DNA from: Sphingomonas sp.
GTDB taxonomy: Bacteria > Pseudomonadota > Alphaproteobacteria > Sphingomonadales > Sphingomonadaceae
Direction: 5' to 3'
Length of the DNA stretch: 37,100 nucleotides
Assembly: GCF_013812825.1 (NCBI RefSeq)
Contig: NZ_JACCSU010000033.1
Location: 1 to 37,100 of the forward strand
Below, one piece after another: positions 1-37,100 of this stretch. Position 1 is the stretch's first letter, and each line of letters begins with the position of its first letter. Under the pieces are notes generated by a model. The model ran no database searches, was not told the DNA's origin, and saw only the letters and a list, made by a program, of their open reading frames with translations. Position numbers and translations under genes: made by a program.

Positions 1-3
1 CTC

Positions 4-36
4 AATGTCCGCTTTGGGTCGAAAGCGGACCTAAGC
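4..36. repeat. Interspersed palindromic repeat, copy 1
   Basis: A near-perfect inverted repeat: TGTCCGCTTT, a 6-base loop, then AAAGCGGAC. Related but more degenerate copies lie at 391-420 and 1774-1809. The element overlaps the last codons of the DUF6894 gene on the minus strand. It could act as a transcript 3' end or simply be a dispersed repeat of the kind seen in sphingomonad genomes; that family link is from memory. Confidence 0.6.
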
Positions 37-261
37 TGCTGCGGGCCCCTCGGTCGCGACAATGCGTAGCTCCAGCACCTTCACGCCGAAGTCGTCCGTG
101 ACGGTCACGGTCCATTCGCACCTCTGCCAAACTTCATCCGCCGCTGCGCACAGGATGCTGGCGGCCACCTTGCCAGCCTCGCACTTGACCGCCGCCAGGT
201 CGGCCAGTCTCACGCCCTTCACGTCGCTCTGCTCGTCGGTTTTGAAATGGTACCGTTTCAT
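31..261 (-). CDS. DUF6894 family small protein
   Basis: A 76-residue soluble protein beginning MKRYHFKTDEQSDVKGVRLA and ending with a short Ala-rich tail. The N-terminal pattern (YHF, a D-x-x-G-x-x-L core and Trp-containing C-terminal strands) matches the DUF6894 family, common in alphaproteobacteria and of unknown function. The start has a GAGGAG-like ribosome site just upstream on the minus strand (TGAGGAGCAGCG before ATG). There is no signal peptide or membrane segment. It stands alone, and its 3' end runs into a palindromic repeat. No function can be assigned. Confidence 0.8.
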   Translation of the reverse strand: MKRYHFKTDEQSDVKGVRLADLAAVKCEAGKVAASILCAAADEVWQRCEWTVTVTDDFGVKVLELRIVATEGPAAA

Positions 262-390
262 CGCTGCTCCTCACCGGAAAGAGCGTCTCCACGCATCTCC
301 GAATTTACAAAAGTAGTGCCGCGTTAGCTGATGCCGGATTGTCCTCGGTGCTGCCTCGCCAATATCTGATTTGGAGCGACTCACCCATTC

Positions 391-420
391 CGGACATTCC
401 ACCCGAAGCCGACATTAGCC
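391..420. repeat. Interspersed palindromic repeat, copy 2 (degenerate)
   Basis: The sequence CGGACATTCCACCC followed by GAAGCCGACATTAGCC resembles the right half of the copy at 1774-1809, where CCACCC and GCCGACATTAGC recur. It lies in the 198-base non-coding gap between the DUF6894 gene and the CcdA-like gene. Nothing else recognisable is in that gap. Confidence 0.5.
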
Positions 421-459
421 TCAGGCCTGCTTTCGACCGATTGCGGAGTTGGGGCGGGC

Positions 460-1140
460 TCAGAGGAGTTGGTAATAGACGTGGCCGTAGTAGCCGCTGA
501 CGAACAAAAGCGCGGCGGCTGACACGATCTGAAGCGAGCGGGATACGTGAAGCCGAAGAAACCTGGACATCGCACTGCCGGCGACACCGGCAAGCAGGAA
601 GGGCAATCCTCGGCCAAGCCCGAAGATGAACGCGAGAACGACCCCACCAACGGCATTTGCAACGGCGGCAGACACTGTGAGGAGTAGCAGCAACGGCGCC
701 ACGGACGTGCCGACGCTGAACACTAGTCCGTAGAGGAAGGCTCCGGCTGCACCCGGCCGCCGCCACTGTGGCAGCCTGCCGCCACCCATGCGCGGCAAAA
801 GCAGTGCCGCGATTGCGGCAGCGAGAGACAGCAACGACATGACGAGCGCCCAGGATCTTCCAAATGACTCGGTGGCCATCGCTCCAAGCTGGCCCGCCAG
901 TGCGCCGAGGACGGTGAGGCTGCCGACTATCCCGACAAAGAACGCGACGGCGACAATCATGCCATCGCGGCGGTGCCCAGCCTCAGAAGCGCTCGCGGCG
1001 CTTGCCAGCCCGATCCCGACGGGAACGGTGCAGGGACAGACTGCACTCGCAAGCACGCCCGCAAGGAATGTGATCAGAGCGGCTTGTAGGGGCGTGTGCG
1101 AGCCGGTCCCGAGGGACTGGAGGAGGTCTGAAAAGTTCAC
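460..1140 (-). CDS. CcdA/DsbD-like membrane protein with CPC motif
   Basis: A 226-residue polytopic membrane protein with about six hydrophobic segments, of the cytochrome c biogenesis (CcdA/DsbD transmembrane) superfamily. These proteins move reducing equivalents across the inner membrane, or in some relatives help handle metals. The first membrane segment carries ASAVCPCTVPVG (C35 and C37), the family's proline-flanked cysteine site. Unusually, no second membrane cysteine is present, so the normal two-cysteine relay cannot form within one chain. It starts with GTG two bases after the stop of the HMA protein gene, so the two are almost certainly co-transcribed. The product may pass electrons or metal to that partner; this is inference. 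Confidence 0.8.
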   Translation of the reverse strand: MNFSDLLQSLGTGSHTPLQAALITFLAGVLASAVCPCTVPVGIGLASAASASEAGHRRDGMIVAVAFFVGIVGSLTVLGALAGQLGAMATESFGRSWALVMSLLSLAAAIAALLLPRMGGGRLPQWRRPGAAGAFLYGLVFSVGTSVAPLLLLLTVSAAVANAVGGVVLAFIFGLGRGLPFLLAGVAGSAMSRFLRLHVSRSLQIVSAAALLFVSGYYGHVYYQLL

Positions 1141-1142
1141 CG

Positions 1143-1493
1143 CTAAACGGGCTTCCCCGCCTGGTAGCCAAGGCTGTCGATAGCGGCCGCAGCCTTCGCA
1201 GGGACGGTCGGGTCACCTGCTGCATACTTAATCTCGACAGTTTGGTTGGCGAAGTGCACCTCGGCGGCAAGGACACCGTCCAACGAGGTGAGTTTCTGCT
1301 TTATCGTTGCGGCGCAGGAGAGACAGATCATTCCCTTGACCGGGATTGTCGCTACGGCAGCCTGGCTGAGCTGCGCCCGCTGCGCGGGGGAGCTTTTGCT
1401 GCGGTCCGCTGAAATTGGGGCAAGGCCAAGCACCGCGCCGACACCAAACACCGTGATGACGGCGACCGCAATGAGGGGGTGCCGTTTGTTCAT
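1143..1493 (-). CDS. Periplasmic HMA-domain metal-binding protein (MerP-like)
   Basis: A 116-residue protein with an N-terminal hydrophobic anchor or signal segment (residues 7-27) and a C-terminal heavy-metal-associated domain. The metal site is GMICLSCAAT (C57, C60), the GMxCxxC loop of the HMA fold, followed by the usual beta-alpha-beta pattern ending near SLGY. Such domains bind soft metals (Hg, Cu, Cd) and pass them to partners. It lies between a 65-residue protein (4-base overlap upstream) and the CcdA-like membrane protein (2-base gap downstream). It is distinct from a true MerP of the mer operon at 7.3-9.8 kb, which lacks one. Confidence 0.85.
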   Translation of the reverse strand: MNKRHPLIAVAVITVFGVGAVLGLAPISADRSKSSPAQRAQLSQAAVATIPVKGMICLSCAATIKQKLTSLDGVLAAEVHFANQTVEIKYAAGDPTVPAKAAAAIDSLGYQAGKPV

Positions 1494-1687
1494 GGCTGTC
1501 CTCTCCCGCCACGTGGTTCGATCATCAGGAGGGCTTCGTTGATTGTATCCTCAACCTTCGGATATTTATCCGCCAGCGTTTTGAGTGCGCCCAGCAAGTG
1601 TTCCGCGACAGGCAGCTGCTCCGACCTCACGGCCAGCCTGTATGCCTTCATGATGGTCCGTTCCAGATCGGTCGACGTATCAGTCAT
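1490..1687 (-). CDS. Small helical protein of unknown function
   Basis: A 65-residue, probably all-helical cytoplasmic protein (MTDTSTDLERTIMKAYRLAV at its start) with no cysteines and no membrane segment. Its stop overlaps the start of the HMA protein gene in an ATGA-type arrangement, so it is the first gene of a three-gene operon with the HMA protein and the CcdA-like protein. I do not recognise a named family. The operon position suggests a link to metal handling but nothing in the residues shows it. Confidence 0.65.
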   Translation of the reverse strand: MTDTSTDLERTIMKAYRLAVRSEQLPVAEHLLGALKTLADKYPKVEDTINEALLMIEPRGGRGQP

Positions 1688-1773
1688 CGGAATTCCGCAA
1701 AATACGTTCGGAAGCCGTCTCTCGCGCCATCACTATCATACGTCCCTGCCGGTAGCGAAATACGCCGCCCTGC

Positions 1774-1809
1774 AATGTCCGCTTTCCACCCAAAGCCGAC
1801 ATTAGCGGC
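1774..1809. repeat. Interspersed palindromic repeat, copy 3
   Basis: AATGTCCGCTTT and AAAGCCGACATTAG form an inverted repeat around CCACCC. It is the best match to copy 1 on the left arm and to copy 2 on the right arm. It lies in the gap 1688-1926 between two minus-strand operons, where no gene is supported. Confidence 0.6.
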
Positions 1810-1926
1810 ACTTCTGGTTCGCACGCGGCAGGATCAAGGGGCGACGGCACATTTTGAGCTTACTTTCCCACTGGTACGAGGGTCGCAACCGACTAGTCCG
1901 CACAGACGCCGACAAACCCCTGTTCC

Positions 1927-2652
1927 TCAAACGCGGGTCGTCAACGCGATCAGCCAATCCGGCGCCGATTGCGTCAGCCAAGCCTCCAGCGCCCGATCGA
2001 GATCGGTCACCGTCAACGCGCCCAGCAAGAGGAGAATTGACCCGAATAGCGTTCGTCCGCCGCGGCCGGTCTTGCCGAGCCGGTCGCGGATCGAGGCGAG
2101 TAGCTGGGCGGAGGACATCCCGATGACGATCAACGGCGCTGCCGCTCCAAGCGCGAACGCAACCATCACCAGCGCGACCTGGTGGAGATTTTCGCCTTGC
2201 GCAGCGACGACGGATGCCGCGCCGAGAGTCGGCCCGACGCAGGGTACCCAGACTATGCCGAGAAGCATTCCGAGCACCGCCTGACCGCCGAGGCCGCGCT
2301 GATCGAACCGGTCCATCGTGCCGTTCGCCCAATTGCCGAGGCCGCCGCTGGCGGAGGCAAGCCGGAGCTGGGCGGCGGGAACCAGCAGCAGCAGCCCGAA
2401 CAGGATCAAGATTATGCCGCCCGTGCGACGAAGCACGTCTTCGTCGAGACCGATCGCAAAGCCGATGGTAGCGACGAACAGGCCGGCCAGGGTGAAGCTG
2501 ACGGCGAGTCCTGCGCCGAGGGCGACGGGACCCCAGCGATGACGGCTTTGCGCCGCCCCGATCACGATCGGGAGCAGAGGCAGTACACAGGGCGACAGCA
2601 TCGACAGGAGTCCGGCGGCAAAGCCGAGCAGTGGGCTGAGATCGCTAACCAT
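1927..2652 (-). CDS. ccdA: CcdA-family thiol-disulfide membrane protein
   Basis: A 241-residue inner-membrane protein with six predicted transmembrane segments. It has both signature cysteines: LSPCVLPLLP in segment 1 (C22) and VWVPCVGPT in segment 4 (C138). CcdA proteins carry electrons from cytoplasmic thioredoxin to periplasmic thioredoxin-like proteins. The gene just upstream encodes such a protein (2707-3099), so donor and acceptor are neighbours in one operon headed by the DUF3179 lipoprotein. This operon begins at a GTAAC-N17-CGAA promoter. It differs from the other CcdA-like protein (460-1140), which has a CPC motif and no second cysteine. Assignment is strong; the final acceptor is inferred. 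Confidence 0.9.
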   Translation of the reverse strand: MVSDLSPLLGFAAGLLSMLSPCVLPLLPIVIGAAQSRHRWGPVALGAGLAVSFTLAGLFVATIGFAIGLDEDVLRRTGGIILILFGLLLLVPAAQLRLASASGGLGNWANGTMDRFDQRGLGGQAVLGMLLGIVWVPCVGPTLGAASVVAAQGENLHQVALVMVAFALGAAAPLIVIGMSSAQLLASIRDRLGKTGRGGRTLFGSILLLLGALTVTDLDRALEAWLTQSAPDWLIALTTRV

Positions 2653-2706
2653 GGTTCAGGGGCTGCAGTTCCGAAAGGAGGCGTGCCAGCCGTCGCTCAG
2701 GCCAGC

Positions 2707-3099
2707 TCAGCGAACAGCGGACCGGAGCAGGGACTCGATGGCCTTGCGCTCCGACACCGCAACAAGCCGCCCGGTTTCCTTTTGTCCGCGATAGGCGATC
2801 AGCGTGCTTTGCCGGGGGACATTTAGCCTCCGCCGCTGCGCCTTCTGCCGGTCGTAATCCAGCCTCAGGATCAGCAGCTTGTTGAAGGCGGGATTGCGGG
2901 TGATCGCACTGATTTGCTTTCCCTGGGCCTTGCACACCGTGCACCATTCGGCAGTGACGTCGACCAGGATCGGGCGTCCTTGCCGTTGCGCCTGCGCGAA
3001 ACTTGTCTGGTCAAACTTGCGTACCTCGGCCGCGGCGGCGGGCGCGGAAAGCACAACCAGTCCGGCAATTGCTGCAGTGATGACGCTTCCAAATCTCAT
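2707..3099 (-). CDS. Periplasmic thioredoxin-like protein
   Basis: A 130-residue secreted protein: signal peptide to about residue 24 (cleavage after APAAAA), then a single thioredoxin fold with the redox site AEWCTVCKAQ (C53, C56). This resembles the C-terminal domain of DsbD and other thioredoxin_7-type proteins rather than TlpA. It should accept electrons from the CcdA protein encoded 54 bases downstream and reduce periplasmic disulfides or metal-oxidised thiols. It follows the DUF3179 lipoprotein by 46 bases. The usual cis-proline after the fold appears as VPRQST. Confidence 0.88.
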   Translation of the reverse strand: MRFGSVITAAIAGLVVLSAPAAAAEVRKFDQTSFAQAQRQGRPILVDVTAEWCTVCKAQGKQISAITRNPAFNKLLILRLDYDRQKAQRRRLNVPRQSTLIAYRGQKETGRLVAVSERKAIESLLRSAVR

Positions 3100-3145
3100 T
3101 CTATGCTCCTGTGATGGCGAATGTCGTTCGCGATGAATGGCCAGA

Positions 3146-4171
3146 TCATTCGTCGATGATCCGGCCTTTCGGCCTCAAGGCGAAAAAGGCGAAAGCGAAG
3201 GTGACGTCGTAAGGCACGTCGACCAGCTTGCCCTCCGATTTCCTCTGCACGACCACGTTGCCGATATCGCGGCCCTTGGAAATATCGCGCTGGTCGACGG
3301 CGGAGTTCTGTCCCGCCTGCCAGGTGAGGACGAGGTTGCCGTCCTCGATCCGGCCGCGACGGGACAGCGCGCGCAGGCTCCACGCCTTGTCGCCGACCGC
3401 GACGACCCGCGCCATCGGCTCGATGTCCTGCGGAAGATCGCCGGTGAAGAAGGGAAGCGGCCGGTCGCGACTGTCGTAATTCTCATACGGATTCTGATAC
3501 AGCCGCGCCCCGGCATCCGCCGGCAGGAGGATCTGTCCCCGGGGGAATCGCTGCCGGAAGATCTCGAGCGACTCCACCCGAGCCGGGAGCACGGTCAACT
3601 CGCGGCCGGCATATTTGCCGACCAGGCCACCGCCCACGAACTGCTGCCACCATGTCTCGGACTGTCGGTCGTACATCACCATGTCCGAATGGCGCAGCTT
3701 GCCGGTCGTGCCGAAGTCGAGCACCTGGCCGTCGAAGCGGCGGTCGAATACGACCGCACTGTCGCACAGCGGGCAGTAGGTGACCGCAATCGGCCGCCCC
3801 GCGATCACGTCGTTGACGATCTCGTGACGGATCAGGATCCGCAGCGGGTAGGCGCGAGCCTCGCCGCCATAGCTGAAGCTGATCACCGGCTCCTTCGTTC
3901 CAAGCCGCAGCGGGTATGGGCCAGCGGCCGGTCCGAAGCGCGGCTCGTCGATCGAACGGATACCATCCTTGGGCGGTCCGCCTTCGGTGATCTCGCTGAA
4001 TGGAATGGTCGATTTGCCAAAGTCGGTCAGCGGGAATTCTGCGGTCCAGCGCGCCGGCGCCGATTGGGCCGCTTGCGACTGACTTGCGGGCGTCGGCTGC
4101 GAACAGGCGACGGTCGGCGCCGTGACAAGGATCATTGCCGACAGAACGGCGCGGGGAAGAGTATCGAGCAT
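3146..4171 (-). CDS. DUF3179 domain lipoprotein
   Basis: A 341-residue DUF3179 protein of unknown biochemical role. The start at 4171 gives a lipoprotein signal, MLDTLPRAVLSA then VTAPTVAC with lipid cysteine C23. An upstream in-frame start at 4273 is excluded because it precedes the promoter at 4181-4207. The body holds the family's conserved Y-C-P-L-C-D-S-A motif, followed by W-x-Q and G-L motifs. No Shine-Dalgarno is visible. The promoter's -10 lies about 10 bases upstream, so the transcript may be leaderless. It heads the operon with the thioredoxin and CcdA, which suggests that its CPLC cysteines could be a redox client. That is inference. Confidence 0.85.
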   Translation of the reverse strand: MLDTLPRAVLSAMILVTAPTVACSQPTPASQSQAAQSAPARWTAEFPLTDFGKSTIPFSEITEGGPPKDGIRSIDEPRFGPAAGPYPLRLGTKEPVISFSYGGEARAYPLRILIRHEIVNDVIAGRPIAVTYCPLCDSAVVFDRRFDGQVLDFGTTGKLRHSDMVMYDRQSETWWQQFVGGGLVGKYAGRELTVLPARVESLEIFRQRFPRGQILLPADAGARLYQNPYENYDSRDRPLPFFTGDLPQDIEPMARVVAVGDKAWSLRALSRRGRIEDGNLVLTWQAGQNSAVDQRDISKGRDIGNVVVQRKSEGKLVDVPYDVTFAFAFFALRPKGRIIDE

Positions 4172-4180
4172 CACCGGATA

Positions 4181-4207
4181 ATTCGGTTTGGTGCGACCGC
4201 TGGTTAC
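4181..4207 (-). promoter_or_regulatory. SigF-type ECF promoter 1 (DUF3179 operon)
   Basis: Read on the minus strand: GTAAC (4207-4203), 17 bases, then CGAATT (4185-4180). This matches ten other sites in the window. The start codon of the DUF3179 gene is about 9 bases past the -10. Confidence 0.8.
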
Positions 4208-4328
4208 AGGCGATATTCTAATACCCAATTCGGTCCTTGCAGCGCGCTGGCTGCTCGCGACCAGCGGCCCCATTCGAACTCAACTTCGGAACCGCCTTGG
4301 GAATTTATGCTGACTGGATCAGACATGT

Positions 4329-4355
4329 GTAACCGCAAGTCGGACCCGCCCGAAT
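4329..4355 (+). promoter_or_regulatory. SigF-type ECF promoter 2 (peroxiredoxin-like gene)
   Basis: GTAAC at 4329-4333, a 17-base spacer, then CGAATT at 4351-4356. It is divergent from promoter 1, with 121 bases between the -35 elements, and gives an expected 5' leader of about 90 bases before the ATG at 4452. Confidence 0.8.
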
Positions 4356-4451
4356 TTGGAGGTGTCGCCTCAGCCCCCCTCGAGGCGATCGGCTGCGCTG
4401 CTTTGCGTTCCAAGCAGCGCAGCCGTCCCCGATCGAAAGCAGGAGCTCTTG

Positions 4452-4973
4452 ATGAGCGTTCCCATCAAGTTCGGCGCGGGCGCAATGTTTCCAATCTTTT
4501 CCTGGCCCAAAGTAGGGGGCGGTGCCGTCACCCCGGGCGCTGGCGTCGACTGGCGGATGCTGGTCATCTACCGCGGCGCGCATTGCGCGCTCTGCGTCCG
4601 GTATCTCCATAGGGTAAGCGGCCTCCAAAAGCAGTTCACGAGCGCCGGGGTGCGGGTTTGGGCGCTTTCTGCCGATCCGCTCGACAGGGCGGCCGAGCAG
4701 GCGACGCGCGAAGGCTGGTGTATCCCAGTTCTTGCCGAGCTCCAGCAGGACCAGATGCGCGAGCTCGGCCTGTACATCTCGGCGCCGCGTTCCCCCGGGG
4801 AGACTGACCGCAACTTCGCCGAGCCCGCCATTTTCGTTATCAATCCAGAGAGCAAGGTTCAGATCGTCGATGTCTCCAACGCACCGTTTGCAAGACCCGA
4901 GCCGCAAGGACTGCTCGAGGCCCTCAGCTTCGTGATTGACACCCGATATCCGATCCGGGGTACCGCAGGATAA
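4452..4973 (+). CDS. Peroxiredoxin-like AhpC/TSA protein with CxxC
   Basis: A 173-residue cytoplasmic protein of the thioredoxin-fold AhpC/TSA superfamily. The active site is YRGAHCALCVRYL (C45, C48), a CxxC variant rather than the usual single peroxidatic cysteine with a PxxxTxxC motif. Later segments (WALSADPLDRA, ELQQDQMRELGLY, IFVINPESKVQ) follow the family order. The start at 4452 is chosen for its AGGAGC ribosome site. Upstream in-frame ATG 4356 overlaps the -10 of promoter 2 and is excluded. The gene lies ahead of an AraC regulator and is probably co-transcribed with it. A role in peroxide or thiol stress is likely; the substrate is unknown. Confidence 0.8.
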   Translation: MSVPIKFGAGAMFPIFSWPKVGGGAVTPGAGVDWRMLVIYRGAHCALCVRYLHRVSGLQKQFTSAGVRVWALSADPLDRAAEQATREGWCIPVLAELQQDQMRELGLYISAPRSPGETDRNFAEPAIFVINPESKVQIVDVSNAPFARPEPQGLLEALSFVIDTRYPIRGTAG

Positions 4974-5075
4974 CGGATGCGCGGTGCACGAGCGTCCGAA
5001 TGTGGTGCCGTATCGTCCGATGCCCGGAACCGCGAGCCATCGCGCCGGTTGGGGTTCCTAGGAGGCGCATTAAAG

Positions 5076-6107
5076 GTGCTTTCCCAAACTCTGGACAGAC
5101 ATTTGACCGCGCTGGACGTCGAAGTCCATGCATTCGTGGTTTGCGAAGTCGATGACCAGCGTCGACTCAAGCTTCCGCCGATGGAGCTGCCGCTCGTCCA
5201 TTATGTGCTGGTGGGCTCCGGTTTGCTGTGCACTGATGAAGGTGTCTGCGTCCCCATTTCGCCGCACAGCATCGTCTTTCTACCGCCTGCAACAGGCCAC
5301 TATCTTGCAGTGAACGAAGCGGCGTCCGACGTCGTGGACGCCGGCGACGCCTGCTCGCCGCTCGGTGACGGACTCCTAAAATTCTCGTCGGGCGAGTTCG
5401 AGATCGGCGGCAGCAGGCTTGTTACCGCTTGCGGGACGCTGACAGCGAAACTCAGCAATGGCCAAGGGCTGTTCGAACGGCTGCAAGAGCCGCTCGTCGA
5501 GGATTGCCATGGCAGCTCGCCAGTGCGCCAGGCATTCGAACAGATGCTCCGGGAGCTCTCCGAGCCTAGCTTCGGGACTCGCGCGCTTGCAGAAGCGCTC
5601 GTCAAGCAATGCCTCGTCCTGGTGCTGCGCGCGAAGCTGTCGCGCGGGGAAATCGGCCTGCTCCCGCTGCTCAGCTTTCAGGACCAGCGCCTTACACCGG
5701 CATTGATGGCGATGCTCGACGAGCCGGCGCGCGACCATAGCATTGAGAGCCTCGCCGCGCTCGCACGCATGGGCCGTTCACTCTTTGCAGAGAGATTCGC
5801 GCAGGTATTCGGCCAGCCGCCGATCGAGTTCCTGAAGCAGCTTCGGATGCACCACGGCGCGCGTCTGTTGCGCACCACCGACATGTCGGTTTCGCTCATC
5901 GCGACAGCTGTCGGCTATGCCAGCCGAAGCTATTTTTCACGCGCGTTCCGTGAGGCTTATGGCACAGACCCGAGCCAATATCGCGAGCAGGCGCGAAAGA
6001 ACGCGGCCCAACCGCACACAATCGCGAGCCGAAACCTCGTTCAAAAGCTCGTCGAAAGCGTCACCGGGCCCGATGAGTGTAACCGCGACGAGACTTTGAG
6101 CGAATGA
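5076..6107 (+). CDS. AraC-family transcriptional regulator
   Basis: A 343-residue regulator. The N-terminal half is a cupin-like sensor (DQRRLKLPPMELPLVHYVLV through SIVFLPPATGHY) typical of AraC proteins with the cupin_6 arrangement. The C-terminal 100 residues hold two helix-turn-helix motifs (ESLAALARMGRSLFAERFAQ, then SLIATAVGYASRSYFSRAF and the closing YGTDPSQYR). I chose GTG at 5076 because GGAGG sits 10 bases upstream; the next upstream ATG at 4977 has no ribosome site. It follows the peroxiredoxin-like gene. Its last codons contain promoter 3. The ligand and target are unknown. Confidence 0.85.
   Translation: MLSQTLDRHLTALDVEVHAFVVCEVDDQRRLKLPPMELPLVHYVLVGSGLLCTDEGVCVPISPHSIVFLPPATGHYLAVNEAASDVVDAGDACSPLGDGLLKFSSGEFEIGGSRLVTACGTLTAKLSNGQGLFERLQEPLVEDCHGSSPVRQAFEQMLRELSEPSFGTRALAEALVKQCLVLVLRAKLSRGEIGLLPLLSFQDQRLTPALMAMLDEPARDHSIESLAALARMGRSLFAERFAQVFGQPPIEFLKQLRMHHGARLLRTTDMSVSLIATAVGYASRSYFSRAFREAYGTDPSQYREQARKNAAQPHTIASRNLVQKLVESVTGPDECNRDETLSE
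6079..6105 (+). promoter_or_regulatory. SigF-type ECF promoter 3 (membrane protein)
   Basis: GTAAC at 6079-6083, a 17-base spacer, CGAATG at 6101-6106. The site lies inside the 3' end of the AraC gene, whose TGA stop overlaps the -10. The ATG at 6142 with AGGAG follows about 36 bases later. Confidence 0.78.
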
Positions 6108-6141
6108 CACCGGGGGGATCGACCAAGAACAGGAGATGGCG

Positions 6142-6633
6142 ATGACTAAGAGACTGGACTGGAAAGCCGCGTTCCTGGCCGCAATCATCGCCGGCATTGC
6201 GTTCATGATGCTGGAGATGGCTCTTGTGAAGATGCTGCAGGGCCAGAGCCCCTGGGGTCCGCCGCGGATGATGGCGGCGATGGTCATGGGTAAGGAAGTT
6301 CTTCCTCCACCAGGGACCTTTGACGCGACTATCATGACGGTGGCGATGATCATCCACATGATGCTTTCGGTGATGCTCGGGGTCATCCTGGGTCTCTTGA
6401 TTTCCAGGCTGACGTTGCACGTTCTGGCGTCGGTCGTGCTCGGGGCAGTTTTCGGCGTGATCGTCTATTACGTGAACTTCTACGGCTTCACGGCGCTGTT
6501 CCCCTGGTTCGAAATGGCGCGCGGTGCGATCAGCATCTTCGCGCATGCAGTGTTCGGCGCGATCCTTGGCGGCGTTTATTCGGCAATTGCGCTGCACGAT
6601 GCGGCGAAAATCGAAAGGGATGTGGCTGTCTAG
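6142..6633 (+). CDS. Four-helix integral membrane protein, unknown
   Basis: A 163-residue inner-membrane protein with about four transmembrane segments (residues 9-30, 55-78, 87-110 and 130-152) and a Met-rich first half (FMMLEMALVKML, RMMAAMVMG, MTVAMIIHMMLSVMLG). I do not recognise a characterised family, although similar proteins are common in sphingomonads. ATG 6142 is preferred over 6136 because AGGAG (6131-6135) abuts the latter. It has its own SigF-type promoter, so it belongs to the metal-stress regulon. The methionines could bind soft metals, but this is only a suggestion. Confidence 0.8.
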   Translation: MTKRLDWKAAFLAAIIAGIAFMMLEMALVKMLQGQSPWGPPRMMAAMVMGKEVLPPPGTFDATIMTVAMIIHMMLSVMLGVILGLLISRLTLHVLASVVLGAVFGVIVYYVNFYGFTALFPWFEMARGAISIFAHAVFGAILGGVYSAIALHDAAKIERDVAV

Positions 6634-6683
6634 CAACGCTGGTGCACTGCCGGCGGCACGCGCTCGGTTACGAGGAGAGTTTC

Positions 6684-6870
6684 GTGGCTCATTTCCTGCT
6701 CGCCACGGGGCATCGAGTGCAGCGACCGATTCCTCAACGAGTTGCGCTTCAGGAACGAGCTCCTGGGAAGTGTCGTGGCTGCGGGAGCGACGGTCGCTGG
6801 CGTGCTGCTGTTGGGCTCCAAGAACGCTCGAAAGGCTCCAGCGCGGCGCCGGCAGCGAGAGAAGGGCTGA
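6684..6870 (+). pseudogene. Possible frameshifted small membrane protein
   Basis: A GAGGAG site precedes GTG 6684, which opens MAHFLLA. The open frame then turns arginine- and proline-rich and looks non-coding. A second frame over the same stretch, ending at TGA 6868-6870, reads like a small membrane protein tail (FLNELRFRNELLGSVVAAGA, then a Val/Leu-rich helix and a basic tail) but has no start of its own. A single frameshift near 6700-6715 would join the two. Otherwise 6634-6946 contains nothing I can support. Confidence 0.25.
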
Positions 6871-6946
6871 CTGCCATGCACCGCAGCTTCGTCCAGGACG
6901 TCGTCAGCGGTGGACGCGAACGCCGATCCAGCTCAGTCAGGCGGCT

Positions 6947-6973
6947 GTAACCTCTGCGCTCTTTCGGCCGAAT
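6947..6973 (+). promoter_or_regulatory. SigF-type ECF promoter 4 (Cys-Cys peptide operon)
   Basis: GTAAC at 6947-6951, a 17-base spacer, CGAATT at 6969-6974. The predicted start near 6980 is followed by GGAGG at 6991 and ATG at 7000, then by the Cys-Cys peptide gene. Confidence 0.8.
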
Positions 6974-6999
6974 TAGGTAAAGCTGCACTTGGAGGCGAG

Positions 7000-7107
7000 A
7001 TGCAGCAGGGCGGCAGTGAACCGTCTCACTCATGGAGAAGCCGCTCTTCCATGGGCGTTTCTGGCGTAGGTGACATCGTCAGAGCTTCAAACGGAGATTA
7101 CAAATGA
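7000..7107 (+). CDS. 35-residue leader-like small ORF
   Basis: A 35-codon ORF starting MQQGGSEPSHSWRSRSSMG and ending GDYK. GGAGG lies four bases before the ATG and promoter 4 lies just upstream. Its TGA overlaps the ATG of the Cys-Cys peptide gene (ATGA), the classic geometry of translational coupling. The product is Ser/Gly-rich, without cysteines or a signal peptide. It may be a real peptide or simply a translated leader that controls the next gene. No family is recognised. Confidence 0.45.
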   Translation: MQQGGSEPSHSWRSRSSMGVSGVGDIVRASNGDYK

Positions 7108-7250
7108 AGAAAATCATTATCGGAGCGGCCTTGCTGGTGACGTCAGGCTCTACCGCATTCGCGGCCGTTCCCGGCGGCGTTGGCGGCTTGGCAGCAGCTT
7201 GCTGCGCGGCCCTCGCGTGTTGCGGCATCGGCTTGTCCTGCTGCAGCTAA
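7104..7250 (+). CDS. Secreted peptide with three Cys-Cys pairs
   Basis: A 48-residue peptide, too short for usual gene calls. It has an n-region MKKIII, a hydrophobic core and a signal cleavage site near STAFA-A (residue 20/21). The predicted 28-residue mature part is Gly/Ala-rich and carries CC at 33-34, 39-40 and 46-47 (AACCAALACCGIGLSCCS). GGAG lies 7 bases before the ATG, and a terminator-like hairpin follows the stop. It sits under a SigF-type promoter shared with bufferin genes. This suggests an exported soft-metal-binding peptide or a modified RiPP-like metallophore; there is no homology-based proof. I know no named family for it. Confidence 0.75.
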   Translation: MKKIIIGAALLVTSGSTAFAAVPGGVGGLAAACCAALACCGIGLSCCS

Positions 7251-7267
7251 CATCGCCATATAAAAGG

Positions 7268-7299
7268 AAGGGTACTCGCGAAAGGGGGCACCCTTTTCT
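7268..7299 (+). terminator. Rho-independent terminator after the Cys-Cys peptide
   Basis: AAAGGG, loop GGCA, CCCTTT followed by a T-rich run (7281-7299). An alternative longer pairing joins AAGGGT (7268-7273) with ACCCTT (7290-7295). It separates the plus-strand peptide gene from the convergent reductase gene ending at 7312. Confidence 0.65.
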
Positions 7300-7311
7300 C
7301 TGCACCGCGCG

Positions 7312-8664
7312 TCAGGCGAGCATGTAACCAATGTCCGACGCCCCCGTTGGATAGGCGAACATGGTGTCCTTGAGCTGGTCGGCGGTGAGCCCCTGCCGGA
7401 CCGCCAGGGCGAACAGGTTGATCACTTCTTCGGCAGCCGGTCCGACGAGATGTGCCCCTAAAATGCGGCCGGAAACACGCTCCACCAGGACCTTGTGCCC
7501 GTAGATGGTCTCACCGAGCCGCCGAGCCGTGAACCAATCGGGCGTGAACTCGGAACGCAGCTCAAAATCAAGGCCCTGATCTCTCGCTTCGCTCTCTTTG
7601 AGTCCGACCGCTGCGAGCGCCGGAATCGTGAAGACGACGCTCGGCACCCCAAGATAATTCGGTCGTCGGTTGCCGCCGTCAAGCATGTTTGCTGCGGCGA
7701 TCTTCGCGTCGTGACTAGATACGGGCGTAAGCGGCGGCCCCATCCCTGCCGCGTCGCCAGCGGCGAAGATGCGTGAATTCGACGTGCTTCGGAGGTTAGG
7801 CTGCAAGCTTAGCCGCCCGTTTTTGGCGGCGATACCGCCGGCTGCCAAGTCGAGCCGATCGAGTTGCGGAACGCGGCCGGCGGCGTGAATGACAAGGTCC
7901 GTTTCATGCTCAACCCGCCGATTGTCCAATTGCCTCATCGTGACTTTAAAGCCCGGCCTCGATCGCTGGACCGAGACAACCTCGGTTGACAGATGAACCT
8001 GGATACCAAGCTCCTCGAAACGCGGCATCAGCCAACCCACGACCTCACCGTCAAAATGGTCGAGCAAAGCCGGGCCGTGCTGGACGACCGTGACGCGCGC
8101 ACCGGCGCGCGCGGCCAAATGTGAGAATTCTGCAGCGATATACCCGCCGCCGATGAACAAGATACGCGAAGGCAGCCCCGCCAGTTCGAGGAAATCATCG
8201 CTGGTAGCCAACAGCTGCTCACCTGGAATCCCGAGCGGTACCGGATGTGCTCCGGTCGCAATCAGAGCGTGCTTGAACGCGAGCTGGTCCTTGCCAGCCT
8301 GAACTCGGTCGCGAGCTGTGAATCGAGCTGTCCCATCGATCGCATCGATGCTGAGCCTTGCCAGAGTCTGGGCCCGTTTTTCGGAAATCGGCTCCGTAAA
8401 GTCCCGCTTGAATGCCAAGAGCTCTGGCCAATTGATCGACAGCTCGCCATCGACTCCACGGCCGGCCATACGCCTGGCAGCCTCAATTGCCTCCTCCGCG
8501 CTGACCATCATCTTCTTCGGGTCGCAGCCACGCAGCGCACATGTGCCTCCGAACGGCTGGTCGTCGATCATTGCGACCTTCCAGCCCGCGGCGGCGGTGC
8601 GCGTTGCGGCGACCATTGCCGCCGTTCCCGAGCCGATCACGACAAGGTCGTAACAGTCACCCAT
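7312..8664 (-). CDS. Flavin disulfide reductase, mercuric-reductase-like
   Basis: A 450-residue class I pyridine nucleotide-disulfide oxidoreductase. The FAD-binding motif GSGTAA is at residues 11-16, the redox pair is GGTCALRGCDPKK (C42, C47), the NAD(P) site is GGGYIAAEF, the second FAD motif is AAGDAAG, and a dimerisation domain follows. It has no N-terminal HMA domain and no C-terminal vicinal cysteines, both of which full MerA proteins use to deliver Hg(II). At the place of the catalytic HPT-x-x-E of glutathione reductases it reads FAYPTGASD, so His is replaced by Tyr. ATG 8664 has AAGGGA upstream. It is the last gene of the mer-like operon. Hg(II) reduction is possible but not shown. 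Confidence 0.85.
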   Translation of the reverse strand: MGDCYDLVVIGSGTAAMVAATRTAAAGWKVAMIDDQPFGGTCALRGCDPKKMMVSAEEAIEAARRMAGRGVDGELSINWPELLAFKRDFTEPISEKRAQTLARLSIDAIDGTARFTARDRVQAGKDQLAFKHALIATGAHPVPLGIPGEQLLATSDDFLELAGLPSRILFIGGGYIAAEFSHLAARAGARVTVVQHGPALLDHFDGEVVGWLMPRFEELGIQVHLSTEVVSVQRSRPGFKVTMRQLDNRRVEHETDLVIHAAGRVPQLDRLDLAAGGIAAKNGRLSLQPNLRSTSNSRIFAAGDAAGMGPPLTPVSSHDAKIAAANMLDGGNRRPNYLGVPSVVFTIPALAAVGLKESEARDQGLDFELRSEFTPDWFTARRLGETIYGHKVLVERVSGRILGAHLVGPAAEEVINLFALAVRQGLTADQLKDTMFAYPTGASDIGYMLA

Positions 8665-8911
8665 GGCATCCCTTCTGCCCGTTTGGATCGCGGTGGTGTT
8701 CGTCGCCGCTGGAGGCCTGAATGGGCGGACAGGCAACGGAGCCATAAGAGCAGAACACGCAGCAATGGCCCGACAGGGGTCGAAGCAATCGATCGCACGA
8801 CGGGCATTCGTAGAAGAAGAGGCAGGCGTTCGTGGGCATCACCTCCTCGTTCTGGCCGCCGCAATTTGGGCAGGTAATTGTCGAAATGAGGGTGGGCTCC
8901 ACATCAGCCAT
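8657..8911 (-). CDS. GDCCVFCSYG-type Cys-rich protein
   Basis: An 84-residue cysteine-rich protein. Two CxxC knuckles (ITCPNCGG and YECPSCDR) look like a zinc ribbon. They are followed by GHCCVFCSYGSVACPPIQ, the hallmark of the GDCCVFCSYG-motif family found in mercury resistance loci, here with His replacing Asp. It overlaps the transporter gene upstream and the reductase gene downstream by 8 bases each, so all three are tightly coupled. A soft-metal shuttle between MerT and the reductase, replacing MerP or the HMA domain, is a reasonable inference. Confidence 0.85.
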   Translation of the reverse strand: MADVEPTLISTITCPNCGGQNEEVMPTNACLFFYECPSCDRLLRPLSGHCCVFCSYGSVACPPIQASSGDEHHRDPNGQKGCHG

Positions 8912-9275
8912 AGATGTACCCCAGCCCCAGCAACGTCGATCCAGCTCCAATTGCAACGAAGGACAGGGTGCGGGAGAAGCGGCGCCCGCAAGCGGGGGCA
9001 TCGCAGGTGCGAATTGCACGTTCCTGCCGCCAAACAAGGACCGCAGCCACAGCAAGGCTGAAGGTAGCCACGAGCAGCAAGATCGGTCGGATTGGAGACG
9101 CGACTGCGGCGAATGTCCCGAGCCAAGCGGTGCCAATGCCTGCGCTCGCCAGGAGGAGTGGCAATGCGCAACAACTTGCCACTCCGAAAGCTGCCGCTAA
9201 GCCGGTCGCCGAAAACGCGAGGGGACCCTTGGCGGACGACGTTCTTAAAGGAATCTCGATTCTGGAATTGGACAT
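8904..9275 (-). CDS. merT: MerT-like mercuric ion transporter
   Basis: A 123-residue membrane protein with three predicted transmembrane helices. Helix 1 carries the vicinal pair GVASCCALPLLL (C35, C36). A loop between helices 2 and 3 carries a second pair (RTCDAPACGRR, C92 and C97). This is the MerT layout, in which mercury passes from the periplasm to cytosolic thiols. GGAGG lies 7 bases before the ATG. It is the first gene of the operon and is transcribed from the MerR-type promoter at 9308-9338. No MerP follows. Confidence 0.87.
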   Translation of the reverse strand: MSNSRIEIPLRTSSAKGPLAFSATGLAAAFGVASCCALPLLLASAGIGTAWLGTFAAVASPIRPILLLVATFSLAVAAVLVWRQERAIRTCDAPACGRRFSRTLSFVAIGAGSTLLGLGYIYG

Positions 9276-9307
9276 TCCTGGGCCTCCGATAGGTCAACGG
9301 TTAGTTC

Positions 9308-9338
9308 GTTCTACGGTCTGTAGCGGCTACAGGCTCAA
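9308..9338 (-). promoter_or_regulatory. MerR-type promoter/operator with 19-base spacer
   Basis: On the minus strand, -35 TTGAGC (9338-9333) and -10 TAGAAC (9313-9308) are 19 bases apart. The perfect dyad CTGTAG-CCG-CTACAG (9332-9318) lies between them. A long spacer with a central dyad is the signature of MerR-activated promoters, where the regulator untwists the DNA. It drives merT and downstream genes and lies next to the divergent merR. Confidence 0.82.
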
Positions 9339-9375
9339 GCGATTTTTTTTCGGAGACAATCGATGAGGAGCGGCT

Positions 9376-9759
9376 GTGCAGATCGGTGAACTGTCCAGGA
9401 AGACGGGCTGCAATATTGAAACGATTCGGTATTATGAGCGCATCGGGCTGCTGCCGAAACCTGCCAGAAGCGGAAGCTACAGAAGCTACGCACCCGCGGA
9501 CGTGCAGCGCCTTCAGTTCGTGCGGCGAGCACGCGAGCTCGGATTCACGCTCGATGAGATCCGCGCCTTGCTCGCGCTGGCGCTTGCCCCGACCGACTCA
9601 TGCGAGCCTGCACGCGACCTCGCCGCTGCACACTTAAAGCACGTCCGGGGGAAGATCGCCGACCTGCGGCGCATGGAGCGTGTCCTCAGCAACGCGGTTC
9701 GCGCATGCGATAGCGAAATTGACGGTGGCTGTCCGATCATCGCCGCCTTGTCGCAGTAA
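9376..9759 (+). CDS. merR: MerR-family mercury-responsive regulator
   Basis: A 127-residue regulator. The winged helix (QIGELSRKTGCNIETIRYYE, then GLLPKPARS and YRSYAPADV) is followed by a long dimerisation helix. Cysteines C76, C111 and C119 fit the trigonal Hg(II) site of mercury MerR, including the DGGCPII ending. It starts at GTG with GAGGAG five bases upstream and is divergent from merT, consistent with control of the 19-base-spacer promoter between them. Its TAA stop is embedded in promoter 5 of the ECF regulon. Confidence 0.88.
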   Translation: MQIGELSRKTGCNIETIRYYERIGLLPKPARSGSYRSYAPADVQRLQFVRRARELGFTLDEIRALLALALAPTDSCEPARDLAAAHLKHVRGKIADLRRMERVLSNAVRACDSEIDGGCPIIAALSQ

Positions 9760-9782
9760 CCCGGCACACAGCCGACGCGAAT
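9756..9782 (+). promoter_or_regulatory. SigF-type ECF promoter 5 (AhpD-like gene)
   Basis: GTAAC at 9756-9760, a 17-base spacer, CGAATT at 9778-9783. The merR stop codon lies within the -35 element. ATG 9833 with GAGGAG follows about 45 bases past the expected start. Confidence 0.78.
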
Positions 9783-9832
9783 TGATACTCTCTACTGAAG
9801 CCGCAGCCTGCTGCGATTGAGGAGCGCGACGA

Positions 9833-10438
9833 ATGACCGACCGATTGTTTCCTTCGCTCCCAGCGGACCCGCAGCTCCTCGATCTGTTCCGCCTCTTTCC
9901 GGATTCCGTGCCCCCACTGCTCGATTATCATGACCGACTATTGCGCGACGCCTCGCCACTGACGGTCGGCGACCGCGAGATGATCGCCGCTTATGTTTCA
10001 GGCCTCAACTCCTGCAACTTCTGCCAGGGCGCGCATACGATAGCGGCCGGCGTGTACGGTATTGAGGAAACGGTTCTGGCGGCGCTCATGGAATGTGTGG
10101 ACACAGCTCCAGTCGACGATCGTCTGAAGCCAATCCTTGCCTACGTGAAGAAGCTGACGCAGACGCCGGCGAGAATCACACCGGCGGACGCGGAGCGGGT
10201 CTATGCAGGCGGCTGGAGCGAACGGGCGCTGTTCGACGCAATCAGCGTCTGCGCGCTGTTCAACATGATGAACCGGATTGTGATGGGCGCTGGCATCGAG
10301 AGCGACCCGAGGCTTCGCAGCGCGCCTGAAATCCAGGCGCGCCGTCGCCGCATGGGGTCACCGGGCCCCGATCCCCACCAAGCGGAACCGAGCTATGGCA
10401 AGCTTGCGCAATGGCTTGAGCCGAACACTCCTGAATGA
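9833..10438 (+). CDS. AhpD-like carboxymuconolactone decarboxylase-fold protein
   Basis: A 201-residue helical protein of the CMD/AhpD superfamily (peroxidase-related enzymes). The active site is GLNSCNFCQGAH (C61, C64, H68) with E49 upstream, matching the E-x11-CxxC-xxx-H proton-relay arrangement of alkylhydroperoxidases. A GAGGAG ribosome site precedes the ATG. It is monocistronic under promoter 5 and convergent with the glycosyltransferase gene, with about 50 bases between them. A role in peroxide or disulfide reduction is likely; the electron donor is unknown. Confidence 0.85.
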   Translation: MTDRLFPSLPADPQLLDLFRLFPDSVPPLLDYHDRLLRDASPLTVGDREMIAAYVSGLNSCNFCQGAHTIAAGVYGIEETVLAALMECVDTAPVDDRLKPILAYVKKLTQTPARITPADAERVYAGGWSERALFDAISVCALFNMMNRIVMGAGIESDPRLRSAPEIQARRRRMGSPGPDPHQAEPSYGKLAQWLEPNTPE

Positions 10439-10488
10439 CTGACGTGGAGCTGTCTCGAAGATGGGCTGCGCGGCTCAGCTGTTCTGCT

Positions 10489-11094
10489 TCAGGCAGTCAG
10501 GCCCTCAGCCTTGAGGTCCTCTGGGGTGTCGATGTCGCGTAGCGGTTCGGCAATGAAGTAGGTCCAGCCGAGCTGGATGATGCGCCGCACTGTGTCATTG
10601 GCGACGGCCTCGGTGCTCCAGGCGATCCCATGAAACAGCGACGGGTGGAACTTCCTCAGGCCAAGCGCCACGTAGCCGCCGTCCATCGCCGGCTGAATGA
10701 CCGCATCATGGTCCTCCAGCTGCGCGGCGATGTCACGCAAGCGATGCCGGTTGAGCGACGGACAGTCGCTCCCGATCAGCACCGCGGGCGAACCATCCCC
10801 CAACGCCCGCTGCGCAGCGCGCGCCAGGCGTTCGCCAAGGCCGCCTTCTCCCTGGGCGCTCAGCTCGAGCGCATCGGTCTCGAGCAGGCTCCCCCAGGAT
10901 GGATCAGCGGGCTCTGGGTCGCCACAGATCTCCGTCGGCCCGACGCCTGCTGCGGTCGCTTCCAAAATTGTTTCCTTCAGCATGCTGCGCGCAAGCTCCG
11001 CCGCCGCCTGTTGACCCAGCGCGGGAACGAGCCGCGTCTTGACGCTACCCGGCACTGGCGCCTTGGCGAAGATGATGATCCGAACCCCGCTCAT
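10489..11094 (-). CDS. TIGR04282/DUF2064 glycosyltransferase-like protein
   Basis: A 201-residue protein with a GT-A-type nucleotidyl/glycosyl transferase fold. The N-terminal FAKAPVPGSVKTRL and later GSDCPSL and DGGYVALGL motifs identify the TIGR04282 (DUF2064) family, named for its association with arsenosugar biosynthesis. ATG 11094 overlaps the stop of the TVP38/reductase gene in an ATGA, so the start is clear and translation coupled. No arsM is present in the window, so the arsenosugar label is by family only. The partner TIGR04283 enzyme is at 14318-14974. Confidence 0.83.
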   Translation of the reverse strand: MSGVRIIIFAKAPVPGSVKTRLVPALGQQAAAELARSMLKETILEATAAGVGPTEICGDPEPADPSWGSLLETDALELSAQGEGGLGERLARAAQRALGDGSPAVLIGSDCPSLNRHRLRDIAAQLEDHDAVIQPAMDGGYVALGLRKFHPSLFHGIAWSTEAVANDTVRRIIQLGWTYFIAEPLRDIDTPEDLKAEGLTA

Positions 11095-13232
11095 CCGCGC
11101 CGCCACCCATGATAGCGTTCCGCCCATCGCAGCAGTCGCTCCGGCTTGTGAGCTTGCCGCCATTGCGCGGCGGCGTAACGGTTCGCTTCGGCGAGAGTCG
11201 GATAGGCGTGAATGGTACCCAGGATCTTTTTGAGCCCGATTCCCGCTTTCATCGCCAGCACGAGCTCCGCGAGGATTTCCCCGGCTTCCGCCGCGACAAT
11301 CGTCGCGCCCAAGATGCGGTCCCTTCCAGGCTTTACGAGAATCTTGACGAAGCCTTGGTTCGCTCCGTCCGTGACCGCGCGGTCGAGGTGGGAAAGCTCG
11401 TAACGGACGACTTCGTACGGCACGTCCGCGGCTTTGGCAGATTGTTCGTTATGGCCGACATGCGCGACTTGCGGATCAGTGAATGTCGTCCACGGCAACA
11501 CTGAATAATCGGTGCGAAACCGCCTGAATGTGCCGAATAGCGCGTTCACTACGGCGTACCAAGCCTGATGAGCCGCGAAATGAGTGAACTGATATGGTCC
11601 CGCGACATCGCCAACAGCGTAAATGTTCGGATAGCGTGTTTCGAGCCAGTCGTTGGTAATGATCGATCGGTCGGCCTCGATGCCGAGCTGCCGGAGACCG
11701 TAGCCTTCAAGCCGTGCCTTTCGTCCGACCGCAACAATCAGCTGGTCGAACGGCAGACGGGTCTCCTTTCCGTCTTTCTCAACAATGAGAGTCTTGGCTT
11801 CGCAGCGGAGGGCGCGGTGGCCGGTCAACACCTCGGCGCCTTCGGACCGCAGACTTTCCTCGATGAATGCCGACACTTCACTATCCTCCTTTGAGAGGAT
11901 GTGATCGCCAGCTTCGACCTGAGTGACGCGCGATCCCAGCCGAGCGAAGGCTTGGGTCATCTCGCTCCCGATGGGCCCACCCCCGATAATGACGAGCCGC
12001 TCGGGGACAGTGTCGCGCTTTGCAAGTGCGTCCCATATTGTGTCGCTGGTGAGATATCCGGTCTCTTCAAGACCCGGTATGTCCGGCACGAATGGTTCAC
12101 CGCCGGCGGCAATGACGATCGAGCGGGCCGTGAGTCGCTCGTTCCGGTCGATTTCGACGGTCCAGGGATCGATAAGCCTGGCATATCCTCTCCGGACGTC
12201 GACGCCGAGGGCGATGTAGCGCTCCTCGCTGTCGGCCGGTGCAATGTGCCGGATAACACGGCCGACCCGAGCCATGACTTCACCGAAGTTGACTCGAACC
12301 GCCGGCGCACACAGGCCGAATCTCTGCGCCTCCTTGATTTCGCGCGCCAGCCGGGCGCTGCGGAGCAGCGCTTTGGAGGGAACGCAGCCGGTGTTGAGGC
12401 AGTCGCCGCCCATCTCCTTGGCCTCGATCAGAGTGACCTTCGCCCGCAGACTCGTGGCGAGATAGGCGCTCACCAAACCACCGGCGCCAGCGCCGATCAC
12501 GATCACATTGCGATCGAAACGCTTTGGCTTTTTGAATCCTTTGTAGACGCGGCGGCGGCGAAAACGTCCGATGAGGCCCCGGGCGAGGAGTGGAAACAAA
12601 GCGAGAAGGACGAGGGAGCCGACCACCTCGAGCGAAAGCACGTCACGCCCGCTTTCGATCCTTGCTAGTTGCGAACCCGCATTCACGTAAACTGCGGTTC
12701 CCGGAAGCATGCCAACCTGGCTGACGAGGTAAAAGGGCACAACGCGCATGGCGGTCAGGCCCATCGCGATGTTGACGACGAAAAAAGGCAACAGCGGAAG
12801 CAAGCGAAGCGTCAGCAAGTAGACCGCACCGTCTCTGTCGACACCTCGGTCGATCGCCTGCACGTGCCGGGAAAACCTGGCTTTGACCCAGTCACGCAGC
12901 AGGTATCGCGACGAGAGGAAGGCGAGGGTTGCGCCAATTGCGGATGCGAAGGAAACGATCAGCAGTCCAGTCAAAAGCCCGAAAATTGCGCCGGCCGCTA
13001 GGGTCATCACGGTCGCGCCCGGCAGCGAAAGCGCTGTAACAGCAATGTAGGCGGCGAAGAAAAGCGCGGCGACAAACAGCGGGCGTTGTTGAGCGAACGC
13101 AACGAGCTGCCCGTGTTGCGTCTTCAAGTTCTTGATGGTCAGATAGTCCTGGAGGTCGAAGAGGAAAAAGAGACCGATGCCCCCGACGATCAGCAGCAGG
13201 ATGGCAATCTTGATGTAGCGGCGGGATTGCAT
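11091..13232 (-). CDS. TVP38/DedA-like membrane domain fused to flavin disulfide reductase
   Basis: A 713-residue two-part protein. Residues 1-225 form a TVP38/TMEM64 (VTT) membrane domain with several helices, including the reentrant-type LSLPGATVMTLAAGAIFG. Residues 245-713 are a class I disulfide reductase with FAD motif GAGAGG, redox pair GGDCLNTGCVPSKAL (C278, C283), NAD(P) and second FAD motifs, and a C-terminal GTIHAYPTLAEA. Start 13232 is preferred: AAGGGA is upstream, while ATG 13259 lies within the -10 of promoter 6. There is no C-terminal cysteine pair, so true mercuric reductase activity is doubtful. It is co-transcribed with the TIGR04282 enzyme. Confidence 0.88.
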   Translation of the reverse strand: MQSRRYIKIAILLLIVGGIGLFFLFDLQDYLTIKNLKTQHGQLVAFAQQRPLFVAALFFAAYIAVTALSLPGATVMTLAAGAIFGLLTGLLIVSFASAIGATLAFLSSRYLLRDWVKARFSRHVQAIDRGVDRDGAVYLLTLRLLPLLPFFVVNIAMGLTAMRVVPFYLVSQVGMLPGTAVYVNAGSQLARIESGRDVLSLEVVGSLVLLALFPLLARGLIGRFRRRRVYKGFKKPKRFDRNVIVIGAGAGGLVSAYLATSLRAKVTLIEAKEMGGDCLNTGCVPSKALLRSARLAREIKEAQRFGLCAPAVRVNFGEVMARVGRVIRHIAPADSEERYIALGVDVRRGYARLIDPWTVEIDRNERLTARSIVIAAGGEPFVPDIPGLEETGYLTSDTIWDALAKRDTVPERLVIIGGGPIGSEMTQAFARLGSRVTQVEAGDHILSKEDSEVSAFIEESLRSEGAEVLTGHRALRCEAKTLIVEKDGKETRLPFDQLIVAVGRKARLEGYGLRQLGIEADRSIITNDWLETRYPNIYAVGDVAGPYQFTHFAAHQAWYAVVNALFGTFRRFRTDYSVLPWTTFTDPQVAHVGHNEQSAKAADVPYEVVRYELSHLDRAVTDGANQGFVKILVKPGRDRILGATIVAAEAGEILAELVLAMKAGIGLKKILGTIHAYPTLAEANRYAAAQWRQAHKPERLLRWAERYHGWRRG

Positions 13233-13257
13233 CGATTTCCCTTTGGGCCCGTCAGCC

Positions 13258-13284
13258 ATTCGGCCTGCCCGATCCTCCGGTTAC
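13258..13284 (-). promoter_or_regulatory. SigF-type ECF promoter 6 (TVP38/reductase operon)
   Basis: Minus-strand GTAAC (13284-13280), a 17-base spacer, CGAATG (13262-13257). It is back to back with promoter 7, with only 3 bases between the two -35 elements. Confidence 0.8.
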
Positions 13285-13287
13285 CCT

Positions 13288-13314
13288 GTAACCGGCATCT
13301 CCCTCTTTCCGAAT
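13288..13314 (+). promoter_or_regulatory. SigF-type ECF promoter 7 (radical SAM operon)
   Basis: GTAAC at 13288-13292, a 17-base spacer, CGAATG at 13310-13315. With promoter 6 it forms the palindrome GGTTAC-CCT-GTAACC. The expected start is near 13321, and the ribosome site AAGGAG is at 13344. Confidence 0.8.
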
Positions 13315-13356
13315 GGGTTTGAGGATGGGAGTTTATTCGCTCGAAGGAGAAGCGTC

Positions 13357-14316
13357 ATCGCCACCGTTCCTGCGTGCGCTCCGGACCTGTCGCCGTTCGT
13401 CGACCCTGCTGCACGGCCGCTCGACCCTGCCAAGTTCCGTCACCCGCTGGTCACTGCAAAGGGCGAGCGGCGGGCCTGGGTTGAGCTTCAGCGGCTCGAG
13501 ACGCTGTGGATCAACACTGGCACGCTCTGCAACCTCGCCTGTCAGACCTGCTACATCGAGAGTTCGCCGACGAACGACGCTCTAGTCTACCCCACGCTTT
13601 CTGAGATCGAACCCTATCTCGACGAAGCGGTCGAGCTCGGCGCTCGTGAAATCGGCTTCACCGGCGGCGAACCGTTCATGAACCGTCAAATCGTGCCAAT
13701 GATCAAGGCTGCGCTGGACCGTGGTCTCGAAGTCATCGTGCTCACCAACGCAATGCGGCCGATGCGCCGTTTCGAGGCTGAACTCCAGCCGCTTGCCCAG
13801 CAGGCGGTGACGCTGCGGGTCAGCCTGGATCATTACAGCCGGCGCATGCACGAGCTCGAGCGGGGTGCAGGCTCCTGGGAGAAAGCACTGGATGGCCTGC
13901 GCTGGCTTTGCGACCATCGTTTTCGAATTGCCGTCGCTGGCCGCGTTCTCCCCGGCGAGAGCGATCGGGAGGCGCGGGCAGGCTACCATCGGCTCTTCGA
14001 AGCGCTCGGGCTGATCGTCGACGGCGGGCTCACCATCTTCCCGGAGATGGACGCTTTGGCCGATGTGGCTGAGATTGGCGAAGGCTGCTGGGACATACTG
14101 GGTGTGTCGCCGGCCGCGCCAATGTGCGCGACAAGCCGAATGATCGTGAAGTCGAAAGGCGACGAGCGCCCGCACGTCGTGGCGTGCACGCTGCTGCCTT
14201 ACGATCGGCAGTTTGCGCTCGGGGCCACACTGAATACGGCTCACAAAAGGGTAATGCTTAATCATCCTCACTGCGCGCGCTTCTGCGTCCTTGGCGGCGC
14301 CAGCTGCTCGGGCTGA
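13357..14316 (+). CDS. Radical SAM protein (possible ATC start)
   Basis: About 319 residues of a radical SAM enzyme. The cluster motif TLCNLACQTCYIES (CxxxCxxC at C58, C62, C65) and the SAM-binding GFTGGEPFMN are clear. Additional C-terminal cysteines (HPHCARFCVLGGASCSG) could hold a SPASM-like or auxiliary site. No ATG, GTG or TTG lies in frame between promoter 7 and the catalytic motif. The only in-frame codon properly placed after AAGGAG (13344-13349) is ATC 13357. An in-frame TTG at 13243 lies upstream of the promoter. It is followed one base later by a TIGR04283 glycosyltransferase gene. The substrate is unknown; it differs from ArsS in its cluster-motif context. Confidence 0.82.
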   Translation: MATVPACAPDLSPFVDPAARPLDPAKFRHPLVTAKGERRAWVELQRLETLWINTGTLCNLACQTCYIESSPTNDALVYPTLSEIEPYLDEAVELGAREIGFTGGEPFMNRQIVPMIKAALDRGLEVIVLTNAMRPMRRFEAELQPLAQQAVTLRVSLDHYSRRMHELERGAGSWEKALDGLRWLCDHRFRIAVAGRVLPGESDREARAGYHRLFEALGLIVDGGLTIFPEMDALADVAEIGEGCWDILGVSPAAPMCATSRMIVKSKGDERPHVVACTLLPYDRQFALGATLNTAHKRVMLNHPHCARFCVLGGASCSG

Positions 14317-14317
14317 C

Positions 14318-14974
14318 ATGCTGTCCGTCGTCATACCGGCCCTGAATGCCGCCGAGACCCTTCCTGCAACAATCGTAAGCGTTCGTCGCGCGGACGAGAT
14401 CCTAGTTGCCGATGGCGGCTCGACGGACGCGACTGCGACAGTCGCCCAGCGCGAGGGCGCTCGCGTCTGGCGTTCGCCACGCGGTCGAGGGCTGCAGCTT
14501 CATGCCGGCGCCTCCGCAGCACGCGGTGATTGGCTGCTCTTCGTTCACGCCGACACAATCCTGGGGCCACAGTGGCGCGAAGCCGCCGACCGGCACATGC
14601 GCGAGCACGGAAAGAAAGCTGCTTGCCTCCACTTGCGTCTTGACTCCGACGCCTGGCAGGCCCGGCTCGTCGAAATCGGCGTGGCGCTGAGAGTTCGTAT
14701 TTTCGGACTGCCTTACGGCGATCAGGGTCTGCTGATTTCCCGCGAACTATACGACCGGATCGGCGGATTTCGACCTATTCCGCTGATGGAGGACGTCGAT
14801 CTTGTCCGGCGGCTCGGGCGCTCGCGCATTGCCATCCTGGCGGCGTGCGCGACCACTTCCGCGGAGCGCTGGAAAAGGAACGGCTGGCTGAGCCGATCTG
14901 CCAGGAACCTCGCCTGTCTGCTGCTATTCAGCCTCGGCGCATCGCCGCGTCGGATCGCCCGCCTTTATGGCTGA
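14318..14974 (+). CDS. TIGR04283 family glycosyltransferase
   Basis: A 218-residue family 2 (GT-A) glycosyltransferase. It has MLSVVIPALNAAETL, the DGGSTDAT donor loop, FVHADT as the DxD equivalent, and GDQGLLISRELYDRIGGF then PLMEDVDLVRRL, the TIGR04283 pattern linked in name to arsenosugar biosynthesis. ATG 14318 begins one base after the radical SAM stop. Its last 10 bases overlap the end of the convergent nrtS gene. With the TIGR04282 enzyme it would form a glycosyl-transfer pair under two back-to-back promoters. Confidence 0.87.
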   Translation: MLSVVIPALNAAETLPATIVSVRRADEILVADGGSTDATATVAQREGARVWRSPRGRGLQLHAGASAARGDWLLFVHADTILGPQWREAADRHMREHGKKAACLHLRLDSDAWQARLVEIGVALRVRIFGLPYGDQGLLISRELYDRIGGFRPIPLMEDVDLVRRLGRSRIAILAACATTSAERWKRNGWLSRSARNLACLLLFSLGASPRRIARLYG

Positions 14975-15264
14975 AGCGGACCGCGATCAGGCCCTCTGAG
15001 CGCGCCGTAGCTTCCATAGCTCGACACCGCGAACGGCACTGCATAGGTGAGCGCCAGCTTCCACAGCACAAGCGGCTCGCCGTGGAATATCGCATCGCCC
15101 TGATTGATGACATTGAGACCAGTCCCGACTACAACTGCCACTCCAATCGAACGCTTGAGCATTGGCCGGGCGAAAGTCCGTCTAAGCGCCTCCGATCTGG
15201 ACATTGGCAGCGGATCGACACAGGTCTCGCCAGCCACTCCGGTGAGTTCGCGGCTTGTCTTCAT
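14965..15264 (-). CDS. nrtS: NrtS-like nitrate/nitrite transporter
   Basis: A 99-residue membrane protein with two predicted helices. The segment RSIGVAVVVGTGLNVINQGD followed by YAVPFAVSSYGS is characteristic of the NrtS family, small nitrate/nitrite transporters. The start overlaps the stop of the MTA phosphorylase gene (ATGA), so it is the last gene of that operon. Why it follows bufferin and MTA genes is unclear. The name rests on motif recall. Confidence 0.72.
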   Translation of the reverse strand: MKTSRELTGVAGETCVDPLPMSRSEALRRTFARPMLKRSIGVAVVVGTGLNVINQGDAIFHGEPLVLWKLALTYAVPFAVSSYGSYGALRGPDRGPLQP

Positions 15265-16118
15265 CGCCGCCGGATCATCTCGAGCCTCGCCGCCATTTCT
15301 GGCTCCCGCGCTTCAGGGGACGTGACGATCGCCCTGTCGAGGACGGTGTCGATTGGCGAGGGGGTGCGCTCTTTTGGTAAGAAATGCGGCAGCTTCTCGA
15401 TCATTGCGCGGGCGATCGCCCCATTTGCCCGCAACTGGGCGATCACCGTCGCGACTTCGACGGGCTTCTCGCCGACGCGCCAGCAATCATAGTCGGTCAC
15501 CATTCCGACCAGCGCGTAGGGCAGCTCGGCCTCGCGTGCGAGCTTCGCTTCGGGCATTGCCGTCATGCCGATTACGTCGGCACCCCATTGCCGGTAGAGT
15601 TCGCTTTCCGCGCGGGTGGAGAGGTGAGGCCCGTCTATGGCGATATAGGTTGCTCCGCTCGTAACTTCGGCACCCGCTGCCTTGGCTCCGCTAGCGGCAA
15701 ACGCTGACAACCGTTGGCAGACTGGATCGGCCATGGAGACGTGGGCGACGAGGCCGGGCCCGAAGAAGCTCTTTGCGCGCGCTGTCGTGCGATCGATGAA
15801 CTGGTCGACCAGCACGAAACGGCCGGGCGCAAGTTCGTCCCGGAGCGAGCCTACGGCGGATACGGCGAGAATGTCGGTGCATCCGAGCTGTTTCAGGGCG
15901 GCGATATTGGCGCGCGCGTTGACGTCGGCCGGCGGCAGCCGGTGTCCTCGCCCATGGCGCGGAAGAAAGGCGAAGTTCACGCCGTCAATCCTGCTCAGGA
16001 GAATCTCGTCGGAAGGCGGCCCCCACGGAGTGTCGACTGCGGTCCACCGCGGCTCTTCGATCCCGGGCAGCTCGTAAAGACCCGATCCACCAAGGACGCC
16101 GATCATCCATTCTTTCAT
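15261..16118 (-). CDS. mtnP: S-methyl-5'-thioadenosine phosphorylase
   Basis: A 285-residue purine nucleoside phosphorylase (PNP/UDP family). GVLGGSGLYELPGIEEP at the N-terminus, FLPRHGRGHRLPPADVNARAN for phosphate binding, DGPHLSTRAES, and GMTAMPEAKLAREAELPY then VTDYDCW match MTA phosphorylases. The enzyme cleaves MTA to adenine and methylthioribose-1-phosphate. ATG 16118 was taken; M5 of the same frame is possible. It follows the bufferin/DoxX genes and the phosphate-transporter remnant. Such phosphorylases may also process 5'-deoxyadenosine from radical SAM reactions, which fits the nearby radical SAM gene. That link is inference. Confidence 0.88.
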   Translation of the reverse strand: MKEWMIGVLGGSGLYELPGIEEPRWTAVDTPWGPPSDEILLSRIDGVNFAFLPRHGRGHRLPPADVNARANIAALKQLGCTDILAVSAVGSLRDELAPGRFVLVDQFIDRTTARAKSFFGPGLVAHVSMADPVCQRLSAFAASGAKAAGAEVTSGATYIAIDGPHLSTRAESELYRQWGADVIGMTAMPEAKLAREAELPYALVGMVTDYDCWRVGEKPVEVATVIAQLRANGAIARAMIEKLPHFLPKERTPSPIDTVLDRAIVTSPEAREPEMAARLEMIRRR

Positions 16119-16131
16119 GATAAGATACGCC

Positions 16132-16281
16132 TCACACAAGAGAAACTCCAATCGCCCAGGACATGCCTGCCGCGCAAGGGAGCGTGGCCAGCCACGACAG
16201 CAGCAGTCCGCGAAGAGCCGCCGGGTCGAGCGTGCCGGCGCCGGCGCCCACGCCGACGATCGATCCGAGCGCTGCTAAAGC
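16132..16281 (-). pseudogene. C-terminal remnant of a PiT phosphate transporter
   Basis: A 49-codon stretch without a start reads as the last transmembrane part of an inorganic phosphate transporter (LGSIVGVGAG, then LRGLLLSWLATLPCAAG). The rest of the gene is absent: its 5' edge abuts the stop of the DoxX gene. It lies between doxX and mtnP on the same strand, which suggests that the bufferin operon was inserted into, or recombined with, a phosphate transporter gene that formerly preceded mtnP. Confidence 0.55.
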
Positions 16282-16775
16282 GCCACGGGATCGGGCCGAG
16301 TGGCCTCGCGCTCTCCCGGGACGCCCAGAAGGCAGTCGAGGGACAGGCGGCCGCCGCCACGCGCGATCAAGGGGATCAGCAGCGCCGCCCAGCTTAGGTG
16401 CGTCGGCCATGCGTCCGGGTAGACGAAGATCTGGATGACGAATGTCATGACGAGCAGCGCCGCGGCGGACACCCGTGTGAACAGACCGAGCACCAGCAGA
16501 ATTGGGAAGATATGTTCGGCCGTGGTCGCGAGGTAGGCCGCAGTATCCGATCGCATCAACGGCACCTGATACTCGGATTCAAACATGAAGAATGTGCTGT
16601 CAGTGATCGTGAAAAGCCCCTCGACCTTGGTTCTTCCGGACAGGAAGAATACGGAAGCAATGGCCAACCGCTGCAGCAGCGGCAGCAGCCAGCCGGGTAT
16701 CACGTTGCCGATTCGAACGAGGATACCGAAAACCGACCGCGGAAAGAGATTGGTGGACCGTGAGACTGTTGCCAT
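16275..16775 (-). CDS. DoxX-family membrane protein of the bufferin operon
   Basis: A 166-residue membrane protein with about four helices. [21 protein letters not shown] and the helices around [20 protein letters not shown] and [14 protein letters not shown] are typical of DoxX proteins. ATG 16775 shares a base with the bufC stop (TGATG) and has AAGGA upstream. DoxX proteins commonly accompany DUF692/DUF2063 bufferin genes; the proposed role is in membrane redox or thiosulfate chemistry, unproven here. Its stop abuts the phosphate-transporter remnant. Confidence 0.87.
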
Positions 16776-17527
16776 CAATCGTTCCTTTGCGTTTGAACGG
16801 AGAGCGTCAGCGCGCCGCTCGAGATGATGTTCGTAATCATCGGTGGGAGCTGCGCGGAACCATTGGCTGCCGCGACTGTGCGAATTGCCGCGCCGATCGA
16901 GCGCCCTTGCTGCAGTTCCCAAAGGAGCTGGAATTCTGGCTCAGGCAGCAGCCGGACTGAAACCGAGGCACCCTTTCGGTGCACGAGTGCATGCTCAATC
17001 TGCCATTCGGGTTCGAATTCCTTGAACTCGCCCTGCTGATGCGCAGCCCAGATTGTGACAGCCGGTGATTCGAAGCGCGCCAGCCGCGCCGCGGGGTGCA
17101 GCCTCGGGCGAAGAGTGGCCGCTTGCTTCGGCATAAGCTGGTGAAAGACCGCCGGGTTCAACGGCTCGGATTCGGCGGCGAATAGACATTCGGTCCAGAG
17201 CCGCTCCAGCCTCGCGACATCGGCGATGTAGGGCAGCTCGTCCAACAGCGGGAGCCCAGCCAGGTGGGCTGGGAAGCTGTGGCCATACAGCGCGAGGACC
17301 GGCGATGCCGATCGTTGGGTCCGCACATATTCAATGGCGACCGATTTAAAGACGTCAGCCCCGAGCAGCGCGGCGATCACCGGATAGTTGGCTGCGAGCG
17401 CTTCGAGCAGGCTCTTGACCCACGTGTTTCGGTACACGGCGAATCCCGGGGCTCGAAACGGCCCAGGAGTCCGGCGCCCCATCACGGCCAACGCGAATCG
17501 CCGCTGAAAGACGGCTGGGTCAAGCAT
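16775..17527 (-). CDS. bufC: HvfC/BufC N-terminal domain (DUF2063) protein
   Basis: A 250-residue protein with the DUF2063 N-terminal domain: [31 protein letters not shown] and PVIAALLG, then [12 protein letters not shown]. BufC partners the MNIO enzyme BufB, presenting the bufferin precursor for cysteine modification. It overlaps bufB by 8 bases and shares a TGATG junction with doxX. The C-terminal half (residues 125-250) is the more variable winged or recognition part. Confidence 0.9.
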
Positions 17528-18356
17528 CGGCTAGTTCCGCTCGCGGGCGGAGGATGGCGACAGCGCGGTCCCGCTCGGCCATCAGTTCGTCGAATGGTGG
17601 GACGTTGCCGTCGCGTTCAATCAGTGTTGGGCGCGGGCCCATGCGCCCGATCGCATAGGCGTAAAGCTCCCAGACAGAGTCTCCGATCGGCTGGTCGTGG
17701 CTGTCGATCAACAGGGAAGGGCCGAGCGTCGGGTCACTGCTGTAGCCGGCGAGGTGAATCTCAGTGACCGCCAAGGGGGGAATTAATTCGATATACTTCT
17801 TCGGATCGAAGCCGAGATTTGAAGCGCTGACATGGACATTGTTCACGTCCAGCAGGAGAGTGCAGCCGGAGCGGCGGACCAGTTCCTTGAGGAACTCCGT
17901 TTCGCTCCATTCATGCCCATCGAGGTCGATGTACAGCGACGGATTTTCGATCAGGATCGACCGGCGGAGCGCATCCTGAGTGATTCGGATGTTGCGGACA
18001 ATCAGGTCCAGCATCTTTGTCGTACGCGGAAAGGGCAGCAAGTCGGGAAAAGAGATTTCGCCAAGGCGCGACCAGGCGAGATGCTCCGAGATAAGAAACG
18101 GCTGAAACCTGTTCGCGAGCTCCTTGAGACGCGCGAGATGCTGGGGGTCGGGCCATTCCACGCCGGCAAGTGATAGTCCTACCCCGTGAAGGGAAAGCGG
18201 CTTTTCCGCCCGCAATGCCTCGAGCATGGCGAGGCGCGGACCGCCGTCGACCATGTAGTTTTCAGCATGCACTTCGAACCACAGGCCCTCCGCCGGAGAG
18301 GCGACGGCCTCCTGGAAATGTTCGGGCTTGAAGCCGACTCCGACAGTGGCCTTCAT
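17520..18356 (-). CDS. bufB: MNIO-type maturase (DUF692) for bufferin
   Basis: A 278-residue TIM-barrel DUF692 protein, a multinuclear non-heme iron-dependent oxidative enzyme. Metal-ligand motifs appear in order: VHAENYM, SEHLAW, IENPSLY, LDVNNVHVSA, EIHLAGY, IDSHD and LIERDGNVPPFDEL. MNIOs with a DUF2063 partner convert cysteines of bufferins into thiooxazole-type rings that bind copper. The gene starts three bases after the bufA stop and overlaps bufC, so it is translated as part of the bufferin operon. The assignment is strong. Confidence 0.92.
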   Translation of the reverse strand: MKATVGVGFKPEHFQEAVASPAEGLWFEVHAENYMVDGGPRLAMLEALRAEKPLSLHGVGLSLAGVEWPDPQHLARLKELANRFQPFLISEHLAWSRLGEISFPDLLPFPRTTKMLDLIVRNIRITQDALRRSILIENPSLYIDLDGHEWSETEFLKELVRRSGCTLLLDVNNVHVSASNLGFDPKKYIELIPPLAVTEIHLAGYSSDPTLGPSLLIDSHDQPIGDSVWELYAYAIGRMGPRPTLIERDGNVPPFDELMAERDRAVAILRPRAELADA

Positions 18357-18359
18357 TGT

Positions 18360-18644
18360 TCAGGCAATCGGCTTAAGTGACCCAAATCCCCTGGGCGTCC
18401 TGATTTTGGCGCAGGTGCCCGCCTTGACCATCTTGTAGGCATTGCCTTGATAATCGACCTTGGAGGTGCCGGCGCACGTGGTGCCCGCACCAGCCTTGCA
18501 GTCATTCTTTCCGGCGAGCGCGACGCCGTAGCATTTCTCCATCGCCGCTTTGGAGCTTTTTTGTTGTGCCTGCGCCGTGGCCGGGGCAAATCCGGCCGTA
18601 AGGACCGACAGCGCCAGCGCTGCTGTCATGTGGTTCGATGTCAT
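18360..18644 (-). CDS. bufA: Bufferin precursor peptide (BufA1/DUF2282)
   Basis: A 94-residue exported precursor. Signal peptide through about APATAQA, then the DUF2282 core [18 protein letters not shown] with four cysteines C38, C49, C57 and C78 and the closing TPRGFGSL. In bufferins the central cysteines are oxidised by BufBC and the product binds copper in the periplasm. ATG 18644 is supported by GGAG 8 bases upstream; an in-frame TTG at 18662 is less likely. It heads the bufABC-doxX operon under promoter 8, divergent from the ECF sigma gene. Confidence 0.92.
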
Positions 18645-18688
18645 AGGAGCATCTCCGATCAAAGACCCCCGAGCGAGGTCTCAAGTGA

Positions 18689-18715
18689 TTTCGAACCGGG
18701 TCGCAAAGCGGTTAC
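18689..18715 (-). promoter_or_regulatory. SigF-type ECF promoter 8 (bufA operon)
   Basis: Minus-strand GTAAC (18715-18711), a 17-base spacer, CGAAAT (18693-18688). The expected transcript start is about 38 bases before the bufA ATG. Confidence 0.82.
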
Positions 18716-18762
18716 GTCCGGTGGTGAAAAAGATGCCGTCTCCTATTGCTGGGTGATCAGTT

Positions 18763-18789
18763 GTAACGCATCCGGCAGGTCATCCGAAC
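18763..18789 (+). promoter_or_regulatory. SigF-type ECF promoter 9 (sigma factor gene)
   Basis: GTAAC at 18763-18767, a 17-base spacer, CGAACT at 18785-18790. Its presence in front of the sigma gene implies positive autoregulation. It is the only copy with GTAACG rather than GTAACC. Confidence 0.8.
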
Positions 18790-18805
18790 TTAAGGGAAGA
18801 ACCTA

Positions 18806-19354
18806 GTGGATTCGGTCGAGGTGCAGCTGAAGGTCTTGATGCTGGCGGGGCTTGCGGGAGACGCAAAGGCTCACCACCGGCTGCTGAGTGCCGCCGCTGC
18901 CCGGCTGAGGATCTTTTTCGGCCGCCGGCTCGGTCCGGACGCGCCGGACGTGGAGGATTTGGTGCAGGAAACACTCATTGCAATTCACCAACGACGGGAC
19001 AGCTTTAATCCGGCGCTTCCGTTCACGGCCTGGCTTTACGCGATCGCCCGCTACAAGCTTGTCGACCACTACCGGCGCAGCGGGATTCGCTCCCATGTGT
19101 CGATCGACAACGTCGATGAACCCGCGGCAGCCGATGATATCGGCCCGGTGCTCGCCGCGTCTGACGTCGACAGATTACTTTCCGAGCTGCCCGAGAAACA
19201 TCGTTCCGCCATCCGACTGACCCGGCTCGAGGGTTATTCGGTTGCGGAAGCGTCGGACATCACCGGGCAATCGCCCTCGGGAATCAAGATTGGAGTACAC
19301 CGAGGATTGAAGAAGCTAACGATGCGCGTGCGAGGCGAACATGATCGCGACTGA
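18806..19354 (+). CDS. sigF: ECF sigma factor, SigF-type (NrsF-associated)
   Basis: A 182-residue ECF sigma factor. Region 2 is DAPDVEDLVQETLIAIHQRR with PFTAWLYAIARYKLVDHYRR. Region 4 is LLSELPEKHRSAIRLTRLEG with the helix-turn-helix SVAEASDITGQSPSGIKIGV. GTG 18806 lies 8 bases after AAGGGA, though the predicted start from promoter 9 leaves only a short leader. Its gene overlaps the NrsF gene by 14 bases, the usual pair in alphaproteobacteria, where SigF-NrsF answers heavy metals. Eleven matching promoters in the window define its likely regulon, including its own gene and both bufferins. Confidence 0.9.
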   Translation: MDSVEVQLKVLMLAGLAGDAKAHHRLLSAAAARLRIFFGRRLGPDAPDVEDLVQETLIAIHQRRDSFNPALPFTAWLYAIARYKLVDHYRRSGIRSHVSIDNVDEPAAADDIGPVLAASDVDRLLSELPEKHRSAIRLTRLEGYSVAEASDITGQSPSGIKIGVHRGLKKLTMRVRGEHDRD

Positions 19355-19985
19355 GGATCTCATCCGCAATCTTTCCGCGGATCTCAAGCCGAGCCGCCCA
19401 GGAATGGCATCCCTGCGCCTGCTGTCCTGCGTCGTCGGCGGTGCGGTTGTGGCGCTGGCTGGGATCACGCTCGTACTAGGCAGCCCTCTGGGCGCCGTCG
19501 GATATACGGGCATCCCTGCATTCACGATGAAACTTGCCTTCGCCGCCGCCATGACTGCGGCAAGTGGCATTCTATTGCTCGCTGCGGGGCGGCCGGGCCA
19601 GCAAATTGGCTTCCACCTGACATGGCTACTGCTACCGCTGTTTGTCGTTGCTGCGGCCGCAGTCATGGAGCTAGCGATCACCGCGCCGCAATTGCGCGAA
19701 CAGGCGTGGCTGGGAACAACCTGGCTCACCTGCATCTTGGCCATCGTGGGCTTTTCCCTTCCGGTGCTTGGAGGCGTAGTGTGGGCCTTCCGGCGGCTCG
19801 CTCCGACGCGCCTGCGTCTCACCGGATTCCTGGCGGGCATCACCTCAGGTTCGGCCGCCGCCTTGGTCTATGCTCTTTACTGCCCGGAGACGACTGCGAC
19901 GTTCCTCGCCAGCTGGTATACAGCCGGGATCGTCGCCGCAGGATTGATCGGCCTTCTCGCGGGTCCTCGATTGTTGCGGTGGTAG
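19341..19985 (+). CDS. nrsF: NrsF/DUF1109 membrane anti-sigma factor
   Basis: A 214-residue inner-membrane protein with six predicted helices and a short cytoplasmic N-terminus (MIATEDLIRNLSADLKPSRP) that would bind the sigma factor. It belongs to the DUF1109/NrsF family. Cysteines C131 and C181 sit at the ends of helices facing the periplasm; the family's two conserved cysteines are implicated in sensing metals such as chromate, cadmium or copper. It overlaps the sigma gene by 14 bases and the methyltransferase start by 7. Loss of binding on metal oxidation or coordination would free the sigma factor; inferred from relatives. Confidence 0.9.
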   Translation: MIATEDLIRNLSADLKPSRPGMASLRLLSCVVGGAVVALAGITLVLGSPLGAVGYTGIPAFTMKLAFAAAMTAASGILLLAAGRPGQQIGFHLTWLLLPLFVVAAAAVMELAITAPQLREQAWLGTTWLTCILAIVGFSLPVLGGVVWAFRRLAPTRLRLTGFLAGITSGSAAALVYALYCPETTATFLASWYTAGIVAAGLIGLLAGPRLLRW

Positions 19986-20647
19986 GAAAGCGGCCCATCG
20001 GCAGGTCGGACGAGAGCGACGCTAGTGGAGCCCGGCGCAAGACATATCAACGGATTGCGCGCTTCTACGACATAATTGATCTGCCGTTCGAATATGGCCG
20101 CTACCGTTCATTGAGACCTCTGCTTTTCCAAGGGCTGGGTGGTCGGATCCTCGATGCGGGTGTTGGCACCGGTCGAAACATGCCTTTCTACCCGCCTGGC
20201 TCGGAAGTGGTCGGCGTTGATATGAGCCCGGCCATGCTTCTCCGAGCCGAGCGACGGCGCATGCATTCACCGGCACTCGTCCGTCTCAAAGAGATGGACG
20301 TAACGCGTCTCGACTTCCCGGAGGGCAGCTTCGATGCCGTCGTCGCCTCCTTTCTCTTCTGCACGCTGCCGGAGGAGCTCCAGGCACCGGCGATCGGAGA
20401 GCTGTCCCGCGTCCTGAAAGCGGAGGGAACGTTGCGAATTCTTGAATACCGGCGCCCTCGCGGCGGCGTGCGTCTCATTTTGACAAGGCTTTGGGCGCCG
20501 TGGGCGAAATGGGCTTTCGGAGCGAGTTTCGATCGCTATCCCGAGCGGCATTTTGCGCACTGTGGGCTAGAAATCACCAAAATGACGTTCGTGTTCGAAG
20601 ACCTGATCGTATTGATCGAGGCGAGACGTCGCAAAGCGGTCCTGTAA
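19979..20647 (+). CDS. Class I SAM-dependent methyltransferase
   Basis: A 222-residue methyltransferase. Motif I is GRILDAGVGTGRNMPFYPP, the acidic loop is VVGVDMSPAMLLRAE, motif IV is FPEGSFDAVVASFLFCTLP, and a C-terminal segment with a Trp-rich helix (LTRLWAPWAKWAFGASF) may contact membrane or lipid. The best start is GTG 19979, overlapping the NrsF stop (GTGGTAG); no strong ribosome site is seen, so coupling is likely. It follows sigF and nrsF under promoter 9. The substrate is unknown; UbiE and phospholipid N-methyltransferase relatives are possible. Confidence 0.8.
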   Translation: MVGKRPIGRSDESDASGARRKTYQRIARFYDIIDLPFEYGRYRSLRPLLFQGLGGRILDAGVGTGRNMPFYPPGSEVVGVDMSPAMLLRAERRRMHSPALVRLKEMDVTRLDFPEGSFDAVVASFLFCTLPEELQAPAIGELSRVLKAEGTLRILEYRRPRGGVRLILTRLWAPWAKWAFGASFDRYPERHFAHCGLEITKMTFVFEDLIVLIEARRRKAVL

Positions 20648-20699
20648 ACAACTGCGACATTCATGAACAAGCGCTCGAATCACTTCGACAGCTGCGGGG

Positions 20700-20741
20700 G
20701 CAGCGACGGAGATGCGCGTTTGTCATCATCTCCGTCGCTGC
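20700..20741. terminator. Strong stem-loop between convergent genes
   Basis: A perfect 14-base stem (GCAGCGACGGAGAT paired with ATCTCCGTCGCTGC) encloses a 14-base loop. It lies between the methyltransferase stop (20647) and the end of the lipoprotein bufferin gene (20750). There is no U-tract on either side, so it is a barrier or RNA-protecting stem rather than a proven Rho-independent terminator. Confidence 0.5.
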
Positions 20742-20749
20742 TGTCGGGA

Positions 20750-21073
20750 TTACGCCTGTTTTTCCTGGAGCGACCCAAAGCCCTTGGGGGTCTTGATCTT
20801 TGTGCAGGTGCCTTTGTCCACCGTTTTAAATGCGTTGCCTTGGTAATCGGTCCTCGATGTGCCGGCACAAGTGGTGCCCGCGCCGGCCTTGCAATCGTTC
20901 TGACCGGCAAGCGCTACACCGTAGCACTTTTCCATGTCCGGATCGCCCATCTTGGCTTGCGCGAGCTCCTGCGCCGCTTGATTCTGAGCGCGCTCCTGGG
21001 GCTGCCGGTTCTCCGAACAGGCGCCCAACAGCGAGACCGCCACCGCGGCAGCCGATAGTGTCGTCAAGTTCAT
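20750..21073 (-). CDS. Lipoprotein bufferin (DUF2282), second copy
   Basis: A 107-residue DUF2282 bufferin. Unlike the first bufferin, its signal ends in a lipobox, [10 protein letters not shown] (lipid cysteine C19), followed by a Gln/Ala-rich linker and the core [18 protein letters not shown]. The four core cysteines C50, C61, C69 and C90 have exactly the same spacing as in BufA (11, 8, 21). It has its own SigF-type promoter 10 and no maturase beside it, so modification by BufBC from the operon at 16.8-18.6 kb is likely. The product would be tethered to the membrane rather than free in the periplasm. Confidence 0.88.
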
Positions 21074-21109
21074 GATCTCTCTCCCTTCATGCTTAGCAGA
21101 TGCGTGCTA

Positions 21110-21136
21110 GTTCGAAGGAAGGCCGTAGCTGGTTAC
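21110..21136 (-). promoter_or_regulatory. SigF-type ECF promoter 10 (lipoprotein bufferin)
   Basis: Minus-strand GTAAC (21136-21132), a 17-base spacer, CGAACT (21114-21109). The bufferin ATG at 21073 follows about 30 bases after the expected start, with AAGGGAG upstream of it. Confidence 0.8.
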
Positions 21137-21203
21137 AGCGAATGGTCGGCTGCGTCTCGGCCGGGGTCAGCCCAATCCCAGGAAAGTAATATTTTCGCGG
21201 CAG

Positions 21204-21230
21204 GTAACCGTTCGCCGCGTCTGTTCGAAT
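21204..21230 (+). promoter_or_regulatory. SigF-type ECF promoter 11 (isochorismatase-like gene)
   Basis: GTAAC at 21204-21208, a 17-base spacer, CGAATT at 21226-21231. It is divergent from promoter 10, with 67 bases between the -35 elements. The leader to ATG 21380 is long, about 140 bases. Confidence 0.78.
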
Positions 21231-21379
21231 TCACAACCGCAATGCACGAGCAAGAGAGGCGACATTCAGCCCGCAGGCGCCTGGCAAATGAACCATGTGA
21301 ACCATGCTCACGTTTGCAGGCGTGAAATGCAGTGGATATGGCGTTAGCGCAGGACAAGACCGGCAATAGGAGTAGCGAG

Positions 21380-22372
21380 ATGCAAGATCGAACGGCAACG
21401 CAGGGCGCCTATCGTGGCAAATCCGCCGGCTATCCACAGCCCGGAACCGCCATTCTCATCATCGATCCCGTGAACGATTTCCTGTCCGAGGGCGGCGCTG
21501 CATGGGAGCTGACCAAGGGGACGGTCGAGCACAATGACGTGGTTGGCAATCTGCAGCGGCTGATCGACGGCGCGCGCCAGCGCGGAATTCCGGTCCTGTT
21601 CGGCCCAATGGCCTACACGGAAGAAGACTATGCCGACTCGGCGCTCCAGAAGCGCAGCGGGATCAATCGCATCATGTTCGAGCGAAAGATGTTCCTGGCC
21701 GGCAGCTGGGGCGCAGACTTTCACCCGGACCTGCAGCCGCAGCCTGGCGAAATCATACTGGAGCCGCACAAGGGCACGGACGTGTTCATGACGGACCTTC
21801 CGGACCATCTGGAGAAGCTCGGCACAACCCATCTCGTGATTGCCGGAATGACCGCCAACCTGTGCTGCGAATCGACTGGCCGCCACGCGGCAGAACGCGG
21901 CTTTGACGTGACCTATGTCTCCGACGCGATTGGCTCGGAGAGCATGCCGTCCTACGAAGCCGCGATCCGACTGAATTACCCGCTGGTCGGCAATGCCGTG
22001 ATCACTGTCGAGGAGTTTCTGGATGCCTTCGACGGCTCCGGCGGGGCTGTCGCCGAGGTTCGCGCCGGCGATACGGTACGCGGATCCGATCACGGAGACA
22101 TTGGAACGGTCAGCGAGGTTCTGTCGGCAAGCGACGAGCATGAAGCCTGCCTGCTGGTCCCTAGCGGGCTCATCATGACCACGGATGTGTACATCCCGAT
22201 GGATTCGGTGGTGCAGCGTTCCGGCACCACCGTGTTCGTCAATGTTCCAAAGTTGGTCGTGACAAAAATGCCGTGGGACAAACCTCCCACCAGAGACTCG
22301 CGCGGCGAGAAGTCGGGACCGCCGGCAGATGCCGTGCAAAAGCTGTATGGCAGCTACGAGCCGACGCATTGA
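21380..22372 (+). CDS. Isochorismatase-family hydrolase with C-terminal DUF2171-like domain
   Basis: A 330-residue protein of two parts. Residues 15-220 form a cysteine hydrolase of the isochorismatase family: AILIIDPVNDFLSEGG (catalytic Asp), a Lys in the next block, and GMTANLCCESTGRHAAERGF bearing the nucleophilic cysteine. Residues 225-310 resemble the DUF2171/PRC-barrel-like domain (AGDTVRGSDHGDIGTVSEVL, then IPMDSVV). ATG 21380 has AGGAG 7 bases upstream; an in-frame GTG at 21332 lacks one. It is under promoter 11. The family acts on amides, but the substrate is unknown. Confidence 0.82.
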   Translation: MQDRTATQGAYRGKSAGYPQPGTAILIIDPVNDFLSEGGAAWELTKGTVEHNDVVGNLQRLIDGARQRGIPVLFGPMAYTEEDYADSALQKRSGINRIMFERKMFLAGSWGADFHPDLQPQPGEIILEPHKGTDVFMTDLPDHLEKLGTTHLVIAGMTANLCCESTGRHAAERGFDVTYVSDAIGSESMPSYEAAIRLNYPLVGNAVITVEEFLDAFDGSGGAVAEVRAGDTVRGSDHGDIGTVSEVLSASDEHEACLLVPSGLIMTTDVYIPMDSVVQRSGTTVFVNVPKLVVTKMPWDKPPTRDSRGEKSGPPADAVQKLYGSYEPTH

Positions 22373-22485
22373 TGCACGGAGCAGGCGCAGCGATCGGAAG
22401 GCCACTGAGATCGAAGTCCGGCCCGGTCCGACATTCCCGCGCAACGGAGTTGTCCGTTAAGCTGCCTTGGGCTAACTGGGACTCC

Positions 22486-22803
22486 ATGCGGCGCCTGTTG
22501 GCCTTGATCCTGTTGGCATTTGCGTTGGCCGTTTCCTCCGGTCCGGTGTTTGCCGCGCCGAAGGCGAATTGCCCGATGGCGGCAGGCGAGCAAATGCAAG
22601 GCGCGCACCAGGACATGGACTGCTGCGCAGCCGCCTGTGCGCCCGAATGTGCGACCGTGTGCCCAAGCGGGGTCATGCCCCTTCCCGAGGTGGCGGCAAC
22701 TCCGGCCGCTCACTCCGAAGCGCTCGCTTCATGGGTTGCATCGACGCTTCCGTCGGCCGATCTCAGCGGCCCAGACCCTCCTCCACGAACCACCTTCAGC
22801 TGA
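22486..22803 (+). CDS. Exported Cys/Met-rich protein (CopL-like)
   Basis: A 105-residue secreted protein. MRRLLALILLAFALAVSSG and FAAP form a signal peptide, followed by a short segment with a dense CxM and CC array (NCPMAAG, MDCCAAACAPECATVCPSG). The metal-ligand cluster resembles CopL-like or DUF2946-type proteins found beside copper genes. It is the first gene of the cus-like cluster, upstream of the CusF lipoprotein. No SigF-type site is seen ahead of it. A role in binding copper in the periplasm is inferred. Confidence 0.7.
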   Translation: MRRLLALILLAFALAVSSGPVFAAPKANCPMAAGEQMQGAHQDMDCCAAACAPECATVCPSGVMPLPEVAATPAAHSEALASWVASTLPSADLSGPDPPPRTTFS

Positions 22804-22951
22804 AGCCGCAGCGCGCGCCGGCGCCAAGCCCGCGCGCGCCCACACAAGCGGCCTGATCCAGAAGCCCCCCGTCGCGGTCCCTTGAGAGGCTGCAGCGCAG
22901 GGCATCGGCCGGGAGTCGATCCCGGCACTTCCTGGAACAAGGTGAAGATAG

Positions 22952-23302
22952 GTGAATACAATCCAGTTTCGCGGCGCGCTTACGCTGTCGCTCCTCCTCG
23001 GCGCGTGCGGTGAGAACCGGAATGTCGCGCCCGGCAATCGTCAAGGCGCAGACGCCGCTCCCAGGGCTGCCCAAAGCGGCCAGGTCTATTCGGCCGAGGG
23101 CGACATCACAGCCATCGCAGGCGACGAGCTGACGATCTCGCACGGGCCCGTCGAGGGGATCGGCTGGCCCGCCATGACCATGGCCTTCCGGGCGCAATCG
23201 CCGGAGATGGCCGAAGGCGTGAGCGTCGGCGACCGGGTGTCCTTTGCATTCCGGCAGGACGGCAGCGCCTATGTGCTGACGTCGCTCTCGAAGGCTGAGT
23301 AG
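22952..23302 (+). CDS. CusF-like copper-binding lipoprotein
   Basis: A 116-residue protein starting at GTG. The lipobox LSLLLGACGEN (C19) makes it a lipoprotein. Residues 45-116 form a CusF beta-barrel: GDITAIAGDELTISHGPVEG and GWPAMTMAF contain the metal ligands (His, Trp-cation and two Met) of the silver/copper chaperone family. It is immediately upstream of the efflux genes, one base before the TolC-type gene, and should feed Cu(I)/Ag(I) to the adaptor. The adaptor (24620-26128) carries a second CusF domain. Confidence 0.9.
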   Translation: MNTIQFRGALTLSLLLGACGENRNVAPGNRQGADAAPRAAQSGQVYSAEGDITAIAGDELTISHGPVEGIGWPAMTMAFRAQSPEMAEGVSVGDRVSFAFRQDGSAYVLTSLSKAE

Positions 23303-23303
23303 C

Positions 23304-24623
23304 GTGGCCGAGCTGCCAACGCCGCCCCGCAACTGCGCTCGTGCGAGCGCCTGTCTTGCCGTCGCCTTGCTCGTTGCTTCCCCGGCAGACGCCGTTGCGG
23401 CCGAGAACGCCGCTTTATCGCCGCAGCCGGCCGGCTCGGCGGTTCCCCGAGCGGTTCTCGACCTCGAAGAGGCGATTGCAATGGCCTCTGGTGAGCAACC
23501 GGCGATCGCTGCATTCGAGCGGGAGGCGGTCGCGTCCGATGAGGCTGCCATCGCCGCGCGCAGTCTGCCGGACCTTCGGCTGCTGGTCGGGATCCAGAAT
23601 TTCCCGATCACCGGCGACAACGCCTTCAGCCCGACCGAGGACTTCATGACCATGTACATGGTCGGCGTGATGCGCGAGCAGGTCCGCCGCTCGAAACGCG
23701 AGGCCGACGCAGCGCGGATCCGTGCCGAGGCGCTGGTCAGCCGGCGTCAGGCGAGCGCGCAGGAGCGGCGCATCCGCAGGGATGTGATGATCGTCTGGAT
23801 CGACGGTGTCGAGGCGCGGGCGAAGCAGACTCTTCTTGCAAGACTGATTGCCGACCTGCGCACCGGCCGAAAGGTCATCGAAGCAAGCATCCCGACCGGC
23901 GGCTCGACTCCGTCTCTGGCGCTGCAGGCGCAATCCCAGATCGCGCTTCAACAGGCGCAGCTTGCCGACGCCGAGAGAGCCGAGGCCCGAGCCCGAGCGG
24001 AGCTTGCGCGGTGGATCGGACCGGCCGCATCGCTGCCGCTGCCGGCTTCTATACCGGACATCGAGCCGCCGACTGCTGCAATGCGCGGACTGCTCCCGGC
24101 CCATCCGGAGCTTCTGGTGGCTCAGGCGGAGCAGGAGGCGGCGGTGCGCGGCGTGGACGTAGCGCGGCAGCAGCGGGAGCGCGACGTCAGCTGGCAGATC
24201 TCGCTTGGGCTGCGGCCCGAATTTGGCCACATGGTGAGTGCGCAGGTTTCGGTCCCGCTGCAGCTGAACCGACGCAACCGCCAGGACAGGCTTGTCGCCG
24301 AAGCGCAGGCACGGGCCCAGGCGGCGGGCTTGCGGCTGGAAGATACGCGGCGCGATCTGCTCCGTCGCTTTAGCGTCGCAGCAGCCGACTACGCGGGCGC
24401 CGAGGCCGAGCTGGGTCGCATCAACCAGGATGCGATCCCGTCGCTCGAGAGCGCGTTCAAGGCAGCCGAAGCGCGCTACGCCGGGGGCGGCGGCACGCTC
24501 GAGCAGCCGTTCGAAATCATCCGCGACTATGTCGAACTGACGATCCAGTCGCTCGAGACGCGGGCCAAGCGCGCCCGGGCGGCCGCCGAGATGATCTACA
24601 TCGCGGGGGAGGCGGGCCGATGA
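23304..24623 (+). CDS. cusC: Outer-membrane efflux protein (TolC/CusC family)
   Basis: A 439-residue TolC-family outer-membrane factor. A short N-terminal signal (CLAVALLVASPADAVAAENA) is followed by the repeated helical hairpin sequences LDLEEAIAMASGEQPAI and ARAELARWIGPAAS, with a C-terminal coiled region rich in Ala and Arg. It starts at GTG right after the CusF lipoprotein stop. Its stop overlaps the adaptor start in ATGA. It forms the exit channel for the CusBA pump. The Met-Tyr segment DFMTMYMVGVMREQV near residue 115 is typical of the copper/silver branch. Confidence 0.88.
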   Translation: MAELPTPPRNCARASACLAVALLVASPADAVAAENAALSPQPAGSAVPRAVLDLEEAIAMASGEQPAIAAFEREAVASDEAAIAARSLPDLRLLVGIQNFPITGDNAFSPTEDFMTMYMVGVMREQVRRSKREADAARIRAEALVSRRQASAQERRIRRDVMIVWIDGVEARAKQTLLARLIADLRTGRKVIEASIPTGGSTPSLALQAQSQIALQQAQLADAERAEARARAELARWIGPAASLPLPASIPDIEPPTAAMRGLLPAHPELLVAQAEQEAAVRGVDVARQQRERDVSWQISLGLRPEFGHMVSAQVSVPLQLNRRNRQDRLVAEAQARAQAAGLRLEDTRRDLLRRFSVAAADYAGAEAELGRINQDAIPSLESAFKAAEARYAGGGGTLEQPFEIIRDYVELTIQSLETRAKRARAAAEMIYIAGEAGR

Positions 24624-26128
24624 TCAGGGAACGCCTGACCACGATCGTCAGGACCGGCCGTGAGCGGCCCGCGCTCATCGCCGCACTCGCGCTGCTCGTC
24701 GTGGTGCTCGCCGCGGGGCTCTACTTCCTGGCCGCTAACGCAGGGACCGATCGCCAGGTCGTGAACGGCGTCGTTCAGGACGAGTCGGGGCGAAAAGTCC
24801 TCTACTGGTACGACCCGATGGTGCCGAACGAGCGCTATCCGCGGCCCGGCAAGTCATCCATGAGCATGGATCTCGTCCCGAAATATGTCGACGAGGCGGG
24901 CGAGGGCGGAGTCAACGTGTCTCCGGCGGTCATGCAGAACCTCGGAATCCGGCTCGCAAGGGTCGAGGTTCGCGACATCGCTCCGGTCGTGCGCGCGGTC
25001 GGCCGCGTCGACTTCGACCAGCGGCTGATCAGGGAAGTGCAAACCTTGACCCCGGGCTTCGTCGAAAATCTCACGGTGCGCGCCGAAGGCGAGCCGATCG
25101 GCGCCGGTCGCGTGATCGCCCGGGTCTATTCGCCCGAGCTGCTCGCCGCACAGAATGAGTACAAGGCCCTGCTCACCAGCCGCGGTCCCGCGGCGGCGAG
25201 CGTTCGCCAGGCTGCGCGCAGCCGGCTGCTTCTGCTTGGAGCACCCTCGTCGCTTGTCGCGAGGCTCGAGCGCGGCGGCGCTCCGCAACGCACCTACCCG
25301 GTCGTCACCCCGACTTCGGGCGTCGTTACCGCAATCGGCGCGCGACCGGGCTCTCAGGTCGGCCTTGGCGAGTCGATCGTCACGATCCAGGGGCTGTCGC
25401 GCGTTCTCGTCATCGCCGAAGTGCCCGAAGCATCGCTGAGCAACGTCCGGGTGGGGCAGCCCGCGGAGATCAGCTTCCCGGCCTATCCGGACGACGTCCG
25501 GCGCGGAGTCGTCGACTACATCTTCCCCTCGCTGAACGCGCAGAGCCGCACCGCACAGGTGCGCATCACGCTTGCGAACCCCGGCGGCAAGCTCAAGTCC
25601 GGCATGTTCGCAAATGTGACGCTGGAGGGTGCGGGCGGAATGGCGGTGGTCGTTCCAAGCGAGGCTCTGATCGACACCGGCCGGCGCCAACTGGTGATCG
25701 TCAAGCGGGACGGCAGCTTCGTGCCGCAGGAAGTGCGGACCGGCCGCGACTATGACGAGTGGACGCAGATCGTCGCGGGCTTGCGTCCGGGCGAACAGGT
25801 GGTCGCCTCGGGCCAGTTCCTGATCGACTCCGAAGCCTCGCTGTCGGGCTTCCTCAGCAGGCTCGAGAGCACGCGGGCGCCCGCGCCCCGGCTCGTCACC
25901 AGCCGCGGAATCGTCACTTCGATCGACGGAGAGAGCCGCCTCGTCACCATCCGCCACGGCACCATTCCGGAGCTCGGCTGGCCGGCCATGGAGATGACCT
26001 TTCAGCTGCGGCAGCCGGGAATGCTGCGCGGGCTGAGACGCGGGCTTCGCGTCGAGTTCGCAGTCAATGCGCAGCCCCAGGGCAACCGCTACGTCATCGA
26101 GCGTATCGCCCCCGGCGCCGGCACATGA
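24620..26128 (+). CDS. cusB: RND periplasmic adaptor with N-terminal metal-binding and C-terminal CusF domains
   Basis: A 502-residue membrane fusion protein. After one N-terminal membrane helix comes a heavy-metal-binding domain, [20 protein letters not shown] then SMDLVPKY (the PM...GK...MDLVP pattern). Next are the barrel-sandwich and beta-barrel parts ([32 protein letters not shown]). The last 75 residues form a CusF-like domain ([29 protein letters not shown]). Fusion of CusF to CusB keeps a chaperone tethered to the pump. The ATGA overlaps at both ends show one translational unit with cusC and cusA. Confidence 0.9.
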
Positions 26129-29100
26129 TCGAGCAAATCATCCGCTGGTCGGTCGCCAACCGATTGTTCGTGCTGATGGGCGCAGTGTTCATCGCGCTCG
26201 CCGGGATTCACGCGCTGACGCGGACTCCGGTGGACGCTCTGCCGGACCTGTCGGACACGCAGGTAATCATCCGCACCAGCTATCCGGGACAGGCGCCGAG
26301 CACGGTCGAGGCTCAGGTCACCTATCCGCTTGCGAGCACCATGCTCTCGGCGCCCAAGGTGAAGGCGGTGCGCGGCTTCTCCTTCTTCGGAGACAGCTTC
26401 GTCACCGTGCTGTTCAAGGACGGGACCGACCTTTACTGGGCGCGGTCCCGGACACTCGAATATCTGAGCCAGGCGCGCGGGCGGCTGCCGCGCGGCATCT
26501 CGCCGGACCTCGGGCCCGATGCGACGGGGCTCGGCTGGGCCTATGAATATGTGCTGGTCGACCGCACCGGCCAGCACGACATCGCCCAGCTTCGATCGCT
26601 CCAGGACTGGTTCCTTCGCTTCGAGCTGAAGGAGATCGACGGCGTCGCCGAAGTGGCGAGCGTCGGCGGCATGGTGCAGTCGTTCCAGGTGCAGCTCGAT
26701 CCGGCGCGGATGCAGCTCTACCGCGTTTCCGTCTCCGACGTGATCGGCGCCGTCCGCCAGGCCAACAACGAGGCGGGCGGGTCGGTGATCGAGCGCGCCG
26801 GCGCCGAATATATGGTGCGCGTCCCCGGGTATTTGAAAACGCTCCAGGATTTCCGCGACATCCCCTTGAGCGCGCAGGCGGGCGGGATCCCGATCACCGT
26901 CGGCGACGTTGCGCGCGTGCAGCTGGCTCCGGAGTTCCGGCGCGGGATCGCCGAGCTCGATGGCGAGGGCGAGGTCACCGGCGGGATCATCGTGGTGCGC
27001 CAGGGTGCGGACACCCAGGCGGTCATCGAAGCCGTCAAGGAGAAGCTCGAGCAGCTCGAGCGCAGCCTTCCGCCAGGAGTCGAAGTGGTGACGGTCTATG
27101 ACCGCTCGGCGCTGATCGAGCGGGCGGTCTCCAACCTGTGGGAGAAGCTCGCCGAGGAGCTTCTGGTCGTCGCTCTCGTCACGTTTGCGTTCCTGCTTCA
27201 CCTGCGCTCGTCACTCGTCGCACTGGTGACGCTTCCGCTCGGCATCCTCGCCGCATTCATCGTCATGCGCCTGCAGGGGGTGAATGCCAACATCATGTCG
27301 CTGGGCGGGATCGCCATCGCGATCGGCGCGATGGTCGACGCCGCGATCGTGATGGTCGAGAACGCTCACAAGAAGCTCGAGCACGCGCGAGCCAATGAGG
27401 GCATCTCGGAGCAGAGCCGGGTCAAGATCCTGCTCGACGCGTCGGTCGAGGTCGGCCCGGCGCTGTTCTTCTCGCTGCTGATCATCACTTTGTCCTTCCT
27501 GCCGGTGTTCACGCTGGAGGCGCAGGAGGGGCGGCTGTTCCGGCCGCTGGCGCTGACCAAGACCTATTCGATGGCGGCGGCGGCCGGCCTGTCGATCACG
27601 CTGGTGCCGGTGCTGATCGTCATGTTCGTCAAGGGCCGCATCCGTCCCGAGCAGGAAAACCCGATCAGCCGGTTCCTCATCCGCGTCTACCGGCCGGCGC
27701 TCGCCTGGGTGCTGAGGAAACCGAAGCAGGCTCTTGCCATCGCTGCCGCCGCGCTTGCGCTGACGGTGGTGCCGATGAGCCAGCTCGGCGGCGAGTTCAT
27801 GCCCCCGATGGACGAGGGCGACATCCTCTACATGCCCACCGCGCTGCCCGGCCTGTCCGCTGCCGAGGCGGGCCAGCTGCTGCAGGTCACCGACCGCATC
27901 ATCAAGACCGTTCCCGAGGTGAAGACCGTGTTCGGGAAGGCGGGCCGTGCCGAGACAGCGACCGATCCGGCGCCGCTGGAGATGTTTGAGACCACCATCC
28001 AGCTGCGCCCGAAGCACGAGTGGCGGCGCGGCATGACCAGCGAGAAGATCATCGAGGAGCTCGACTCGAAGCTGAAGATCCCGGGCCTCGCCAACGTGTT
28101 CGTGCCGCCGATCCGCAACCGCATCGACATGCTCGCGACCGGCATCAAGAGTCCCGTGGGCATCAAGATCAATGGCCCTGACCTCGACACGCTCCAGCGC
28201 CTCGGCGAGGAGGTCGAACGCGCGGTCAAGCCGATCCGGGGAACCGCTTCGGCCGTATCCGACCGCATCTCCGGCGGCCGTTACATCGACGTCGAGGTGA
28301 ACCGGCTCGCGGCCGCTCGCTATGGCCTGTCGATGGAGCAGGTGCAGCAAACGGCTGCAACCGCAGTCGGCGGCGCCACCATCGGCGAGAAGATCGACGG
28401 CCTTGCGCGCTACCCGATCAGCGTCCGCTTCCCGCGCGAGACACGCAACAGCGTGGCGGCCCTCCAGCAGCTGCCGATCATCACTCCTGACGGGGCGGTC
28501 GTGTCCCTGTCACAGGTCGCGGATGTGCGGGTCGTTGCAGGCCCCGCGATGATCAAGAGCGAGAATGCCCAGCCGACCGTCTGGGTCTATGTCGACGTGC
28601 GCGATCGCGATGTCGTCGGCTATGTCCAGGAAGCCCAGGAGAAGGTCGCGCAGGGCGTCCAGTTGCCGCCCGGCTATTCGATCAGCTGGTCCGGCCAGTT
28701 CGAATATGCGCAGCGGGCGGCGGAGCGCCTCGCCTGGGTCGTGCCCGCGACCGTCGGCATCATCTTCCTGCTGCTGTTTGCCGCGTTCCGGCGCGTGCGC
28801 CAGCCGCTGATCATCCTGTCGAGCCTGCCGTTCGCGCTGGTCGGCGGCATCTGGCTGATCTTCCTGATGGGCCACTCAGTGTCGGTGGCGACGGCCGTCG
28901 GCTTCATCGCCCTTGCCGGCTTGGCCGCCGAGTTTGGCGTGGTGATGCTCGTCTATCTCGACGCAGCGATCGCCGAGAGAGTGGAGCGCCGGCGATTCTC
29001 CAGTGATGCCGACCTCGACGACGCGCTGGTGGAAGGCGCGGTGCTGCGCGTCCGCCCGAAGGCGATGACGGTCGCGGTGATCCTTGCCGGCCTGTTCCCG

Positions 29101-29307
29101 CTGCTCATCGGTCACGGAACGGGATCCGAAGTGATGCAGCGGCTCGCCGCGCCGATGGTCGGAGGAATGATCACGGCCCCGCTGCTGTCGCTGTTCGTGC
29201 TTCCCGCCATCTACAAGCTGCTCGGCCGGCAACGGTTCATCGAGGAAGCTCGCGACGCTTCAACGCCGCCGATCGACTCGGCGGCGCATCCGGAGCTGAG
29301 CGCGTGA
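26125..29307 (+). CDS. cusA: Copper/silver RND efflux pump CusA
   Basis: A 1060-residue heavy-metal RND pump. N-terminal [19 protein letters not shown] and the transmembrane signature [20 protein letters not shown] mark the HME family. The three-methionine Cu/Ag site is intact: [19 protein letters not shown] and [11 protein letters not shown] align with the E. coli methionines M573, M623 and M672. ATG 26125 overlaps the cusB stop; a longer frame upstream is inside cusB and is rejected. It drives proton-coupled export of Cu(I)/Ag(I) through CusBC. Confidence 0.95.
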
Positions 29308-29336
29308 GCCCAACCAGAAAGTGAAGGAGAAGAGAA

Positions 29337-29951
29337 ATGACATTCAATCTGCCCAATTCGCGCGCCGGTCGAGCGGCGCTCCTGACGGGGCTTGCGCTCG
29401 CGCTGCTGGCCTGTTCGCCAGCTGGTGAGCCGGCCTCCAACCGCGGCATGGCCCGAACGATGCAAAGCGGGATGCCGATGATGCGCGACATGCCGCAGGG
29501 GATGATGGCGGGCGAGGGCATGATGGGGCCCGGCATGATGCAGGACATGCGCCCGATCCACGGGCTGCTTGCGAGTCATGACAAGATCCAGCGGCGGGTG
29601 GAGGACATCCCGAACGGCGTCCGCACCATCACCACCAGCAAGGACCCGGAGGTAGCGGAGATGATCCGCACGCACGTCCGGCAGATGAAGGCGCGCTACT
29701 CTCGCGGTCAGCCGATCCGGAATATGGACCCGGTGTTCCGCGAGCTGTTCAGAAACAGGCACAAGGCCTCGCTGGACTATGAGGACATCCCCGGCGGGAT
29801 CCGCGTGACCCATACGTCCGACGATCCGCAGGTGGTACTGCTGATCCGGCAGCATGCCCGTCGCTTCGTCAGCGAAGCGGCGAAAGAGGGAATGAGCCGC
29901 GCGATGCGCCCCACGCCGCTTCCGGAAGGCTATCGAGCGCCGGCCCGATAG
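29337..29951 (+). CDS. Met-rich lipoprotein with duplicated domain
   Basis: A 204-residue lipoprotein: signal to LALLACSPAG (lipid C26), a Met-rich stretch at residues 38-71 (SGMPMMRDMPQGMMAGEGMM and GPGMMQDM), and then two copies of a 40-residue unit. Copy 1 (81-120) contains YED/VEDIPNGVRTITTSKDP; copy 2 (141-180) contains YEDIPGGIRVTHTSDDP. Each ends in a helix with His and Arg. A good GAAGGAGAAG ribosome site lies ahead of the ATG. It directly follows cusA, so it is part of the copper operon. The Met array suggests Cu(I)/Ag(I) binding. I do not recognise a named family for the repeat. Confidence 0.78.
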   Translation: MTFNLPNSRAGRAALLTGLALALLACSPAGEPASNRGMARTMQSGMPMMRDMPQGMMAGEGMMGPGMMQDMRPIHGLLASHDKIQRRVEDIPNGVRTITTSKDPEVAEMIRTHVRQMKARYSRGQPIRNMDPVFRELFRNRHKASLDYEDIPGGIRVTHTSDDPQVVLLIRQHARRFVSEAAKEGMSRAMRPTPLPEGYRAPAR

Positions 29952-29995
29952 AGCTCGGCCGAACATCGCAGCACTCGAAACAACGGAGAGAAACA

Positions 29996-30142
29996 ATGCA
30001 AATGAACAGTCCAATGATGATGGGTGAAGGAAGCGGTCCGATGATGGTCGGAATGGGCGTGGTCTGGCTGCTGGTCGTCATCGTGCTGCTGCTCGCGATC
30101 GCAGCGCTCGTGAAATATCTCCGCTCCGGCCGGAACGGCTGA
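29996..30142 (+). CDS. 48-residue Met-rich single-helix peptide
   Basis: A 48-codon gene too small for routine calls. MQMNSPMMMGEGSGPMMVGM is followed by a hydrophobic helix (VVWLLVVIVLLLAIAALVKY) and a basic tail. CGGAGAG lies 9 bases before the ATG. The stop is 37 bases before the next gene. The Met-rich face before a transmembrane helix suggests a small membrane component of the copper operon, or a regulator of CusA. No homology is claimed. Confidence 0.68.
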   Translation: MQMNSPMMMGEGSGPMMVGMGVVWLLVVIVLLLAIAALVKYLRSGRNG

Positions 30143-30181
30143 GCAGGAGCACGCTTCACAACCAGACAGGGGAGCGAGACC

Positions 30182-32764
30182 ATGGCGGAAGAAGATGTCG
30201 TTCTCGTCACGGGCAGCAGCGGCTACTTGGGCGGCGCGATCATTCGCGAGCTGGCGGATAAGTACATAGTCGTTGGCCTCGACCGGCCCGGAGGCAAGGC
30301 GCCGCCCGGGTGCGCCAGGCAGGTCGACTTCGACCTGGGCTCGGATGAGTCGGTCCGCGATGCACTCGAGAAGGTCCGCACCGAGTTTGGCAACCGGATC
30401 GCCTCGGTGGTTCACCTTGCCGCCTATTATGACATCAGCGGCGATCCAAACCCGCTCTACGACAAGATTACGGTTCAGGGCACAGGGCGGCTCCTCGACG
30501 CGCTTCGGGATTTCGACGTCGAGCAGTTCGTCTTCGCAAGCACCATCCTCGTCCACCAGCCCACCAAGCTGCCCGACGAGCGGATCAATGAGGATTCGCC
30601 GCTCGGGCCCTCATGGCCCTACCCCGAGTCCAAACTGCAGACGGAGGAGCTTCTGCGCAGTCGCCGTGGCGACATGCCGGTCGTTTTGCTGAGGATCGCC
30701 GGCGTTTACGACGACATGGGCCACTCCGCCTTCCTCGCCGAGCAGATTGCAGGCGTGTACGAGCATCGGGCCACGGCCCACGTGTATCCGGGGATGCTTT
30801 GCGCGGCCCAGTCCAGTGTTCATCTGGACGACCTGACCGATGCTGTCGCTCGCCTCGTGCTGCGTCGCAATCAGCTCCCGCCGGAGCTTCCGCTGATCAT
30901 CGGCGAGCCGGATGCGATCGGCTATGCTGAAATTCAGGACATCGTGCACTGCGAAATACACGGGCAGGAGTGGACGACGCTCCGGATCCCGAAGGGCCTC
31001 GCCAAGCTTGGCGCGTGGCTCCAGAATGAAGTCCTCGGGGAGGATCAGTTCGTCCAGCAATGGATGATCGATCAAGCCGGCTCGCACTACATCGTGGACA
31101 TCGAGCGGGCTCGGCGGCTCCTCGCATGGGAGCCGCGACATTCCCTGCGGGCAACGCTTCCGAAGATCATTGCAGCTCTGAAGCGCGACCCGCAGGAGTG
31201 GTACAGGGCCAACAAGCTGAACCCGGCCGTCATCGCCTGGCAGCAGCCGTCGGGTTCCGCGGGCGAGCAGAACGACCACAAGGGGCACGCAGGCGCGGCG
31301 GAGAAAAAGGACTCCGCTGGCCACGGCGCCATGGCCGATGGCCACGACCACATGGCGATGATGGAGGCCGACGAGAAGAAAGTCCGCTGGGCCCACTACA
31401 CCAATATCGGGCTCGGGCTGTGGCTGGCGGCCAGCGTCTTCACCTATGACGCAATGACGACGGCCAACGTCAGCGATGCCGTTCGTGCGGTTACGGCCGA
31501 CCGCGGACTGCCGAGCGTCGAATGGCGCGCGAGTGCGCTCACGATCAGCGACGTCCTCAGCGGGCTTCTGATCACATTGTTCGGCTTCCTGTCGCTGTCG
31601 AAACGCACCGCCTGGTGGGCGCAGTGGGCGGTGACCGTCGTCGGCCTGTGGCTGTTCTTCTCGCCGATCGTCTTGTGGAGTCCGAGCTCCGCGCAGTTCC
31701 TCAATGGCACGCTCGTCGGCCTGGCCGTCATCGCCTTGTCGGTGCTGGTCCCGATGATGCCCGGCATGGACATGGACGGAATGATGGATCCCAAGTCCGT
31801 GCCGCCGGGCTGGACCTACTCGCCGTCGACTTACGCGCAGCGCCTGCCGATTGCCTATCTCGGCCTCTTCGGGCTGCTGGCTTCTCGAATCCTCACCGCC
31901 TATCAGCTCGGCCATATCGACAGCGCATGGGAGCCGTTCTTCGCCGGCTCGGCCGCCGACCCTCGCAACGGAACCGAGGAAATCATCACCTCCTACGTTT
32001 CCAAGATGTGGCCGATCCCAGACGCCGGGCTGGGCGCGATCAGCTACCTGCTTGAGATCGTCATGGCGGTGATGGGCACGCGCGACCGCTGGCGGACCAT
32101 GCCGTGGATGGTGACCTTCTTCGGCATCCTCGTGATCCCGCTCGGGGTGATCAGCATCTACTTCATCATCATCCAGCCGGTGCTGCTCGGCACCTGGTGC
32201 ACCCTGTGTCTGCTCGCCGCGCTCGCCATGCTGGTCATGATCCCCTTCGCGATCGACGAGGTCGTCGCGATGGGCCAGTACCTCTACTGGTCGAAACGCA
32301 CCGGCAGGCCGCTGATCCGCACCTTCTTCAAGGGCGGGCCAGTCGAGGGCGGCAAGGTCGACGATTCCGACCCGCTTGCCAGCCCTGCCGCCTTCTGGAC
32401 GGACACAGTACGCGGGCTGACGCTGCCCTGGAGCCTTGCGGCGGCGACGGGTTTGGGCGCGTTGCTCATGCTCGAGCGGCTGATCCTCCCGATCCCGTGG
32501 GAGCTGGCGAACACGCATCATGTGATCGGAGCGCTGGTGATCACCGTGTCGATCATAGCCATCGCCGAGGTCGCGCGCGCGGTGCGCTTCCTCAACGTCG
32601 CACTTGCCGGCTGGCTTGCCGCATCCCCATTCCTGGCGCCGCAATCGACCACGGCCGCTACGGTCATAAGCCTCGCCACCGCCGCTCTGGTCGCGGCGCT
32701 CAGCCTACCGCGCGGGCGCCGAAGCAACGAGCATTACGCCGGCTGGGATCGGTTCGTCGTGTGA
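30182..32764 (+). CDS. Epimerase / SPW-type / vitamin K epoxide reductase-like fusion protein
   Basis: An 860-residue multidomain protein. Residues 1-330 are an NAD(P)-binding SDR epimerase (VTGSSGYLGG at 10-19, and catalytic-type YPESK). Residues 355-400 form a His/Met-rich linker (NDHKGHAGAAEKK, GHGAMADGHDHMAMM). The C-terminal half is polytopic: segments WWAQWAVTVVGLWLFFSPIV and AGWLAASPFLAP look like SPW repeats, and GTWCTLCLLAALAML (C673, C676) carries the CxxC of vitamin K epoxide reductase-like proteins. It starts with ATG 30182 after the sequence GGGGAGCGAGACC. It follows the copper genes. The overall function is unknown. Confidence 0.85.
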   Translation: MAEEDVVLVTGSSGYLGGAIIRELADKYIVVGLDRPGGKAPPGCARQVDFDLGSDESVRDALEKVRTEFGNRIASVVHLAAYYDISGDPNPLYDKITVQGTGRLLDALRDFDVEQFVFASTILVHQPTKLPDERINEDSPLGPSWPYPESKLQTEELLRSRRGDMPVVLLRIAGVYDDMGHSAFLAEQIAGVYEHRATAHVYPGMLCAAQSSVHLDDLTDAVARLVLRRNQLPPELPLIIGEPDAIGYAEIQDIVHCEIHGQEWTTLRIPKGLAKLGAWLQNEVLGEDQFVQQWMIDQAGSHYIVDIERARRLLAWEPRHSLRATLPKIIAALKRDPQEWYRANKLNPAVIAWQQPSGSAGEQNDHKGHAGAAEKKDSAGHGAMADGHDHMAMMEADEKKVRWAHYTNIGLGLWLAASVFTYDAMTTANVSDAVRAVTADRGLPSVEWRASALTISDVLSGLLITLFGFLSLSKRTAWWAQWAVTVVGLWLFFSPIVLWSPSSAQFLNGTLVGLAVIALSVLVPMMPGMDMDGMMDPKSVPPGWTYSPSTYAQRLPIAYLGLFGLLASRILTAYQLGHIDSAWEPFFAGSAADPRNGTEEIITSYVSKMWPIPDAGLGAISYLLEIVMAVMGTRDRWRTMPWMVTFFGILVIPLGVISIYFIIIQPVLLGTWCTLCLLAALAMLVMIPFAIDEVVAMGQYLYWSKRTGRPLIRTFFKGGPVEGGKVDDSDPLASPAAFWTDTVRGLTLPWSLAAATGLGALLMLERLILPIPWELANTHHVIGALVITVSIIAIAEVARAVRFLNVALAGWLAASPFLAPQSTTAATVISLATAALVAALSLPRGRRSNEHYAGWDRFVV

Positions 32765-32849
32765 GCCCCCTGGCACGACTTGAGGTCGGCACCGTCCATC
32801 AGCTGGAAGTGCATTTTTGGCGCCTACGATTGAAAACGAGAAAAAGCCG

Positions 32850-33428
32850 CTATTCATACTCCACGTGCGCGCGATGACTCGCGCGGATCGAGTCGCGCTC
32901 GGCGTCGCTGAGCGGCACGACCGGCTCGCCTTCCTTCACCGAAACGTCGCGCATGTAGCCGGCATAGCCCGGGTCCGAGAGCACGTAGAAAATCGTGATC
33001 GGCTCCGTGCCGCTTGGGCGCATGGCCATGCGGGTGCCGCGGGGGACGAAGATCGTCGCGCCCTCGCTCATCTCGCGCCGGATGTCGCCGACCTCCACCA
33101 GCGCCCGGCCCTTGTGGAGGAAGATCAGCTCGTCGGCGCCGACATGCCGGTGCGGAGAGATGCGGTCGCCCGGAGCGATGTCCTGGTAGCCCGCGAGCAG
33201 CTGCCGCGATCCGCTGTTTTTCGGATCGACCTTGAGGATGAAGGTTCGGGGCGGGCCCGGAAAGCGCAGCACCCGGCGCTCGCCTTCGTCGCGCGCGAGC
33301 ACGACAGGCCGTGCGCTGGACGCCTCCGGCGCCGCGGCTTCGTCGGCCCGGCGTTCCGGCCCGGAGCACGAGCCGAGGGCTAGCAGGACGGCGGCAGCGA
33401 TTGCCCCGTTCACAAGGAAGATCATCAT
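32850..33428 (-). CDS. Cupin-domain lipoprotein
   Basis: A 192-residue lipoprotein. It has the signal MMIFLVNGAIAAAVLLALGS followed by the lipid cysteine in GSCSGPE. A cupin barrel follows with the motif SPHRHVGADELIFLHKGRAL (metal His, His, Glu) and a later VPRGTRMAMRPSG. ATG 33428 has GGAGG 7 bases upstream, whereas GTG 33434 lies too close. Such proteins hold a metal or a small ligand, but its target is not clear. It is the only minus-strand gene between the copper cluster and the ArsR operon, and is divergent from arsR across a 180-base gap. Confidence 0.82.
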   Translation of the reverse strand: MMIFLVNGAIAAAVLLALGSCSGPERRADEAAAPEASSARPVVLARDEGERRVLRFPGPPRTFILKVDPKNSGSRQLLAGYQDIAPGDRISPHRHVGADELIFLHKGRALVEVGDIRREMSEGATIFVPRGTRMAMRPSGTEPITIFYVLSDPGYAGYMRDVSVKEGEPVVPLSDAERDSIRASHRAHVEYE

Positions 33429-33571
33429 GGTCACGCCTCCTCAACCTGCGCGGGATTTTTTTCGTTTTTTAACCATCTCCGCGCGAACATGGAGCCACCA
33501 TTTAGATGCATCACGCAACCGAGCGGATTTGGGAAAGCGGACATGGGACCCGGACCTGCCGCTGAATGATC

Positions 33572-33629
33572 TTCAACTACCTGGTTGACAATAGCGGGCG
33601 TGGCGCTCATGTTCAACCAGATGGTTAAA
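33572..33629 (+). promoter_or_regulatory. Two palindromic operators around the ArsR start
   Basis: TTCAACTACCTGGTTGACA (33572-33590) and TTCAACCAGATGGTTAAA (33612-33629) are related palindromes built on CAAC...GTTG. The second overlaps the start codon region of the ArsR-type gene. This arrangement is typical of SRPBCC-linked ArsR repressors that block their own transcription. Confidence 0.65.
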
Positions 33630-33998
33630 CGTGATTCGCCGCAGCTGGACATCGTCTTCCGGGCGCTTGGAGATGCTACTCGACGCGGGATGCTCTCCAG
33701 CCTTGCGTTGGGCGATAAGTCGGTCAGCGCGCTTGCCGAGCCTTTTTCGATGAGCTTCGCCGGGGCATCGAAGCACGTAAAGGTGCTCGAAGAGGCCGGC
33801 TTGATCCACCGTGAAGTGCGTGGACGCACCCATATATGCCGGCTGGAGTCGGGTCCCCTGGCAAATGCCGAGCAGTGGCTGCGGCAGTACGAACGCTTCT
33901 GGACCGGACGCCTCGATGCGCTCGAACGGCTGCTGCGCGAAGACGATGCACGCACAGCCGCCGCCAGGAACAAGAGTTCCAAGGGAGAAGACAAATGA
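33609..33998 (+). CDS. ArsR-family winged-helix regulator (SRPBCC-linked)
   Basis: A 129-residue regulator beginning MFNQMVKRDSP. The winged helix FRALGDATRRGMLSSLALGD, SVSALAEPFSMSFAGASKHV and KVLEEAGLIHREVRGRTHI matches the ArsR branch paired with SRPBCC/AHSA1 proteins. It lacks the classic metal-site cysteines of true ArsR metal sensors. ATG 33609 lies next to the palindromic operators. Its stop overlaps the SRPBCC gene (ATGA), so the pair is coupled. The signal sensed is unknown. Confidence 0.87.
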   Translation: MFNQMVKRDSPQLDIVFRALGDATRRGMLSSLALGDKSVSALAEPFSMSFAGASKHVKVLEEAGLIHREVRGRTHICRLESGPLANAEQWLRQYERFWTGRLDALERLLREDDARTAAARNKSSKGEDK

Positions 33999-34528
33999 CC
34001 CGAGTCGCCGCACCCGACGCCTATGGCGCGCTGGGGGAGGACGCCACACTGACGCTGCAGCGCCTGCTACCTGGTTCCATCGATCGGGTATGGGCCTATC
34101 TGACACAAAGCGAGTTGCGGCGAAAATGGCTCGCGGCGGGGACCATGGAAATGCGCCTGGGTTCCAAGGTCGAGCTCGTGTGGCGCAACCGTGAACTGAC
34201 CGACAATCCCGGCAACCGGCCCGAAGGCTTCGGCGAAGAGCATCGCATGGACAGCCAGATCACCGAGCTCGACCCACCCCACCGCCTCTCGATCAGCTGG
34301 GGCAGCACCGGGGGCGTCACCTTCGAGCTGGAGCCGGTCGGCGACATGGTCCGGTTCACCGTTACCCACCGCAGGATTCCCGACCGATCAATCATGCTCA
34401 ACGTCAGCGCCGGCTGGCACGCTCATCTCGACATGCTCGCTGCGCGTCTCGCCGGCGACGAGCCGGAGCCATTCTGGGATCATTGGGTCAGCCTCAAGGC
34501 CGAATACGACCGGCGCCTCCCGGCGTGA
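33995..34528 (+). CDS. SRPBCC (AHSA1-like) domain protein
   Basis: A 177-residue helix-grip (SRPBCC/START-like) protein. The typical N-terminus LQRLLPGSIDRVWAYLTQSE, RKWLAAGTMEM and the later DPPHRLSISW and AGWHAHLDMLAARLAG motifs match AHSA1-type proteins. These bind hydrophobic ligands and are often encoded beside ArsR-type regulators. The start overlaps the regulator stop. A DUF899 thioredoxin-like gene follows 24 bases later in the same operon. The ligand is unknown. Confidence 0.87.
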   Translation: MTRVAAPDAYGALGEDATLTLQRLLPGSIDRVWAYLTQSELRRKWLAAGTMEMRLGSKVELVWRNRELTDNPGNRPEGFGEEHRMDSQITELDPPHRLSISWGSTGGVTFELEPVGDMVRFTVTHRRIPDRSIMLNVSAGWHAHLDMLAARLAGDEPEPFWDHWVSLKAEYDRRLPA

Positions 34529-34552
34529 CCGCACTCAAGCTGGAGAACTGCG

Positions 34553-35296
34553 ATGCAAACCCCTCCGATCGTGTCGAAGCAGGAATGGAAAGCGGCCTGG
34601 CGAGAGATGCTGGTCAAGGAGAAGGCCCATACCCGCGCGCGTGACGCACTGGCCGCCGAACGCCGCAGGATGCCGTGGCTGGCAGTCGACAAGGATTATT
34701 CGTTCAAAGGACCCGGCGGGCAGCTGAGCCTGCTCGACCTGTTCGCCGGCCGCAGCCAGCTGATCGTCTATCGTGCCTTCTATGAGCCTGGCGTGTTCGG
34801 CTGGCCCGATCATGGCTGCCGCGGTTGTTCGATGGTGGCGGACCAGGTCGCTCATCCGGCTCACCTCAATGCCCGGGACACGACTCTGGTATTCGCGTCA
34901 CGAGCCGCGCAGGCCGACATTGCCCGGCTGAAGGCGCGCCTCGGGTGGGATCATATTCCGTGGGTCACGATCACGGACGAGTTCGACGCGGATTTCGATG
35001 TCGATGAGTGGCATGGCACCAACGCATTCATCCGGGACGGCGACCGCATCTTCCGCACCTACTTCATCAATAATCGCGGTGACGAGCAGATGGGCGGCAC
35101 CTGGAACTACCTCGATATTACCGCGCTCGGCCGGCAGGAGAACTGGGAGCAATCGCCCCCTGGGTACCCGCAAGCGCCTCCATACAAATGGTGGAACTGG
35201 CACGACAGCTATGAGCCGGGCGCAGAGCCCGACAAGGACTGGGCCCGCGTGTCCGATGCCGGAGAAGCCGCTTTTCGCGGCAGCGTCGGTGCGTAG
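34553..35296 (+). CDS. DUF899 thioredoxin-like protein
   Basis: A 247-residue DUF899 protein. The N-terminal WKAAWREMLVKEKAHTRARD and PWLAVDKDYSFKGPGG lead into the thioredoxin-like core with GWPDHGCRGCSMVADQV (CxxC) and a C-terminal YFINNRGDEQMGGTWNYLDI then WWNWHDSY. The ribosome site GGAGAA precedes the ATG. It ends the ArsR-SRPBCC operon. A thiol or peroxide reductase role is suspected for the family, unproven. Confidence 0.87.
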   Translation: MQTPPIVSKQEWKAAWREMLVKEKAHTRARDALAAERRRMPWLAVDKDYSFKGPGGQLSLLDLFAGRSQLIVYRAFYEPGVFGWPDHGCRGCSMVADQVAHPAHLNARDTTLVFASRAAQADIARLKARLGWDHIPWVTITDEFDADFDVDEWHGTNAFIRDGDRIFRTYFINNRGDEQMGGTWNYLDITALGRQENWEQSPPGYPQAPPYKWWNWHDSYEPGAEPDKDWARVSDAGEAAFRGSVGA

Positions 35297-35366
35297 ACTC
35301 GGGGAGGCAATTCGCGGCCGCGGCTACTTGGCCCTCGCCGCGACGCCAACCTTCGCATGCGGCGCG

Positions 35367-35661
35367 CAACCCGCAGTCGCCGATCGTCGACGCAGCCGCC
35401 AGCGGTGACGTCGACGTCGCTTTCGTGTGGGGCCCGACCGCCGGCTATTTCGTCGAGCAGCACAAGGTCCCGCTCAAGGTCGTTCCCGTCGAGCCGCAGA
35501 CCGACGGCCCGGCGCTGCCGATGGTGTTCGACATCTCGATGGGCGTGCGGCGCGGCAATCTCGAGCTCAAGCGCGAAGTGGAAGCGGCCCTTCAAAAGCG
35601 CTCGGCGGACATTCGCCGGGTGCTGCTCGACTGCGGCGTGCCCTTGGTCGAAGCGCCTTGA
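35367..35661 (+). pseudogene. C-terminal fragment of a periplasmic solute-binding protein
   Basis: The frame NPQSPIVDAAASGDVDVAFV with WGPTAGYFVEQH and DISMGVRRGNLELKREVEAA to the TGA at 35661 is the C-terminal lobe of a family 3 solute-binding protein, like those linked to quinoprotein dehydrogenases. No start or N-terminal lobe precedes it. The 70 bases between the DUF899 stop and this frame hold nothing recognisable. It is a remnant of a recombination event. Its last 70 bases overlap the convergent receptor ORF. Confidence 0.6.
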
Positions 35662-37100
35662 GCGCTGAATCTTAGGCCGAGCCATAAGGTTCGCGAGGTC
35701 GCGCGCTCGATGGCGCCGTCGCCCCCGATCCCCGCGACGACGCGCTCATTGAGCAAATTCTCCGCCCTCGCGACGAGTTGGAACGTTGCTCCGATCGGGA
35801 CCGCTGCGAACGCATCGATGGTCGTCGCCGACGGCAGGCTGCGCTGGTTGAGGTCGTCTTCGAACTGGGCTCCGACGTGGCGCAGAAGCAGCGAAAGCGA
35901 GCGCCCGTTGCGCTCCCAGCCGGCACCCGCGGTCAACATGAACCTGGGCGTTTGCGCGGGGCGAAGGCCGTCGAGCCGCGCTGCCGGGCCGTGCGCCCGG
36001 ATCTGAGCATCGGTCAGGCTCGCTCCCAGGCGCAGCGACCAGGTGCCATGCTCGGCTTGCGCCGAGGCTTCGATGCCGCGGACGTCGATCCGGTCGAGGT
36101 TCCGGCGCTGTCGGAACTCGCCGCCCGCGGGCACGAAGCCGACTCCGGGGAAAAACCCCGGGCCCTGGCCGAGAGTGACATTGGCGATGGAATCGTGGAG
36201 ACGGTTGGCAAAAGCCGTCAGCGACAGGGCGAATGCGGCGGTTCGGTAGCCCGCACCGACCTCGACGCCGGCGAGCCGCTCGGGGTCGAGAAGCGGATTG
36301 GCGGCGGTGGCGTCCCGGCCGGCGCGGAACGGGCGAAACAGCTCATTCAAGGTCGGCATGCGCCAGCCGAGATAAGCCGCCGAGCGCAGGCTCAGCCCGC
36401 CCTCGAGGTCGATCACCGCCCCGGCGCGAGCGGTTGGCAGCCAGCCGTCCCGAGCGCCATATTGCTCGTCGCGAAGCGCGGCGCCGGTGGCGATCGCCGA
36501 TTCGCGAAGCTGGCCGTCGTCGATCGCCCAACGATCGATCCGGCCACCGGCGCTCAGAGTGACCGCGCCGAGTTTTCCGGCGATTTCGCCGAACAGCCCG
36601 ACGGTCGCGGTTCGCCCGCCGGCAACGCGCCGCCGAGTCGGCTCTCCGGCGACGTAGGAGAAGAACTCGCGGGACTCGCCATCGGTGACACGCGCATCGC
36701 CGCCGAGACGCAGCTCGACTCCGGCGGCAAGCGGCGGACGAAGCTCGAAGCTGCCGCCAAGCCCCTGCGAGGGGACCGAGTCCTGAAGCGACACGCGGGT
36801 CGCCGCCACCCGGCCGGCGCTGACGCTTGCGAAGCTGCTTTGGAGCTCGCGCCACTGCGCATAGCCGAGCGCCGACCATTGCCAATCGCCCCGGCCGACC
36901 AGGCGCAGCGAGGCGTCGGCGCCGTCGGTGCGGTTGGCGGTGAACGCGAGCCCGCGTGTCCGCCGGTCGGTGAAGCCGGCGCCGCTTGCCTGGAGCTCGA
37001 CGCTTTCGCCGACCGGCGCGGTCCACAGGGCGCGCACGCTGGCTTCTTCGTACGGCGCCCGCCGGTCGGCAGGCCCGCGCGTCGCCTTGGTGATCGGCAC
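35592..37100 (-). CDS. TonB-dependent receptor, 3' part (gene cut by window edge)
   Basis: The last 502 residues of a TonB-dependent outer-membrane receptor. The beta-barrel strands alternate aromatic and small residues: LGWRMPTLNELFRPFRAGRD with NPLLDPERLAGVEVGAGYR are the usual conserved barrel blocks, and a C-terminal ENLLNERVVAG with TLWLGLRFS forms the last strand. The N-terminal plug and TonB box lie beyond position 37100. The expected end is near LRF; the open frame runs on for about 22 residues over the remnant of the solute-binding gene. The transported ligand cannot be told from the sequence; metal chelates are plausible. Confidence 0.85.
   Translation of the reverse strand: MPITKATRGPADRRAPYEEASVRALWTAPVGESVELQASGAGFTDRRTRGLAFTANRTDGADASLRLVGRGDWQWSALGYAQWRELQSSFASVSAGRVAATRVSLQDSVPSQGLGGSFELRPPLAAGVELRLGGDARVTDGESREFFSYVAGEPTRRRVAGGRTATVGLFGEIAGKLGAVTLSAGGRIDRWAIDDGQLRESAIATGAALRDEQYGARDGWLPTARAGAVIDLEGGLSLRSAAYLGWRMPTLNELFRPFRAGRDATAANPLLDPERLAGVEVGAGYRTAAFALSLTAFANRLHDSIANVTLGQGPGFFPGVGFVPAGGEFRQRRNLDRIDVRGIEASAQAEHGTWSLRLGASLTDAQIRAHGPAARLDGLRPAQTPRFMLTAGAGWERNGRSLSLLLRHVGAQFEDDLNQRSLPSATTIDAFAAVPIGATFQLVARAENLLNERVVAGIGGDGAIERATSRTLWLGLRFSAQGASTKGTPQSSSTRRMSAERF

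Follow-up and report, generated by a model that had tools for sequence, protein, structure and literature searches.

The question raised by this locus is whether eleven promoter-type sites lying within 17 kb belong to a single sigma factor, and which stress would call on the genes behind them. The window analyzed here is the whole contig (37,100 bases), the ends of which showed no exact overlap at the six lengths tried. When positions 4000-21400 were compared by megablast with 72,556 plasmid records, one match of 133 bases was obtained, and the SigF homologues found in 488 plasmid records all fell below 60% identity. Judging from the DNA sequence, we consider it very probable that all eleven sites serve as promoters for a single SigF (ECF16) sigma factor, held by NrsF and released under stress, which would switch bufferin, redox and radical SAM genes on together. 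A small and poorly understood sigma regulon would thereby gain a parts list open to testing, and a functional context would be offered for DUF3179, a 165-aa membrane protein, a Cys-Cys peptide and an Rv1681-like radical SAM enzyme.

Promoter-type sites in the window

A pattern scan of both strands of the window revealed 11 exact matches to GTAAC-N17-CGAA, against 0.06 on average, and never more than 1, in 100 dinucleotide shuffles of the window. Ten of them read GTAACC, the exception being the site at 18763, before the sigma gene itself, which reads GTAACG; T or C precedes GTAAC in 8 of the 11. Exact GTAACC-Nk-CGAA matches in the window were obtained with a spacer of 16 alone (k 12 to 20 tried). 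The sequence-only reading had described eleven sites of shared geometry, ten of them GTAACC, and had proposed a genome-wide scan and a comparison with shuffled DNA, by which the sites are indeed crowded here. Its places were right, but each was one base off at one end, since the motif spans 26 bases and not 27.

In the whole assembly (2,449,372 bases, 96% complete), all ten copies of GTAACC-N16-CGAA fall inside the window. The looser GTAAC-N17-CGAA gave 16 matches, 11 of them in the window, and 0/5 of those outside read GTAACC. A reversed-pattern control gave 18 matches genome-wide; the total of 16 is thus ordinary, whereas to have 11 of them crowded into 17 kb is unusual. Such a total would suit chance matches or a dispersed repeat, an origin ruled out by the shuffles and by the spacers of the ten GTAACC sites, which differ from one another at a mean of 11.4 of 16 bases (minimum 8) and are thus not copies of one repeat, as well as disfavored by the constancy of the 16-base spacer across many genomes and by the gene starts that, as had been claimed, follow all 11 sites, at 10 to 131 bases (chosen start codons, two of them uncertain).

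Near 80 SigF homologues, 106 sites had a 16-base spacer and 0-4 had any other spacer from 10 to 22; near 40 NrsF loci, the figures were 27 with a spacer of 16 and 0-8 with other spacers. With the window counted in, the genes downstream of sites included sigF (51), Buf1 (26), Trx-like (5) and others. These counts are approximate, because the gene behind each site was picked automatically as the longest frame, a choice that was wrong for the radical SAM gene and the Cys-Cys peptide of the window, both then assigned by hand.

The sigma factor, NrsF and the genes behind the sites

The ECF sigma factor of SigF/ECF16 type (18806..19354, +) has 182 aa and regions 2 and 4 only (PF04542 and PF08281). 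Next to it is encoded an NrsF anti-sigma factor (19341..19985, +), the single NrsF in the genome, in which the NrsF/DUF1109 domain was found at 176.6 bits against a cut-off of 26.8 (PF06532, E=7e-52); with the more stringent NCBIfam equivalog model for NrsF, the protein scored below cut-off (88 vs 300). Among its cysteines 30, 131 and 181, the last two bear the residue numbers tested in Caulobacter; C131 is invariant (8/8 aligned), and C181 is present in all 6 SigF-type proteins. The C. crescentus SigF motif was printed as GTAACC-N16-CGAA, with 5'-RACE (PMC3511200), and the ECF16 consensus promoter as (T/C)GTAAC-N17-CGAA (PMC8315932), the core of which fits the 11 sites. Based on the match to the printed motif, on the adjoining NrsF gene and on the specificity of the spacer around SigF genes, we infer that the window carries a SigF-NrsF regulon, and the earlier proposals of Caulobacter SigF-type promoters and of a local regulon under one sigma factor are supported on the same grounds. 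Neither NrsF nor the names of the arsenosugar-type families had appeared in the sequence-only reading. The site claimed before the sigma gene lies at 18763..18788 (+) and leads into sigF-nrsF, with a GTG start 17 nt downstream, a layout that supports autoregulation. That this site is off consensus was counted against our explanation.

Divergent site pairs adjoining sigF were seen in many relatives. Here, the site at 18690..18715 (−) leads into a putative bufferin operon made up of the bufferin Buf1 (DUF2282; 18360..18644, −; PF10048), the MNIO bufferin maturase BufB (17520..18356, −; NF050167, 353.7 bits, cut-off 310), BufC (DUF2063; 16775..17527, −; PF09836) and a DoxX protein (16275..16781, −; PF07681). 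The DUF2282 precursor, MNIO maturase and DUF2063 protein that define a Buf1 cluster are all present; the NCBIfam HvfC and HvfX models scored below cut-off for BufC and DoxX. A second bufferin Buf1 (DUF2282; 20750..21073, −; PF10048) lies behind the site at 21111..21136 (−). Relatives of the bufferins elsewhere are also preceded by the site, in agreement with their proposed place among the targets.

The site at 4182..4207 (−), with a start codon 10 nt downstream, leads into a predicted operon for a DUF3179 protein (3146..4171, −; PF11376), a thioredoxin-like protein (2707..3099, −; PF00085) and a CcdA/DsbD transmembrane protein (1927..2652, −; PF02683). Thioredoxin-like relatives are directly downstream of a site in 5/9 loci, and a DUF3179 relative is preceded by one in 1/3 (L109). 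On the other strand, 4329..4354 (+) leads into the genes of a peroxiredoxin-like protein (AhpC-TSA; 4452..4973, +; PF00578), the ATG of which is 97 nt downstream, and of an AraC-type regulator with a Cupin_6 domain (4977..6107, +; PF12833, PF12852); an AraC gene follows a site in locus L127, and a like gene is found in L131. Overlapping the 3' end of araC, the site at 6079..6104 (+) precedes the gene of a 165-aa membrane protein (6136..6633, +) to which domain searches assigned no family, and whose homologue in locus L119 likewise has a site. Two further sites, at 9756..9781 (+) and 21204..21229 (+), lead into the genes of an AhpD/carboxymuconolactone decarboxylase-like protein (9833..10438, +; PF02627, TIGR01926) and of an isochorismatase-domain protein (21338..22372, +; PF00857), the latter with two close start candidates, 21332 and 21338.

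The regulon membership first listed was thus upheld in part. A site before relatives speaks for the bufferins, the thioredoxin-like, DUF3179, small membrane and AraC proteins, the radical SAM clusters and the Cys-Cys peptide, with small counts for several of them. The peroxiredoxin-like and isochorismatase-like genes found no such outside support and have no homologue in 120 SigF/NrsF loci, and the AhpD-like gene has co-localization alone (in one congener, it follows a bufferin that has a site). In the same 120 loci, a site stood directly upstream of 0/1 homologues of the AhpD-like gene, 0/9 of the TVP38 fusion and 0/3 and 0/4 of the glycosyltransferases described below; these absences were likewise counted against our explanation. 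No site belongs to the mer-like and cus-like metal genes that lie between or next to the sites, so that the metal genes of the window as a whole do not make up the regulon; the neighboring mercury genes scored below cut-offs (MerA 300.8 vs 454 and MerR 127 vs 151 bits).

The site at 6947..6972 (+) leads into the hand-assigned gene (7104..7250, +) of a putatively exported 48-aa peptide with three Cys-Cys pairs, which matched no Pfam or NCBIfam family. At E<=0.01, matches were found in 11/298 genomes of the family, the window genome counted in. In 14 loci read on both strands, the peptide was clear in the window and six others (L393, L394, L395, L398, L399, L401), with a variant in L397. A close upstream site is present in 1/6 of these others, namely L399 (59 bases), which provides a second case, and 4/6 have no site. 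The exact site 372 bases upstream in L393, from a congener, and the GTAACG site that precedes a similar peptide in L135 by about 330 bases were too distant to be counted.

The radical SAM cluster

Two sites stand back to back, with their -35 elements 3 bases apart. The one at 13259..13284 (−) leads into a TVP38 (VTT domain)-FAD oxidoreductase fusion (TVP38-DLDH; 11091..13232, −; PF09335, PF07992), next to which lies a TIGR04282 glycosyltransferase (10489..11091, −; 202 bits, cut-off 134), and the one at 13288..13313 (+) into a radical SAM enzyme (13354..14316, +; PF04055) and a TIGR04283 glycosyltransferase (14315..14974, +; 226 bits, cut-off 182). The start codon of the radical SAM gene is uncertain, since no ATG, GTG or TTG occurs in its frame after the promoter and before the conserved region. 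A methylthioadenosine phosphorylase (MTAP; 15261..16118, −; TIGR01694 above cut-off) belongs to the conserved cluster without a site of its own, and also neighbors the cluster in relatives.

The window shares with arsenosugar-type clusters MTAP and both glycosyltransferases above cut-off. Unlike theirs, its radical SAM enzyme, Rv1681-like and weakly ArsS-like, is far under the ArsS cut-off (TIGR04167, 69.7 vs 300 bits). An ArsM-like methyltransferase is present in such clusters of relatives; searched with a relative's protein, the assembly of the window gave at best E=9e-6 and no close gene, and the class I methyltransferase behind nrsF (20003..20647, +; PF13649 in the enclosing ORF) reached 20 of 263 bits against the ArsM model.

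Among radical SAM clusters in the family, a site was found in 19/32 NrsF-bearing versus 4/22 NrsF-lacking genomes (p=0.003); the latter 4/22, and the 13/32 NrsF-bearing genomes with no site in the cluster, were counted against our explanation. Save for the radical SAM and MTAP genes, these clusters are mostly loosely related to that of the window, and both NrsF and sites are lacking in the cassette closest to it (G1017, radical SAM 70% identical). The sites might belong to different sigma factors, the 13259-13313 pair retaining the promoters of a lost second ECF16 factor (SigF2) and being perhaps inactive or weakly read by SigF: two congeners (G032, G008) have, beside the cassette, a distantly related ECF/NrsF pair (28-32% identity to SigF) with the same motif, and the genome of the window has one NrsF alone. 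However, the motif does not differ, even in its 16-base spacer, both sites are exact consensus, and 8/9 NrsF-bearing neighborhoods with sites have no SigF/SigF2 homologue in the stretch examined, which makes this scenario improbable in our judgment.

The idea that SigF generally targets true ArsS (TIGR04167) was not supported by the phylum or class samples. In the phylum sample, ArsS was found at E<=1e-60 in 116/398 genomes, and GTAACN-N16-CGAA at 1/30 of the best-match loci, in genomes taken irrespective of NrsF; in the class, the ArsS cut-off was exceeded in 2/80 NrsF-bearing genomes, with a site at 0/2 loci. An ArsS gene does lie behind a site in the betaproteobacterial loci L161, L193 and L197, a sample biased because these were found near sigF. 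A seeming 1072-aa TVP38/radical SAM fusion in L161 proved to be a frame artefact, the radical SAM being in another frame. Among the matches listed in the open-licence PMC literature, no paper linked SigF or NrsF to arsenosugar genes.

Inducing signal and comparison with known systems

With one SigF acting on all eleven sites, NrsF would hold the sigma factor at the inner membrane until an envelope stress, most probably an excess of copper or of some other soft metal, acts on its periplasmic cysteines 131 and 181. Freed SigF would then start transcription at all sites simultaneously; two bufferins (copper-chelating peptides) would be made, matured and exported, together with periplasmic redox proteins and, probably, a cysteine peptide of another kind, and the radical SAM/oxidoreductase/glycosyltransferase cluster of arsenosugar type would be switched on too. 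In relatives, these genes are found apart from one another, or a second sigma factor belongs to the cluster itself; here, all would obey one SigF within 17 kb. A common SigF promoter predicts one signal for copper-buffering peptides and an arsenosugar-type pathway.

Metal stress is a plausible inducing signal. In C. crescentus, the SigF regulon is induced by copper and a sigF::Tn5 mutant is copper-sensitive (PMC8224329), and SigF targets are induced by chromate and cadmium, not by oxidants (PMC3511200). One result was counted against our explanation: in S. meliloti, reporter tests revealed no response of the ECF16 sigma factor to H2O2, Cd or chromate (PMC6180224). The live rival keeps the SigF-NrsF regulon and takes oxidant or disulfide stress (e.g., hypochlorous acid) as the signal, bufferins and redox proteins answering thiol damage. 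The Brucella ECF16 pair is indeed induced by HOCl and drives a methionine-rich peptide and MsrPQ (PMC8315932), and redox proteins are common among the targets in the window (peroxiredoxin-like, AhpD-like, thioredoxin-like, CcdA, FAD oxidoreductase). By eye, genes behind sites in relatives resemble MsrA, MsrB or cytochrome b, and the best NCBIfam match of the araC product is RclR, far below cut-off. The responses of C. crescentus argue against an oxidant signal, as do the two bufferins and the Cys-Cys peptide among the targets; we regard it as rather unlikely and favor metal stress.

SigF-NrsF regulons are a known kind, and what is new in the window is size, compactness and content. The window and C. 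crescentus have in common the motif, the sigF-nrsF pair, two conserved NrsF cysteines, two DUF2282 genes, DUF692/MNIO, DUF2063 and DoxX (PMC3511200). Apart from sigF, the Caulobacter regulon comprises eight genes in three transcriptional units, scattered and with YedY among them (PMC3511200), unlike the eleven sites in 17 kb found here, which add DUF3179/Trx/CcdA, AhpD, AraC, the Cys-Cys peptide and the radical SAM/glycosyltransferase cluster. Buf1 bufferin clusters likewise combine DUF2282, MNIO maturase, DUF2063, DoxX, sigma factor and NrsF, and their survey found further conserved genes in extremely low proportions only (PMC12452194), whereas in the window more operons share the promoter of the sigma factor. 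Brucella BcrS-AbcS and Sinorhizobium RpoE7-EcfR7 are also sigma/anti-sigma pairs with an ECF16 promoter (PMC8315932, PMC6180224), their main targets being one adjacent operon each (methionine-rich peptide with MsrPQ, and four genes, respectively).

Tentatively, we advance as a fair possibility that SigF/NrsF is a general envelope-stress controller across this family of alphaproteobacteria, coupling copper-buffering RiPPs, an organo-arsenical-type pathway and a new class of Cys-Cys peptides, the window having both modules merged and the ECF16 pair of the cassette lost or never acquired. The pathway meant here comprises an ArsM-like methyltransferase, radical SAM, FAD oxidoreductase, two glycosyltransferases and MTAP; the proposed peptides would be small and exported, and a Cys-Cys pair would recur in them roughly every seven residues.

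A crowded set of predicted SigF-type promoters

A motif search of the window for GTAAC-N17-CGAA, a looser form of the SigF-type site GTAACC-N16-CGAA, returned exactly the eleven sites that the sequence-only reading had placed between 4181 and 21230, against 0.06 expected (100 shuffles of the window). Ten of them read GTAACC and one, ahead of the sigma gene, reads GTAACG. Their spacers are unrelated in sequence, and exact GTAACC with another spacer (12 to 20 tried) was absent from the window. As claimed, each site points into a gene, the distance from CGAA to the start codons that we chose being 10 to 131 bases. The whole-genome scan that the same reading had proposed gave 16 matches in the 2.45-Mb assembly, eleven in the window and the remaining five all without GTAACC. 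In 60 related genomes, counts of the GTAACC form ran from 0 to 14 per genome, within the range of the reversed control (0 to 19); thus, a few exact sites per genome are expected by chance. The count was 0 to 13 in 71 genomes of the class bearing the anti-sigma factor NrsF (71 of the 79 others found, the eight with weak or partial NrsF matches being excluded). Ten exact GTAACC sites inside 17 kb are beyond chance expectation. The divergent promoters at 13259 (minus strand) and 13288 (plus strand) have -35 elements three bases apart (GGTTAC-N3-GTAACC, 13274-13293), and two polymerases could hardly bind both simultaneously.

The likeness to Caulobacter SigF promoters noted in the sequence-only reading is correct, since two papers print the motif: GTAACC-N16-CGAA as the SigF binding sequence (PMC3511200) and (T/C)GTAAC-N17-CGAA as the ECF16 consensus (PMC8315932). 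The promoter type is therefore already known. We varied the spacer in two sets of loci, 80 that surround SigF homologues (the best of 480) and 40 that surround NrsF (the 40 best-scoring matches outside the window). Spacer 16 gave 106 sites in the SigF loci, each other spacer from 10 to 22 giving 0 to 4, and 27 sites in the NrsF loci, with 0 to 8 at other spacers. At least one exact GTAACC site was present in 60 of the 80 SigF loci and 16 of the 40 NrsF loci. The flanks were also conserved among 131 distinct sites, with T preceding GTAACC in 82% and a T-rich stretch following CGAA. No locus among the 120, each at most 20.5 kb long, equals the window in site number, the highest GTAAC[CG] counts being seven in L193, a Rubrivivax assembly (371-12665, 12.3 kb), and five in L127. 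In L193, a crowded SigF locus of another class, an ArsS-type gene faces a bufferin operon.

SigF, NrsF and the inducing signal

The gene at 18806-19354 encodes an ECF sigma factor. The sequence-only interpretation was right in kind and incomplete in detail; the NrsF gene at 19341-19985 (PF06532, E=7e-52) is absent from it. Against the stricter NCBIfam equivalog model this NrsF scores 88 bits, below the cut-off of 300. The window NrsF has cysteines at positions 30, 131 and 181. According to PMC3511200, replacing the C131 and C181 pair of Caulobacter crescentus NrsF frees SigF. C131 is invariant across our alignment of eight NrsF sequences, and C181 is kept in six, missing from two second-type NrsF proteins of congeners.

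We propose that NrsF would hold SigF until its periplasmic cysteines are attacked by an oxidant or by a soft metal such as copper; SigF would then be freed and the eleven units could fire together. Metal as the inducing signal of the window regulon is unproven. Published work reports that copper induces the SigF regulon of C. crescentus, in which sigF::Tn5 is copper-sensitive (PMC8224329), and that the bufferin Buf1 chelates copper via thiooxazoles (PMC12452194). Two reports speak against metal as the sole signal: a Brucella pair answers HOCl (PMC8315932), and a Sinorhizobium meliloti pair reacted to none of H2O2, Cd and chromate (PMC6180224).

Two groups of metal genes in the window carry no SigF-type site. 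One, a mer-like operon (7312-9759), lies inside the regulon and encodes a MerA-like reductase, a MerT-like protein and a MerR regulator, none of which reaches its NCBIfam cut-off. The other, a cus-like operon (22952-29307; CusF/TolC-like/CusB/CusA-type efflux), exceeds the regulon genes in third-position GC. At 30182-32764, an 860-aa frame unusually fuses an NAD epimerase, SPW repeats and a VKOR domain.

Recurring targets and congeneric neighbourhoods

The window and the 120 loci together held 174 GTAAC[CG] sites, 173 with a nearby frame. The first genes clustered approximately into SigF (51), Buf1 (26), MNIO/DoxX-type and overlapping frames (16), thioredoxin-like (5) and radical SAM (3, two ArsS-type and one of the window's type), besides others, many of which are singletons. 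For each window target we also asked directly whether its homologues in the 120 loci have a site upstream, a test that operon-internal genes are expected to fail. Sites preceded sigF in 53/118, Buf1 in 33/56, thioredoxin-like in 5/9, radical SAM in 3/6, DUF3179 in 1/3 and the 165-aa membrane protein in 1/1. None was found in these loci before AraC (0/5), the TVP38 fusion (0/9), TIGR04282 (0/3), TIGR04283 (0/4) or AhpD-like (0/1) homologues, and the peroxiredoxin-like, isochorismatase-like, MTAP and methyltransferase genes had no homologue there. The AraC gene of L127 does lie behind a site, and was missed because its N-terminus was unaligned; in the congener G032, a bufferin gene with a site is followed by an AhpD-like gene.

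The 48-residue peptide at 7104-7250 has, by eye, a signal peptide followed by three Cys-Cys pairs, and reached no Pfam cut-off and no NCBIfam match. The family sample has comparable peptides at six other loci. In L394, L395, L398 and L399, five residues separate successive pairs (one pair per seven residues); in the window and the congener L393 the gaps are of four and five residues. An exact GTAACC-N16-CGAA lies 59 bases before the peptide start in L399 and 372 bases before it in L393; the remaining four loci had no such site. The peptide may take part in metal binding.

Within the genus, 18 of 41 genomes have NrsF, 17 of them above cut-off, and the window genome encodes it once. Among 17 neighbourhoods from 16 other NrsF-bearing congeners (the weak G009 match left out), sigF stood with bufferin-operon genes in 14, with 0 to 3 sites each. 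Contig C341 of G032, the reverse complement of the Sphingomonas locus L118, shares with the window, at 43-81% identity and in a different gene order, DUF3179, thioredoxin-like, CcdA, bufferin, AhpD-like, BufB, BufC, DoxX, SigF and NrsF genes. On another contig of G032 and in the genome G008, a distantly related ECF/NrsF pair (28-32% identity to SigF), with the same motif, adjoins the TVP38 fusion; in G008 it also lies beside radical SAM/TIGR04283/MTAP genes. We read the window as joining two modules under a single sigma factor. The second pair may have been lost from the window genome or may never have been there; the closest cassette (genome G1017) has neither NrsF nor a site. A second, distant NrsF type without a residue matching C181 (L280, 1144-1794; L281, 931-1617) adjoins, with its ECF gene, the radical SAM/TVP38 cassette in congeners, near genes that by eye resemble MsrB/MsrA or DUF1223.

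Radical SAM clusters across the family

Both glycosyltransferases of the cassette exceed the cut-offs of NCBI 'arsenosugar biosynthesis glycosyltransferase' families; the radical SAM protein falls far short of the ArsS cut-off (69.7 of 300 bits). Between the promoter and its conserved part (13314-13560) there is no ATG, GTG or TTG, and ATC shortly follows GGAG; either the start is unusual or the sequence is imperfect. A 99-aa protein at 14965-15264 scores just above the cut-off of the NrtS nitrate/nitrite transporter model (27.5 vs 25 bits).

Of 298 genomes in the family, 82 had radical SAM homologues (E<=1e-40), in most examined neighbourhoods with FAD oxidoreductase, TIGR04282-/TIGR04283-like genes and MTAP, often also with an ArsM-like methyltransferase (its top NCBIfam model is arsenite methyltransferase, at 158 bits against a cut-off of 263). 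Outside G008, G032 and G1017, radical SAM was mostly 50-65% and MTAP mostly 59-67% (one 38%) identical to the window's, the oxidoreductase 33-41%, its frames as read lacking a TVP38 part, and the glycosyltransferases 27-46%. Since these last two are so distant, we regard such clusters as a related type and not the same cassette.

SigF-type sites in these radical SAM/glycosyltransferase clusters are associated with NrsF. We looked for NrsF in 80 of these 82 genomes, and it exceeded the cut-off in 58. In 32 of the 58 and all 22 others (including G849, whose sub-cut-off match contains a stop) we examined the DNA up to 4.9 kb from radical SAM. The motif GTAAC[CG]-N16-CGAA was present in 19/32 NrsF-bearing vs 4/22 NrsF-lacking genomes (Fisher p=0.0027), in 19/27 vs 3/19 with at least two core genes (p=0.0003) and in 13/18 vs 0/5 counted by genus (p=0.0075), relatedness being controlled only in part. 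Six of the 32 NrsF-bearing genomes joined the sample after a first test (26 vs 22 genomes, p=0.0026), so that species could be contrasted within genera. Spacer 16 gave 26 sites in NrsF-bearing genomes vs 0 to 6 at other spacers, and 5 vs 0 to 3 in NrsF-lacking ones. The four NrsF-lacking genomes with sites, one of them 70% complete, belong to genera in which another examined species has NrsF. Among 14 sites placed, five precede the oxidoreductase, four the ArsM-like gene and one the radical SAM gene, with four elsewhere; a GTAACC site stood immediately upstream of radical SAM in 2 of 30 short loci, the window and L300.
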